Source: a virus
Direction: 5' to 3' (one strand)
Virus record (IMG/VR): IMGVR_UViG_3300025030_000210
Coordinates: 1-42,192 of that record
Length of the DNA stretch: 42,192 nucleotides
Of the stretch, positions 1 to 42,192 are shown piece by piece; positions within the stretch are counted from its first letter, which is position 1, and each line of letters begins with the position of its first letter. The notes under the pieces were generated by a model. It was not told where the DNA came from and searched no databases. It saw nothing but the letters and a program-made list of their open reading frames with translations. The translations under genes and the position numbers were made by a program.

Positions 1-142
1 GAAAAATTAAATAAGTGATTGAAACAAGCCTGAATGAAATTAATAGGAAATTGAAAGTGATGGGAAAGTAAATCTTAATCTTAGAGTTCAAGCTTTAGAA
101 ACACCGTAGAGTAATAAAGGGGAGACTGGTTCTTATCTTTAT
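1..142. other. Gap between the two converging gene blocks
   Basis: No gene is supported here. If the right edge of the window is joined to base 1, the last plus-strand gene ends with TAA at bases 12-14, followed directly by a GTG-started frame of only 18 codons (15-71), which is too short to call. The rest separates the plus-strand late block from the end of the minus-strand early block. No clear intrinsic terminator hairpin is visible. Confidence 0.4.
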
Positions 143-1372
143 TTATCCTTTGCCTGTATTCCGATCTCCCTCTTCTTTCTTTTTAGTAGAGACATACCAG
201 ATTTCTGGAGCTCCTGTAGGTGATCTAGGTAAAATTTTAATTAAGCCTCCCCTAGTTAGTGTTGTAATTACTTGATCCATCTTTTGTGCATCTACATCTC
301 TCCATACAAGTCCTTGGAGTTCCTTATCTGATATTTGACTTCTTCCTGCAATAATAGTATATACCATGTCTATATCTGCAGTTAAATCGCTTCTACCGAC
401 CCCTCTAAAGGCTAGAGCCATATGCTCTTCCATTTCTTCGAGAATTCCTATTGCTCTTTCAAATACAGGCCATTCTATACAGAAAAGATTATCTTTAGAA
501 GCTTGACATATCATAGCAAGTTTTTGAACAAAAAGAGGTTTTCTTTCATACCATCCTAAGAAAGATTCATCCTTACATCTTTTTGGAGCCACTACCTGAT
601 GTCTATACCAGTCAGAGTATTTCTGTTTACTCTCATAAGTGAACTCATAATTTCCTATAAGGCCTCCGATAATGTTTATATCTTCTGTTAACATCTTTTT
701 ATACTTTTCTTCTTTTTCTGTCCATTCAGGAATAGGTACAATTTTTTCTCTCTTGTCACAATAAATAAATAACATCCTTGATGTTAGACCCCCTCCTATT
801 GCATCAGTAGGAAAAGATGAAGCTAAAGAGGAGGGCGTAGTACAGCCTGCAAGATTGAGATATACATTTGGAATACTACTAGAGCCACTATGTTTCGTTC
901 TATGTCTCCACATAGGGTCTGAACAATCGAATAAATCTGTAAGAGTTACTATCATCCTCGAATTATCTTTTTTCTGTCCTAGAAAAATCTCAAATTCTTT
1001 AGACATGACAGTAAGGGCGCTATACCTAAAGGTAGATCCATCAGATAGTGTTGTGTCTGTAGACGCAAGTTCTAAGTCTTGAAGAAGACTCTCTCTTGTG
1101 TTACTTTCAGACGATATGGGAATACCAGGAATTCCTTCTATAAGAATATCTTTGGCATAATTGAGAGAAACTGACTTGCGTCCACCTGGAGGTGCGACTA
1201 ATACAATGTAGAGATTAGGGTAGGTTTTTAATCTTCCAAGATTAAAACAACATTTCTTGCGAAGTGCTCCAGCTATTGCTGATATAGCACTCCACTTGGC
1301 AAAAATTTTAGGTGTTTCTGTATCAGATACATATTCACAAAATGCTTCTATCCAATCAGGACAATTCCTCAA
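143..1372 (-). CDS. DUF3987-like replication ATPase/helicase-type protein
   Basis: A 409-residue protein resembling the DUF3987 group of phage and plasmid proteins, which carry a P-loop ATPase domain and are often found with replication genes. The Walker A-like stretch APPGGRKS lies near residue 60-67, after YPNLYIVLV, and has Arg where glycine is usual. The start is a TTG, supported by an AAAGGAG ribosome binding site about 8 bases upstream. It is the last gene of the minus-strand early block, and a perfect 23-bp palindrome lies 25 bases upstream of its start. No other replicative helicase is recognisable in the window, so it is the best candidate for that role, but this is inference from family and context. 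Confidence 0.7.
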   Translation of the reverse strand: MRNCPDWIEAFCEYVSDTETPKIFAKWSAISAIAGALRKKCCFNLGRLKTYPNLYIVLVAPPGGRKSVSLNYAKDILIEGIPGIPISSESNTRESLLQDLELASTDTTLSDGSTFRYSALTVMSKEFEIFLGQKKDNSRMIVTLTDLFDCSDPMWRHRTKHSGSSSIPNVYLNLAGCTTPSSLASSFPTDAIGGGLTSRMLFIYCDKREKIVPIPEWTEKEEKYKKMLTEDINIIGGLIGNYEFTYESKQKYSDWYRHQVVAPKRCKDESFLGWYERKPLFVQKLAMICQASKDNLFCIEWPVFERAIGILEEMEEHMALAFRGVGRSDLTADIDMVYTIIAGRSQISDKELQGLVWRDVDAQKMDQVITTLTRGGLIKILPRSPTGAPEIWYVSTKKKEEGDRNTGKG

Positions 1373-1396
1373 AGAAGCTCTCCTTTAGATTGAAAT

Positions 1397-1419
1397 AGTT
1401 CATTAATCATTAATGAACT
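1397..1419. promoter_or_regulatory. 23-bp palindromic operator-like site (perfect)
   Basis: Arms AGTTCATTAAT and ATTAATGAACT are perfectly complementary around a single C. The site sits between the stop codon of the DUF1937 gene and the TTG start of the DUF3987-like gene. It is one of about a dozen related sites spread over the window. The 25 bases from 1390 to 1414 are identical to a stretch on the opposite strand at the 16,046 site. Confidence 0.75.
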
Positions 1420-1422
1420 CTA

Positions 1423-1770
1423 TTAAAATAATTCTTTATAATACATTTCAATAGAAATATTATTTTCTTTAGCGAATATAACTTCTGCTTGTAATCCTAT
1501 AGATTCTTTCCATCCATCAATAGGTATTATAAGTAGTACGCTACATTTAGATAATAAAGCAAAATTATATCTTTTCCAAAATTCAAAATCAGGCATCATC
1601 TTATGCTTTACAGAAAGAGGATGGCAGTGAACAATAGGACTTATTACATGAAATCCTTGATTTAATAAATCAGCTGTTACATCAAGCACTTGTTCGTATC
1701 GAAGTTGCATAACATCCTTGTCAGGATGTGTGTAAGGACTTCCTATATAGATAAGTTGGTTTTTAGTCAT
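1423..1770 (-). CDS. DUF1937 family protein (nucleoside deoxyribosyltransferase-like)
   Basis: A protein of about 115 residues beginning MTKNQLIYIGSPYTHPD. The YIGSPYTHPD start, the central ISPIVHCHPL and the later DGWKESIGLQAE are the hallmarks of DUF1937, a small Rossmann-like family related to nucleoside 2-deoxyribosyltransferases, common in phages. A nucleotide-salvage role fits its neighbour thyX. I chose ATG 1770 over an upstream TTG because GAGGATATTGGAA provides a ribosome binding site and the start overlaps the thyX stop in ATGACTAA, which implies translational coupling. The exact reaction cannot be told from sequence. Confidence 0.75.
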   Translation of the reverse strand: MTKNQLIYIGSPYTHPDKDVMQLRYEQVLDVTADLLNQGFHVISPIVHCHPLSVKHKMMPDFEFWKRYNFALLSKCSVLLIIPIDGWKESIGLQAEVIFAKENNISIEMYYKELF

Positions 1771-2401
1771 TTCCAATATCCTCAAATATTACAGGAAGTT
1801 GATTTTTAAATCTACATAAAATCATGTTTGCAACTTCCCTCATTTGTGGATGGGCAGCCTTAGAAGTTCTTAACGTTAAAAAGTGTCTCCACTCTCTAAG
1901 ATTAAATTTAACAATTATTTCTGTTTTCAAAGAATTAGGCAGCACGCTTCTTGCCTCTTGTGGAGTAGCTCCAAGCTCTATAAGTTTGATATATGTCTTT
2001 TCGATATATTTCATGGTCTCTTCCCACATTTCATATTTTAGCGTGTCCTTTTCACTGCAAGAATTCCAAAAGCAAGGAATAATTGCAGTTATTTCATTTC
2101 CAAATTTACCTCTTGCATAGTTGCAGTAACGAGTAGATTCTTGGGCATAGCTGGCGATTCTATGTCTTACAACTTCGTGAGTAACTCCTCTGTCGCAAAT
2201 TACTTTTACAGAAATATCGAAGTGTTCTATAATTGCATGATGTCCAGATTTGATAATTTTTCTGACAAATTCGATACAAGAAGTTTCTGTAATTTTATCC
2301 TCTGACTTGTAACAAGTTCTTCCAACTAATTCTAAATGTTTTAAGATAGAAGTTTGATCTAATATACCTAAAATTTCAATTGACGGCTTGACTATTTTCA
2401 T
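1763..2401 (-). CDS. thyX: Flavin-dependent thymidylate synthase ThyX
   Basis: A 212-residue ThyX, which makes dTMP from dUMP using FAD, NADPH and methylenetetrahydrofolate. The family signature RHRxxSxxxxSxR is present as RHRIASYAQESTR at residues 79-91, preceded by the HAIIEHFD helix. The length matches the usual 210-250 residues. The start has an AGGAG ribosome binding site formed by the end of the upstream gene (TAATAATG). With the neighbouring DUF1937 and DUF5664 genes and the polymerase it forms a nucleotide-supply and DNA-synthesis group. Identification is firm. Confidence 0.95.
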   Translation of the reverse strand: MKIVKPSIEILGILDQTSILKHLELVGRTCYKSEDKITETSCIEFVRKIIKSGHHAIIEHFDISVKVICDRGVTHEVVRHRIASYAQESTRYCNYARGKFGNEITAIIPCFWNSCSEKDTLKYEMWEETMKYIEKTYIKLIELGATPQEARSVLPNSLKTEIIVKFNLREWRHFLTLRTSKAAHPQMREVANMILCRFKNQLPVIFEDIGND

Positions 2402-2403
2402 TA

Positions 2404-2706
2404 TTACTCCTTTCTAATTTTTCCATAATATTTGGTGTTCCACTCTTTATCGTAAATTGTAATATATTCCTCCTGAGAGGAATAGGATTCTGGACAAGTA
2501 CATCCAGAACAGAGTAAGAAAATAATAGTCCCAAACAAGATAAGATAAATCATATCTATACATCTTAAAAAGAATATGATATCTTTTTGCTTGGGATCAA
2601 TCTTACTTAAATATAAGTTTAGTTCCTTGCAGTAACAATCTTTACAGGTGTTACAAGAAGGAGGAACGTCCGAAATATCTTTATTACACTTAATACAGGC
2701 TCTCAT
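2404..2706 (-). CDS. Small zinc-ribbon membrane protein
   Basis: A 100-residue protein I do not recognise as a named family. The N-terminus has two CxxC-type pairs (CIKC and CNTCKDC), which suggests a small zinc-binding knuckle. One hydrophobic segment follows near residues 50-68 (MIYLILFGTIIFLLCSGC), and then a polar tail of about 30 residues. The segment end LLCSGC looks a little like a lipobox but is too far from the N-terminus for a lipoprotein. The gene overlaps its upstream neighbour by 4 bases and is coupled to thyX. Confidence 0.6.
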   Translation of the reverse strand: MRACIKCNKDISDVPPSCNTCKDCYCKELNLYLSKIDPKQKDIIFFLRCIDMIYLILFGTIIFLLCSGCTCPESYSSQEEYITIYDKEWNTKYYGKIRKE

Positions 2707-3302
2707 TTATTTTTTCTCTCATCCATCTTACTGAATTTTCCAGAATTAAGATCGTAATGTAACAGACCCAAAGCACAAAATACAACGGAAGCAAGATGAT
2801 TAACTGAAGTACCTTTAAATTTATTAGATTCATCGTTCTTTTCTCCTTTCCACCATGTCCAAGCATGCCGCATCATAGCTCCAAAAAGACGTCCATAAGA
2901 AAGTCCTTTTTCCCAATTTCTGTCTCCATATTTATTAGCCCCAACTGAATACACCTTAGCTACCTCTTCAAGAGCATCTGCAGGAATAAGATCAAATCGA
3001 GGTTTTCCTGAATCATATTTGATTCCTTGATTTGGTCTTAAAGATGGATCTAACTTATTTACAGGAGGAGTGCTATATCCTTCAGGGCTATTTACTTTAT
3101 AGGTATTATCTGAAAAATTTTTTATACTTACAGTAAAATCTCTAATTAACTGTTTGGCTTTTAACCAATCTTCTTTATCTACTATAACATGAATCTTAAG
3201 AAAGTCTTCTGATAATTCTGTTGATTCTTTTAATATTTTTTCTGTTCCAGGATGATTGTGTAAGGAATCTTTTTTCACTTTATTTTCTCCATATTTTTCC
3301 AA
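2703..3302 (-). CDS. DUF5664 (dATP/dGTP diphosphohydrolase-like) protein
   Basis: A 199-residue protein. Residues from about 93 onward (GIKYDSGKPRFDLIPADAL, then VGANKYGDRNWEKGL, MMRHAWTWWKGE and HLASVVFCALGLLHYD) match the DUF5664 fold, which is grouped with all-alpha NTP pyrophosphohydrolases of MazG type; acidic and His residues in these helices would bind Mg-nucleotide. The first 90 residues are variable and unrecognised. Its place between thyX and the polymerase fits dNTP pool control. The start overlaps the end of the polymerase gene by 28 bases. The biochemical activity is inferred from family membership only. Confidence 0.75.
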   Translation of the reverse strand: MEKYGENKVKKDSLHNHPGTEKILKESTELSEDFLKIHVIVDKEDWLKAKQLIRDFTVSIKNFSDNTYKVNSPEGYSTPPVNKLDPSLRPNQGIKYDSGKPRFDLIPADALEEVAKVYSVGANKYGDRNWEKGLSYGRLFGAMMRHAWTWWKGEKNDESNKFKGTSVNHLASVVFCALGLLHYDLNSGKFSKMDERKNK

Positions 3303-5437
3303 TCTTTACCTTTTTTAAAGTCAACATCCACAATACAGGTTTCTCCTTTAATTTTAAGCTCCCACGTCATACATTCTTTCAGTTTACTAATACAATCTTG
3401 AATTTTCTCTTCTGGAACATCATCTACATACATAGCATCGTGTAGTTGAAGAAGTAAAGAATACTCATTACCGTAAAAATTATAGAACTTTACAAGAGAT
3501 TGATTAAGTAAATCTCCTATTGTAGATTGAGGTATAAAAGAATAAGCTGATCTAAACATAGAATCATCAAACCTGCCTAAGAAAGTTTTCTTTCTACCTA
3601 AAGGAGTAATCAAAGTCCTGGTAGATTGTAATTGATTCTGTATAGATATTTGCCATCTTTTTAATTGAGGACAAGAGGCATGAAAAGCCTCCAAGTATCT
3701 TCTTGCAATAGAGGTTTCACACCGTAAAACTACAGCAAGTCCTTGAGCTCCTAAGCTATAGTTTGTAGCATGACGAATTTTCTTTCCTATCTCTCTTTGT
3801 TCTGGTGTTACTTCATCTAAAGGAACTTCAAACATCATAGATGCTGTTACTTTATGTATATCTCTCTTAAGCCTAAAGGCTTCTTTTAGAGCTTCATCTC
3901 CTATGAGGTAGGCTATTATAACAGCTTCAGCCTGAACAAAATCAGCCTGGATAATCCAGTTTTCAGGACTATTAACTACATACATACTTCGTATTATAGC
4001 TCCTTCCCCACTAGAAGGAACTTGTTGTAAGTTTCCACTTCCATAAGGAAGAATAATATTTTCAGAACTTGACCATCTTCCGCTAGATGTTCCTGCTATA
4101 TTGTAGCTTGTATGTACTCTGCTTTCAGGGGATACAGTTATATTCAAAAAAGATTTCATCTTTGAAACTTCCCTGTGTTTTAGTAGCAAATTAAGAATCT
4201 CATTTCTTGTCTTTCTATATAACTTTTCTAATGTTTCTTCATCTGTTGTAACAGAATCAGAACCCCTCTTGGTTTGAGGAGGCAATCCCATAGTTACATA
4301 TAAGAGTTCTTTTAATTGCTTAGGACTTCTAAAATTAATACTACCTATAACACCGTATTCTTTTTCTAAGAGTTGATAAAGATTTCCTTCTACTTCAATT
4401 TCTAAAGTCTCCAGCTTATTTATAAGTTCTTCTTTTTTCTGTTTGTCTATCTTAATACCCCTTAAAGATAGGTAACAAGAGGGCTCTATCTCAGACATTT
4501 CAAGCTGAAATATATCCCAAAGACCTTTAATCTTTAAATCTTTCTCTAATGGAGAAACTAGAGCCCAAGTAGCACAGCAATCTTTTACATTGTATTCAGC
4601 TAGATTTTCTTTTGCCTTGTGTTTCCAGGCAGGTATATTTAACATCATAGAAGATATAAATCCCAAATCTTTTTTCATTCCAAAACCTTTACTTCCAGAT
4701 GGGAGATATAATACATGCCATGCAAGCATAGTATCAAAATAAAGATTGTTTACCCATATTCTGTTATTTTGCCATAAACTCGATACATCAAAACAGGCAT
4801 TGTGTGCTACTTTTTTAACAGGAGACATAAAAAATTCCCCAATTTTCTCCCATAATGCCTTCTCCTCTTCAAGAGTCCAATGAGATTTTCCTGTGGCAGA
4901 ATTAAAAAAAGGAATAGATATACCTTCAGTTTCCGAATGAGCTAGTCCAAGACAAAGAATTTGTTGGTTTTTTAAATCTGTTTCGAGATCAAAGGCAATA
5001 AAGTCATCTGGAGAATTCAAACTTATTAAAAGGTCTAAATATTGAATACAATCTATAAAAAAGGGATTTATAATAAAATTCCACTTAGGCTCTTCATAAA
5101 ATGAAGTTTCTTTTTCTTTCCTAGCCTTAATTAAATCACCTCTTAATATAATATCCAAAGATAAATCTTTGACTAAGTCACTCAGATCTAAAGAAGGAAT
5201 TATTTTTCTTCCATCAGTTCCTTTCAGGACAGTTCCTCTTACGTTTGTAAGCTTTTCATTAGAAAGTAAAGAAAGTACATCTTGTCCGAAGGTTACTGTA
5301 ACATTAGCTTCTTGAGGAATCCAACTAGATATAACTACCTCTGATAAAGGAATCATGGTAGAATTTAATATTTGAGATAGCAAATACTGTGTATATTTAG
5401 TTGTATCTCCTGTAAGGAGAAGTATTTTAGGTTTCAT
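3275..5437 (-). CDS. Family A DNA polymerase with 3'-5' exonuclease
   Basis: A 720-residue replicative polymerase. Exonuclease motifs are visible: FDLETD near 149-154, HNACFD near 212-217, and YNVKDCCATW near 282-291. Polymerase motifs are SGRWSSS near 452, motif A ADFVQAEA with Asp499, motif B from REIGKKIRHATNYSLG near 548-563, and motif C QLHDA with Asp667. Motif C has Ala where HDE is usual; the catalytic Asp is kept. The first about 100 residues (VVISSW, TFGQDVLSLL, RGTVLKG) resemble a degenerate uracil-DNA-glycosylase-like domain found at the front of some phage polymerases; this part is tentative. No strong ribosome binding site is seen; the start overlaps the small upstream gene in ATGA, so it is probably translated by coupling. 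Confidence 0.92.
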   Translation of the reverse strand: MKPKILLLTGDTTKYTQYLLSQILNSTMIPLSEVVISSWIPQEANVTVTFGQDVLSLLSNEKLTNVRGTVLKGTDGRKIIPSLDLSDLVKDLSLDIILRGDLIKARKEKETSFYEEPKWNFIINPFFIDCIQYLDLLISLNSPDDFIAFDLETDLKNQQILCLGLAHSETEGISIPFFNSATGKSHWTLEEEKALWEKIGEFFMSPVKKVAHNACFDVSSLWQNNRIWVNNLYFDTMLAWHVLYLPSGSKGFGMKKDLGFISSMMLNIPAWKHKAKENLAEYNVKDCCATWALVSPLEKDLKIKGLWDIFQLEMSEIEPSCYLSLRGIKIDKQKKEELINKLETLEIEVEGNLYQLLEKEYGVIGSINFRSPKQLKELLYVTMGLPPQTKRGSDSVTTDEETLEKLYRKTRNEILNLLLKHREVSKMKSFLNITVSPESRVHTSYNIAGTSSGRWSSSENIILPYGSGNLQQVPSSGEGAIIRSMYVVNSPENWIIQADFVQAEAVIIAYLIGDEALKEAFRLKRDIHKVTASMMFEVPLDEVTPEQREIGKKIRHATNYSLGAQGLAVVLRCETSIARRYLEAFHASCPQLKRWQISIQNQLQSTRTLITPLGRKKTFLGRFDDSMFRSAYSFIPQSTIGDLLNQSLVKFYNFYGNEYSLLLQLHDAMYVDDVPEEKIQDCISKLKECMTWELKIKGETCIVDVDFKKGKDWKNMEKIK

Positions 5438-5604
5438 ATTTTATTAACTATAAAAAATTTACTTACACAATAAGCTTTAAACCATTCTATATCTTTACCA
5501 AGTGTCCATCCTAAAATTGGAGCAACTTTACAGATTATTTTATTTTTTACTATTATTCCTGCACAATAATAAGAACTTGTAATCTGATATAAATCCTCAT
5601 TCAT
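5434..5604 (-). CDS. Small conserved phage protein (CAGIIV...APILGWTLGK type)
   Basis: A 56-residue gene: MNEDLYQITSSYYCAGIIV..., with CKVAPILGWTLGKDIEWF in the middle. This pattern (a Cys-Ala-Gly stretch followed by an APIL-W-G-K motif) recurs in short unnamed proteins of many phages, usually near replication genes; the function is unknown. It is joined on both sides by 4-base ATGA overlaps, which strongly supports it as a real gene and explains the otherwise leader-less polymerase start. Confidence 0.75.
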   Translation of the reverse strand: MNEDLYQITSSYYCAGIIVKNKIICKVAPILGWTLGKDIEWFKAYCVSKFFIVNKI

Positions 5605-5936
5605 TTTTTACTCTTCAGTATCCTTTTAATTTCTGGAGATTGAAGCATCTTTTTTACAAGAATCTCAGCGTATTTCTCTATTATAAGAATAGACATTGTT
5701 CTACCTACAACTCTCATTTCAGATTTTAAAGTATTATCTAAATCTATTTTTCCTTCATCTGTGAGTTCTTTTATGGCTTGTTTTCTAGCCTTTTTAATAT
5801 TACGGTGATGTCTGTCCAGTTGCCCTTTAGTTTTCCCACACACCTCACAACAGTTAACTTTAATAGTATTTCTTGCAATTTTTTGTGCCGTATATTGAAT
5901 TAATTTTTTTGTCATGGTTTGATATGTTGAACACAA
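5601..5936 (-). CDS. Small HNH-like zinc-finger protein
   Basis: Up to 111 residues. The stretch CCEVCGKTKGQLDRHHRN joins a CxxC pair to an RHH motif, as at the front of HNH-type nucleases and related phage zinc proteins. No second CxxC is present, so it is either a reduced HNH domain or a DNA-binding relative. The C-terminal half is helical and charged. The start is uncertain: the longest frame begins at a TTG (5936), whereas ATG 5915 (MTKKLIQY) is the first methionine; neither has a clear ribosome binding site. A 17-bp ACGG...CCGT motif lies immediately upstream. Confidence 0.6.
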   Translation of the reverse strand: MCSTYQTMTKKLIQYTAQKIARNTIKVNCCEVCGKTKGQLDRHHRNIKKARKQAIKELTDEGKIDLDNTLKSEMRVVGRTMSILIIEKYAEILVKKMLQSPEIKRILKSKK

Positions 5937-5940
5937 TTCA

Positions 5941-5957
5941 ACGGGTTTTAAAACCGT
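5941..5957. promoter_or_regulatory. 17-bp ACGG...TTAAAA...CCGT motif
   Basis: The bases ACGGGTTTTAAAACCGT contain the perfect 12-bp palindrome GGTTTTAAAACC. The site lies just upstream of the HNH-like gene, in a 68-base gap that could hold its promoter. The same motif occurs five more times between 17,881 and 18,547. Confidence 0.55.
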
Positions 5958-6004
5958 ATGGTAAACAATTTTATGGGTTTTTGTCGATCAAATACACCAA
6001 AAAA

Positions 6005-7288
6005 TCATTCTCTAATCCCCTCTAAGAGAAGTCTTTCTTTAACAATATCAGAACATTCTTTCAGAATGTCGCATCCTTTAACTACCATCTTTTCTCTAAG
6101 TCCTGCAATTAAGCTTGCTCCTGAACCACAAAAAGGATCTATCATAGTTTGTCCAGGAAGCCCTACTACCCTTAATAATTTCTGAAAAAGCTCTACTGGC
6201 TTCTCAGAGGGGTGTCTTTTAGCAGTAGGATGAACAGGCAACACATCTGTAATAGCATCCCTAAATCCTTCTATCTGAAGGTATGCTTTAGGTCTTCTCG
6301 CAAACATAGCTATTTCGTAGGATGAAATAGGCCAGACTTTGGGTGCATTTGATGATCCTCCTGGTTTTATCCAAACTAAAGGTCTAATTGAAACGTCCCA
6401 ATTCCTTTGAAGAAATTGATTTCTTAATTCAAAAAAGTAATCTATAGATATAAATATAATAGCAAATGCTGTATCTTTTTTACATATAATATCTGCACAT
6501 TCTGCAAGTTTCCTATAGATAGATATATCTGGAGTATCATCATACTTGAATCCTTGAAAAGATTCTCCTCCTGTAACTTTTCCTCCAGTACATTGAATAT
6601 TTCCTATATCTATTCCATAAGGAGGATCAGTTATAAGAATATCAACAGAGTTCTCTTTAAGAGAATGCATCCACTTGAAAGAATCTCCTAAATGAAAAAT
6701 ATGAGACATATTAAGGACGTTATTCTTTTCTATTGAAGCCAGGGCTTGCTCTCTGTTTATTTTTTTCTGAAGTCCCTTCACTGCTTGTCTAATTTCAGAT
6801 GCTGTTTCACATTTAGCAAGATTAGGAAAAGTCTTAACTGTTTCAGCTATAAGAAGATTTTGAGAGATAGCTCCTTGAGTATATCCCAAAAGGTCTGCAG
6901 TCTGTTTCACTGTCCATCCAAAGCCAGGTTTGCCCTGAACAGAAGTACCGAAGGCTTCTTGCCTTCTTTTGTGAATATCTTCTATGGCAAACGCCAACTC
7001 TGCAGGAGTAAAGTCACATCTTTGTCTGTTCTCTTCAAATTCTATCTCTCTAAGTTCTAAGTCAGAAGCTACGTCTTTAAAGACGTAGGAAATCTCTATA
7101 TTCTCCATAAGACAAGCTGCTAATCTTCTACCTCCAGCCACAAGTTCAAATTCACGGGTAACTATAATGGGAACAAGTTGACTGTGTTTCTTTAGAGATT
7201 CTGCAAGCTCTTTGAGATTTTGAATATCTTGCCTGTATCTCTCGAGACCTTCTCGTACTTTAACTTTAGATGGATGTATTTTTTCCAT
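6005..7288 (-). CDS. ParB/Srx-domain DNA methyltransferase
   Basis: A 427-residue fusion. Residues 1-110 match the ParB N-terminal (ParB/Srx) fold, with VPIIVTREFELVAGGRRLAA and ENRQR typical of it. A helix-turn-helix follows near 125-150 (WTVKQTADLLGYTQGAISQNLLIAE region). Residues about 195-427 are an amino-methyltransferase with catalytic DPPY at 221-224 and the S-adenosylmethionine motif DPFCGSG at 384-390; catalytic motif before the SAM motif indicates a beta-class N6-adenine or N4-cytosine enzyme. Such fusions are common in phages and may modify the genome or block host restriction. No cognate endonuclease is seen. Confidence 0.9.
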   Translation of the reverse strand: MEKIHPSKVKVREGLERYRQDIQNLKELAESLKKHSQLVPIIVTREFELVAGGRRLAACLMENIEISYVFKDVASDLELREIEFEENRQRCDFTPAELAFAIEDIHKRRQEAFGTSVQGKPGFGWTVKQTADLLGYTQGAISQNLLIAETVKTFPNLAKCETASEIRQAVKGLQKKINREQALASIEKNNVLNMSHIFHLGDSFKWMHSLKENSVDILITDPPYGIDIGNIQCTGGKVTGGESFQGFKYDDTPDISIYRKLAECADIICKKDTAFAIIFISIDYFFELRNQFLQRNWDVSIRPLVWIKPGGSSNAPKVWPISSYEIAMFARRPKAYLQIEGFRDAITDVLPVHPTAKRHPSEKPVELFQKLLRVVGLPGQTMIDPFCGSGASLIAGLREKMVVKGCDILKECSDIVKERLLLEGIRE

Positions 7289-7344
7289 TCTTACTAACTC
7301 TCTTTCTATACTTAACCTTGATTAAATTATAATAATATGCTTTG

Positions 7345-7461
7345 TTAGACTTTTTTGAGAAAATCTACTATAAGTTGCCCATAATCATGATTAATATGAT
7401 TACATACTACAATGTTATTTTCAGTGCCGTTAAATAGTTTATTTTGTCCTATAATTTTCAT
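7345..7461 (-). CDS. Hypothetical 38-residue peptide
   Basis: A short frame MKIIGQNKLFNGTENNIVVC... ending in FLKKV. It is supported by an ATGA overlap with the stop codon of the upstream gene, the same junction used elsewhere in this block. No family is recognised. The remaining bases between its stop and the methyltransferase start are AT-rich with nothing else seen. Confidence 0.5.
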   Translation of the reverse strand: MKIIGQNKLFNGTENNIVVCNHINHDYGQLIVDFLKKV

Positions 7462-7652
7462 TTCTTTAATGCCCCTAATATTTTATTGAGTAACTCTGTC
7501 TCAGCATCTGTAAGGTCAACCTTCTTTTTACTTTTTCTTTCCTTTTTAATTATAGGTAGAGGTATTCGCTTTGAGCGGAGTTCATTTATAAAGGATCCTT
7601 TTTCTTCTTCAGAAAAGTCCAAATAGGGCTTAAACAAATCTTTAAGCTTCAT
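7458..7652 (-). CDS. Small charged hypothetical protein
   Basis: A 64-residue protein, MKLKDLFKPYLDFSEEEKGSFINELRSKR..., with a lysine-rich middle (KKERKSKKK) and a helical end. No family is recognised. It is the first gene after the structured gap at 7,740-8,110 and the 23-bp palindrome at 7,697, so it may be the first gene of a sub-operon. The ribosome binding site (AAGGTGT) is modest. Confidence 0.6.
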   Translation of the reverse strand: MKLKDLFKPYLDFSEEEKGSFINELRSKRIPLPIIKKERKSKKKVDLTDAETELLNKILGALKK

Positions 7653-7696
7653 TATTTATGACACCTTATATTTTTCAGTCTAGAGTCTAACCACAT

Positions 7697-7719
7697 AGTT
7701 CATTAATTATTAATTAACT
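7697..7719. promoter_or_regulatory. 23-bp palindromic operator-like site (one mismatch)
   Basis: Left arm AGTTCATTAAT is intact; the right arm reads ATTAATTAACT, one base off. The site lies 45 bases upstream of the 64-residue gene and immediately after the structured RNA element. On the minus strand TTGAAA and TATTAT precede it within 30 bases, a weak promoter-like context. Confidence 0.65.
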
Positions 7720-7756
7720 CTTATAATATTAAAGTAAAGATTTCAATTAGCTACTT

Positions 7757-8109
7757 GCGTCTACTTATCATAGATAATGTATCTATCTACGCCTTCGCCA
7801 TTATGCCCCTATATTAATAGGGGTTGCAGGCGACAGGCTTCCACTTTCCTTGTCTTTATCCGCAGAATAGACCTGCAACCTGTACAGATACGGAGGAGGA
7901 ACTCACGTATCAGTGGTAATTCCCCTTCATTCTCTAGATCAATTTCAAAATCAGGTTTAAAACTAAGTAGAATCTACAGGGAGGATTTAGCTTTTTACCC
8001 CCCTAAATAACTTTATTTCAGTTTTGATTCAACCATTCTTATAAGGTTCTCAACTGTTTATTATTATCTTCGGAGATATTTAATTATCCTTTTAACCCTG
8101 TAGATTCTA
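7757..8109 (-). ncRNA. Putative structured noncoding RNA, anti-SD loop
   Basis: A gene-free stretch with many nested inverted repeats. 7968-7981 and 8096-8109 are a perfect 14-bp inverted repeat, extended by 7982-7986 with 8086-8090. Inside it are a hairpin 8065-8078 (TATCT/AGATA) and a two-part hairpin 8019-8056 (CAGTT/AACTG around AACC/GGTT). A second domain has 7822-7830 paired with 7872-7880 (9 bp), 7806-7812 with 7817-7823 (7 bp), 7770-7776 with 7780-7786 (7 bp) and 7887-7892 with 7906-7911 (6 bp). On the minus strand, the direction of surrounding genes, the loop of the last hairpin reads TGAGTTCCTCCTC, containing CCTCC, the complement of a Shine-Dalgarno sequence. Strand is inferred from context; ends are approximate. 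Confidence 0.5.
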
Positions 8110-8120
8110 ATTACCCTTGA

Positions 8121-8330
8121 TTATTCTGGAGGCGCTAACAAGTTAACTTCAGATTGTAATTCTGAAATTGTATTATTTAGTCCTCTAATCTCTGACTCAA
8201 GATCATCAATCCTATTTTCTAGCTTTTCAATCTCTGAGCCAAGATCTGCAATTTCTTCTTTAGCCTCACAAAGAGGACATTCTCTTGACTCATAACAAAT
8301 TTCTTCATGATCAGCACTACATAAATACAT
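8121..8330 (-). CDS. Zinc-knuckle coiled-coil small protein
   Basis: A 69-residue protein. The N-terminus has Cys4 and the CYESRECPLC pair, a likely zinc site, and residues about 22-65 form a heptad-patterned coiled coil (IADLGSEIEKLENRIDDLESEIRGL...). Small proteins of this layout are frequent in phage early operons; the function is unknown. A clear AAGGAG ribosome binding site lies 7 bases before ATG, immediately downstream of a terminator-like hairpin. Confidence 0.7.
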   Translation of the reverse strand: MYLCSADHEEICYESRECPLCEAKEEIADLGSEIEKLENRIDDLESEIRGLNNTISELQSEVNLLAPPE

Positions 8331-8344
8331 TTTAATTTCTCCTT

Positions 8345-8391
8345 ATAAAAATACAGTGGAAGGCGACATCTCCCATGAGCACCTTCCACTG
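8345..8391 (-). terminator. Intrinsic terminator-like hairpin
   Basis: 8354-8363 (CAGTGGAAGG) and 8382-8391 (CCTTCCACTG) form a perfect 10-bp stem with an 18-base loop. On the minus strand it is followed by TATTTTTATA. It lies between the DUF669-like gene and the zinc-knuckle gene, so it would reduce transcription into the distal early genes. A second small hairpin (TTCCT/AGGAA) precedes it near 8412-8425. Confidence 0.6.
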
Positions 8392-8439
8392 AGACCTAAG
8401 ATCATATCTTCCTGCCAAGGAACAGTAGCTTCTAGGCTC

Positions 8440-8934
8440 TTATCTTATTCTCTCCAGTTTCTTAATCTCATTATAAATTTGCCCCTCAGAAGCCTTTGAT
8501 TTAACCTTCGCAAACACTGGAATAGATAGCCATTTTTGGTCTTGAATTGCCTCAACTATGTCTTTTTCTGTTCCTATAGATATTCCCATAGAGTCTGAAA
8601 ACTTCTTTATACTTCTTATAGTTTCCTGCCTACGAGTTAGGGCTGGAGAAAACTTGCCAGGTAAAAGCTCATCCCCTTTCTTAATAAGCCATAGTGTATA
8701 TCTTCCTGACTTTCCATCTATAGGGGTAACACCATCTGTACAAAATAACCCCTCATTTCCCTGAAGCTCGACAGTAAATTTAACTATCATAAGATCAGGT
8801 ACAAGTTCTACCTTTGTTATAATACCCTTATATGTCCCATCAGGCATTAAAGGGTCTGCTACATATTCATTTGCTACATTAAATCCTTCAAGGGGATCTC
8901 CCTGAAGGTTTGGTGGAAGATCGAAATCTGCCAT
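8440..8934 (-). CDS. DUF669-like / SSB-like recombination partner protein
   Basis: A 164-residue protein with the pattern PDGTYKGIITKVEL...VKFTVEL near residues 32-57 and a polar C-terminal half. This resembles DUF669-type phage proteins that occur next to Sak4-like ATPases and are thought to bind single-stranded DNA. The Sak4-like gene is immediately upstream, which supports the pairing. It has a perfect AGGAGG ribosome binding site 5 bases before ATG. The assignment rests on pattern and neighbourhood rather than on a catalytic motif. Confidence 0.6.
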   Translation of the reverse strand: MADFDLPPNLQGDPLEGFNVANEYVADPLMPDGTYKGIITKVELVPDLMIVKFTVELQGNEGLFCTDGVTPIDGKSGRYTLWLIKKGDELLPGKFSPALTRRQETIRSIKKFSDSMGISIGTEKDIVEAIQDQKWLSIPVFAKVKSKASEGQIYNEIKKLERIR

Positions 8935-8943
8935 TGTTTCCTC

Positions 8944-9021
8944 CTATCTAAACATACAATATATAAAATAAAGTACAGTAATAATACCTATTATAGCAAA
9001 TATATGCTCAAGTACTTGCAA
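8944..9021 (-). CDS. Putative 25-residue membrane peptide
   Basis: A TTG-started frame encoding MQVLEHIFAIIGIITVLYFI and five more residues, essentially one transmembrane helix. It starts inside the end of the Sak4-like gene in another frame and ends 10 bases before the DUF669-like start. Small membrane peptides of this kind occur in phages, and a similar one is seen at 17,655-17,777. The evidence is limited to hydrophobicity and tight spacing. Confidence 0.35.
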   Translation of the reverse strand: MQVLEHIFAIIGIITVLYFIYCMFR

Positions 9022-9757
9022 TTTTCACCATCTCTTTCTTTGCATTCTCCTCCTGCTTCTTAAGAAGAAGCTCCATAATAGAATTAAAATCATTAGGTAC
9101 AAAATCAGGTAGAAGTTTCTGTCTTCCCGATAAATTAGATCTGGCATTGTACAGTCCACTATTTACTGTCTGTAGAACATACTGTTGTTTATTATCCAAA
9201 TATCTTCTTTGAGAATAAAGGATTTCTCCAAAAAAAGATGGAAGAATAGTCTTAAGTGCTCCAGGTAATAAAGGATGGTATCCTATAATACTTCCTTCTC
9301 TGTCTTTATCTGCTTCAAGATGGGCAATAATTACCTTATATCCTACATAAGATAATATCCTTCTCATTTGATTTTCAACTAGAGTTCTAATCAATGAGTA
9401 ATGCACTTCAAACTTAGCCCCTCCAGCTTCATTCCTAGAAGGATTAATAGCAAGAGCCCTCTCCATTGCTACAGACTGAAAAGAGGTCATAGAATCTATA
9501 ATGATAGTCTTATGCTTTTTCTCTGTAAGAACTCTTGTTAAGTCTTTTTCGAACTTTATCCATCCTAAATTAGAAAAATCAAATTGCTCATACTCTACAT
9601 CCAGTCCTCTATACACAGTAGCTTGCTTATCAAAATCAAAGAGAAAAGCAGGAGTTGGAAAAGTTGCTGCAAAAAAAGATTTTCCTGTTCCTCTTTCTCC
9701 TACAACAAAGAAATTAATATTATCAACTGTAAGTTGAATATCTTTAGCGTTAGGCAT
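9008..9757 (-). CDS. Sak4-like RecA-fold single-strand annealing ATPase
   Basis: A protein of about 249 residues beginning MPNAKDIQLTVDNINFFVVGERGTGKS. The Walker A motif GERGTGKS is at residues 20-27 and the Walker B stretch KTIIIDSM ends near residue 90. The size and layout fit the Sak4 / AAA_24 group of phage RecA-like recombinases, which anneal DNA with the help of an SSB. I chose ATG 9757 over an upstream in-frame codon because GGAG lies 8 bases before it and it overlaps the upstream stop. The partner SSB-like gene follows. Confidence 0.8.
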   Translation of the reverse strand: MPNAKDIQLTVDNINFFVVGERGTGKSFFAATFPTPAFLFDFDKQATVYRGLDVEYEQFDFSNLGWIKFEKDLTRVLTEKKHKTIIIDSMTSFQSVAMERALAINPSRNEAGGAKFEVHYSLIRTLVENQMRRILSYVGYKVIIAHLEADKDREGSIIGYHPLLPGALKTILPSFFGEILYSQRRYLDNKQQYVLQTVNSGLYNARSNLSGRQKLLPDFVPNDFNSIMELLLKKQEENAKKEMVKIAST

Positions 9758-10100
9758 CTTTTTTCTCCGCTTCTTGAAGCATAAAAGGAGCAAACTTAAG
9801 TTTTAAATCTTCTAATTCTTTCTTAACTTTATCTCTTTCACTCTCTGCTTCAAATGCTCTGGAGGCCATTTTAGATAGATCTTCTAATGCACTAAACTCT
9901 TTAGAAGGATTTACAATCAATCTGTTACTATTTATGAGTGAGATATTAATTGGATCTTCTGTTTGTGTATAAGTAGTCTTAGACCCATACCCATTTTCCT
10001 TACATATTACTGCCTTCTCTAGTAAGGCAACTAATTGTCCAGCCTCTGGTGACATAGGTACTACCAGATGGCTATAATTTACACTTATTACAAAGTGCAT
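9750..10100 (-). CDS. Hypothetical protein, coiled-coil C-terminus
   Basis: A 116-residue protein of unknown family. It begins with a beta-rich segment (MHFVISVNYSHLVVPMSPEAGQ region) and ends with a charged helix (SERDKVKKELEDLKLKFAP). It has a GGGGAG ribosome binding site and lies in the recombination cluster between the Sak4-like and nuclease genes. Confidence 0.65.
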   Translation of the reverse strand: MHFVISVNYSHLVVPMSPEAGQLVALLEKAVICKENGYGSKTTYTQTEDPINISLINSNRLIVNPSKEFSALEDLSKMASRAFEAESERDKVKKELEDLKLKFAPFMLQEAEKKDA

Positions 10101-10102
10101 TT

Positions 10103-10255
10103 TTACTCCCCTTTCTGTAAAAATTTTAAGATATTATTAAGGTTTTCTTTTATATTTTCTAATTTTTCTATATTTTTAGATATAACTCTGTTATAGTCTC
10201 TAATTTCTCTTCTCATATTATGACGTCTTTCTCGGTTGAGGATAGACTTGATCAT
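10103..10255 (-). CDS. Small basic coiled-coil protein
   Basis: A 50-residue frame, MIKSILNRERRHNMRREIRDY..., very basic at the front and a lysine/glutamate coiled coil behind. It overlaps the upstream stop in ATGA and its own end (AAAGGGGAGTAA) supplies the ribosome binding site of the next gene, so it is well supported as a gene. The function is unknown; nucleic-acid binding is possible from charge. Confidence 0.65.
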   Translation of the reverse strand: MIKSILNRERRHNMRREIRDYNRVISKNIEKLENIKENLNNILKFLQKGE

Positions 10256-10578
10256 TTCTTTTCAAGAATATCTTTAATTACTCTAGAGATAGATATATCC
10301 CCCAAAGCATCAGCCTCATTTAAAAGTTTTATTTGATCTATATTAGAAAGAGATTGAACATACTGTTTAAAAAACAGTAAGGGTTTTCTTTCTTGAACTA
10401 GCATTCTTTTAAAAAGATATTTTGCTTTATCTAATATAACATCTATTAAGTCTAAACTCTCATTATCACTTAAGTATTCTAGAAAACAGAAGGTTTTATT
10501 GTTGATATTAAGTTTGACTTTTAATAAAGATGTATTTCCCTCTCTTGTTACTTCTAGGAAGCAGTTTATATTATTCAT
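10252..10578 (-). CDS. Hypothetical protein
   Basis: A 108-residue protein with no family I recognise. The first half looks beta-rich (FLEVTREGNTSLLKVKLNI), the second helical (IDQIKLLNEADALGDISISRVIKDILEKK). It overlaps the nuclease stop by 8 bases and the following small gene by 4, so it is translated in a coupled chain. Confidence 0.65.
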   Translation of the reverse strand: MNNINCFLEVTREGNTSLLKVKLNINNKTFCFLEYLSDNESLDLIDVILDKAKYLFKRMLVQERKPLLFFKQYVQSLSNIDQIKLLNEADALGDISISRVIKDILEKK

Positions 10579-11443
10579 ATATCAGCCATTCTCTTTCTAC
10601 GAAGTGTTCCTGGGCATATTCCTCCGAGTAAAAGGGCATAGTGCATAAGTTTAAATACTTACACCTCCCATACTTTCCATAACAAGAATCAAATTCCATA
10701 GGAAAACTGTTCGTTTTATGAGCCTCTACTATTCTATAGGAGGTATTTATAATAGATTTATGCCATTCAGTATAATCAACATCACTAAAAATAGTAACTC
10801 CCCTATCATGCTGAATAGTAAGTCCACTTTTAAGATTTTTAAGGTAAACACAGTTTACATAGGCTATATTAGTAGGAATTGCAGACCTCTTACTTGCAAT
10901 CCAGCTATAGCCCAGAAATTGGGCACTTCTGTGTGCTTGTTCTTTTATAGCATTTAAACTATAAGATGTAGTCTTATCATCGAAAATAGCAATCTCTTCT
11001 CCGCTGTGGAGTTTACCTATACAGTCTACTTTTCCTGCAAAAGATACATCATAGTCATCTATTGTAACCAAAGGTTCGCTGAAATAATGTTCAACTTCTA
11101 TAGGCTCAATATCATCAGAAAAAGTTTCAAAATACTTCACAAAAGCAAGATAACAATTTTCAAAAGTTCTAAAGTCTTCTGGATCAAGGATATAATTAAA
11201 CGATAACTCTTTTTCCCATACCTCTAATCCATGCTTAAAAGCTTTAGACATTTTATTAGAGTGATCCACGCCCTCTTTAGTAAGCTTTCTATACATTTCA
11301 TGCAGGGCATGATATACCTTCCCGAAGATAAGAGGCTCTGCACCGTACCTGCTTTGCAGATGTCTAACATAGTTCCAATAATATTTCTTAGGGCAGGATG
11401 CGAAGGTACTACGCTTTGAATTATCAAGATTTATGTGGGGCAT
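10571..11443 (-). CDS. PD-(D/E)XK nuclease, RecB/Cas4-like
   Basis: A 290-residue nuclease. The PD-(D/E)XK active site is visible as AGKVDCIG with Asp140, IFDDKTT with Asp155 and Lys157, and the QFLGY motif with Gln175. Cys17 in FASCPKKYY and the C-terminal pair in CYGKYGRCKYLNLC are placed as in Cas4/AddB-type nucleases with an iron-sulfur cluster. It sits with Sak4-like and SSB-like genes, so a role in phage recombination or end processing is likely. No Cas genes are present, so this is not a CRISPR Cas4. Confidence 0.88.
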   Translation of the reverse strand: MPHINLDNSKRSTFASCPKKYYWNYVRHLQSRYGAEPLIFGKVYHALHEMYRKLTKEGVDHSNKMSKAFKHGLEVWEKELSFNYILDPEDFRTFENCYLAFVKYFETFSDDIEPIEVEHYFSEPLVTIDDYDVSFAGKVDCIGKLHSGEEIAIFDDKTTSYSLNAIKEQAHRSAQFLGYSWIASKRSAIPTNIAYVNCVYLKNLKSGLTIQHDRGVTIFSDVDYTEWHKSIINTSYRIVEAHKTNSFPMEFDSCYGKYGRCKYLNLCTMPFYSEEYAQEHFVEREWLIYE

Positions 11444-11718
11444 TATAACTCACACCTTTCTGTTAGATCTCTAATGTGACTATTAAAAGTGATTATTATC
11501 TCATTTATATCATTCAACTTAGAGGCTAAAGGTACAAATGATAAAGAATTTGCACCTTTTAACGTTACCTCATTACTCTCTTCTCTAAGAGATGATTTTA
11601 ACCTATCACTTAAACTAGAAAGACTTTGTTTCATCATATCTAATGAACAATCTATTCTTTTTAGTTGTTCCACAATTTGAGACTCTTTATGAGTTGGGAC
11701 TAGCAAATCTTTGCTCAT
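11443..11718 (-). CDS. Hypothetical coiled-coil protein
   Basis: About 91 residues from MSKDLLVPTHKESQIVEQLKR, with heptad-like helices near 15-45 and 65-90. I chose ATG 11718 because it overlaps the upstream stop in ATGA and has GGAAG 7 bases before it; a longer frame starts four codons earlier. It has no recognised family. It overlaps the nuclease start (TAATG). Confidence 0.6.
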   Translation of the reverse strand: MSKDLLVPTHKESQIVEQLKRIDCSLDMMKQSLSSLSDRLKSSLREESNEVTLKGANSLSFVPLASKLNDINEIIITFNSHIRDLTERCEL

Positions 11719-12110
11719 AGCATCTTCCATTCTTTAATAAAGTTTTCTAATTTTTCACAGGGCGGTATTCCGGTAAATGTTCTTTTAAGATTTTTAATTT
11801 TCTCGGCTTGGTCATTAATTCGTCCCCTACTTGTTCCAGTTTGAATAAGTTTTCTGAGAATAGATAACTCTATCTCCGTTAACTGTTCTAGTTTAGGAAC
11901 TGATCCTTTTTTAACATAATACTGAGGCTTATGTCTTCCAAGTCGAATAACTAAAGAATCTTCAAGATAGTATTCTAGCAAGGTATAATCTTCTATTTCA
12001 TTATAGTCATCTGTGTTGATAATCATATGAGGGTAAGATGGTAGGTGTCCTCCAAGTTGGTGGCGGGGATGTGGTGTTCTAGTTAAACTACGTCCCCTTA
12101 AATAGTTCAT
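11715..12110 (-). CDS. Hypothetical protein, paralogue of the 14,283 gene
   Basis: Up to 131 residues. Residues about 44-70 (LLEYYLEDSLVIRLGRHKPQ then YYVKKGSV) align with the product of 14,283-14,657 (AQYYEQDTLVIRIGSYAPHYFVKIGAV), so the two are paralogues. No function is known. The first ATG lies inside the 23-bp palindrome at 12,104 and lacks a ribosome binding site; ATG 12,026 (MIINTDDYN) is the next choice. The leading part (RSLTRTPHPRHQLGG) looks unlike a conserved protein, which favours the later start. Confidence 0.6.
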   Translation of the reverse strand: MNYLRGRSLTRTPHPRHQLGGHLPSYPHMIINTDDYNEIEDYTLLEYYLEDSLVIRLGRHKPQYYVKKGSVPKLEQLTEIELSILRKLIQTGTSRGRINDQAEKIKNLKRTFTGIPPCEKLENFIKEWKML

Positions 12111-12126
12111 TAATAATTAATATTCT
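12104..12126. promoter_or_regulatory. 23-bp operator-like site, one arm decayed
   Basis: The plus-strand arm AGTTCATTAAT is intact, followed by A and ATTAATATTCT, which diverges in its outer five bases. It directly follows the structured RNA element on the minus strand and contains the first ATG of the downstream gene. Flanks (AAATAG on the outer side) match those of other copies. Confidence 0.6.
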
Positions 12127-12130
12127 TTAA

Positions 12131-12398
12131 TGGAATTACTGAAGCTCTTAAAGAGTCAAAACTAATATAACTGTCTGGAGGACTTTAAAATTAGCTTTGG
12201 TGGAATACCCTTTAAGAACTTCAGTAAGTCCACTAAAGGAAGACAAGTGAATATCCAACCTATAATCAGTTGGTGCTATCGTATTCTGTTATCCTTGTCT
12301 TCAATATAGTAGACTTACTGTGCTACGGATTATGAGAAGACCAACTACTTTTGGGTGTCTGGTGAGTTGGAAACCAGCTAATTTCCTGATGGAAATTA
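12131..12398 (-). ncRNA. Putative structured noncoding RNA, multi-stem
   Basis: A gene-free stretch with long nested stems. 12139-12153 pairs with 12210-12224 (15 positions), 12222-12235 with 12307-12320 (14), 12239-12247 with 12294-12302 (9), 12249-12253 with 12282-12286 and 12255-12259 with 12269-12273 (5 each), 12341-12346 with 12365-12370 (6), and 12379-12386 with 12391-12398 (8). In the first two stems the single imperfect position is a G-U pair if the minus strand is transcribed but a C-A mismatch on the plus strand, so the sequence itself favours a minus-strand RNA. The loop under the first stem contains GTCCTCCAGAC, again with CCTCC. Ends are approximate; the 8-bp hairpin overlaps the upstream stop codon. 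Confidence 0.55.
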
Positions 12399-12758
12399 AT
12401 CTATCTTTTTTCCAAGCTTGGCAAAGATGGCAATAGCTGCTGTTTGTTCCTCTGGAGTTAACAGGGAAATTGCAGACTTAATCTGAGATACAGATACCTT
12501 GTCTCCACCACCTGTTCTCTCTGACCACTTACCTTCCTTAAGATTTGTCCAGGTAGATACAATTGCATCGTATGCTTCCTGTCCCTTGCAACCAGCAGCT
12601 GAATCTCCAACTTTAGCGTTCATACCATGCATGAGAAGCTTATGGCGATTACCTTCAGAAATCTCATTAATATCACAACGAATTGGTTCAAATCCCGCTA
12701 CCTGAAACAGAATAGCATTTTCACCATCTTTAACTCTTCCTAGTGTCTTTACACTCAT
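12396..12758 (-). CDS. Conserved phage protein, paralogue of the 18,840 gene
   Basis: A 120-residue protein. Its middle (AAGCKGQEAYDA) and end (DKVSVSQIKSAISLLTPEEQT then AIFAKLGKKID) align with the protein at 18,840-19,310 (YGCKQTRNDRYAG and DKVSVKALTTSTLLSDEEKT, ILAKLGKV). The function is unknown. The start has AAGGAG about 10 bases upstream and overlaps the ribbon-helix-helix gene by 29 bases, suggesting coupled expression. Its stop codon is inside the first hairpin of the structured RNA. Confidence 0.7.
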   Translation of the reverse strand: MSVKTLGRVKDGENAILFQVAGFEPIRCDINEISEGNRHKLLMHGMNAKVGDSAAGCKGQEAYDAIVSTWTNLKEGKWSERTGGGDKVSVSQIKSAISLLTPEEQTAAIAIFAKLGKKID

Positions 12759-12900
12759 TTTGACTCATCTCCTTATTTAAAAATTCTTTAACTGCACTAT
12801 TAATAGCTCTATCTATAGATACACTGTGCAGTGTAGTATATTCTATAAGATTTAAGTAGGTATCTACGTCTAATTTTGCCTGAACGTGTTTATAGCTCAC
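12730..12900 (-). CDS. Ribbon-helix-helix (CopG/Arc-type) DNA-binding protein
   Basis: A 56-residue GTG-started gene with GGAGG 9 bases upstream. The sequence VQAKLDVDTYLNLIEYTTLH then SVSIDRAINSAVKEFLNKEM follows the RHH pattern: a beta-strand with alternating residues (HVQAKLDV), a helix, a short SVS turn and a second helix ending KEFL. RHH dimers bind palindromes or repeats and commonly regulate their own gene. Direct repeats of AAAACATTAAT lie immediately upstream. It is the clearest small DNA-binding regulator in the early block and a candidate for the dispersed operators, which is inference. Confidence 0.7.
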   Translation of the reverse strand: MSYKHVQAKLDVDTYLNLIEYTTLHSVSIDRAINSAVKEFLNKEMSQNECKDTRKS

Positions 12901-12915
12901 ATATTATATCCTCCA

Positions 12916-12949
12916 AAAACATTAATAATGATTCAATGAAAACATTAAT
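12916..12949. repeat. Direct repeats upstream of the RHH gene
   Basis: AAAACATTAAT occurs at 12916-12926 and again at 12939-12949, 23 bases apart, i.e. about two helical turns. The first copy abuts the ribosome binding site of the ribbon-helix-helix gene. CATTAAT is also the core of the 23-bp palindrome, so the two site types may be related. A role as an autoregulatory operator is inferred. Confidence 0.5.
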
Positions 12950-12998
12950 TATATTGTATTAATACAAAATTTTTAAAATTTCAACTTTTCTGTGTAAA

Positions 12999-13223
12999 TT
13001 ATTTTAATAGGGCATTATCGGACAGAAAAAGAACATTTCCAACAATAGGACGTCCTGCTATAAACGAAGCCTCTTTATTTTTTGTCAGCTTAAGTCTTAT
13101 GCCATATTCATTTACTATCATCTGAGCACCAGACTGTAGCTGAATTAATTCTATATAGCCTCCTACATATTCTTGCATCTCTTTTAAAGTAGGTTCTTTG
13201 TCTGAAATATATTTTACGCTCAT
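12999..13223 (-). CDS. DUF3846-like small protein
   Basis: A 74-residue protein whose pattern GGYIELIQLQSGAQMIVNEYG...LTKNKEASFIAGRPIVGNVLFL matches DUF3846 (a GGYIE strand, a MIVNE-G strand, an N-x-x-A helix and a final IVGNVLF strand). This small domain is common in phages and plasmids and has no known function. The start overlaps the upstream stop in TAATG with GGAGAAATTG before it. Confidence 0.65.
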   Translation of the reverse strand: MSVKYISDKEPTLKEMQEYVGGYIELIQLQSGAQMIVNEYGIRLKLTKNKEASFIAGRPIVGNVLFLSDNALLK

Positions 13224-13684
13224 TACAATTTCTCCAGAATAAGATTTTCTTCAGGGGTAATACTATCTCCTAATGCCTGTCTAATTTCGTTTTTAGAGTA
13301 GCCTTCAGCTAACAGAATATTTATTTGAGCTTTTCTGGTATGTTTAGATTTGACCATAAGCCTTAAAGCTTTTTCTTTATTATGTTTTTCTTTAATATAA
13401 GCTATATCTTCTATTTTTTCTGAGCGTCCAATTGTTAAGTATAATATACCAGATTTACTGGTACTGTATACTTTAAGTCCGTGATATATAGATTTATCAA
13501 AGGAAGTCTCCATCTCTCTTATAATCTCTTTTCCTAGATAAACATAATATGTTCTTTCTACGTTATGTTTCATAGGAATAAATAAAGTGTGATCTTTGTT
13601 CATCTTAGCAGCTGTATCCAGCCACATGAACATTAACCTTCTTTTTTCTGAGAGTCTCCATTCCTGCCTATTTTTCCTGCCCAT
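13223..13684 (-). CDS. Hypothetical basic protein, possible C-terminal HTH
   Basis: A 153-residue protein, strongly basic. The C-terminal 50 residues (KHTRKAQINILLAEGYSKNEIRQALG) look like a helix-turn-helix of the kind that follows a long basic linker; the front half looks beta-rich (LFIPMKHNVERTYYVYLGKE). No family is recognised. It begins inside the 3' end of the sigma factor gene (52-base overlap in another frame), so the two are probably co-translated. Confidence 0.6.
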   Translation of the reverse strand: MGRKNRQEWRLSEKRRLMFMWLDTAAKMNKDHTLFIPMKHNVERTYYVYLGKEIIREMETSFDKSIYHGLKVYSTSKSGILYLTIGRSEKIEDIAYIKEKHNKEKALRLMVKSKHTRKAQINILLAEGYSKNEIRQALGDSITPEENLILEKL

Positions 13685-14136
13685 TTTATTTTTCCTTGTA
13701 TTTTAAAAAGTTTTTTTCTAACACCCTCTGTAGATAAGTTTGTCTTTTTGGCTAAATCTTCATAGGAAACATTACAGAAATACTTTAGATATACTAATTC
13801 TCGTTCATAGGACTCTAGAGCTTTTAATCCTTCAGCTAAGTAAGGACTAAAGTCATTTTCTATAATAGTTAAAGATTCTTCATCTCGTAAATCTATTATG
13901 GTGTAGATATCTTCAGACTTCTTAATAGTTTCTTTAAGAACTATAGCCCACATTCTCCAGGTTAGGAACTTAATAATAAAAGCCTCGAAAGGGACTTTAG
14001 ATTCTGGCAAGAATCTTTTTTCAAGTTGAAGATAATAAAGATATAACTCCTGGAATAAGTCCTCTTTTAAGTCTTTTTGAATGTGAGCTTTTTTAATGAG
14101 ACCTTTTATAATATTTGTAATCTCATTTTGCTCCAT
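13633..14136 (-). CDS. Phage RNA polymerase sigma factor (sigma-70/ECF-like)
   Basis: A 167-residue protein with the two-domain layout of small sigma factors. Residues 1-75 fit region 2 (KKAHIQKDLKEDLFQELYLY then LPESKVPFEAFIIKFLTWRMW), and residues about 105-155 fit region 4 (LESYERELVYLKYFCNVSYEDL then AKKTNLSTEGVRKKLFKIQGKI). The linker is acidic. It would redirect host RNA polymerase to phage promoters, presumably for later genes. Its target promoter is unknown; the repeated 23-bp site is one possibility but is palindromic, which is unusual for a promoter. Overlaps on both sides place it in the main early transcript. Confidence 0.82.
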   Translation of the reverse strand: MEQNEITNIIKGLIKKAHIQKDLKEDLFQELYLYYLQLEKRFLPESKVPFEAFIIKFLTWRMWAIVLKETIKKSEDIYTIIDLRDEESLTIIENDFSPYLAEGLKALESYERELVYLKYFCNVSYEDLAKKTNLSTEGVRKKLFKIQGKIKWAGKIGRNGDSQKKEG

Positions 14137-14296
14137 CTTTTAACCTTTCATAGAAAGCAAGTAGTGCTCTAAATGTTTCTGATTCGAGATAAATAGTATT
14201 GTGGATTTCTACCCCATTCTCTGTTGTTAATATTAGTCCATTACCGTCAAATTCTACATAGACACCATCTCCTAAATAAGTTTTAATGTTTTCCAT
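14123..14296 (-). CDS. Small conserved phage protein (YLGDGVYVEFDG type)
   Basis: A 57-residue gene, MENIKTYLGDGVYVEFDGNGLILTTE... ending LAFYERLKDGAK. The YLGD-VY-EFDG-G-I motif recurs in short unnamed proteins of many phages, where it is usually followed by a single helix. A paralogue lies at 16,785-16,982. It overlaps the gene before and the sigma factor gene after it by 14 bases each, which supports it as real. Confidence 0.75.
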   Translation of the reverse strand: MENIKTYLGDGVYVEFDGNGLILTTENGVEIHNTIYLESETFRALLAFYERLKDGAK

Positions 14297-14657
14297 TTAG
14301 TCTTTCCTTTATAGGGGTAAGTTCTTTAATTAAATCATCTAGATCAGGAAAATACACCTGATGATACTTCTGCCGAAGTATCCAAACCTTTTCTATCTCT
14401 TGACGTGCTTTTTCAGTTGAGAGATTAGGACTTTGAAAAATTTCTGACAGTCTGTCTCTACAGGAGACAAAAAGTTCTTCGAGCTTCTCTTTCATTTGTT
14501 CCTTAGTTCCTACAGCTCCTATCTTTACAAAATAATGGGGGGCGTAAGAACCAATTCTGATAACGAGAGTATCCTGCTCATAGTATTGAGCGTAGACTTC
14601 TGGAGAAGTCTCTTTATATTCTTCCCATTTAATTTCTTCTGGTATAAGTTTAGGCAT
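14283..14657 (-). CDS. Hypothetical protein, paralogue of the 11,715 gene
   Basis: About 124 residues beginning MPKLIPEEIKWEEYKETSPE. The core YYEQDTLVIRIGSYAPHYFV aligns with the 11,715 gene product, and the remainder is helical and charged. I chose ATG 14657 because a perfect AGGAGG lies 8 bases upstream; the longer frame has no such signal. The function is unknown. Confidence 0.7.
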   Translation of the reverse strand: MPKLIPEEIKWEEYKETSPEVYAQYYEQDTLVIRIGSYAPHYFVKIGAVGTKEQMKEKLEELFVSCRDRLSEIFQSPNLSTEKARQEIEKVWILRQKYHQVYFPDLDDLIKELTPIKERLNGKH

Positions 14658-14847
14658 ATTGTTCCTCCTTATATAGTTCAAACTCATCAGGATCTAATAA
14701 TAAGTATACATTATTATCATCACATCTTATAACAGCCCAGTCAAAAGCAACAGTTTCAACTCTTCCAAAAGGCTTATAGTTATAATGTCTACAACATCCA
14801 AGATTAATTATCATTCCTGTTTGTAACTGATTTATTTTCATAATCAT
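14650..14847 (-). CDS. Small hypothetical protein, SH3-like pattern
   Basis: About 65 residues from MIMKINQLQTGMIINLGCCR. The alternating pattern (GMIINLG, VETVAFDWAVIRCDD, NVYLLLDPDEFELY) suggests a small beta-barrel. The start is set by an AGGAGG 5 bases before ATG 14847 and by a TAATG overlap with the upstream stop. The function is unknown. Confidence 0.65.
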   Translation of the reverse strand: MIMKINQLQTGMIINLGCCRHYNYKPFGRVETVAFDWAVIRCDDNNVYLLLDPDEFELYKEEQYA

Positions 14848-15101
14848 TATTCCTCCTGACAATTTTCACAAAGACCGTTTTTAAACCAGTATTTTACATA
14901 TAATAATGTAAAAACAGTTTTACACTTATAGCAAGAACCTATACATTCAGGACAATAATGCTCATCTGGTACAGATGAAAAATTAAGGGTTAGCCAAGAC
15001 ATAGGTAAAGTCTCTCCTGTATATGTTAAGTTGCAGCTATTGCAACTATACCCTACAATGTTTCTATATCCATCTGAAGGTTTCTTATCGTAAATTTTCA
15101 T
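14847..15101 (-). CDS. Zinc-ribbon protein with four CxxC pairs
   Basis: An 84-residue protein with CNSC, CPEC, CYKC and CENC, enough for two zinc sites, separated by a linker (LPMSWLTLNFSSVPDEHY). Likely a small zinc-ribbon protein that binds nucleic acid or protein. Its family is not recognised. It overlaps its upstream neighbour by 4 bases. Confidence 0.65.
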   Translation of the reverse strand: MKIYDKKPSDGYRNIVGYSCNSCNLTYTGETLPMSWLTLNFSSVPDEHYCPECIGSCYKCKTVFTLLYVKYWFKNGLCENCQEE

Positions 15102-15310
15102 GATTTCCTCCCTAATGTAATCATAAGATGAAATGGAAGAGATGGAAATATAGACTCAAGAGGATAGCCAGATATTTCAGAAATAGCCTTCATTTCCTCT
15201 AAAAGATGAATAGTAGAGCACTTTAACCCGGTAAGACAATCTAGACATTCTGTTTCTTTACAGTAAGAAGTACCCTCAAGAGTTTCTGTATCAAGATATG
15301 TTATGTTCAA
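15098..15310 (-). CDS. Small cysteine-containing hypothetical protein
   Basis: A 70-residue protein with five cysteines in the first half (CKETECLDCLTGLKC) and a hydrophobic end. It may bind metal. No family is recognised. Its start overlaps the end of the upstream zinc-finger gene by 20 bases in another frame. Confidence 0.6.
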   Translation of the reverse strand: MNITYLDTETLEGTSYCKETECLDCLTGLKCSTIHLLEEMKAISEISGYPLESIFPSLPFHLMITLGRKS

Positions 15311-15749
15311 GCGTCTTCTCCTTTCTTTGTTTCTGCCAGTATTTAGATCTGCAATTATCAGAACAAAACTCTTTCTCCTTTCTGACTGAAACTATTAGTG
15401 TTTTACAGGCATCGTTTTTGCAGATTTTGTTATAAACTGTGTACTGTTGAAGTCTTTTTTCCAAAATTTTCCAGATAATGTGATCTATATTCATGCTCTC
15501 TCTTTCTTTTTGAGGAGGAATATGAGGCAAACACAAATTACAAATAGGTATTAGATCAACCATAGTTAATACTGTAATGTATATCTTATCTAATACCTTA
15601 ATCTGACTACTTCCAGGTGTTCCACAAATTCCGCATCTGTTTTCTAATAAAGCTATAGTAAATTTTTGGTCTGTTTCGTATGTAGGTCTTCCGCAATTTG
15701 TACAAGTATCTATAGATCTTTCCATATTACAAGAAATACAGAATTTCAT
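15291..15749 (-). CDS. Multi-zinc-finger protein with FCS-type C-terminus
   Basis: A 152-residue protein with CISC and CTNC near the front, CGIC and CNLC in the middle, and a C-terminal CKNDACKTLIVSVRKEKEFC then SDNCRSKYWQKQRK. The last part matches a small treble-clef-like finger (FCSDNCRSKYWQ) that is widespread in phage and plasmid proteins. DNA or RNA binding is likely from the fingers and the basic tail; the role is unknown. Confidence 0.65.
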   Translation of the reverse strand: MKFCISCNMERSIDTCTNCGRPTYETDQKFTIALLENRCGICGTPGSSQIKVLDKIYITVLTMVDLIPICNLCLPHIPPQKERESMNIDHIIWKILEKRLQQYTVYNKICKNDACKTLIVSVRKEKEFCSDNCRSKYWQKQRKEKTLEHNIS

Positions 15750-15751
15750 TA

Positions 15752-16036
15752 TTATTCTCCTCTATTCCCTTGTTTAAAGCTAATATACGTATCTAGGACA
15801 GGGTTAAGGTATTTTCCTTGATAGAATTTAGTTAGGCCTTCCTGCTTAAAAGTTCCTTTATACAGAAGACGTATCCAGTAATAAAAAGATTGATCACTTA
15901 ATATATAAAAAGGATTAATTAGCTTCAATTTTTCCATAGTTTCAGCTTTTGAGTACCAATGACCATCTCTGCAGATACAGTGTGGGGTACTTTTTTCTTG
16001 AGCTCTTAGTATAGATTTTCCTGTTTGTTTCTTCAT
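15752..16036 (-). CDS. Hypothetical protein
   Basis: A 94-residue protein with no recognised family. It has a CIC site near residue 20, several aromatics (FYILSDQSFYYWIRLLYKG) and a basic front. The ribosome binding site GGAGG is 5 bases from ATG, and the 23-bp operator-like site lies just beyond it, 10 bases upstream of the start codon, so expression of this and the following genes may be controlled there. Confidence 0.6.
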   Translation of the reverse strand: MKKQTGKSILRAQEKSTPHCICRDGHWYSKAETMEKLKLINPFYILSDQSFYYWIRLLYKGTFKQEGLTKFYQGKYLNPVLDTYISFKQGNRGE

Positions 16037-16045
16037 TTTACCTCC

Positions 16046-16068
16046 AGTATATTAATGATTAATGAACT
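16046..16068. promoter_or_regulatory. 23-bp operator-like site (two mismatches in one arm)
   Basis: Left arm AGTATATTAAT (two differences), centre G, right arm ATTAATGAACT intact. It overlaps the stop codon of the upstream gene and lies just ahead of the ribosome binding site of the next one. Its minus-strand flank TTGAAATAG matches the flank of the 1,397 site. Confidence 0.65.
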
Positions 16069-16297
16069 ATTTCAACATATCTTTGAGTTCTTTTTTAATT
16101 CTTCTAGCCGTTTCTCCTTTCCAAGTTTGAGCATTACAGAGGAAATAGCAAACTATAGAATTTCCTGAGTTCTGTCCATAGTTATCTTTGATAGAGTCTA
16201 GGCAGGTCATTGCATCTAGGTAGGGCTTAGCTCCAAAATAGACATTTTTCCAGTCTTTTCTAATTTCTCTTGCTATTTCAAATAGTGATCTAGCCAT
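16067..16297 (-). CDS. Conserved small phage/bacterial protein (SLFEIAREIRKDW type)
   Basis: A 76-residue protein: ARSLFEIAREIRKDWKNVYF then GAKPYLDAMTCLDSIKDNYG, and later IVCYFLCNAQTWKGETARRI. This is a recognisable unnamed family common in phages and mobile elements of many bacteria, with near-invariant IxxDWK and W-GETARRIK segments. The function is unknown. It is predicted to be all-helical and cytoplasmic. Confidence 0.75.
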   Translation of the reverse strand: MARSLFEIAREIRKDWKNVYFGAKPYLDAMTCLDSIKDNYGQNSGNSIVCYFLCNAQTWKGETARRIKKELKDMLK

Positions 16298-16325
16298 AAT
16301 TTCTCCTTGTTGAGTTCGATTAAGT

Positions 16326-16562
16326 CTATTCCAACAGTTTTTTTGGTATGCTATATATATCTGGAATATTATTCATGTATGTAAACTCTGTTAATCCTTT
16401 AATAGATTTTAACTCTTGAACAGAATTCCTGGTAAGAATTCCTTGAGCTAAGTCCATATAAAGATAGGCTAGTATTTGTCTTTGAACCGTATCCTTACAC
16501 TTTAATGTTAGGGTATATCCCTTATGTTCTGCGTACCATTCTATCATTTCTTTGGCTGTCAT
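16326..16562 (-). CDS. Hypothetical protein, paralogue of the 19,421 gene
   Basis: A 78-residue protein. MTAKEMIEWYAEHKGYTL, the QRQILAYLYMDLAQGILT segment and the LTEF end align with the product of 19,421-19,633 (MTTKDMIKWYEAYKGYKM, HRRIISYLCNDIGYNILS, LTEY). The pair has no known function. A GGAG ribosome binding site precedes ATG. Confidence 0.7.
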   Translation of the reverse strand: MTAKEMIEWYAEHKGYTLTLKCKDTVQRQILAYLYMDLAQGILTRNSVQELKSIKGLTEFTYMNNIPDIYSIPKKLLE

Positions 16563-16563
16563 T

Positions 16564-16780
16564 TTATTTCTCCATTATTAAGTTTTTTTCTGCTAATATA
16601 CATTTTAGTTTGTTAATGAAGTTTTCTCTCAAGTCTATTTTTCCTTGTCTTAAGTAAACTTCTAATTTATTTTCTAATGGATTGTGCATCAAAGTGTTAA
16701 TTTCTTCTTGATACTGGTTTATTTCTGCTTGCGTCTAATATATCTTTTTCAATTTCCTCTGTTGGAATGATGCAGTCCAT
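16564..16780 (-). pseudogene. Probable small gene broken by a frameshift
   Basis: Two partial frames overlap here. From ATG 16780 a frame reads MDCIIPTEEIEKDILDAS and stops early at 16,697. In the next frame, open from about 16,731, the sequence AEINQYQEEINTLMHNPLEN, KLEVYLRQGKIDLRENFINK and so on runs to a stop at 16,564 without its own good start. Joined by one base shift near 16,730-16,740 they give a plausible 70-residue helical protein. Either the gene has decayed, the contig has an indel error, or only the second part is made from an internal start (ATG 16689 or TTG 16692). Confidence 0.45.
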
Positions 16781-16784
16781 TATT

Positions 16785-16982
16785 TTAATACCTCCAGAAA
16801 ACCATCTTTGTGCCAATAGGCGGGATAAATCTTAAAGCATGTAATTTCTGTGAAACTGGAGGAAATTTTTCTATTTTCTTGCCATAATGTGTATTTCTGG
16901 AAGAGAATATAATACCTCTTCCATCAAATTCTGCGTAAACAGAATCTCCTAAATATTCCTTTTGCCAGTTTTTTTGTAACAT
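16785..16982 (-). CDS. YLGDxVYAEFDG-type small protein, possibly frameshifted
   Basis: A 65-residue frame whose front (EYLGDSVYAEFDGRGIIFSS) is a clear paralogue of the 14,123 gene. Its end (RFIPPIGTKMVFWRY) does not look like the family, whereas a neighbouring frame over the same bases ends AYWHKDGFLEVLK and stops at 16,780 in a TAATG junction with the next gene. An indel near the codons for ALRF would restore that end. A GGAG ribosome binding site 9 bases before ATG supports the start. Confidence 0.55.
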   Translation of the reverse strand: MLQKNWQKEYLGDSVYAEFDGRGIIFSSRNTHYGKKIEKFPPVSQKLHALRFIPPIGTKMVFWRY

Positions 16983-17046
16983 TGTTTCATTCTCCTCTCT
17001 TGTTTGTATCTCCCCTCTTCGGCTGGGCGAGGAGAAGGGTTAATAG

Positions 17047-17238
17047 TTATGAGTTTTTCTTCTGCAAATCCCATACATCACTGCCATACATCGCTTGTAT
17101 GTCCCGATCCAGTGTCGCTATTGTGCTATGTACTCCGGTAGGCTCTGCCTCTCCAGACGGCAGTATAATTACTATTCTGTCATTTATCAGCCTTACCTCT
17201 CCCCGCCCCTTATCATTGTCTAGGTTTATCGTGTACAT
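17047..17238 (-). CDS. Small hypothetical protein in a GC-richer patch
   Basis: A 63-residue protein from MYTINLDNDKGRGEVRL, with a beta-rich front and a helical end (ATLDRDIQAMYGSDVWDLQK). The start is set by GGAG 7 bases upstream. The bases here (about 16,990-17,300) are visibly richer in G and C than the surroundings, with codons such as CGG, CCG and GCC rarely used elsewhere, which suggests recent acquisition. No family is recognised. Confidence 0.6.
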   Translation of the reverse strand: MYTINLDNDKGRGEVRLINDRIVIILPSGEAEPTGVHSTIATLDRDIQAMYGSDVWDLQKKNS

Positions 17239-17327
17239 TTTACTTCTCCTTCTCCGGTTAAAGTTATTTCCCCCGCCACGACAAATTCCATCGTATCCGT
17301 TTAGCAATTTTTTTCCGTAATCTTCAT
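17226..17327 (-). pseudogene. Possible tiny gene interrupted by an in-frame TAA
   Basis: From ATG 17327, with a GGAG site upstream, the frame reads MKITEKNC, then TAA at 17,301-17,303, then continues in frame as TDTMEFVVAGEITLTGEGEV and KCTR to a second TAA. The second part is strongly patterned and could start at its own ATG. The interruption follows a run of seven A, so an indel is possible too. It may be a decayed gene or chance. Confidence 0.25.
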
Positions 17328-17329
17328 GT

Positions 17330-17653
17330 TTATTCTCCTTTCTTTGTTAAGATGTCTACAAGAATTTCTGTGTCCTGAGAATACATCTTTTTTATTTCTG
17401 GTATGTCTTCCTCGCTGGCAATAAAAGCAGTTACTTTTCCAGGATTAAAACTATTAGGTTGAATTGTTTTCTTCTTAAAAATGAACTTATTCTCTATAAT
17501 TCTTAAGTAGTTCAGGGATATTCTGGTACAAAGTCTACTAACATGGATAATGTGTTTATCTGCGGTACAGATATTTACAGCTTTGATAATTTGTTCGTGA
17601 TTATCTAAGATTGCAGATTTTAGGTCTGCAATTTGTTCTTCTAATGAGCTCAT
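17330..17653 (-). CDS. Hypothetical protein
   Basis: A 107-residue protein beginning MSSLEEQIADLKSAILDNHE, with a helical front, a basic middle and an acidic end. No family is recognised. The start codon overlaps the end region of the small membrane peptide gene, whose GGAGATAAC supplies the ribosome binding site. Confidence 0.6.
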   Translation of the reverse strand: MSSLEEQIADLKSAILDNHEQIIKAVNICTADKHIIHVSRLCTRISLNYLRIIENKFIFKKKTIQPNSFNPGKVTAFIASEEDIPEIKKMYSQDTEILVDILTKKGE

Positions 17654-17654
17654 G

Positions 17655-17777
17655 TTATCTCCAGATAAAAATGCAGTAGATTAACACCCAAAATAAAATA
17701 TACAGAATGTACGGAAAACATAGGTTTTTCATAGAATTTCTCCTTGATTTTATTGGATAATGCAAGGGAAATACCAT
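17655..17777 (-). CDS. Small membrane peptide with two in-frame starts
   Basis: A frame of up to 40 residues: MVFPLHYPIKSRRNS followed by MKNLCFPYILYILFWVLIYC and IFIWR. Both methionines are preceded by nearly the same ribosome binding site (AAGGAGAAAT, 3-7 bases away), so a 40- and a 25-residue form may both be made. The second part is one transmembrane helix; the first adds a basic cytoplasmic segment. Dual-start membrane peptides recall phage holin/antiholin pairs, but its early position argues for another membrane role such as exclusion. It is the first gene after the origin-like region. Confidence 0.55.
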   Translation of the reverse strand: MVFPLHYPIKSRRNSMKNLCFPYILYILFWVLIYCIFIWR

Positions 17778-17880
17778 GTATTTCTCCTTATTTTGTGTTT
17801 TCAGTTACTTTTTTCTGTGTTATAATCTGGTAAGTTATAAATGGTTATGATATTTATATTTACAACTTATTTCTATTTGC

Positions 17881-17961
17881 ACGGATATTAAAACCGTTAT
17901 AAAAAACAGGCAAATAAGCGGGTTTAAAACCCATGTTGAAAAAACGGGTTATAAATACCGT
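17881..17961. repeat. Three 17-18-bp ACGG...CCGT motifs in tandem
   Basis: Copies are at 17881-17897 (ACGGATATTAAAACCGT), 17918-17934 (GCGGGTTTAAAACCCAT) and 17944-17961 (ACGG, ten bases, CCGT). Starts are 37 and 26 bases apart. They share inverted ACGG/CCGT ends and a TTAAAA-like core and lie upstream of the first genes of the main early operon. Confidence 0.6.
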
Positions 17962-18028
17962 TAAACATGTCATTTGCGACATTGTCCAAAATATTGGAAA
18001 ATGTGTGTTGGACATCATGGTATACGTG

Positions 18029-18065
18029 ATTTAATGAACTGTTGAACTCTTAAGAGTTCATTAAT
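18029..18065. promoter_or_regulatory. Paired 23-bp-site half-sites, outward orientation
   Basis: TTTAATGAACT at 18030-18040 and AGTTCATTAAT at 18055-18065 face away from each other, opposite to the arrangement in the full palindrome. Between and across them lies a perfect 18-bp palindrome, TGAACTCTTAAGAGTTCA, at 18043-18060. The site may bind the same protein in a different arrangement. Confidence 0.55.
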
Positions 18066-18165
18066 AATTTTTGTTACTGGTAATTACTAAGAGTAATTGT
18101 TATATATACTATGTTGTTTTTTTATACATATATTATTATATATATATATATTTATTTTTATGTAA

Positions 18166-18203
18166 TTTTAATGAACTCTTGAAAATTAGCAGTTCATTAA
18201 TTT
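18166..18203. promoter_or_regulatory. Paired 23-bp-site half-sites, outward orientation
   Basis: TTTTAATGAACT (18166-18177) and AGTTCATTAATTT (18191-18203) again point outward with 13 bases between them, directly within the TA-rich stretch. This repeats the layout of the pair at 18,029, which makes chance unlikely. Confidence 0.55.
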
Positions 18204-18287
18204 ATATATAGATATATATATTATATAATAAAAACTGTACAAAACACCTAGAAATTTTCCAATTTTACTGGAATAATGCAATGTAAC

Positions 18288-18334
18288 AGTTGATTAATTA
18301 TTAATGAACTATTTGAAATTAAAAGTTGATTAAA
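18288..18334. promoter_or_regulatory. 23-bp operator-like site plus an extra half-site
   Basis: AGTTGATTAAT, T, ATTAATGAACT at 18288-18310 is a full site with one mismatch. A further half-site, AGTTGATTAAA, lies 13 bases on at 18324-18334. Confidence 0.6.
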
Positions 18335-18430
18335 CCGGACATACCAGGTCGCCCCAAACCCTTTTTACATGGAATCATGAACAAATCATAACCAATGTCG
18401 TTGCGGCATGTTATGGCACGAATTAAAAAT

Positions 18431-18447
18431 ACGGCAATTAAAACCGC
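18431..18447. repeat. 17-bp ACGG...CCG motif
   Basis: ACGGCAATTAAAACCGC, a copy of the motif at 5,941 and 17,881-17,961 with one changed end base. Confidence 0.5.
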
Positions 18448-18463
18448 TTATGTGACCATCGGC

Positions 18464-18508
18464 ACACGTCAACGTATCAACACGTGTCACGACACGTCAA
18501 AACGTGTC
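18464..18508. repeat. ACACGT repeat cluster (iteron-like)
   Basis: Within 45 bases there are ACACGTCAA at 18464-18472, the self-complementary ACACGTGT at 18480-18487, ACACGTCAA again at 18492-18500, and ACGTGTC at 18502-18508. The last two form a perfect inverted repeat (GACACGT, CAAA, ACGTGTC). Such clusters next to AT-rich DNA are typical binding sites for a replication initiator, but no initiator gene is recognised in the window. Confidence 0.5.
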
Positions 18509-18530
18509 CTATGGCATCCTATTGCGTTTT

Positions 18531-18547
18531 ACGGGTATTTTACCGGT
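18531..18547. repeat. 17-bp ACGG...CCGGT motif (diverged)
   Basis: ACGGGTATTTTACCGGT keeps the ACGG and CCG ends of the 17-bp motif with a changed core. It is the weakest of the six copies. Confidence 0.35.
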
Positions 18548-18583
18548 ACCACATCGCCCATGTGGAATGGGTGAAATACCAAT

Positions 18584-18625
18584 AAAAAAAGCTGGTAACA
18601 ACACGATTAAGTGTCATTACCAGCT
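18584..18625 (-). terminator. Intrinsic terminator for the minus-strand island
   Basis: 18590-18598 (AGCTGGTAA) pairs with 18617-18625 (TTACCAGCT), with an inner ACAC/GTGT stem. On the minus strand the hairpin is followed by seven T (18584-18590). This is a textbook Rho-independent terminator for transcripts coming from the genes at 18,668-19,633, separating them from the main early operon. A second small hairpin (GTGTCC/GGACAC, 18633-18652) precedes it. Confidence 0.8.
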
Positions 18626-18667
18626 GTGTGCTGTGTCCTTGTGGGTGGACACGTTACCTTGCCAGTG

Positions 18668-18847
18668 TTACTTGTTGGGATGTAGTCCCAGCTCTAGCAA
18701 GAGCTGAGATACCTTACGCCTGCTACCATGTCCCCCGTCTTGGTTAAGCCTGTATATCTGCTGTAATTGTGTGCATAACTCTGTGTAGTCGGCAGAGCTT
18801 GTATCAGGGAGAGAGTCGGCAATCCGCTGGAGACAGGTCTTACCCAT
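18668..18847 (-). CDS. Small hypothetical protein of the GC-richer island
   Basis: A 59-residue gene, MGKTCLQRIADSLPDTSSAD... ending VSQLLLELGLHPNK, mostly helical with a basic stretch (GGHGSRRK). Its start overlaps the stop of the 18,840 gene, with AAGGTG upstream, so the two are coupled. No family is recognised. The intrinsic terminator follows about 43 bases after its stop. Confidence 0.65.
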   Translation of the reverse strand: MGKTCLQRIADSLPDTSSADYTELCTQLQQIYRLNQDGGHGSRRKVSQLLLELGLHPNK

Positions 18848-19310
18848 TAGACACCTTGCCTAACTTGGCTAAGATACCAGACATTAGAGTCTTTTCCTCG
18901 TCGGACAACAATGTTGACGTAGTCAGTGCCTTGACTGATACCTTGTCGGTATCAACCCTACTTGCTCGTGCAAGCGTGAAATTATCATAATCCTCTTGAG
19001 ACTCTGCAAGTGCCTCTGTTACCGATATTACTTCTGCAGTCTTGCCTTTGGCCGGCTTGGTCTCAATGAGATTCTCCCCTTGTCTGGTAAATCCAGCGTA
19101 TCGGTCATTACGGGTTTGCTTACATCCATAAGCCCACAGAAATGCCTCTCTGGCAGAGGAAAAGATACCATCAGCCCGGAAGGCTGTACTGCCGTTAGTA
19201 ATTATTACGGTAGCCTCAACTAAATCTCCCTCAGGCTTAATCGTTACGGTAGCTAAGCCAAGTTTAGTATTACGTTGTTGCGTATATGGTGTTACATTGT
19301 CAATTGACAT
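18840..19310 (-). CDS. Conserved phage protein, paralogue of the 12,396 gene
   Basis: A 156-residue protein. After a beta-rich front (LGLATVTIKPEGDLVEATVI) and the AFLWAYGCKQTRNDRYAGFT segment, its end (TDKVSVKALTTSTLLSDEEK then LMSGILAKLGKVSNG) matches the 12,396 gene product. The function is unknown; two copies in one phage suggest a small family with separate roles or a recent import of a related phage's version. A GAGGG ribosome binding site precedes ATG. Base composition is clearly richer in G and C than in the main block. Confidence 0.7.
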   Translation of the reverse strand: MSIDNVTPYTQQRNTKLGLATVTIKPEGDLVEATVIITNGSTAFRADGIFSSAREAFLWAYGCKQTRNDRYAGFTRQGENLIETKPAKGKTAEVISVTEALAESQEDYDNFTLARASRVDTDKVSVKALTTSTLLSDEEKTLMSGILAKLGKVSNG

Positions 19311-19420
19311 TGTGTTACCCTCTCATATTGTGTATGGGTGTATCCCATACGGGTTACAATTCCATTGTACCACATGGTACGATGGTTGATACGTCAATCA
19401 TATATCCGACCTCATACGGA

Positions 19421-19633
19421 TTATATGGGATAAGGTGTATCGGTTAGTTTACAATATTCAGTAAGTGCTGTCTTAGCTTTGATTCTACGTACTTCATCTC
19501 CGGACAGGATATTGTATCCTATATCGTTACACAGGTACGATATTATTCTTCTGTGTACTGCATCCTTTGCCATTGTCTGCATCTTGTACCCTTTGTACGC
19601 TTCGTACCACTTAATCATGTCCTTTGTTGTCAT
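19421..19633 (-). CDS. Hypothetical protein, paralogue of the 16,326 gene
   Basis: A 70-residue protein (MTTKDMIKWYEAYKGYKMQT...) similar along its length to the 16,326 gene product. GGAGG lies 8 bases before ATG. It is the first gene of the small minus-strand island; the 110 bases between it and the next gene hold only short palindromes (GTATGGG/CCCATAC at about 19,332-19,350 and GTACC/GGTAC nearby), perhaps a second control point. Confidence 0.7.
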   Translation of the reverse strand: MTTKDMIKWYEAYKGYKMQTMAKDAVHRRIISYLCNDIGYNILSGDEVRRIKAKTALTEYCKLTDTPYPI

Positions 19634-20015
19634 GTCTTAGTCCTCCATACGTTTACGGGTAATTGTGCCATTTGCACATTACGCATATACCGCAATTCAT
19701 TTACCGTTTCAACTTAATTATTTAGATAAGTCATAAGTCATATTGTTCCAATATGTTATGACGTATATTTATATTATGACCATTTTCGGTCATGCCGTAA
19801 TTGTATTGCAATACTGCAATGTCCATTACATTGTCACAAGTGTCATTGTTTCAATGACATATGACTTACTGTTTACATTTATAAACATTCTAAGTATATA
19901 TGTATCAATATGTTATGATTTGTTGCAATATGTATTTCAGGTATGCAACTCGCAAATGGTATGCCATAATCAACCAGCAATTTGTGTGCCATATCTTGGC
20001 ATGATAATTGCTATA

Positions 20016-20029
20016 CCCCCCCCCCCCCC
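20016..20029. repeat. Run of 14 cytosines
   Basis: An uninterrupted C14 tract in an AT-rich gap, the longest single-base G/C run in the window. On the other strand it is G14, which could form a G-quadruplex. Its true length may vary between molecules. Confidence 0.8.
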
Positions 20030-20127
20030 GTATTTCTCCCTTTTAATGTGATTTACCTCCCTTGAACCCCCAATCTCCTATCCCTTAAATTCACTTCATC
20101 ATTCCATGAAATATTTTCAAAAATTAG

Positions 20128-20154
20128 TTGATTTTTTTTCAAAAATCATATTAT
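20128..20154 (+). promoter_or_regulatory. Candidate late promoter
   Basis: TTGATT at 20128-20133 and TATTAT at 20149-20154 could serve as -35 and -10 boxes with a 15-base spacer. The 23-bp operator-like site at 20170-20192 would then sit over and just after the transcription start, a natural place for a repressor or roadblock. The spacer is short and the boxes are imperfect, so this is tentative. Confidence 0.35.
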
Positions 20155-20169
20155 ACCTATAGGTAACCT

Positions 20170-20192
20170 ACATTATTAATGATTAATGAACT
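20170..20192. promoter_or_regulatory. 23-bp operator-like site at the head of the late block
   Basis: The right arm ATTAATGAACT (20182-20192) is intact; the left arm ACATTATTAAT keeps its inner six bases. The longest frame of the small terminase gene starts at the ATG inside the right arm. Confidence 0.6.
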
Positions 20193-20209
20193 TTTTGGAA
20201 ACCAAAAAG

Positions 20210-20704
20210 ATGGCATCTAACATAGAAACCATAATTGTTGAAACGACAATCGCAACAGAAAATTTCCTTCCAGAAGAGAGAATGCCCCTCAATGCTTCCT
20301 TAGAAGTAATCAAAGAGGCTATATGGTGTTCCCAAGGAAATGTAACACGTGCCAGTCGAATTCTCGACTGTAGCCACAGCTCACTGTGGAACTACATTAA
20401 CAATAATCCTGACCTTAGGTCATATGTTATTCTAGCTCAGGAGTATCGTAACGATATTCGAGCAGATGTACTTGAAGACATAGCCTTTAACAAGGCTCTT
20501 TACGGAGACACAACACTTATATGGAAACTTCTCTATACTTATGCCTCCAAGAGAGGTTATGGAGACAAGCAGAGCTTAGAAATCAAACACGATATTCCTC
20601 CCCAAATACAGAGTTTACTCGAATCTTTAAAAACTACCCGTTCTTTGGAAGTTTCAAAGGAAACTTTAGAAAATGCTAAGTCCGAAACAAGTCAAGGGTC
20701 TTAA
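20210..20704 (+). CDS. terS: Terminase small subunit
   Basis: About 164 residues from MASNIETIIVETTIATENFL. The segment EAIWCSQGNVTRASRILDCS then HSSLWNYINNNPDL is a helix-turn-helix of the kind that small terminases use to recognise packaging sites. Its position directly ahead of the large subunit gene fits. The frame is open to an ATG at 20186, but that codon is inside the operator-like palindrome and lacks a ribosome binding site; ATG 20210 has GGAA upstream. The C-terminal part is probably the contact for the large subunit. Confidence 0.75.
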   Translation: MASNIETIIVETTIATENFLPEERMPLNASLEVIKEAIWCSQGNVTRASRILDCSHSSLWNYINNNPDLRSYVILAQEYRNDIRADVLEDIAFNKALYGDTTLIWKLLYTYASKRGYGDKQSLEIKHDIPPQIQSLLESLKTTRSLEVSKETLENAKSETSQGS

Positions 20705-22046
20705 GGAAGCAACAAAGAGGATAAATCTCTTTGAAGGCTGCGTAAGGTCTGGTAAGACCTTCGTTGCGAACACTTTGTTCTTAGAACAAGCTTATACGAT
20801 ACCTTATGATAAGTTTCTCCTAACAGGTAAAACAAAAGATACGCTAAAGCGTAATGTCACAACTGACATTATCAAAATGATAGGAGAAGATAACTGTGAG
20901 TACAATGCTCACATGGGAGAGCTTTCCTACAAGGTAGGTCGAGAAAATCGAATAATCTACTGTGTAGGAGCTCTTGACGAAAGAGCTGTTGGTAGAATTC
21001 AAGGAGGAACCTTCGGTTCTTGGTATGCAGATGAACGTGTTACCCATCCTGAAGGATTCTGTGAGATGGCAAGAACACGCTTAAGTGTTCCTAACTCTAG
21101 AATGTTTTGGACATGTAACCCTGAAAGTCCATACCATACGATATATAAAGACTACATTCAAAAACGAGAGGTGAGAAACGATCTTTATCATCTCCATTTT
21201 GAAATAGACGATAACCCTGTTCTTACAGAAGAGTATATAGAAGAGCTTAAAACTACTTATACTGGAGTCTTCTTTAGACGAATGGTTCTTGGTGAATGGG
21301 TTCTTGCAGAAGGTATCATATATGATATGTTCAGTATCCATCATATTGTACCTTCTATTCCTCCTATTAAAAGATTTTGGGTATCTTCAGACTACGGAAC
21401 AGCTTCTGTTACTGTATTTCTCTTATTCGGACTTGGAGAAGATAATAAGATTTATGTCATAAAAGAGTGGTATCACGATGCAGAAGCTAGCCGGTATCAA
21501 ATGACAGACCCTGAACTTGTTCAGGCAATGAATAAGTTTACTAAAGATTTTGAAATCTGGCGAGTATTTCCTGATCCATCTGCTACATCCTTTATTTTAG
21601 CACTTAAAAAAGCAGGCTATGCAGTAATAGAGGCAGATAACGACGTTCTTGACGGAATCCGAGCAGTAGGCTCTGGTTTTTATAATAACGAGCTTCTTAT
21701 TCATGAAAGCTGTAAAACATTAATTCCAGAAATCTCAGATTCTTACGTATGGGATGATAAGGCTAGACTTAGAGGTGAGGATAAGCCCCTTAAAAAGAAC
21801 GACCATCGAAGTGACACACTTCGATACGGTCTTCACACTTATAAATTACACTCTAATACAGGAACATCCTCTGTAATAGTTAGAGGAGTGAATGTTCTAA
21901 AAGAACATTTAGAGTCTAATCGTGAAAAAACTAATGACCATGTTGCCAGTAAAGAGGATATTCATAATGGTAGATTCTCTTGGAGACGAAATAGAATACC
22001 TGGAGGTAATAATTGGCTGAAGAGAAAACGAGTCCAGCTTCGGTAG
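20673..22046 (+). CDS. terL: Terminase large subunit
   Basis: A 457-residue packaging motor and headful/cos nuclease. The ATPase has Walker A GCVRSGKT at 22-29 and Walker B GSWYADE near 115-121; the nuclease has SSDYGT with Asp near 240, the FPDPSA segment near 298 and DHRSDTLRYG near 377. The layout is that of PBSX/T4-like large terminases. It overlaps the small subunit gene by 32 bases and the portal gene by 34. Confidence 0.93.
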   Translation: MLSPKQVKGLKEATKRINLFEGCVRSGKTFVANTLFLEQAYTIPYDKFLLTGKTKDTLKRNVTTDIIKMIGEDNCEYNAHMGELSYKVGRENRIIYCVGALDERAVGRIQGGTFGSWYADERVTHPEGFCEMARTRLSVPNSRMFWTCNPESPYHTIYKDYIQKREVRNDLYHLHFEIDDNPVLTEEYIEELKTTYTGVFFRRMVLGEWVLAEGIIYDMFSIHHIVPSIPPIKRFWVSSDYGTASVTVFLLFGLGEDNKIYVIKEWYHDAEASRYQMTDPELVQAMNKFTKDFEIWRVFPDPSATSFILALKKAGYAVIEADNDVLDGIRAVGSGFYNNELLIHESCKTLIPEISDSYVWDDKARLRGEDKPLKKNDHRSDTLRYGLHTYKLHSNTGTSSVIVRGVNVLKEHLESNREKTNDHVASKEDIHNGRFSWRRNRIPGGNNWLKRKRVQLR

Positions 22047-23392
22047 TACATATTAAAGCTTCTACTCAACAACTAATTGATGAAGTCAGGGGATTTCGTA
22101 AGGGTGGAGATAAGATTCACACCAGAAGCCTCCCTGAAGTCTCCCAAGATAGGATGATAGATGTCTGTTATTGGCTATGGGACAATTATCCTATGGCTAA
22201 ATGGATTATAAATGTTATTGTAAGCTTCATAGTAGCTGAAGAGTTACCTTTTGAGTCCAATAATCCTAAAATCGTAGAGATTTTGAAGAGTTTTTGGTTC
22301 GATCCAGTAAACAGGATGGATCTTTACTTGCGTAAACATGTAACTGAGCTTCATATTTTTGGGGATATATTCTTTCCTGTGCAGGTTTCGCCTGTAAATG
22401 GTAGAGTTAGAATGGGATATATTGACCCTAAAGAGATAGAATCTGTTGTAACAGATCCTGAAAACTGTAAGATTAAAATAGGAATAATTAGAAGAACCGA
22501 TCCTGGAGATACTCCAAAGAAATATAAAATTATTCTTGAAAAAGACATTGTTAATTTCCTTAGTCCCGCTGCTAAAGCATTAAGAGCTTCTTTTACTACA
22601 GGAGATTGTTTCTTTTTCTCTATTAATAATGTGACAAACTCCCCAAGAGGACGAAGTGAGCTACTTACAGTAGCAGATTGGATTGATACATACGAAAATT
22701 TTCTCTATGACTTTGCAGAAAAGTGGTCTCAAATGAATAATTTTGTTTGGGACTTAAAAATAAAAGATGCAGATGATAGTGTGGTAAGACAGAAAACTCA
22801 GGAATTTAATACTGCAAGCGGGAATCCAGGTAGTACTTATGGTCATAATGATTCAATAGAGGTAAGTGCTGTAGCTCCTGACTTAAAAAGCCTTGATGTT
22901 TCAACAGGGGCAAAGATATTCAGAGATCATATTCTTGGAGGAGTAGGTTTTCCTACTCATTGGTATGGCGGAGCAGAAGATGTTAATAAGTCATCTGCAG
23001 ACGAGATGATGACACCTACAATGAAAATTCTTACAGAGAAACAAAACTATTTTAAGTATATTCTCTCGAGTATTTTTGACTATCAAATCTTCTGTGCAAG
23101 GAAATTTAATAGATCTGCTTATGGAGACCTTAAAGATAGTGATATTAAATATACAATTATAACTCCCGAGCTAAGTACAAAAGACCTGAGTAAGTTCGGG
23201 GCAGTCATTAAGAATGTTGCAGACGGTTTTGCGGTTGCAGAAGATAGAAGTTGGCTGGATAAGGAGACAAGTCTTGAATATTTTGCACTTGTTATGGCTT
23301 TTCTAGGAAAGAAAGTAGATATAGAACAAGTCAAGGAACGACTAAAGTCTCAACCCAAGCCTAAACCTGTAGAACCAACAAAAGTTAATTAA
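22013..23392 (+). CDS. Portal protein
   Basis: A 459-residue portal, the dodecameric ring at the packaging vertex. Recognisable parts are RMIDVCYWLWDNYPMAKWII near the front, ELHIFGDIFFPVQVSPVNGR and IDPKEIESVVTDPEN in the middle, and the long polar tail. The start is a TTG with GGAGG 6 bases upstream. Its stop codon lies inside a 23-bp operator-like site. Position after terL supports the call. Confidence 0.88.
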   Translation: MAEEKTSPASVVHIKASTQQLIDEVRGFRKGGDKIHTRSLPEVSQDRMIDVCYWLWDNYPMAKWIINVIVSFIVAEELPFESNNPKIVEILKSFWFDPVNRMDLYLRKHVTELHIFGDIFFPVQVSPVNGRVRMGYIDPKEIESVVTDPENCKIKIGIIRRTDPGDTPKKYKIILEKDIVNFLSPAAKALRASFTTGDCFFFSINNVTNSPRGRSELLTVADWIDTYENFLYDFAEKWSQMNNFVWDLKIKDADDSVVRQKTQEFNTASGNPGSTYGHNDSIEVSAVAPDLKSLDVSTGAKIFRDHILGGVGFPTHWYGGAEDVNKSSADEMMTPTMKILTEKQNYFKYILSSIFDYQIFCARKFNRSAYGDLKDSDIKYTIITPELSTKDLSKFGAVIKNVADGFAVAEDRSWLDKETSLEYFALVMAFLGKKVDIEQVKERLKSQPKPKPVEPTKVN

Positions 23393-23405
23393 TTATTAAT
23401 GAACT
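23383..23405. promoter_or_regulatory. 23-bp operator-like site (one mismatch)
   Basis: AGTTAATTAAT, T, ATTAATGAACT. It contains the TAA stop of the portal gene and marks the border before the capsid genes. Confidence 0.65.
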
Positions 23406-23466
23406 ATATATTTAATATCAGCTAAAAAGCCCTGTTGTTTTTCTCTATTATAGTTGTTTTATAGCA

Positions 23467-23499
23467 GCCCGCCAACGGCGGGCAGTGGATTTTGTTTTT
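23467..23499 (+). terminator. Terminator-like GC-rich hairpin
   Basis: GCCCGCC (23467-23473), loop AAC, GGCGGGC (23477-23483), followed by AGTGGATTTTGTTTTT. This compact all-GC stem stands out in AT-rich DNA and lies between the portal and capsid genes. It may partly terminate transcription or mark an RNA 3' end, allowing a separate capsid message. Confidence 0.6.
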
Positions 23500-23511
23500 A
23501 AGGAGGTGTAT

Positions 23512-23742
23512 ATGACAATAGATGCGAAGTATTTAGTAGGTATTACGTGGAATGGTAACAAGCCTGTTGAGACTGTAGATAAGGACACTAAAAGAAAGAA
23601 AATTACTTATGAGAAAGTAAGTAGAGATCTTGTTCCTTCAGATGTTCTGTCTTGTATTGAAACAAAAGAAGGAAAGATATGTTTTGTTACCACTGATGGA
23701 AGAAAATATTTCCGTGACAAGTTAGTAAAAACTGGAGGGTAA
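23512..23742 (+). CDS. Small head-region hypothetical protein
   Basis: A 76-residue protein from MTIDAKYLVGITWNGNKPVE, beta-rich in pattern. The start is set by a perfect AAGGAGG with 6 bases to ATG; the longer frame has none. It may be a small head or decoration protein from its place ahead of the capsid gene. No family is recognised. Confidence 0.65.
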   Translation: MTIDAKYLVGITWNGNKPVETVDKDTKRKKITYEKVSRDLVPSDVLSCIETKEGKICFVTTDGRKYFRDKLVKTGG

Positions 23743-23744
23743 AT

Positions 23745-25841
23745 ATGCCCTATTCAATGATAAGTGAACTACCCGAGGCAGTTAAAAAGCTTCCTGAGCA
23801 CGCCCAAAAGATATGGATGGAAGCCTGTAATGCTGCTCTTAAAGAGTATTCGGATGAAGGTAAAGCTTTTGCAACTGCATGGGCTGCTGTAGAGAAGGCA
23901 GGATATCATAAAAAAGGGGAGGTGTGGGTAAAATCTTCAGAGGAAGATTTAGTCTATAAGCTTTCTCATGGAGGAGAATTACTTAAAGCGGCAGCAGAGG
24001 ACGGCTATAAATGGAGAGTTAGGATAATTAAATCTGGAGTTGACCTAAACAAGAGAAACTGGTCTGAAGAGGTATTGAAAGCAAATCTGGATAAATTTGA
24101 AGGTTCTAAGGTTTTTATGCTTTCTGAGGCTCAACATTCAGAGAAGCATCCTTATGGTAAGCCAACTCTGGAATTAGTTGGATGGCACAAATCTGTGTTC
24201 TATGGAGAAGATGGGATTTACGGAGATCTGGTTATTGTAAAGAATTCTAGGGGAAAAGAGTTAAGGGACACCTTAGTGTCCTCTTTTGATCAGGGTAATC
24301 CGAACTTTTTAGGCCTATCTGTAGATATACTAGGAAGTGCAAAACAAGAACAGGACATTCTTAATGTCCTAAATATACATAAAGTTACAGTTGATGTAGT
24401 ATATGACCCTGCAGCTGGGGGTAACTTTATTAAAATGGCAGCTTCACAAATAAATAAGGAGATTAATATGACGAAAGAGGAGGAAGAAAAACTGGTAGCC
24501 CAGAAGAAACTTCTGGACGAACAGCAAAAAGCTGTTGAGGCGCAGCTTCTGGCTACTAAAACACTGAATGATCAGCTAGTTAAGGCTACTGAAGAGACTA
24601 ATAGACTTCTTAGTGCTACTAAAATTGATTCTTTGTTAAGGGAATCTCAATTACCTGATCCAATTTCAGAGAAATTAAAGGCTTCCTGGAAAGGGAAACT
24701 TGTTTCCGATGATGAGATTAAAGCCTCAATAAAGATCGAGAAGGAAGTCTTGGATAAGATTATAGCTTCTACGATTTTTGGGGCTGGTATCACGGTTACC
24801 AAAGAGGATAGAGACAAGAGAATTGCCATGTTTGACGATTTCTTTGAGGGTAAAGTCCAGAGCTTTAAAGCCTGCTATATTAATTATACAGGAGATGAGA
24901 ATCTTACAGGAAACAAGAAGGATTGCAGAAGGTTGCTGGCTTCTATGGATTCTACAAGTCTGAGTCTTGTCCTTCAAGATTCTATGAATAAAAAGATGGT
25001 GAAAGAGTATGGTACAAGTGCCTATAATAAGGATTGGAGAAAGATTTGTACTGTTGTTCCTCGATTTGACTTCCGAACAAACCATATTACCAGGATGGGG
25101 GGCTATGGGGATATGCCCACAGTAGCAGAAGGTGCGGCATATACCGCAGCTACCAGTCCTACTGATGAAGAAGCAACGTATGCCATGTTGAAGAGAGGCT
25201 ATACAGAGGACATTACATTTGAAATGCTCAGGAATGATGATGTTAAGGCAATTAGAAAGATTCCTATTAAGGTAGCTAATGCTTGTGCCAGACAACTTTA
25301 TGAATTTGTGTTTGCCTTTCTTGCCGATAATCCTACGATTTATGATAGTGCAGCCTTGTTTACGTCTGCCAAAGGAAACTATGGTACAGTAGCCCTAGAT
25401 TTAACTCAATTAAATGTAAGGCGTAGGGCGATGGTAGCTCAGACGGAACTTAGTTCTGGAAAGAGGCTGGGTATTCCTGCAAAATTTTTAATTGTACCCA
25501 CAGCCTTGGATAAAACAGCTTATGATCTGATCTATCCTCCAGGAAGAAGTGATTTTGCTCCTACGACTCCAGAATACACCAGAACTCTTAATATGGAGTT
25601 AATTATTAATAATATCTGGACAGATGCCACTAACTGGTTCTTGTCTGCAGATCCTGCTTTAATTGATGGTTTGGAAATAGGTTTCCTTGATGGTAGAGAG
25701 AATCCTGAATTCTTTGTTCAAGATCACGAATCTGTGGGAACAGTCTTTACCCATGATAAGATTACCTACAAGTGGAGACACATTTACAATGGAGCTATAA
25801 CTGATTATCGTCAGTTTGATGGTTCTATTGTAGCAGGTTAA
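23745..25841 (+). CDS. ChaB-protease-scaffold-major capsid protein fusion
   Basis: A 698-residue polyprotein. Residues 1-60 (MISELPEAVKKLPEHAQKIW then ACNAALKEYSD...) match the ChaB domain. Residues about 85-240 (WRVRIIKSGVDLNKRNW, EAQHSEKHPYGKPTLELVGW) look like a prohead protease of the phage Mu-like/DUF6582 kind. Residues about 243-300 are a charged coiled coil suited to scaffolding. From about 380 on (CTVVPRFDFRTNHITRMGGY, then EDITFEMLRNDD and KITYKWRHIYNGAITDYRQF) it is an HK97-fold major capsid protein. A strong internal ribosome binding site at 24,456 precedes in-frame ATG 24468 (residue 242), so a separate scaffold-capsid product of 457 residues is likely. Confidence 0.82.
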   Translation: MPYSMISELPEAVKKLPEHAQKIWMEACNAALKEYSDEGKAFATAWAAVEKAGYHKKGEVWVKSSEEDLVYKLSHGGELLKAAAEDGYKWRVRIIKSGVDLNKRNWSEEVLKANLDKFEGSKVFMLSEAQHSEKHPYGKPTLELVGWHKSVFYGEDGIYGDLVIVKNSRGKELRDTLVSSFDQGNPNFLGLSVDILGSAKQEQDILNVLNIHKVTVDVVYDPAAGGNFIKMAASQINKEINMTKEEEEKLVAQKKLLDEQQKAVEAQLLATKTLNDQLVKATEETNRLLSATKIDSLLRESQLPDPISEKLKASWKGKLVSDDEIKASIKIEKEVLDKIIASTIFGAGITVTKEDRDKRIAMFDDFFEGKVQSFKACYINYTGDENLTGNKKDCRRLLASMDSTSLSLVLQDSMNKKMVKEYGTSAYNKDWRKICTVVPRFDFRTNHITRMGGYGDMPTVAEGAAYTAATSPTDEEATYAMLKRGYTEDITFEMLRNDDVKAIRKIPIKVANACARQLYEFVFAFLADNPTIYDSAALFTSAKGNYGTVALDLTQLNVRRRAMVAQTELSSGKRLGIPAKFLIVPTALDKTAYDLIYPPGRSDFAPTTPEYTRTLNMELIINNIWTDATNWFLSADPALIDGLEIGFLDGRENPEFFVQDHESVGTVFTHDKITYKWRHIYNGAITDYRQFDGSIVAG
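24456..24470 (+). promoter_or_regulatory. Internal ribosome binding site and start for scaffold-capsid
   Basis: AAGGAG at 24456-24461, a 6-base spacer and ATG at 24468-24470, in frame with the fusion. Nothing in the protein requires this sequence, and its position exactly at the protease/scaffold border suggests it is used, giving many capsid subunits per protease copy. Confidence 0.65.
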
Positions 25842-25850
25842 TTAATTAAC
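25837..25850. promoter_or_regulatory. Degenerate operator-like palindrome
   Basis: GTTAATTAATTAAC is a perfect 14-bp palindrome over the capsid stop codon. It is shorter than the 23-bp sites and may be a decayed copy or chance in AT-rich DNA. Confidence 0.3.
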
Positions 25851-25874
25851 TTAGTCTTAATTGGGAGGGAAACT

Positions 25875-26354
25875 ATGAAATTTAAAAAGTGGCTGTTTGG
25901 ATTTTTAATGGGGCTGTGTCTTATATCAGCAGTAGAAGCTGCTGATAATACAGCTTCTAATGTTACAAACTACTCACCTTCAGTTAATACTGAATTGTGG
26001 GTAGTTCCCTTAGTAGGACAAGGGACAGAGACAGTTGCTGGTTCTGATAATATCGTTACTAGCTGGGTAGTCCCTAGTAAATATAAGGTTCTATCTATTA
26101 AAGCTAGGGCAGAAGGCTTTGATAACGCTACATCAACTAATAGATTCTATGTAGATGTTAAGGAAGCTGTAACAGGAACTACAACTAATGCTTCAATTCT
26201 ATCTGCTGTTATTGCTATAGGAACAGCAAGTTCTTCTGTTACAGGGTCATTGTCAGATACTTCTATAGCAGATGAGTCTTTGTTGAGTGTTTTCTGCTAT
26301 GGCAGTGGGACATCTAGAGCTACATTGCAGATGTATGTTGAAAGGTCTAACTAG
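25875..26354 (+). CDS. Sec-secreted hypothetical protein in the head region
   Basis: A 159-residue protein with a clear signal peptide: KFKK, a hydrophobic core (WLFGFLMGLCLISAV) and a likely cleavage after VEA near residue 22. The mature part is rich in Ser, Thr and Ala and beta-patterned. Secreted proteins are unusual between capsid and neck genes. It could act in the periplasm at lysis, change the cell surface to exclude other phages, or be a virion protein with an odd N-terminus. GGGAGG precedes ATG. Confidence 0.7.
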   Translation: MKFKKWLFGFLMGLCLISAVEAADNTASNVTNYSPSVNTELWVVPLVGQGTETVAGSDNIVTSWVVPSKYKVLSIKARAEGFDNATSTNRFYVDVKEAVTGTTTNASILSAVIAIGTASSSVTGSLSDTSIADESLLSVFCYGSGTSRATLQMYVERSN

Positions 26355-26366
26355 GGCTTAAGCCCG

Positions 26367-26414
26367 GGAGAGAGATAAGTTTGCTTCCGTCAAAGCTTCC
26401 TCTTATCTCTCTCC
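26367..26414 (+). terminator. Terminator-like 13-bp hairpin
   Basis: 26367-26379 (GGAGAGAGATAAG) and 26402-26414 (CTTATCTCTCTCC) are perfectly complementary over 13 bp. AAAAATTAAATTTTATTT follows. A 12-bp palindrome GGGCTTAAGCCC (26354-26365) lies just before. It separates the capsid/secreted genes from the membrane-protein cluster; without a pure U tract it may attenuate rather than stop transcription. Confidence 0.6.
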
Positions 26415-26444
26415 AAAAATTAAATTTTATTTAGGAGGTGTTTA

Positions 26445-26615
26445 ATGTTTGCAGGTAAAAAGACTTATATAGCTGCAGGACTTGTTGTAATTCATCAAAT
26501 ACTTAAAATGGTAGGATATGATGTTCCACAAGAAGAACTTTCTTCAGCAATAGATGTATTTGGTGGTATTGCTGCTTTCTTTTTTAGGATGATTGCTAAG
26601 CCGAAAGGAAAATAA
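26445..26615 (+). CDS. Small membrane protein, holin-like
   Basis: A 56-residue protein: MFAGKKTYIAAGLVVIHQIL, a middle loop, and DVFGGIAAFFFRMIAKPKGK. The front KKTYI-AAG and end A-FFRMIAKP pattern resembles a common family of short phage holin-like proteins. Two hydrophobic segments are present. AGGAGG precedes ATG, and the stop overlaps the next ATG (TAATG). Confidence 0.6.
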   Translation: MFAGKKTYIAAGLVVIHQILKMVGYDVPQEELSSAIDVFGGIAAFFFRMIAKPKGK

Positions 26616-26845
26616 TGTATACTGCTATTGGTGCAGTAGTAAGCCTGATACTACTTATACTTAAACTTGTTATGGATTATAGAAATGAAAAACGTAGTCC
26701 TAGAACACTTGAGCAGGAAGTGCAATTATTACATAATTCTATTGCAAAAGGCGACGCTGATACTTTGTCTGATTTGTTTGATGGGATGCGGAAGCCGCCA
26801 GGTAAAAGTCATAAAGTCAGATATGATGATCCAACGCCTACCTAA
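26615..26845 (+). CDS. Membrane protein, candidate i-spanin
   Basis: A 76-residue protein with an N-terminal transmembrane segment (IGAVVSLILLILKLVMDY) followed by a charged helix (RTLEQEVQLLHNSIAKGDA) and a short proline-containing end. A lipoprotein gene overlaps it in another frame, as in Rz/Rz1 spanin pairs, in which the two join inner and outer membranes during lysis. It is shorter than typical i-spanins, so the call is tentative. Confidence 0.5.
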   Translation: MYTAIGAVVSLILLILKLVMDYRNEKRSPRTLEQEVQLLHNSIAKGDADTLSDLFDGMRKPPGKSHKVRYDDPTPT

Positions 26846-26930
26846 TGGAAACTGGGAGGTAACAGATGCTTGGTTGAAAGATACTTACGAGAATATGAGA
26901 TACTGGAAAGAGAAAACTAAGGAGGATTAA
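26685..26930 (+). CDS. Lipoprotein, candidate o-spanin
   Basis: About 81 residues from MKNVVLEHLSRKCNYYIILL, with hydrophobic core and lipobox LMGC (from ATLILCLICLMGCGSRQ). The mature part is short and charged. It overlaps the candidate i-spanin in a different frame. The frame is open to ATG 26667. The N-region before the lipobox is longer than usual. It ends in a TAATG overlap with the next gene. Confidence 0.5.
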   Translation: MKNVVLEHLSRKCNYYIILLQKATLILCLICLMGCGSRQVKVIKSDMMIQRLPNGNWEVTDAWLKDTYENMRYWKEKTKED

Positions 26931-27256
26931 TGTCAGAACATAAAAATGATTTTTCATTAGGAGAGCAAGCTCAAATAAAAGATCTTGCTCGTAATATTGT
27001 TCCTGAAGAACAGAAAAAGTGTACTGCATATAAAATTTTTAGTGATAAAGATAATGAAGCTAAGTTTTTTGACAGTTTTAATGATATTAAGAATTTAATA
27101 AAAGAATTACAGGAACACAAGAAATCCCATGATAAGCTGGAAATGGAGGTAGGTTCTTTGAAGAAGATGAGATGGATCAATAGAAGTCTATCTCTGATAG
27201 GAGCTGGTATGGGAGCTTTTGCTGCTATTATTTTAAGGAGAAAGTTGGAAGGATAG
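26930..27256 (+). CDS. C-terminally anchored membrane protein
   Basis: A 108-residue protein with a soluble helical front (a coiled coil near 55-80: IKELQEHKKSHDKLEMEVGS) and one C-terminal transmembrane segment (LSLIGAGMGAFAAIILRRKL). This layout is common among phage tail-fibre-adjacent and lysis proteins (holin/antiholin-like). GGAGG lies 5 bases before ATG. The function is inferred only from context. Confidence 0.55.
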   Translation: MSEHKNDFSLGEQAQIKDLARNIVPEEQKKCTAYKIFSDKDNEAKFFDSFNDIKNLIKELQEHKKSHDKLEMEVGSLKKMRWINRSLSLIGAGMGAFAAIILRRKLEG

Positions 27257-27258
27257 AG

Positions 27259-27411
27259 ATGAATTTTAGTAAAGATGAAAAATATTTATTGGAACAGGAA
27301 GATTATACTATTGCAGTCTGTCCTGTTTGTGAAGAGCCTAATGTAGCCCCTAAAAGTGAAACTTTATGTGTTTGTTCTTATTGCGGGAGGAAGTTTAAAT
27401 ATGAAAATTAG
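27259..27411 (+). CDS. Small zinc-ribbon protein
   Basis: A 50-residue gene with CPVC and CSYC pairs (AVCPVCEEPNVAPKSETLCV then CSYCGRKFKYEN), a complete four-cysteine ribbon. The stop overlaps the next gene by 11 bases, and its own codons provide that gene's GGGAGG ribosome binding site. The role is unknown. Confidence 0.65.
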   Translation: MNFSKDEKYLLEQEDYTIAVCPVCEEPNVAPKSETLCVCSYCGRKFKYEN

Positions 27412-27757
27412 ATATTTAAGTATTATTTTGTTATTCTGCGCTTCTTTATGTTATGCAGGTTCTGATAATGTTCTTCCTAAAGAGGGAACTGCATTTCTTA
27501 CGGAAACAATAACTGCAGGTACTACGGCAAGATCTATTCATACTACAGCCAGCACTGCTCCAGAATTAAAATATCTATATATTTCTGTAACAGGCTCTAA
27601 TACAGTATTTTTAATGGATGGAACTACAGTAGCTACAAATACAGGGCATTTAATTGTAGCAAATGACTCAAGACTTATTGGAGGAATTAATAATTGTAAG
27701 AATTTTTCCTATATTTCTCTTGGAACTTCAACAGTAACCCTTACATATTTTAGATAA
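27401..27757 (+). CDS. Second Sec-secreted hypothetical protein
   Basis: About 118 residues from MKIRYLSIILLFCASLCYAG, a textbook signal peptide with likely cleavage after CYA. The mature part is Thr/Ser-rich and beta-patterned (FLTETITAGTTARSIHTTAS), and could form a small beta-sandwich. I chose ATG 27401 because of the signal peptide and the GGGAGG about 10 bases upstream. The role is unknown; it and the 25,875 protein flank the membrane cluster. Confidence 0.7.
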   Translation: MKIRYLSIILLFCASLCYAGSDNVLPKEGTAFLTETITAGTTARSIHTTASTAPELKYLYISVTGSNTVFLMDGTTVATNTGHLIVANDSRLIGGINNCKNFSYISLGTSTVTLTYFR

Positions 27758-28641
27758 TGAGTACAAATTTAGATATAAGAGCTAAAGTAATATCTCTAGT
27801 TGGAGATGATGCATCTAAACTTCTTGCTTATACTACTACTCAATGGGCAGCAGGTACAGTATATGCACTTAACGCAAGAATAAGACCTACTGCTACTAAG
27901 TATAAGTCAAGGACATTTAAGTGTACTACAGCAGGTACAAGTCATGCAACAACAGAACCTACATGGCCAGAATCATCTGGAGCTACTGTTTCAGACAATA
28001 CTGCTGTCTGGACAGAAGAATCTGATGATTATGATAGACATATTTTAAGTGGATTAGATATATTTTCTAAAGATTATCCTCATATAATTCTTGCAAGCAT
28101 TACAGGAGATAGTACTCAGATATATGCAACTCCTACAGGATGGATAAATGAATTTTCTCAGATTATATCTATAGAGTATCCTATAAGTGAAGTTCCTCCT
28201 AGCTATCTTAATAATGACAGATTTCAACTATTAAACACTGCAACAAGTACATGGAAAATATTTCTTAAGGATGATGCTCCTACATCATCTCAGACTTTTA
28301 AGGTTAGATTTACTGCTCAAAGAGATGCGACAATAATTCCTGTAGGATATATTGAGGCATTTCAATGGCTTGTATCTGCACTTGCCTGTACAGAATTGGC
28401 AACTATTTATGTAAACACAACAGATTCTTCTATTAATGCAGATGCATCTAATTCTTTTGAAGCTGCTGCAGGATATGCTGATAGAGCTGCAGTATATATG
28501 CAGATGTATAAAAACTATATGGGTATTGGAGACGGCAAGGTTCCTCCTTCTCTTCATATTACTCAAAGAACACAATCCTATCCCTATGGCATCACAAGAC
28601 TTACTCACCCTCGTATTGAGAGATATACGAGAGAAGGTTAA
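27757..28641 (+). CDS. Head-tail connector-like protein with inserted W-module
   Basis: A 294-residue protein whose position and helical end (YIEAFQWLVSALACTELATI, then AGYADRAAVYMQMYK) suit a head-tail adaptor. Residues about 27-88 form an inserted module, QWAAGTVYALNARI... to TEPTWPESSGATVSDNTAVW, seen in many phage surface proteins and also present in the tail-tip protein here. The start overlaps the previous stop (TAATG). The stop is next to a perfect 23-bp operator-like site. Confidence 0.6.
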   Translation: MSTNLDIRAKVISLVGDDASKLLAYTTTQWAAGTVYALNARIRPTATKYKSRTFKCTTAGTSHATTEPTWPESSGATVSDNTAVWTEESDDYDRHILSGLDIFSKDYPHIILASITGDSTQIYATPTGWINEFSQIISIEYPISEVPPSYLNNDRFQLLNTATSTWKIFLKDDAPTSSQTFKVRFTAQRDATIIPVGYIEAFQWLVSALACTELATIYVNTTDSSINADASNSFEAAAGYADRAAVYMQMYKNYMGIGDGKVPPSLHITQRTQSYPYGITRLTHPRIERYTREG

Positions 28642-28642
28642 C

Positions 28643-28665
28643 AGTTCATTAATAATTAATGAACT
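28643..28665. promoter_or_regulatory. 23-bp palindromic operator-like site (perfect)
   Basis: AGTTCATTAAT, A, ATTAATGAACT, perfect over both arms. It begins one base after the stop codon of the connector gene, and the ATG in its right arm (28659) is the first possible start of the next gene. Confidence 0.75.
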
Positions 28666-29210
28666 CTCATATGAAACTGATAATTGAAGAAAGACAAGGA
28701 ATTCCTCGAGTCTTATATAAGGACGGAGGAAGACAGATTATTATTGAAGAAATGTCTAAGGCTATAAATTCTGCTTTAGGACAAATTAAGGGAATTCTTC
28801 AACCACAATTACCTGTAGGAGCTACAGGAAAACTACAGCAGGGTCTTACTATAGATCCTGCTAAGGCTACATATAAAGGAAATAGGATTTCTGGAAGAAT
28901 GTATACAAGAGGTGTAGCTCGAAAATATGCAGGAGTTGTTGAGTTAGGAAGGGGATCTCCTAGAAAAAGACCTCCTCCTGGAAGTCTTGTAAGATGGGCT
29001 ATGGTTAAAAAAGGACTTTCTAAGAAGGAAGCTCAGAGAGCAGATTTCCTAATAAGAAGAAAGATAGGAAGAGAGGGGATTCGACCCAAACTTACATGGT
29101 CATCTAATATGCTTAGATTTAAGTCTATTGCAAATAGAGAATTAACAAGAGGTCTTAAGAATGTAATTTCTAGGATTGCAAGAAGTCCTAAAACAAAGAG
29201 AGGAAGATAA
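28659..29210 (+). CDS. HK97 gp10-like neck protein
   Basis: A protein of up to 183 residues. KLIIEERQGIPRVLYKDGGR, a central VGATGKLQQGLTI and RGVARKYAGVVELGRGSPRKR match the gp10-like tail-completion/neck family; the basic C-terminus (SPKTKRGR) fits too. The start is either ATG 28659, inside the palindrome, or ATG 28671 four codons later. Neither has a nearby ribosome binding site; the only SD-like GAGAAGG lies before the palindrome. Confidence 0.7.
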   Translation: MNSHMKLIIEERQGIPRVLYKDGGRQIIIEEMSKAINSALGQIKGILQPQLPVGATGKLQQGLTIDPAKATYKGNRISGRMYTRGVARKYAGVVELGRGSPRKRPPPGSLVRWAMVKKGLSKKEAQRADFLIRRKIGREGIRPKLTWSSNMLRFKSIANRELTRGLKNVISRIARSPKTKRGR

Positions 29211-29677
29211 TGTCAGAAGCTTTAATTCGAGCGCAATTAAAAGTAATACTTTCTGCAATCTCTAATATTGGAAATGTTTATGATACTAAGAGATATTATA
29301 ATAATCAAGCTGACAGATTAGAGATAATGAAGGCTACCATAAGTAGTACAGATCAAATACGGGCTTGGATGATTTCCAGGGAAGGAACTCCAGAAGTAAA
29401 CCAGATGCTCTTGGGACTATCAAATTCTAGTGGCAGGGAAGTTATACATAAATACAGTATTGAAGGATGGATAGGACTGAAAGATTCTGCAACTACGGAA
29501 AAGACTTTAAATGCTCTCCTCGATCTTATTGAGGATGCTTTTGCAGATAATAGAACCTTAAATGCAACTTGTTTTTATCATGAAGGAATTATAGTAGATA
29601 AAATAGATACTGTAGATATGACAGGAATATTATGCAATCATTGTGAACTCTCTTTGAGGGTTAAAGAGTTTATATAG
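29210..29677 (+). CDS. Tail terminator-like protein
   Basis: A 155-residue protein with the alpha/beta pattern of tail terminators: helical front (ALIRAQLKVILSAISNI), strand near VIHKYSIEGWIGLKD, helix LNALLDLIEDAFADN and end CNHCELSLRVKEF. Its place between the gp10-like protein and the tail tube supports the call. GAGG precedes a TAATG start. No catalytic motif exists to confirm it. Confidence 0.65.
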   Translation: MSEALIRAQLKVILSAISNIGNVYDTKRYYNNQADRLEIMKATISSTDQIRAWMISREGTPEVNQMLLGLSNSSGREVIHKYSIEGWIGLKDSATTEKTLNALLDLIEDAFADNRTLNATCFYHEGIIVDKIDTVDMTGILCNHCELSLRVKEFI

Positions 29678-29687
29678 GAGGTGATCT

Positions 29688-30878
29688 ATGGCACAAGCTA
29701 AAGGTAGTAATACTAAGATAGTGGTAGGAATAGAACCATCTTATGGAACTATTTCTACAGGGTTTGGAACAAACAAGAAAGCTATTGTTGTTCCGTATGC
29801 AAGCATGAATATGAAAAATGCAGAGAATCAAATTGTCAATCCTTTGATTAAAGGTAATAGGAATCCTATTAGACCTGGAAGAGGGAATAAAAATCCAGGT
29901 GGAACTCTTTCCACTTTGTTGACTCCTCACATGTATGCCATGCTAGCATATACCTTAGGTAAAAGAAAGGTAACTGATAGTTATACAGATGATATTGTTG
30001 TAACTAGTAATATCTATATGAAGGGAACTGGGGGTCAAACGATAGTAAATAATGTTGAAGGATATACTGCAACAGGTGAAAATGCTGCTGCAGTAGCAAA
30101 TGAAACAGCTCCTTATATTCATACGTTTACTATAGGCGAGATTCCATCCTTCACAATAGAGGAACAATTTGCAGGTCTTGGAACTCTTCAATGTAGAAGA
30201 TTTCTCGGTAGTTGTGTAAACAGTATGACTATTAAGATTCCTGTAGAAGGATATATAGGCCTCGATTTTGATATTATAGCAGCAGAAGAAACGACCGCTA
30301 CTGCAGTAATGGCTTCAGGAAATGAACTGGAATATGAGCATATGCCGTATGATGCTTTTGAGTTAGCAGCTGCTCATATTATGTTGGGGGCAACTTATGA
30401 TGTTGCAGCCGCTGTTGCCTATATAGACTCTATCTCTAATATCACTATAAGTAACAATCTTGGTGGAGAAGGATATGTTCTCGGAGGTGCTGGAGTTAGA
30501 AAAGCTCTCCCTGCAGGTATTGTTACTGTATCTGGTTCTTGCAGAATAATGTTTACAGATACAGGTACAAGTGCTGTTACCCTTTTGACAGATATTAATA
30601 ATAGGGTTGAGAAGGCTATTGTTCTTACATTAATTAGAGGATCAACAACTTTGGCTGCTCCCGGAACAACCCCTCCGCAGGTAGGAAATGCAGATAATGA
30701 GGCTATTCAAATTATCCTTCCTGAACTGGTTTTCGCTGCTACATCTCCAGTTATCGAGGGGCCAACTGGAGTGTATTTTGAAGGAACATTTACAGGATAC
30801 TATGAAGATTCAACAGTTGACAGCTTAACAAGTGGTATTCAAATTAAATTGCTTAATTCTGATGCACCAAGACTCTAA
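29688..30878 (+). CDS. Major tail tube protein
   Basis: A 396-residue protein, beta-rich and Gly/Thr/Ala-rich, beginning AQAKGSNTKIVVGIEPSYGT, the typical front of large siphovirus tail tube proteins. The latter half (residues about 240-330) may be an Ig-like or surface domain. A perfect AGGAGGTGAT ribosome binding site suits a highly made protein. The following chaperone pair and tape measure gene confirm the context. Confidence 0.78.
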   Translation: MAQAKGSNTKIVVGIEPSYGTISTGFGTNKKAIVVPYASMNMKNAENQIVNPLIKGNRNPIRPGRGNKNPGGTLSTLLTPHMYAMLAYTLGKRKVTDSYTDDIVVTSNIYMKGTGGQTIVNNVEGYTATGENAAAVANETAPYIHTFTIGEIPSFTIEEQFAGLGTLQCRRFLGSCVNSMTIKIPVEGYIGLDFDIIAAEETTATAVMASGNELEYEHMPYDAFELAAAHIMLGATYDVAAAVAYIDSISNITISNNLGGEGYVLGGAGVRKALPAGIVTVSGSCRIMFTDTGTSAVTLLTDINNRVEKAIVLTLIRGSTTLAAPGTTPPQVGNADNEAIQIILPELVFAATSPVIEGPTGVYFEGTFTGYYEDSTVDSLTSGIQIKLLNSDAPRL

Positions 30879-30887
30879 GGAGGAAAA

Positions 30888-31244
30888 TTGAAATATATTA
30901 TAGGTGGTATTGAATTTACCCAAGGTAAAGTGAGTCTAAGGAAACTTAGACAGTTAGTTTCTATTTTATGCACTATAGCTTTACCTAAAGATTTAACAAC
31001 ATTGACTTTAGTCAATGCTATGGGAGAGAAACTTCCTGAGATGTTCTCACTGATTTTGGAAGGGAATTATCCTAAAGATAAGTCTGCTTCAGATTTTCTT
31101 GATGATAATATGGATGATTCTCAAGTTATTCAAGTTATAGAAGATTTTTTAGCTCACAGCCCTATCTACAAAAAGGTAGTAAATCTTCTGTCGGGGAATC
31201 AAAATCTAAATCAGACTCTAAAGATTTTGGATGGGGCAAGATAA
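30888..31244 (+). CDS. Tail assembly chaperone (G-like)
   Basis: A 118-residue, helical, acidic protein started by TTG with AAGGAGG upstream. It lies between tail tube and tape measure genes, as lambda G does. Near its end the codons TAC AAA AAG form a candidate slippery site, and the -1 frame stays open into the downstream T-like segment, so a longer G-T product is expected. Confidence 0.7.
   Translation: MKYIIGGIEFTQGKVSLRKLRQLVSILCTIALPKDLTTLTLVNAMGEKLPEMFSLILEGNYPKDKSASDFLDDNMDDSQVIQVIEDFLAHSPIYKKVVNLLSGNQNLNQTLKILDGAR
31169..31175 (+). other. Candidate -1 frameshift site
   Basis: The heptamer C AAA AAG in frame with the G-like gene. A slip of one base back moves into a frame with no stop from 31,175 to 31,549, whose product reads GSKSSVGESKSKSDSKDFGW GKIIEAIDEIV. 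This is the standard arrangement of tail chaperone genes. The first base C is not the ideal A; a GGGG stretch at 31,193 is an alternative slip point. Confidence 0.55.
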
Positions 31245-31549
31245 TTGAGGCAATAGATGAAATAGTTGTGATTTTGTCTGATGGAGACATCACGAAACGT
31301 GATGAAGTCCTTGACTTTAGTTATGAAGAGGTAAAGCCTTATTTAGAATACCGTTGCGAGGCAATTGCTATTCGTAAGGGTATTCTTCAAATGGTAAAAG
31401 AAAATGATAAAGAGTCTCAATTCTGTAAGATATGTAAAAAGATAGGTAAAGATGACTGTGATAATTGTTCTAAAGAATTTAAGGTAATACAAAATGGCAG
31501 CAGAACCCCTCAATCTAGAATTCGTAATAAGAGCAATAAACGAGGCTAA
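31175..31549 (+). CDS. Tail assembly chaperone frameshift extension (T-like)
   Basis: The -1-frame extension of the G-like chaperone. It has no ribosome binding site of its own; a GTG at 31268 could be a weak separate start. The Ser/Lys/Asp-rich linker leads to a helical part (FSYEEVKPYLEYRCEAIAIR) and then a cysteine cluster CKICKKIGKDDCDNC, a likely zinc site. It would bind the tape measure protein during tail assembly. It overlaps the tape measure gene by 56 bases. Confidence 0.65.
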   Translation, partial: GSKSSVGESKSKSDSKDFGWGKIIEAIDEIVVILSDGDITKRDEVLDFSYEEVKPYLEYRCEAIAIRKGILQMVKENDKESQFCKICKKIGKDDCDNCSKEFKVIQNGSRTPQSRIRNKSNKRG

Positions 31550-33266
31550 AGCAGGAGTAGATTCTGCAATTTCTGATTTCAAGAGATTGTCAGGTGCTGC
31601 TACTGCTGCAGGAAAGCCTATGGAGTCTATAGGGGGAACTCAACAACAGCAGAGAATGTCAGGACTTCATACGAGAATTACACAACTAACAGGAGCATTT
31701 AGAAAATTAGGAGTAGAACTTGAAACAATAGACCTGTATTTTATAAGTGGGTTTAAAGTTCTAGGTCTTTTTAAGCTTATAGATTTTACTAAGCAATCTA
31801 TCCTTCAAGCAGAAAACTATTCTAATGCTTTGCGTGGTATAGCTGCTATGGCTAGGTCTACTGGTGAAGAAGTGGAAACTGTTTTCCAGGCTATTAATAA
31901 ACTAGCAGAAGATGGTAGAATTCCTGTACAAGATTTAGCTGAAGCAATGAGAAACTTGCTTCCTAAGTATGGTTTAGCTGATTCAATAAAATTAATTGAA
32001 GCTATAAAGACAACAGGAACTGTTTTGGGTACTCAAGGAGGCATGCCTCAAGGAACAGCATTAAAAAGAGTAACACAAGGTGTAGCTCAATGGCTTTCTA
32101 CACTAACAGATGCTACACTCGTTACAAAAAATCTTGATATGATGGTGCAAGAATATGCCAATACTTTAAGAGTGAATGCTGATGCACTTGATGAAAATCA
32201 ACGGTATCATGCTGTATTATTGGGATTCTTAAAAGAAGCGTCTATTCTTTATGATGCTGAAGATCAAGCTATACAAGGTCTTACTGGTACACTGGCAAAA
32301 GATAATCAAGCTTTAATGGATTTTAAGAATGTATACGGTCAGACATTAGCACCAATGACTGTTGAAATAGTTGAAAATTTAACAGAGGGGATAAAACTTT
32401 TAGGAAAATTTTTAGCTGCTTTAGAAAAAGGTTTTCTGTCTTTAGGATATGGAGCTGAAATGGCTTTAATGAGAATTAAGGCTTTATTGAACTGGAAAAA
32501 TCTTTTTAAGTCTGGAGAAGATATAATAGCAGAACAAGCAGATGCTATGGAGTATATGAGAAAACAGTATGAGGAAGCCATTAAGGAAATAAATGCTAAA
32601 TATGGAGTAGGAAGTGTATTAAAGGGAGCACAGATTGAAATTTCTGCAAACTTTAAGCAGATAAAGCCTCCTGATATTGGAAATGTTTTTTCTGGTATAT
32701 CTTCAGGATATCCTTCTTTAGGAGGAACTCCTTGGTGGATGAAACAAGAAACTTTTACTGTAGATTTTGGAAAGATGATAGATTTAGCTAAGGCTAAAGA
32801 AGCAGAAGAAAATGCTAGAAAGATGGGGGAAAAAATTGCAACTGCTTTTAGTTATCCTCTAGAAAGAGGAATATCAGATGTATTTTTTAATCTGTTTGTA
32901 GGAGAAAAAGGCTCATTTATAGAGATGGCTCGAAATTTTGGAAAATCTCTTGCAAGAGCTATATCTGATGCTATGGCAGAAGCTATGATTGCTCCTGTTA
33001 AAAATTGGATGTCAGGATTATTTTCTGGTTTATTTAGTGCAGGAGGAGCAGCCCTTGGAGGGAGCATAGGAGGGGGATCTGTTTCTGGGGGAAGCATGAT
33101 TCCTGCAGGAGGATTAATGGGAGGATTTGGAGCTAGAGGAGGTATTAATATTAATGTAGGATCTGGATATACTCCTCGAGAAATAGGGGATATGGTAACG
33201 CAGAAGCTGCAAGAAGGGTATAGTAATAACTCTTCTATTAGAAAAGTTATAAAATCCCAAAGGTGA
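31494..33266 (+). CDS. Tape measure protein
   Basis: A 590-residue protein beginning AAEPLNLEFVIRAINEAKAG, with long helical stretches, hydrophobic segments near 95-115 and 290-320, and a Gly/Ser-rich end (AGGAALGGSIGGGSVSGGSM). Position after the chaperones fixes the call. At about 1.5 angstrom per residue the tail would be short for a siphovirus, roughly 90 nm. No peptidase or lysozyme motif is seen. The stop codon lies in a 23-bp operator-like site. Confidence 0.85.
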   Translation: MAAEPLNLEFVIRAINEAKAGVDSAISDFKRLSGAATAAGKPMESIGGTQQQQRMSGLHTRITQLTGAFRKLGVELETIDLYFISGFKVLGLFKLIDFTKQSILQAENYSNALRGIAAMARSTGEEVETVFQAINKLAEDGRIPVQDLAEAMRNLLPKYGLADSIKLIEAIKTTGTVLGTQGGMPQGTALKRVTQGVAQWLSTLTDATLVTKNLDMMVQEYANTLRVNADALDENQRYHAVLLGFLKEASILYDAEDQAIQGLTGTLAKDNQALMDFKNVYGQTLAPMTVEIVENLTEGIKLLGKFLAALEKGFLSLGYGAEMALMRIKALLNWKNLFKSGEDIIAEQADAMEYMRKQYEEAIKEINAKYGVGSVLKGAQIEISANFKQIKPPDIGNVFSGISSGYPSLGGTPWWMKQETFTVDFGKMIDLAKAKEAEENARKMGEKIATAFSYPLERGISDVFFNLFVGEKGSFIEMARNFGKSLARAISDAMAEAMIAPVKNWMSGLFSGLFSAGGAALGGSIGGGSVSGGSMIPAGGLMGGFGARGGININVGSGYTPREIGDMVTQKLQEGYSNNSSIRKVIKSQR

Positions 33267-33283
33267 TTAATCATTAATGAACT
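33261..33283. promoter_or_regulatory. 23-bp operator-like site (two mismatches in one arm)
   Basis: AGGTGATTAAT, C, ATTAATGAACT. The left arm contains the tape measure TGA stop and doubles as an AAGGTG ribosome binding site; the right arm contains the ATG of the next gene. Confidence 0.65.
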
Positions 33284-34044
33284 ATTTAAACAATTCTGGA
33301 ATTGCAATAGAGCCTATATATCCTTTTGTAGAGAGGATAAAATTTAATACTGAAGTAATTACTCTTAATTCTCTTAAACAGGCTACTGTAGGTTCTCTTA
33401 CAAGATTTGATACTCAGTCTAATATGCCTCTACCTTCTTATTCTCTGATGGAAAGTATATCTAGAGATGTTATAGTTTCGGAAGATAATCTTAGAGAACA
33501 AAGAAGGCCTCGAAGAGAAGCCTCTTTAAGAAGATATAGGCTTCACTTTGATGCTATATCTTCTACCCAATCTTCTGCTGTAGTAACTTTCTTTTTAAAT
33601 AGAAAAGGGAGATTTAATAATTTTTCTATTCAGGAAACAGAAATATCTCCTTATACAGAATATGCTTTATTTGAGGGGGCATTAACAACTGTCAACTTTG
33701 ATTCAGATGAATTATTAGTGTCACTTATTAACCCCGGAAGATTCTCGATAGAGATTCCTATTGTAGAAAGTTTTAATTCTATTAGAATTCCTAAACAATT
33801 TAACGCTTCTAGGGAATTCACTATTAATTACTCTACAGAAGACTTAACAAGTTTAATTAATTTCTTTGAGGATAATGCTGTGGGTAAAGACATTATATTT
33901 GACTTTAATCCCTATAATATGATTTCATCTTATCTAACTAATACTACATATACTGTAAGATTTGATATTGAATCTTTTGAAAGAGAAGTTAAGCAGATTA
34001 ATCAAGATACAGTCTCTGTAAAGCTTAAAGAGGTAATTACTTAA
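33277..34044 (+). CDS. Minor tail protein, lambda M-like/distal tail type
   Basis: A 255-residue beta-rich protein directly after the tape measure, where lambda M or a distal tail protein is expected. The paired domains (around RYRLHFDAISSTQSSAVVTF and TINYSTEDLTSLINFFEDNA) suit such a role. The start ATG is inside the operator-like palindrome; the next in-frame methionine is 49 codons on, so this start is probably real. Confidence 0.65.
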   Translation: MNYLNNSGIAIEPIYPFVERIKFNTEVITLNSLKQATVGSLTRFDTQSNMPLPSYSLMESISRDVIVSEDNLREQRRPRREASLRRYRLHFDAISSTQSSAVVTFFLNRKGRFNNFSIQETEISPYTEYALFEGALTTVNFDSDELLVSLINPGRFSIEIPIVESFNSIRIPKQFNASREFTINYSTEDLTSLINFFEDNAVGKDIIFDFNPYNMISSYLTNTTYTVRFDIESFEREVKQINQDTVSVKLKEVIT

Positions 34045-34811
34045 TGCCAAGTGCAAATATTATATCAGATGTTCTAGCAATAGAACAAGCCAGAATTATA
34101 ACTCTTGTGGAGATTAGATATGTTACTATTACCAAGAGATACTGTAATTTAGAGGAGACATCTATAGGAGATGGAAGCTATTATACTTGGGGAGGAAATG
34201 ATTATACTTGTATGCCTCTTAAAGTTGAAAATAAGGGGGGACAAAATATTGAGGCTGAATTAGCAGAAGCTACTTTAAGTATATCTTCTGTTGATAAAGA
34301 GAATAGTGACTTCGTAAATGTAGGAGATGTTGGAGGAAGAATTGTAGTTATAACTAGGACATATGAAGGAAGAACAGCATCTACAGATTATATAGATTTA
34401 TATAAATATAAAATAAATAAACCTGGATATGATGATTTAACCAGAACAGTTGTTTATGATCTTAAACCTATAATTGCCGAGTTTAAAAATGATGTGCCCC
34501 TTTTTGTTCGGGATAGAAATAGGTGCGGATTTAAGTTTGATGTAGATGGAACCGACCCTATAGCAGCTATGACCTGTGGATGGTGGACACAATATGCCAA
34601 TAAATATTTCCCTGGAAGCGAAGCTTCTGCTATAGATACTACAAATTATCCTAATGCAGATGTATCTGCACCTTATACTTGTGATTTTAGTGTAAGAGGC
34701 AAAAATGGTTGCGCTGCACATTTTAATCAGACAGATGAGACAAATAAGCCTAAACTTAGAGGCAGATTTTATCCTGGTATGCCTCAAACACCCTTGAAAG
34801 GAATTATATAG
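34044..34811 (+). CDS. Minor tail protein, lambda L-like with C-terminal Cys cluster
   Basis: A 255-residue protein. The C-terminal third has CGFKF, MTCGWW, CDFSVRGKNGCAAHF and then GRFYPGMP, the four-cysteine pattern of lambda gpL, which binds an iron-sulfur cluster at the tail tip. The front half is beta-rich (ITLVEIRYVTITKRY). Start overlaps the previous stop (TAATG). Its place between M-like and J-like genes confirms the family. Confidence 0.75.
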   Translation: MPSANIISDVLAIEQARIITLVEIRYVTITKRYCNLEETSIGDGSYYTWGGNDYTCMPLKVENKGGQNIEAELAEATLSISSVDKENSDFVNVGDVGGRIVVITRTYEGRTASTDYIDLYKYKINKPGYDDLTRTVVYDLKPIIAEFKNDVPLFVRDRNRCGFKFDVDGTDPIAAMTCGWWTQYANKYFPGSEASAIDTTNYPNADVSAPYTCDFSVRGKNGCAAHFNQTDETNKPKLRGRFYPGMPQTPLKGII

Positions 34812-34812
34812 T

Positions 34813-37800
34813 ATGCCTATTCCTTGGATAGCTATAGGAATCTCGGTTGCAATTAGTTTACTGGCTACTGCTATTAACTATCTTCTCAGACCCCATACTA
34901 AGAAACCAAACTCTTTTGATTCTCCAACTTATGGTTGGCAGGGAATGGTTAATTCTTATGAGCCAGGTACACCTCTTAATCTTCCCTATGGAACTATACA
35001 ACTTCCTCCAGCAATTATTAATTGGTACAGAAGAGGTAATACAGGAAAAACTAGAGCTTATGTTGTAGGCTCTCTAGGACACGGACAGATAGCTGGAGTA
35101 AGGGGAATTAAAATTAACGGTCTTACTCTAAGGCATTATTATTCTAAGTTTAATAAGGATTGTCTTGTTTATATTACTCACGGAGAATATCAACAGAAGG
35201 TTTACAAATTCTGTAAAGAAGTTAAAGGATATCTTGTAGGTGCTCCAAGTGGAACTAGTCCTACGAAAACTTTAACAGTTGTTGTAACTAATGGCAGGAC
35301 ATTTCAAAGTGCTTCAGCTAAAGAGCCCGGCTATCTTCTTTTGTACGGACAAAATACAGATACAGGAAAAGAAACCTATGAGATGGTAAGATATTTGTCT
35401 GCGTCTAATGTAGGTTCTACGTGGACATTTAAAGGTGTTCGAATGACAAAATCTTTTGTTGATGCAGATAATGTAACTCAGTTATATAAAATAGCTCATA
35501 ATGATGATGGAGTTGCAAGGCAAATTATCCCTCATATTGGAAGTGTTACTACTTACCACCAAGATATTAATAGTATTGAACTAACGAATTCTTGGAGTTC
35601 TACGTTTACAACTAATGGAAAAGTAGATGCTTTTTCCACCACTTTTGAATTGCCTGAAGGATTATATAAGTTTGATGATAAAGAAGGATATGAACCTAAT
35701 CAAGTAAAAATAGCTGTTAGGTGGAGAGCTGTTGGAGCAAGCTCATGGGCTGAATACGGGGAGGTTAGAACTCCTTTATCAGGGACAGAGCATAATATAA
35801 AAGTTGTTAAAAATACAAATTACGCTCTTCTAGTGGATGCCTCTACAGGAGATGAGATAACAGGAACAGAAGAAGACTTTGATTTTCTTGATGATATAGA
35901 AGAAGGAATGGAAATAGATTTTACCGCAAACTCAAAAGATTATACTTACTTTATTGATTCAGTAATAACAGAACCTACAGGAGATTATGAGTTAAGTGGA
36001 GAGGAAAATAGCGAAAGACTTCCTCTGTATAGAGCAAAAATTAAATTCTCGTCAAGAAAAGCCCCTTCTGAAAGTAAAAGTAAAAAGTTTCCAGGACATA
36101 CTGTAAACAATGTAACTTATGCTATCTATTATTACAAGTCTGATAACGTTAATGTTGCAAGAATTACAATTCCTGAAAAACCTGGAATTAAACAAGGAAG
36201 TTATCAGGTAACTTATCAATTTCCCCAAGATGGGCTTGGAGACGAAGAAAAACTTTCTTCTTACAAGCAGCACGAGATACAGTGTAAACTTGTTTCTCCT
36301 ACGACCACTCACGACACAACAAAAGATGCACACAAAGTAGTGCTTACATCTATTGAGGATATAAAACTAGATGATTTAGTGTATCCTGGAGAAGCTCTAA
36401 TTGGAATGAGACTCACTATGACAGAAAAGATAAGCGGGGCTTTAGATAATATAACTGCTATTATTGATGGTCTTCTTGTTAAAGATACCAGCGAAGATAT
36501 TTCAGGGTTATCTCAATGGGCGGCGGGTGAAGTGTTTGCTTCCCTTGTTGACGGAAGCGGTCAGCCTATAAGAAGAAGAGCTTTGGCTTCTGCGAAGGAT
36601 TGTCAGCACGCTTATAGACTAATTAAGATTGGAACTACAGGAAATACAGAACCGACCTGGCAACCTATCTCTGGAGCTGTTATTTTTGACGGTACTTGTG
36701 AATGGCAAGAAGATTCTTGTAAGTGGAATGATAATCCTTTAGATATAATGTGTGATTTGCAGCAGAATCCTCTATACGGTAGAGGTCAGTATCTTAACTT
36801 TGATAATACTATTCTTAATGATTTATATGATTCTTATAATGTAGATGATGCTAATGGAATTACAGACAGGGAGTATTGTAATCATAATATTACTGAGAAT
36901 GGAAAAGTTAGAGATAGATTTGCTGTAGATATTAATATAGATTTCAGACAACCTCTTATAGATACTCTTGAAGTGTTAGCTAAGAGTACAAGAGGGTATA
37001 ATTACTGGGATGGACAAAAACTTCTAACTTATATAGATAGATATAGAGCTCCTGTGACGTTAGTCAATGATGCCTGTATTTTGCCTGATTCTTTTATTAT
37101 TAATGAGGTAGATATAGAGGATAAGATTAACAGATTATATGCTGCTATCTTAAATAGGTATAGAGGATATAAGCAAGACCAAGTTGCTAGGGATTATATA
37201 GATGAGGGTTATACTATAGGTGACTTGATAATGGAACAAATACACCTATATGGAATAATTGATAAGTGGCATGCAGTAAAGATTCTCTCTTATATGCTAA
37301 AGTATTCTAAATATATTAAGCATATTATAAAGTATGAACAAGGACTTGATGCTTGTTTATATGATATTGGAGATGTGTTTTATTTTAGCACAGAAGCTGT
37401 AAATAATTCAGTTCAAATAGGTTCTAGTAAAAAGTGGTCATCTACCTGTGGTAGAGTAATTTCTGTTTCGGGTGTAACCTTTACTACAGATAAAGATGTA
37501 ACAGTATCAAATGGACAGAAAGTATTATTTAGGAATGACAATGGGACAGCTACAGAATGTACTATTAATTCTCAGGTGGGAAGAGTTATAACTTGTAGTA
37601 CAAGTATATCTAATGTATCTGCTAATAGTATTTACTCCTTTGGGACATCAGATACCAATAATGAGTATTACAGATTATTTACTTGTATTGCTAAAAAACC
37701 TAATGAGTATACTAGTGAAATAATAGCTATAACTTATGATGATAATATCTTTAAAGATATTTATGATACTGCAACTCCTTCTCAAGAAACCTCAGGCGTA

Positions 37801-40572
37801 GCACCTTCTATTGTAGAAGAGAATGATACTCTCAATGAAGTGGATTTCTCAAAAGCCCCTCCTCCACCTATTACTCATGCTATAGTTAAAGAAGACCCTC
37901 TTGTTCAAGGGGAAGCTATTATCTATATAACTGCTCCTATAGGTGGAAGTTGGTCTCATGCAGAGATATACTATAAAAATATAGATTCTGAAGAGTGGAA
38001 TTTTGCAGGAAGAACGACCGGAAACCCTCTTAGAATTTCAGGGCTTATTGCAGGAGAAGTTTATGAATATGAGATAAAATCTTTCTCCTATGGCTCTCAA
38101 TCCTCCGATATAGTTATACATAATACTTTTGTATACGGAGAAGACAGTAATGCTATAGCATTACCTATTCCTACCGGATTCCAAATAGCAAATAGAATGG
38201 GAGTGTCTGGAAATGTTTATGGCAGGTCTTTCAAATTCAGGTGGGATGAGATGACAAGTCAGACAAAGGACAGCTTGACCTATGCAATGAGAAAAGCAGG
38301 ATATGAAAAATTAAAGTATTACATGGAGATTTATTTTTCTGCTATTCCGGCTACCGTAAAAATAGGAAATACTTCTGTTAAAGATATGGTTGCAAGACAT
38401 GAGACTTTGGATACAAATAAGTTTGAATATGATTATGAGGATACAATGGAAGATATTTCTAAGATATTTGAGAGTTATTCTTCTCATGCAAGTTATGATA
38501 CTTATTATAATGTGCCTCAAAGAACAATTAAGGCAAGACTTTATTGTATAAACGATTACTCTAAAAAGTCAGCATATAAAGAGTTAACTCTTACCAATCC
38601 AGCCCCAGGGGCTTACTTAAATACTCTTCCATACGGCTCTGTAAAAATAACTCCAGCCCTGAAAAAATTAAAGAGTGGGATTAGAGTTTCTTTCCCTCAT
38701 CCTTACGATTCTAATGGAGATGAGGAGTATGATTTAAGTCATACAATGATAGAAAGATGTGAGAATACTAATTTTACAGGAAATACTCTTAAGAAGCGAA
38801 AAGTAATGTCTTCTATTACAGTAAATAGTAACGATGAAGATGTTTCTGCGACTACATACCAGGAAGACTTTAAAGGTCTTGATCCAAAAAAGACATACTA
38901 TTTTAGATTGAGATTTTATGATGTTTTTGGAACAAGTACAGATAGTACCAGCTTGTCTGCAACTGCAAGTATATCTCCTGGAGTAACAGATGATGATGAA
39001 GAAGATGTAAATGATAAAATTGAGCCTCCTGAACAAGTTTCGGGTGTGACGCTTTCGATTAATTCAAATAATAATGTAGTTATCAAATGGAACAAACCTT
39101 CCGGAACTCATGCCACAGACGTGATCGAAACTATTGTAGATTGGAGAGCCTCTCAGTTTACAGGGACTCCAGCACTTACTCTGACATCGGCTGGGGGCGA
39201 TATTCCTACTCTTGGCGAAGTGGATCAGGGATATTTGAATAGCGACAACACAAAATTGGTAATCGGAGAAAAAACTTCGATCAAGATAAATACCGATGAA
39301 TCTGAATCCTATACTACAAATCGAAAGATAGTCAAAAATGCAAAAGTAGGATATACATATCTTGTACGAGTACGTTTCAGAAATAGTTCCGGCAAGGAAG
39401 GTGCATGGTCAGCGTGGACTTATAATGCAACAGCTGTTACAGGACTATCAGAAGATGATATGCCTTCTAAGTGGGCAATGTACAAGTTTACAGGCTCAGT
39501 ATCTGCAACAAACGCAACCCAGATAACTTGGGTTGGAGGAGTAGGAGTTCTTAAAAAGAAAACGAATTCTGGAAGTAATGATATAACTATCAATAGTCAA
39601 GCAACTCCACAAACAATAACACCCAATAGTACAATGTTCTTATGCTATACAGGCTCAGCTAATCTTGCATTAAAGACGGAAGCACAACTTGATGCAAATA
39701 GTGACTATGTAGCTATAGCAAAATGTACAGAAGCTCCTTCGGGTAAATGTAAGGTTCTTATGATGGTATCTTCTGAACACTTTAGGATAAGTGCTTATGA
39801 GGCAGGATTTAATCAATTATCAGCAGTTACAGCAGATGTTGGAGAGATAACAGCAGGAACTCTTACAGGCACAACGATACAGACTGCGGCAAGCGGCTCA
39901 AGAGTTGTTATGGATAGCTCTGGTATAAGAGCGTACAATGGAGCAACCCAGAGAGTTCAGATTTCTAATGATGGTTCTGGTTGGTTAGGTTCAAGCGGGG
40001 CGTTGTATTGGGATACTTCGGGAAATCTTACTGTTACTGGTGTAGAGGCTGACTCCGTAGACGCAGAAAATATTAATGCAGGAACGATTACTGGAAGTAC
40101 ATTGCAGACTGCGGCAAGTGGAAAAAGATTTATAGTTTCCACAAGTAATAATCATGCTCTTTTTTATGGTGGAAGATATGATGGAGATACAGGAGCATAT
40201 ATAATGTGTACGATAGGACTTTTACAAAGTGGGTCAGATTGGTTTATAGGGGATTTTGGAGATTTAGACACATCAAATACCAGAATTGCCATAAGGGCAA
40301 GAAGTTATAGCTCAGAAGCTATTAATGCTCAAACACATGCAGGAAATGCAATAAATGCTGTATCAGGAACAGGAAGTGGTATCTCTGCGCAAAGTTCTTC
40401 TGGGTATGGAGGCAGTTTCTCTGGTAATAGTACAAGTGGAGCAATTCTAATTGCTCCACAGTCTGCAACACCAAGTAATACTGCTGAGGGACAACTATAC
40501 TATGATTCAGATGTTAGTAAACTTTATCTTAGAATTAATTCTGGATGGAAAGCTGTTTCTTTAGAGCCTTAA
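34813..40572 (+). CDS. Tail tip / host specificity protein, lambda J-like
   Basis: A 1,919-residue protein, the largest here. A hydrophobic front (IPWIAIGISVAISLLATAIN) and GWQGMVNSYEPGTPLNLPYG match the J-type tip. Residues about 565-636 carry the same W-module (QWAAGEVFASL... GNTEPTWQPISGAVIFDGTC) as the connector gene. Fibronectin III-like domains lie near 1,020-1,100 and 1,400-1,540. Near 1,680 and 1,754 are repeats of AGTLTG-TTIQTAASG and AGTITG-STLQTAASG, typical of fibre shafts, and the end GQLYYDSDVSKLYLRINSGW is a common fibre-end motif. It probably recognises the host surface. Confidence 0.85.
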   Translation: MPIPWIAIGISVAISLLATAINYLLRPHTKKPNSFDSPTYGWQGMVNSYEPGTPLNLPYGTIQLPPAIINWYRRGNTGKTRAYVVGSLGHGQIAGVRGIKINGLTLRHYYSKFNKDCLVYITHGEYQQKVYKFCKEVKGYLVGAPSGTSPTKTLTVVVTNGRTFQSASAKEPGYLLLYGQNTDTGKETYEMVRYLSASNVGSTWTFKGVRMTKSFVDADNVTQLYKIAHNDDGVARQIIPHIGSVTTYHQDINSIELTNSWSSTFTTNGKVDAFSTTFELPEGLYKFDDKEGYEPNQVKIAVRWRAVGASSWAEYGEVRTPLSGTEHNIKVVKNTNYALLVDASTGDEITGTEEDFDFLDDIEEGMEIDFTANSKDYTYFIDSVITEPTGDYELSGEENSERLPLYRAKIKFSSRKAPSESKSKKFPGHTVNNVTYAIYYYKSDNVNVARITIPEKPGIKQGSYQVTYQFPQDGLGDEEKLSSYKQHEIQCKLVSPTTTHDTTKDAHKVVLTSIEDIKLDDLVYPGEALIGMRLTMTEKISGALDNITAIIDGLLVKDTSEDISGLSQWAAGEVFASLVDGSGQPIRRRALASAKDCQHAYRLIKIGTTGNTEPTWQPISGAVIFDGTCEWQEDSCKWNDNPLDIMCDLQQNPLYGRGQYLNFDNTILNDLYDSYNVDDANGITDREYCNHNITENGKVRDRFAVDINIDFRQPLIDTLEVLAKSTRGYNYWDGQKLLTYIDRYRAPVTLVNDACILPDSFIINEVDIEDKINRLYAAILNRYRGYKQDQVARDYIDEGYTIGDLIMEQIHLYGIIDKWHAVKILSYMLKYSKYIKHIIKYEQGLDACLYDIGDVFYFSTEAVNNSVQIGSSKKWSSTCGRVISVSGVTFTTDKDVTVSNGQKVLFRNDNGTATECTINSQVGRVITCSTSISNVSANSIYSFGTSDTNNEYYRLFTCIAKKPNEYTSEIIAITYDDNIFKDIYDTATPSQETSGVAPSIVEENDTLNEVDFSKAPPPPITHAIVKEDPLVQGEAIIYITAPIGGSWSHAEIYYKNIDSEEWNFAGRTTGNPLRISGLIAGEVYEYEIKSFSYGSQSSDIVIHNTFVYGEDSNAIALPIPTGFQIANRMGVSGNVYGRSFKFRWDEMTSQTKDSLTYAMRKAGYEKLKYYMEIYFSAIPATVKIGNTSVKDMVARHETLDTNKFEYDYEDTMEDISKIFESYSSHASYDTYYNVPQRTIKARLYCINDYSKKSAYKELTLTNPAPGAYLNTLPYGSVKITPALKKLKSGIRVSFPHPYDSNGDEEYDLSHTMIERCENTNFTGNTLKKRKVMSSITVNSNDEDVSATTYQEDFKGLDPKKTYYFRLRFYDVFGTSTDSTSLSATASISPGVTDDDEEDVNDKIEPPEQVSGVTLSINSNNNVVIKWNKPSGTHATDVIETIVDWRASQFTGTPALTLTSAGGDIPTLGEVDQGYLNSDNTKLVIGEKTSIKINTDESESYTTNRKIVKNAKVGYTYLVRVRFRNSSGKEGAWSAWTYNATAVTGLSEDDMPSKWAMYKFTGSVSATNATQITWVGGVGVLKKKTNSGSNDITINSQATPQTITPNSTMFLCYTGSANLALKTEAQLDANSDYVAIAKCTEAPSGKCKVLMMVSSEHFRISAYEAGFNQLSAVTADVGEITAGTLTGTTIQTAASGSRVVMDSSGIRAYNGATQRVQISNDGSGWLGSSGALYWDTSGNLTVTGVEADSVDAENINAGTITGSTLQTAASGKRFIVSTSNNHALFYGGRYDGDTGAYIMCTIGLLQSGSDWFIGDFGDLDTSNTRIAIRARSYSSEAINAQTHAGNAINAVSGTGSGISAQSSSGYGGSFSGNSTSGAILIAPQSATPSNTAEGQLYYDSDVSKLYLRINSGWKAVSLEP

Positions 40573-40583
40573 AGGAGAACTAA

Positions 40584-40748
40584 ATGGAAGTGAAAGATAT
40601 GCAAAGAGAACAAATGTTTTGTCAGATTATTCAGGAAAGAGATGCAATGATACTTGACTTAAATAATCAGGTTATTCAGTTAAAACAAGAATGTGATAGG
40701 TATAAGCAGATTGTGGATGATCTGAATAAAAGTAAGGCAGATTATTAA
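40584..40748 (+). CDS. Small coiled-coil protein
   Basis: A 54-residue gene (MEVKDMQREQMFCQIIQERD then AMILDLNNQVIQLKQECDRY...), one continuous heptad coiled coil. AAGGAG lies 7 bases before ATG. Probably a small tail-fibre accessory or trimerisation helper. Its stop lies in a 23-bp palindrome. Confidence 0.65.
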   Translation: MEVKDMQREQMFCQIIQERDAMILDLNNQVIQLKQECDRYKQIVDDLNKSKADY

Positions 40749-40761
40749 CAATTAATAATCT
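40739..40761. promoter_or_regulatory. Diverged 23-bp palindrome
   Basis: AGATTATTAA, CAA, TTAATAATCT: perfect arms of 10 around three bases, the same overall length as the other sites but with changed positions 3, 5 and 11 of each arm. It covers the stop of the coiled-coil gene, just ahead of the AGGAG of the next gene. Confidence 0.45.
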
Positions 40762-40773
40762 TAGGAGACCATA

Positions 40774-41811
40774 ATGGCTGATATTATCAATGCAGGTACT
40801 GCAACTTTTACAAATGGAAGTACAACCATTACATTTACAGGGGCAGACTTCTTCAGTAAAGGTGCTACCTCTGGAGATAAGATTAAGCGTAATGGTGAAC
40901 CTAATATGTATACTATAGCTCAAGTTCCTACAGATAATGTAACACTAATAATTCAGGAGGCTTATGCTGGTGTTACAGGAGATGATAGTTTTCAGATATT
41001 TACAGATATAGATGGACAATATGGTATTATCTTTCCCTCATCTGATATGAGAGATTTATATGATACCTTAAAATATGATTTTCAGAAAATAATAGATGAA
41101 CTTGCATTTGCTGGAGCTCCTTCAACGAAACAAAGGATAACACAACGATTCTATCTTGGTGAACCGGTACAAGGTAGTAAGTTTGGATATCTAAAATGGT
41201 CATGTCCTGCTCAAATTGACTACATAGCCTTTGGTACAGATGGAGGAGCTCCAGATAATAGTTTAACTGTAGACTTTGAAGTAAATGGGACTAATCAAGC
41301 AGTAAATCTTCAACTTACAGCAGGGTCTAAATATATAAGATCTTCAGCTTTAACTAAAACTGTTGCTTCAGGGGATTATACAGAATGTGAATGGATAACA
41401 GTTAACCTTCCGGCTGGAAGTAATTATTTTGTAGATATTACCTGGCATCCAATATCTCCCCAAGAAATAAGATATGATTTCAATAGAGTCTGGCTTGGAG
41501 ATTTAGTCGTAGGAGGTATTATAGGGACAGGATGGTATCCTCCTGTCAAATCGAAATTTTTTGGTTTAAGCTACAATTTTGTTGATATGCCAGAAGGCTC
41601 TTCTGTTATCTTGGAATTGTATAAAGATGGAGTTGCTATTGGAACACCTGTAACTATTACCATTTCAGACGGAAGTAAAAGCGGATATGTCGCTTTTACT
41701 CAGACAGATTTTTTAACAACGAATGTATTGACATTAAGAATAAATCAAGTAGGGGCTATTGTGCCAGGAAACACTTTAGAAGCTACTCTTCACTCTTATA
41801 GAATCGAATAA
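40774..41811 (+). CDS. Tail fibre/adhesin-type protein
   Basis: A 345-residue beta-rich protein. The front (NAGTATFTNGSTTITFTGAD then FFSKGATSGDKIKR) matches an N-terminal domain often found on phage fibre and baseplate-attached proteins. The middle (ASGDYTECEWITVNLPAGSN) and end look like beta-sandwich domains. AGGAG precedes ATG. A receptor-binding or decorating role is inferred from position after the J-like gene. Confidence 0.65.
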   Translation: MADIINAGTATFTNGSTTITFTGADFFSKGATSGDKIKRNGEPNMYTIAQVPTDNVTLIIQEAYAGVTGDDSFQIFTDIDGQYGIIFPSSDMRDLYDTLKYDFQKIIDELAFAGAPSTKQRITQRFYLGEPVQGSKFGYLKWSCPAQIDYIAFGTDGGAPDNSLTVDFEVNGTNQAVNLQLTAGSKYIRSSALTKTVASGDYTECEWITVNLPAGSNYFVDITWHPISPQEIRYDFNRVWLGDLVVGGIIGTGWYPPVKSKFFGLSYNFVDMPEGSSVILELYKDGVAIGTPVTITISDGSKSGYVAFTQTDFLTTNVLTLRINQVGAIVPGNTLEATLHSYRIE

Positions 41812-41822
41812 GGAGACTTAAA

Positions 41823-42192
41823 ATGAAAGAAAGAGAATTATGGAAAATTTCAGGATTATACACAATTGTAGCCCTAATTATTGTTTCTATCTTCTGGTTT
41901 TTGTTTTCGATTCAAACATCTTTTGGGTATAGCCCTGATGGATCTCCTTTAGATATTAAAAATGGGAGCCGCTTGAATATAGGAACTGGAACAGACGGAC
42001 TATTTATTCAGCCTGGTACTGGTACTACAGCTAATAATGCAGAAATAAGAATTTATTTTGGGACACAATCATGTAGAGGTTCTGAAACAGTAGGATATAT
42101 TTTACCCGGAACTTTAACAGGATTGCCTTTTTTAAATTACCTATATAATAATGGAAGCTCCACAATAGATTTTAATGGGTTTAGCTATGTGA
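41823..42192 (+). CDS. Membrane-anchored or secreted protein, runs off the edge
   Basis: A partial gene of 123 codons with no stop in the window. It begins MKERELWKISGLYTIVALII and continues with a hydrophobic VSIFWFLFSIQTSFG, a signal anchor or signal peptide, followed by a Gly/Thr-rich outside part. AAGGAG precedes ATG. If joined to base 1 it gains RKIK and stops at 12-14, for 127 residues. It is the third protein in the late block with an export signal. Confidence 0.65.
   Translation, partial: MKERELWKISGLYTIVALIIVSIFWFLFSIQTSFGYSPDGSPLDIKNGSRLNIGTGTDGLFIQPGTGTTANNAEIRIYFGTQSCRGSETVGYILPGTLTGLPFLNYLYNNGSSTIDFNGFSYV

Follow-up and report, generated by a model that had tools for sequence, protein, structure and literature searches.

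The genome of a tailed phage carries ten 23-bp palindromes dispersed along both of its arms, which we interpret from their sequence and placement, giving this reading about an even chance, as operators of one phage-encoded dimeric protein that would gate transcription along both arms. Speaking for operators are a number of sites far beyond chance, their confinement to gene borders, the one-sided decay of their arms, a conserved position in a relative (G002) and the recurrence of the format in a distant phage, MD01. The ten-site layout and its MD01 counterpart point to an uncharacterised system that would control or organise the whole viral genome.

Genome plan

The DNA analysed, here called the window, is the entire linear IMG/VR record IMGVR_UViG_3300025030_000210 (42,192 bases), in which we chose gene starts from the open reading frames (ORFs). 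It is a tailed-phage genome with two divergent arms. The left arm, on the minus strand, encodes a PD-(D/E)XK nuclease, Sak4, a ParB-like/DNA-methyltransferase, a family A DNA polymerase, a dGTP/dATP hydrolase, Thy1 and a DUF3987 primase, and the right arm, on the plus strand, encodes the terminase, portal, capsid protein, tail genes and a 1919-aa tail-fibre-like protein. Scanning the early and late proteins of the 42,192-base record revealed no integrase and, in agreement with the initial annotation, no classical repressor; likewise, no Stoperator-domain or helix-turn-helix repressor was found among the early and late proteins of this linear record, which may be incomplete. The virus of bacteria that bears the ten-site family is probably lytic. 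Public phages sharing the two-arm plan measure about 39-47 kb, so the 42,192-base record may be nearly complete, although a few genes may be absent from it.

The stretch 18400-20050 has raised G+C and little coding apart from three small minus-strand ORFs resembling left-arm genes. Within it, 19421-19633 resembles 16326-16562, the C-terminus of 18840-19310 resembles that of 12396-12758, and some 14 consecutive C residues occur near 20017; the stretch could represent a control region that was duplicated or acquired. By eye, small left-arm proteins also seem to form paralogue pairs (11715-12110 with 14283-14687, and 14123-14296 with 16785-16982), a resemblance that suggests local duplications within the early arm.

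A palindrome family confined to gene borders

A pattern search of the whole record with the consensus AGTTCATTAAT-N-ATTAATGAACT (that is, AGTTCATTAATNATTAATGAACT) retrieved nine sites at no more than three mismatches: none at 1397 and 28643, one at 7697, 18288 and 23383, two at 16046 and 33261, and three at 12104 and 20170. Not even one match at this threshold appeared in any of 100 dinucleotide shuffles. The tenth site, at 40739, agrees with the consensus at 17 of 22 positions and with its own reverse complement at 10 of 11. The sites, together with two half-site pairs, are as follows.

1397..1419, minus strand: site 1, perfect, AGTTCATTAATCATTAATGAACT; flanked by the stop of the DUF1937 gene (1423) and the start of the DUF3987/primase gene (1372)
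7697..7719, minus strand: site 2, one mismatch; 44 bp ahead of the start of 7458-7652 (minus strand)
12104..12126, minus strand: site 3, upstream arm with three mismatches; lies in the gap ahead of 11715-12028 (minus strand)
16046..16068, minus strand: site 4, occupies the gap between 16067-16297 and 15752-16036 (both minus strand); perfect arm upstream, opposite to most
18030..18065, unstranded: half-site pair, outward-facing TTTAATGAACT ... AGTTCATTAAT, 14 bp apart; divergent control region
18167..18201, unstranded: half-site pair, outward-facing, 13 bp apart; divergent control region
18288..18310, unstranded: site 5, one mismatch; followed after 13 bp by an additional outward half-site, 18324-18334 (whole element 18288..18334)
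20170..20192, plus strand: site 6, 17 bp before the ATG at 20210 of a putative terminase small subunit; alternatively contains the in-frame ATG at 20186
23383..23405, plus strand: site 7, one mismatch; overlaps the portal gene stop (23392)
28643..28665, plus strand: site 8, perfect; occupies the whole gap from the stop at 28641 to the ATG at 28668
33261..33283, plus strand: site 9, two mismatches; overlaps both the stop at 33266 and the start at 33277
40739..40761, plus strand: site 10, diverged, AGATTATTAACAATTAATAATCT; directly ahead of the ribosome-binding site (RBS) of 40774-41811

In a symmetrised weight-matrix scan, all ten sites ranked at the top (34.9 to 19.4 bits), the next-best window being a half-site at 8.9, so that the pattern search and matrix ranks 1-10 bore out every one of the ten coordinates in the initial annotation. 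Leave-one-out matrices regained all nine core sites at ranks 1-9, and the core ATTAATNATTAAT, present in nine of the ten sites, is absent elsewhere in the record. Across 200 order-3 Markov genomes, the mean number of matches of at least 12 bits was 0.135, against 10 in the record, and the best chance score was 19.5. Applied to the record and to shuffled sequence, the matrix found no comparable sites inside genes or in shuffles, an outcome consistent with the initial annotation.

The claim that the sites lie at gene borders on both arms was also confirmed, even though all-AT words tend to be non-coding in this genome (55%). With sites treated as independent, the non-coding share of each of the nine core sites is 43% or more, as compared with 9.5% of random positions that reach 40% (p=7e-10); outside the control region at 17.6-20.2 kb, the proportions are 7/7 and 5.8% (p about 2e-9, on the same assumption). 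Site-to-site spacing ranges from 1.9 to 7.5 kb and is more even than would be expected of gene borders drawn at random (coefficient of variation 0.39; p=0.006, sites again taken as independent).

No IMG/VR contig besides the window has the exact palindrome, and among 84,980 species genomes of GTDB the exact consensus was met only once, in Vibrio sp. CK2-1; the sites thus more probably serve a phage-specific binder than belong to a host regulon. The Vibrio copy (7608-7642) sits inside a longer, lone palindrome of about 33 bp in an intergenic-looking region; we took it as a chance match, probably unrelated. Requiring one perfect arm plus the core gave 21 single matches in IMG/VR, one of them in a relative of the window (G002, see below); with this exception, the matches, mostly within ORFs, were taken as chance.

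Anatomy of the sites

Six sites (1397, 16046, 23383, 28643, 33261 and 40739) lie no more than 10 bp from the preceding stop codon or overlap it. The distance to the next start is usually 0-80 bp (range −7 to 79 bp, overlap included), with four sites 0-12 bp from the start codon. At 16046, 28643, 33261 and 40739, the gap between site and gene is too small for a promoter, and polymerase must therefore arrive through the site.

Two sites are perfect, and the others have one weakened arm, except 40739, where both are weakened. The weak arm has always lost the C of AGTTC, whereas ATTAAT persists in every arm except one. Beyond the sites of the initial annotation, we found three outward-facing pairs of single arms, separated by 13-14 bp (18030/18055, 18167/18191 and 18300/18324), at 18.0-18.35 kb, where the two genome arms meet. 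One-sided arm decay combined with outward half-sites is, to judge by sequence, the pattern of graded-strength protein operators. The operator interpretation already offered in the initial annotation gains from the existence of one border family, from its dyad symmetry and from the one-sided decay, which would fit operators of a dimer.

The flank ATTT, said to be often shared, follows the perfect arm in five of the ten sites (1397, 12104, 16046, 18288 and 33261); the other five lack it, 20170 having TTTT. The perfect arm is downstream with respect to transcription in five of six clear cases, which is not significant, and the better arm is on the other side at 16046 and in G002. A fixed orientation is therefore not established, and we rejected a strict orientation rule.

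Relatives with and without the sites

The nearest relative, IMGVR_UViG_3300044960_000665 (G001; 24,158 b), has a collinear late arm with 47-74% protein identity. Its 24,158 b contain no ATTAATNATTAAT, even at one mismatch, and a repeat scan found no dispersed palindrome family of its own. At the borders corresponding to 23383, 28643, 33261 and 40739, G001 has overlapping genes (23383 and 33261 among them) or gaps of 2-6 bp (2 bp at 28643). Since both site and gap are missing at these four matching borders, the sites appear to be discrete insertions that leave their neighbours undisturbed and, as the nearest relative lives without them, they are not essential to this gene order. Sequence comparison indicates that they were either gained in this phage or cleanly lost in G001.

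The second relative, the mosaic IMGVR_UViG_3300009285_003938 (G002; 44,258 b), was found by the blind arm-plus-core motif scan alone. It shares tail-end genes with the record, including one for a 345-aa protein that is 86% identical, and carries AGTTGATTAATTATTAATGAACT (21/22 match) exactly before the RBS of the 345-aa gene, the place of 40739. The intergenic DNA upstream of this site is unrelated to that of the record, and the genes outside the shared tail-end block are mostly different; we read the site as having travelled along with the exchanged gene block. In the interval 16373-16571 of G002, between the 1894-aa and 345-aa genes, the near-perfect palindrome is at 16388, and a weak one at 16558 (14.5 bits), the sole further candidate in G002, overlaps the 1894-aa stop, perhaps a decayed second site.

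Searches with the terminase, tail, 345-aa and 255-aa proteins recovered only G001 and G002 as close relatives, the others being 20-31% identical and siteless; no relatives of the DNA polymerase were found in IMG/VR. Conservation at matching borders, named as a check in the initial annotation, gave a split outcome: it extends to one site of G002, at the 40739 border, and not to the siteless G001, and MD01 has the same format with another sequence.

A second family in Desulfofustis phage MD01

A repeat scan of same-plan phages uncovered a second 23-bp family in Desulfofustis phage LS06-2018-MD01 (OP947158; MD01), which is a distant phage but is laid out in the same two arms. It comprises nine sites of the form CTATGTCCCAA-N-TTGGGACATAG, also 11-1-11, which score from 39 to 32, with the next at 10.2.

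245, 2247, 7684, 15470, 23055, 29966, 37109, 41277 and 42973 of OP947158: MD01 sites, 23-bp palindromes at gene borders

In each of the six inner sites, the centre is no more than 27 bp away from a gene end (p=1e-6, sites being treated as independent). The other sites are near the divergent region, where spacing is 1.7-2 kb as compared with 4-8 kb elsewhere. The record and MD01 have in common the primase, polymerase, ParB-like/methyltransferase, Sak4 and nuclease, but differ in site sequence. Passages of the source paper carry the authors' prediction of a strictly lytic life cycle and of the lack of an integrase, and make no mention of the palindromes (PMC10370329).

A repeat scan of eleven other phages with the same architecture found no comparable palindrome family at borders, and Desulfofustis phage MD02, which has a capsid gene in common with MD01, has no palindrome family. 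The palindrome system is therefore sporadic within a small sample of about a dozen relatives, the one through which we looked to find MD01. Two further genomes contain other repeats. Methanomicrobiales virus vir526 (BK063670) has about 12 non-palindromic TGCGCTGTCTGACGGGGGGG-like repeats, some at borders and some in genes. Aphanizomenon phage Yong-DA (ON073792) looks like a plasmid, with ParA, ParB, ribbon-helix-helix and polysaccharide genes. Of its six dispersed TGTTCAGACATCTGAACA palindromes, about four are at or near intergenic positions, and the palindromes are possibly sites of its ParB.

Candidate binding proteins

Two proteins of the left arm are candidate binders, and a third might act as a partner or underlie a rival explanation.

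12730..12900, minus strand: candidate binder 1, 56-aa ribbon-helix-helix-like protein
6005..7288, minus strand: candidate binder 2, 427-aa protein with a ParB N-terminal domain, a helix-turn-helix-like middle and an N6/N4 DNA methyltransferase
13633..14136, minus strand: small sigma-factor-like protein (Sigma70 region 4_2, E=5e-6; PHROG 1740), possible partner or basis of a rival explanation

The initial annotation had named the protein at 12730 a ribbon-helix-helix protein. It does look like one in a modest single-sequence model (pLDDT 73), for which the top Foldseek matches are mostly of this class (CopASO, AmrZ, Arc, CopG and MatP); however, all of these have E values of at least 0.2, and the protein has no sequence match in Pfam or PDB.

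The N-terminal domain of the 6005 protein matches PF02195 at 5.8e-5, below the gathering score, and a ParB-like PHROG at 2.4e-11, and its residues 17-116 match ParB/Spo0J/Noc entries in PDB (6e-8 to 1e-7). MD01 encodes a full-length homologue, 28% identical, the middle part of which weakly matches HTH_ParB (0.0037) and KorB (0.026). Profile comparison of the 6005 protein itself gave no significant HTH_ParB or KorB match, only HTH_3 at 0.095, and proteins of the 6005 type also occur in phages without such palindromes. The 13223-13684 protein was considered as a regulator and discarded, with a poor model and an uninformative fold search.

Proposed function and alternative explanations

We propose that a dimer of the candidate binder, be it the ribbon-helix-helix-like 12730 protein or the ParB-like/methyltransferase 6005 protein, would bind the 23-bp palindromes and act on transcription of both arms. 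Bound at the genome centre, the protein would shut or gate the divergent promoters; bound at a junction between consecutive gene blocks, it would halt or pause RNA polymerase. A virus with no visible lysogeny module could thereby hold back or time its expression block by block. In promoter scans of the record, sigma-70-like matches were no commoner than in shuffles, and promoters near the sites are therefore not placeable. Against the operator reading speak the lack of a classical repressor among the proteins scanned, the siteless G001, an orientation that is no more than a tendency, and an even spacing of the sites that also fits a structural role.

Such a role would follow if the sites were loading or anchoring points of the 6005-7288 ParB-like/methyltransferase, spreading or bridging like KorB/ParB for long-range silencing, organisation, segregation or packaging, which we consider rather unlikely. 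Even spacing suits an architectural function, the protein has the ParB_N domain with its PHROG and PDB matches, and a full-length homologue, weakly matching HTH_ParB and KorB in its middle, is encoded by MD01, the one other phage in which this site format recurs; moreover, KorB works from 12 dispersed sites on RK2, according to a title cited in PMC11790492. However, similar proteins exist in phages devoid of any such palindromes, the 6005 protein itself matches neither HTH_ParB nor KorB significantly, and the exact placement at stop/start junctions exceeds the need of an anchor. We attach a still lower probability to the idea that the sites are promoters or activator sites of the phage, used with the help of the sigma-like protein encoded at 13633-14136 to start transcription of each gene block. 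Sites do lie ahead of gene blocks on both arms, often with ATTT beside the perfect arm, but dyad symmetry is foreign to sigma promoters, the four sites 0-12 bp from a start codon are too near for a leader with an RBS, aligned flanks contain no conserved second box at promoter spacing, and MD01 has the format, yet no sigma factor in its annotation.

An element acting in RNA, either as a processing or termination hairpin or as a translation-start element like the SAS of cluster K mycobacteriophages, is very improbable. The perfect copies could form a 10-bp stem (−7.5 kcal/mol), sites are near starts, and 12104, 20170, 28643 and 33261 contain an ATG that is in frame and near the start of the gene; nevertheless, arm changes are mostly one-sided and break pairing without compensation (the exception being 40739), folding amounts to 0 to −3.7 kcal/mol in seven of ten sites, the half-site pairs at 18 kb point outwards, and there is neither a T tract nor a G+C stem. 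We give similarly little credence to a host transcription factor as the protein whose operators the virus would have adopted. Several boxes of host regulators, such as those of the Fur family, do look like AT-rich palindromes with a TAATNATTA core, but a regulon should give several copies per genome instead of a single exact one in 84,980 species genomes, and the relative G001 has no sites. Finally, AT-rich palindromes might have clustered by chance in intergenic DNA that is itself AT-rich, given that all-AT 13-mers here are 55% non-coding and that motifs of this kind tend towards gene borders; this explanation, to which we assign a negligible probability, is refuted by the absence of matches in 100 shuffles, by the order-3 Markov genomes (mean of 0.135 as compared with ten) and by the conserved copy in G002.

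The operator reading may extend beyond the window, in a generalisation that we advance tentatively and with more doubt than confidence: some virulent phages of the two-arm PolA/ParB-methyltransferase type would have about ten 23-bp border palindromes of 11-1-11 format every 2-8 kb, their sequence re-specified between phages and their format kept, through which a phage protein (ribbon-helix-helix or ParB-methyltransferase) would coordinate lytic transcription, not lysogeny.

Significance

What appears to be new, on comparison of the two genomes, is a palindromic site of 11-1-11 format that lies at gene borders along both arms of phages with a probably lytic life and that has been re-specified from one phage to the other. 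Intergenic repeats of T1-like lytic phages and start-associated repeats of cluster K have been known for years with no function assigned to them, and the TLS paper treats the matter as an open question (PMC11447400). MD01 turns a single odd genome into a comparison, in which site sequence and protein specificity should change together, so the binder can be sought among each phage's few DNA-binding proteins. If the sites gate transcription, they would constitute a genome-wide control layer in the lytic cycle; to our knowledge, it is mainly in temperate phages and plasmids that networks of repressors and operators have been described.

Comparison with known systems

The T1-like phages TLS and Stevie, which are virulent, contain about 16-20 copies of intergenic repeats of 21-22 bp, of unknown function (PMC11447400, PMC4319613). 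Those repeats are asymmetric and oriented (aaATAGCACnnnTTGnTAAAA) and lie about 76 bases before starts, whereas the present sites are palindromic and abut gene borders. The SAS/ESAS of cluster K mycobacteriophages, also of unknown function, are short repeats immediately before start codons, some with inverted repeats (PMC3203893). SAS is a 13-bp element (GGGATAGGAGCCC), 3-7 bp from starts, that partly pairs with 16S rRNA and is confined to the non-structural half; our sites, in contrast, have a different sequence, occur on both arms and have no RBS content in their consensus.

SPBRE of SPbeta, a dispersed intergenic element, was recognised 24 years before its repressor MrpR, showing that decades may pass before the protein that reads such sites is found (PMC10516654). 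It is a 15-bp element in promoter regions of a temperate Bacillus prophage, with a recombinase-like repressor, and no such protein was found here. KorB operators are palindromes shorter than 23 bp. Passages of PMC11790492 describe KorB of RK2 as a member of the ParB family that, from about a dozen dispersed operators, silences distant genes; that is a plasmid system, and here the ParB-like domain is fused to a methyltransferase, as a candidate binder. In the CI operators of TP901-1 and phage 13, the half-site AGTTCAYR resembles the arm AGTTCAT (PMC8516035, PMC7250872), but those operators comprise only three sites, in a switch region and with shorter half-site spacing, and a CI-like gene was not found here.

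The stoperators of cluster A mycobacteriophages (L5, TipsytheTRex repressor) are scattered phage-repressor sites in promoter regions and short intergenic gaps, where they stop transcription (PMC9283540). The initial annotation had drawn this comparison, which is fair only as an analogy: in both cases, one site family extends over the whole genome and occupies short intergenic spaces of operons (here 7/7 outside the control region). It does not carry over to the sites themselves, since stoperators are 13-bp, asymmetric and bound by a monomer, and ours are 23-bp palindromes with an invariant symmetric core. Stoperators are also strictly oriented with transcription, as needed in L5, as compared with five of six clear cases here and reversed sites at 16046 and in G002, and they belong to temperate phages with a known repressor, whereas neither repressor nor integrase was found among the proteins scanned here. 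By analogy, the system that we describe would work like L5-type stoperators, although it is not a member by sequence.

Follow-up and report, generated by a model that had tools for sequence, protein, structure and literature searches.

Two competing hairpins in a gene-free gap between early genes of a little-known tailed phage: a candidate structured RNA

The gap between two leftward early genes of a little-known phage, whose lineage has almost no sequenced relatives, is the strongest-folding place in the 42-kb record analyzed here (hereafter the window, the whole stretch of 42,192 bases), and its structure is real and far beyond chance. The best reading of the region is a structured RNA of the minus strand, because the fold lies so far outside the random expectation, the minus-strand fold of its long hairpin (12125-12238) is 15.5 kcal/mol better than the plus-strand fold, minus-strand genes flank the region on both sides, and it matches no Rfam family. 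Positions 12125-12398 are tentatively considered to be an untranslated structured stretch of the leftward early transcript, whose long helix might serve as an RNase III-type cleavage site and/or protect the 3' end of the upstream message. The element itself is undescribed, its general type familiar; its one distinctive feature is the predicted strand exchange.

The source of the record is a tailed phage, and the sequence (GC content 35%) is possibly an incomplete piece of the virus genome. The sign of the GC skew switches near 20-21 kb, the point at which the two gene clusters diverge (Table 1). Searches of Pfam and PHROG returned no match for the product of the gene upstream of the gap, and the interval between its stop codon (12396-12398) and the ATG at 12110 contains no convincing gene; the sole candidate for a toxin reading frame in it was a 36-codon TTG-start frame (12148-12258, minus strand) without a recognisable ribosome-binding site. 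The first 28 codons of the downstream gene (12026-12110) are GC-rich (46%), encode unusual residues and are outscored in codon usage by 98.5% of gene segments. Translation may instead begin at the ATG at 12026, in which case the preceding part would be a leader containing two small hairpins; the ATG at 12110 sits inside a copy of a palindrome (12104-12126) that recurs in the window.

Table 1. Positions of the genes, RNA elements and palindromes described in the text
Feature	Position	Strand	Remarks
Terminase and other structural genes	from 20.2 kb	plus	
DNA polymerase, Sak4-like annealing protein, PD-(D/E)XK exonuclease, DNA methylase, sigma-like factor, many unknown genes		minus	
Upstream gene	12396-12758	minus	120 aa, function unknown; stop codon opens the structured region
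Downstream gene	11715-12110	minus	131 aa from ATG 12110, or shorter from ATG 12026; function unknown
8-bp hairpin	12379-12398	minus	UAAUUUCC-AUCA-GGAAAUUA; starts at the stop codon of the upstream gene; no U tract; mean pair probability 0.94
5-bp hairpin	12359-12377	minus	CUGGU/ACCAG; mean pair probability 0.68
Hairpin I	12222-12320	minus	alternative state, first to form
Shared strand B	12222-12238	minus	partner is A in hairpin I and C (12125-12141) in hairpin II
Hairpin II	12125-12238	minus	final state; arms 12207-12238 and 12125-12156
Apical loop	12173-12183	minus	GUC-CUCCA-GAC, with exposed CCUCC
Palindrome AGTTCATTAATNATTAATGAACT	1397-1419, 7697-7719, 12104-12126, 16046-16068, 18288-18310, 20170-20192, 23383-23405, 28643-28665, 33261-33283		
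Degenerate copy of AGTTCATTAATNATTAATGAACT	12104-12126		3 mismatches; has two bases in common with the foot of hairpin II

As minus-strand RNA, 12131-12398 folded to -81.4 kcal/mol, compared to -50.9 +/- 4.7 for 200 dinucleotide shuffles (z -6.5), and the plus-strand RNA had a z of -3.5. Inclusion of the natural foot (12125-12398) gave -85.6 kcal/mol on the minus strand (z -7.5), and the minus-strand segment at 12121 ranked first when 160-base segments of the whole window were folded on both strands. An earlier note on this DNA had described nested stems in a gene-free gap at 12131-12398. The stems are indeed present on the minus strand and the gap holds no convincing gene; the low end is actually at 12125, however, so that those coordinates drop the last six pairs, and the 14-bp and long stems both use 12222-12238, which means competition rather than nesting. 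The stem set proposed there represents one folding intermediate, with the long stem reduced to 15 bp. Its 14-bp stem is supported and has one G-U pair as claimed, whereas its 15-bp stem is a truncated form of the long one and, as delimited here, contains two G-U pairs instead of the single imperfect position reported.

Hairpin II has as its core a helix of 31 bp, interrupted by a single mismatch, with a further 10 base pairs above it; its full architecture is 10 bp, one C-U mismatch, 21 bp, an internal loop, 10 bp (12190-12199 with 12157-12166), an apical 3-bp stem and the loop CUCCA. The 32-nt arms include three G-U pairs and one C-U mismatch. As minus-strand RNA, the hairpin has a minimum free energy of -51.0, against -17.9 +/- 3.1 for shuffles (z -10.7), and 12125-12238 is also the longest inverted repeat in the 42 kb (score 20, with 15 for the runner-up and 13-14 for shuffled maxima).

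Hairpin I is built from strand A (12307-12320), which pairs with B at 12222-12235 (14 bp, one G-U), followed by a 9-bp stem between 12294-12302 (GAAGACAAG) and 12239-12247 (CUUGUCUUC) and an inner stem, CCAACU/GGUUGG (12268-12273 with 12255-12260). The segment 12222-12398, which contains hairpin I without strand C, had a z of -5.3, and none of 200 shuffles folded as well; since hairpin II alone is likewise extreme, each hairpin is non-random on its own. The two are mutually exclusive because both use strand B, and the inverted repeats I1 and I3 have bases of this strand in common. B:C pairing supplies the 16 outermost base pairs of the long helix and includes one G-U as well as a C-U mismatch. 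In the 5' to 3' order of the minus strand, the RNA consists of the 8-bp hairpin, the 5-bp hairpin, A, the 12302-12294 arm, CCAACU/GGUUGG, the 12247-12239 arm and B (12238-12222), and then the rest of the long arm (12221-12207), the loop region with the 10-bp stem, the returning arm (12156-12142) and C (12141-12125).

The order of formation was examined with minimum-energy folds of growing prefixes of the minus-strand RNA, which is not a kinetic simulation. A:B was complete for transcripts ending from 12219 to 12149, 9 of its 14 pairs were left at 12129, and B:C had replaced it at 12119; the displacement follows synthesis of 12125-12134. When 12100-12398 was folded under constraint, forcing A:B gave -84.1 kcal/mol and the final state -90.7, which is 6.6 better. 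Within the long arm, the 15 inner base pairs can already form ahead of the exchange, in the fashion of toehold displacement. Computation shows that the structure exists, that it is not random, that two strands compete for B and that the hairpins arise in this order when prefixes are folded.

Regarding the strand, the imperfections within the strand-symmetric repeats (32, 10 and 14 nt) provide a further hint. On the minus strand all five imperfections of the transition type read as G-U, whereas not one does so on the plus strand; an additional mismatch is C-U. Such a one-sided outcome has a two-sided fair-coin probability of 1/16 and favours RNA modestly; it is a hint only, because preferential C-to-T mutation on the coding strand of the minus-strand genes would push in the same direction. 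The earlier note had taken this pattern as what selection on a minus-strand RNA would leave: a structured RNA of that strand is the best reading, but as evidence of selection the bias is weak.

Regarding function, no intrinsic terminator (a short G+C-rich hairpin followed by a T run) was found in 11900-13300, and therefore a single transcript may well carry the leftward genes across the gap. The element would then lie in a minus-strand transcript between the stop codon of the 120-aa gene and the promoter/operator-like palindrome. During transcription, hairpin I would form first, and the emerging strand C would extend the adjoining 15-bp helix, used as a foothold, and displace A to yield the near-perfect 31-bp helix. 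This helix may act on its own mRNA, either through an RNase III-type double-strand cut that divides the polycistronic transcript or, alternatively or additionally, by forming a block that shields the 3' end of the upstream message. Hairpin I may postpone the long stem until the polymerase has passed, as with the metastable hairpins of hok and aapA3. That the gap is transcribed, that the helix is cut and that the mRNA is affected are inferences, and this account, the favoured one, is put forward as quite possible rather than probable. The criterion for an RNase III site was a near-perfect intergenic stem of about 20 bp or more, and hairpin II offers 31 bp with one mismatch. Moreover, the two longest inverted repeats in the window (7964-8113 and 12125-12238) are both in sizeable gene-poor gaps of the leftward cluster, and each has a palindrome on its downstream side (7697 and 12104, respectively), a placement as expected for sites dividing one long early transcript. 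On the other side, hairpin I and the 8-bp hairpin exceed the needs of a cleavage site; a processing site directly ahead of the palindrome would be partly superfluous should a separate transcript begin there (12104-12126); and the repeat at 7964-8113, with a score of 15, only just tops the shuffled maxima of 13-14. If it is only a processing hairpin, the region would be an ordinary yet undescribed element.

Several known systems share features with this element. Transcripts of T7, T3 and lambda are cut by RNase III (PMC5371410). The early sites of these phages resemble the gap in having a long intergenic double-stranded stem within a one-directional early cluster and no terminators between genes, whereas the present element has a longer helix, extra stems and a competing upstream hairpin, and its cleavage is putative. 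The sib retroregulation element of lambda, located 3' of int, is a 3'-side hairpin whose final form is set by the extent of transcription. Similarly, the final form of hairpin II needs strand C, i.e., further transcription, but no terminator form is present and the neighbouring gene is unrelated. In the hok and aapA3 toxin mRNAs, a metastable hairpin arises co-transcriptionally and subsequently gives way to a more stable pairing (PMC6733600). Hairpin I behaves in the same way in prefix folding, but the phage element differs in that no toxin reading frame, antisense RNA or hidden ribosome-binding site was seen, and a hok-type or other type I toxin mRNA was rejected, as no small membrane-toxin frame exists inside the refolding RNA. 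GOLLD, ROOL and other ornate phage-associated Rfam RNAs are also non-coding structured RNAs in phage DNA; the element described here is far smaller and has no Rfam match at all.

An independent, trans-acting small RNA of about 270 nt from the minus strand, acting for example through its CCUCC loop on phage ribosome-binding sites, appears possible but unlikely. The region is compact, multi-stem and gene-free, and its loop is accessible: the CCUCC that the earlier note had regarded as exposed is present, with bases 12176-12180 unpaired at a probability of 1.0. The loop matches the ribosome-binding site in front of the gene that starts at 19633 perfectly over 9 nt, and over 8 nt GUCCUCCA in the loop is complementary to UGGAGGAC at 12047-12054. 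The action on ribosome-binding sites hinted at in that note did not stand out, however, as the predicted pairing between the loop and start regions in the phage was not clearly above that of shuffled loops keeping CCUCC, 23% of which matched the real loop for the best target and 10.5% for the best five. In addition, no dedicated promoter was seen directly upstream and no terminator at the end.

A DNA-level element or relic, in which the inverted repeat and a third copy of TTARTRGACTTACTG are bound by a phage protein, form part of an origin or are left over from an inverted duplication, is likewise unlikely. It would account for the three copies of this 14-18-nt unit in the region (two direct, one inverted), the strong DNA fold (z -8.0) and the adjoining palindromic site, but it is at odds with the G-U bias toward the minus strand, with the lack of any further occurrence of the 18-nt unit elsewhere in the window and with the absence of a GC-skew turn at the region. 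An insertion element or MITE was rejected, since the flanks of 12125-12238 (TAATATT and GAAGACA) contain no target-site duplication.

The adjoining palindrome, AGTTCATTAATNATTAATGAACT, is 23 bp long and has nine copies in the window with at most 3 mismatches (0 expected), which are nearly always just before or over gene starts on both gene strands, several of them including the ATG; no exact match was found in any IMG/VR contig. It is a probable phage promoter/operator, at 12104 for the next transcription unit, and probably the predicted binding site of a phage regulator. Its position bears on the idea of a cis switch in the leader of the downstream gene, in which the two states would alter access to the start region or GUCCUCCA would pair with its 8-nt complement at 12047-12054. 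Two mutually exclusive states, this complement, and the GC content and coding-poor codon usage of 12027-12110, which may be a leader, fit such a switch; nevertheless it seems improbable, as about one exact 8-nt complement is expected by chance in such a stretch (an estimate), the intervening palindrome resembles a transcription start and would put the RNA outside the leader, and neither state hides a clear ribosome-binding site or contains a terminator. Improbable as well is a new class of phage non-coding RNA with programmed strand exchange, in which hairpin I would form co-transcriptionally, the 15-bp foothold would let C displace A, and the RNA would report the distance or speed of the polymerase at an operon boundary. 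Should the strand exchange prove genuine, two phage transcription units would be separated by a naturally occurring toehold-displacement RNA, which would also offer a simple model for co-transcriptional folding.

The leftward cluster has a second structured gene-poor gap (7720-8120, minus strand), directly upstream of the palindrome copy at 7697-7719. Its minus-strand fold at 7955-8115 had a z of -5.5, its inverted repeat (7964-8113) is followed by GC-rich hairpins (7720-7954, z -2.5), and no Rfam match was found in the gap. Similarity of the 12.1-kb element to this gap (7697-8125) or to other gaps was at chance level only, and the two structured gaps are not homologous. In another non-coding, repeat-rich stretch (18330-18640), several ACGTGT/ACACGT units lie at 18460-18510 and a strong terminator of the minus strand at 18625-18590; the stretch adjoins AT-rich DNA with palindrome fragments (18050-18310) and looks like a control or replication-origin region.

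Comparison with the 4227 families of Rfam 15 at gathering thresholds returned no match in the window, in agreement with the earlier note, which had recognised no known family. At a loose threshold, only eukaryotic miRNA, snoRNA and U4 models appeared, far below their cut-offs (MIR1512, 33.3 of 79 bits); these were rejected as family members, as such scores reflect hairpin shape. No homologue of the region or of the two flanking proteins was found in viral, genome, phage and plasmid collections, and a BLAST comparison of the gap with phages and plasmids yielded nothing beyond short, chance-level matches (E 0.3-1). Viral contigs were queried with both flanking proteins, the exonuclease, DNA polymerase, terminase, portal, a 345-aa structural protein and the palindrome, and bacterial genome contigs, queried with the DNA polymerase and a terminase alignment, had no matches. 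The exonuclease detected two distant viral contigs (25% identity), neither of which matched the gap. The one close relative, IMGVR_UViG_3300044960_000665 (24 kb; terminase 64% and portal 71% identical), covers the structural half only, without the early module and this region. At 9300-10830, beside its small terminase gene, this contig carries two genes with almost identical leaders in front of them (GGATTCTGAAAACCTGTGTCGGAATCTC / GGATTCTGAAACCTGTGCCAGAATCC), both of which end in a strong ribosome-binding site and may represent a repeated regulatory leader.
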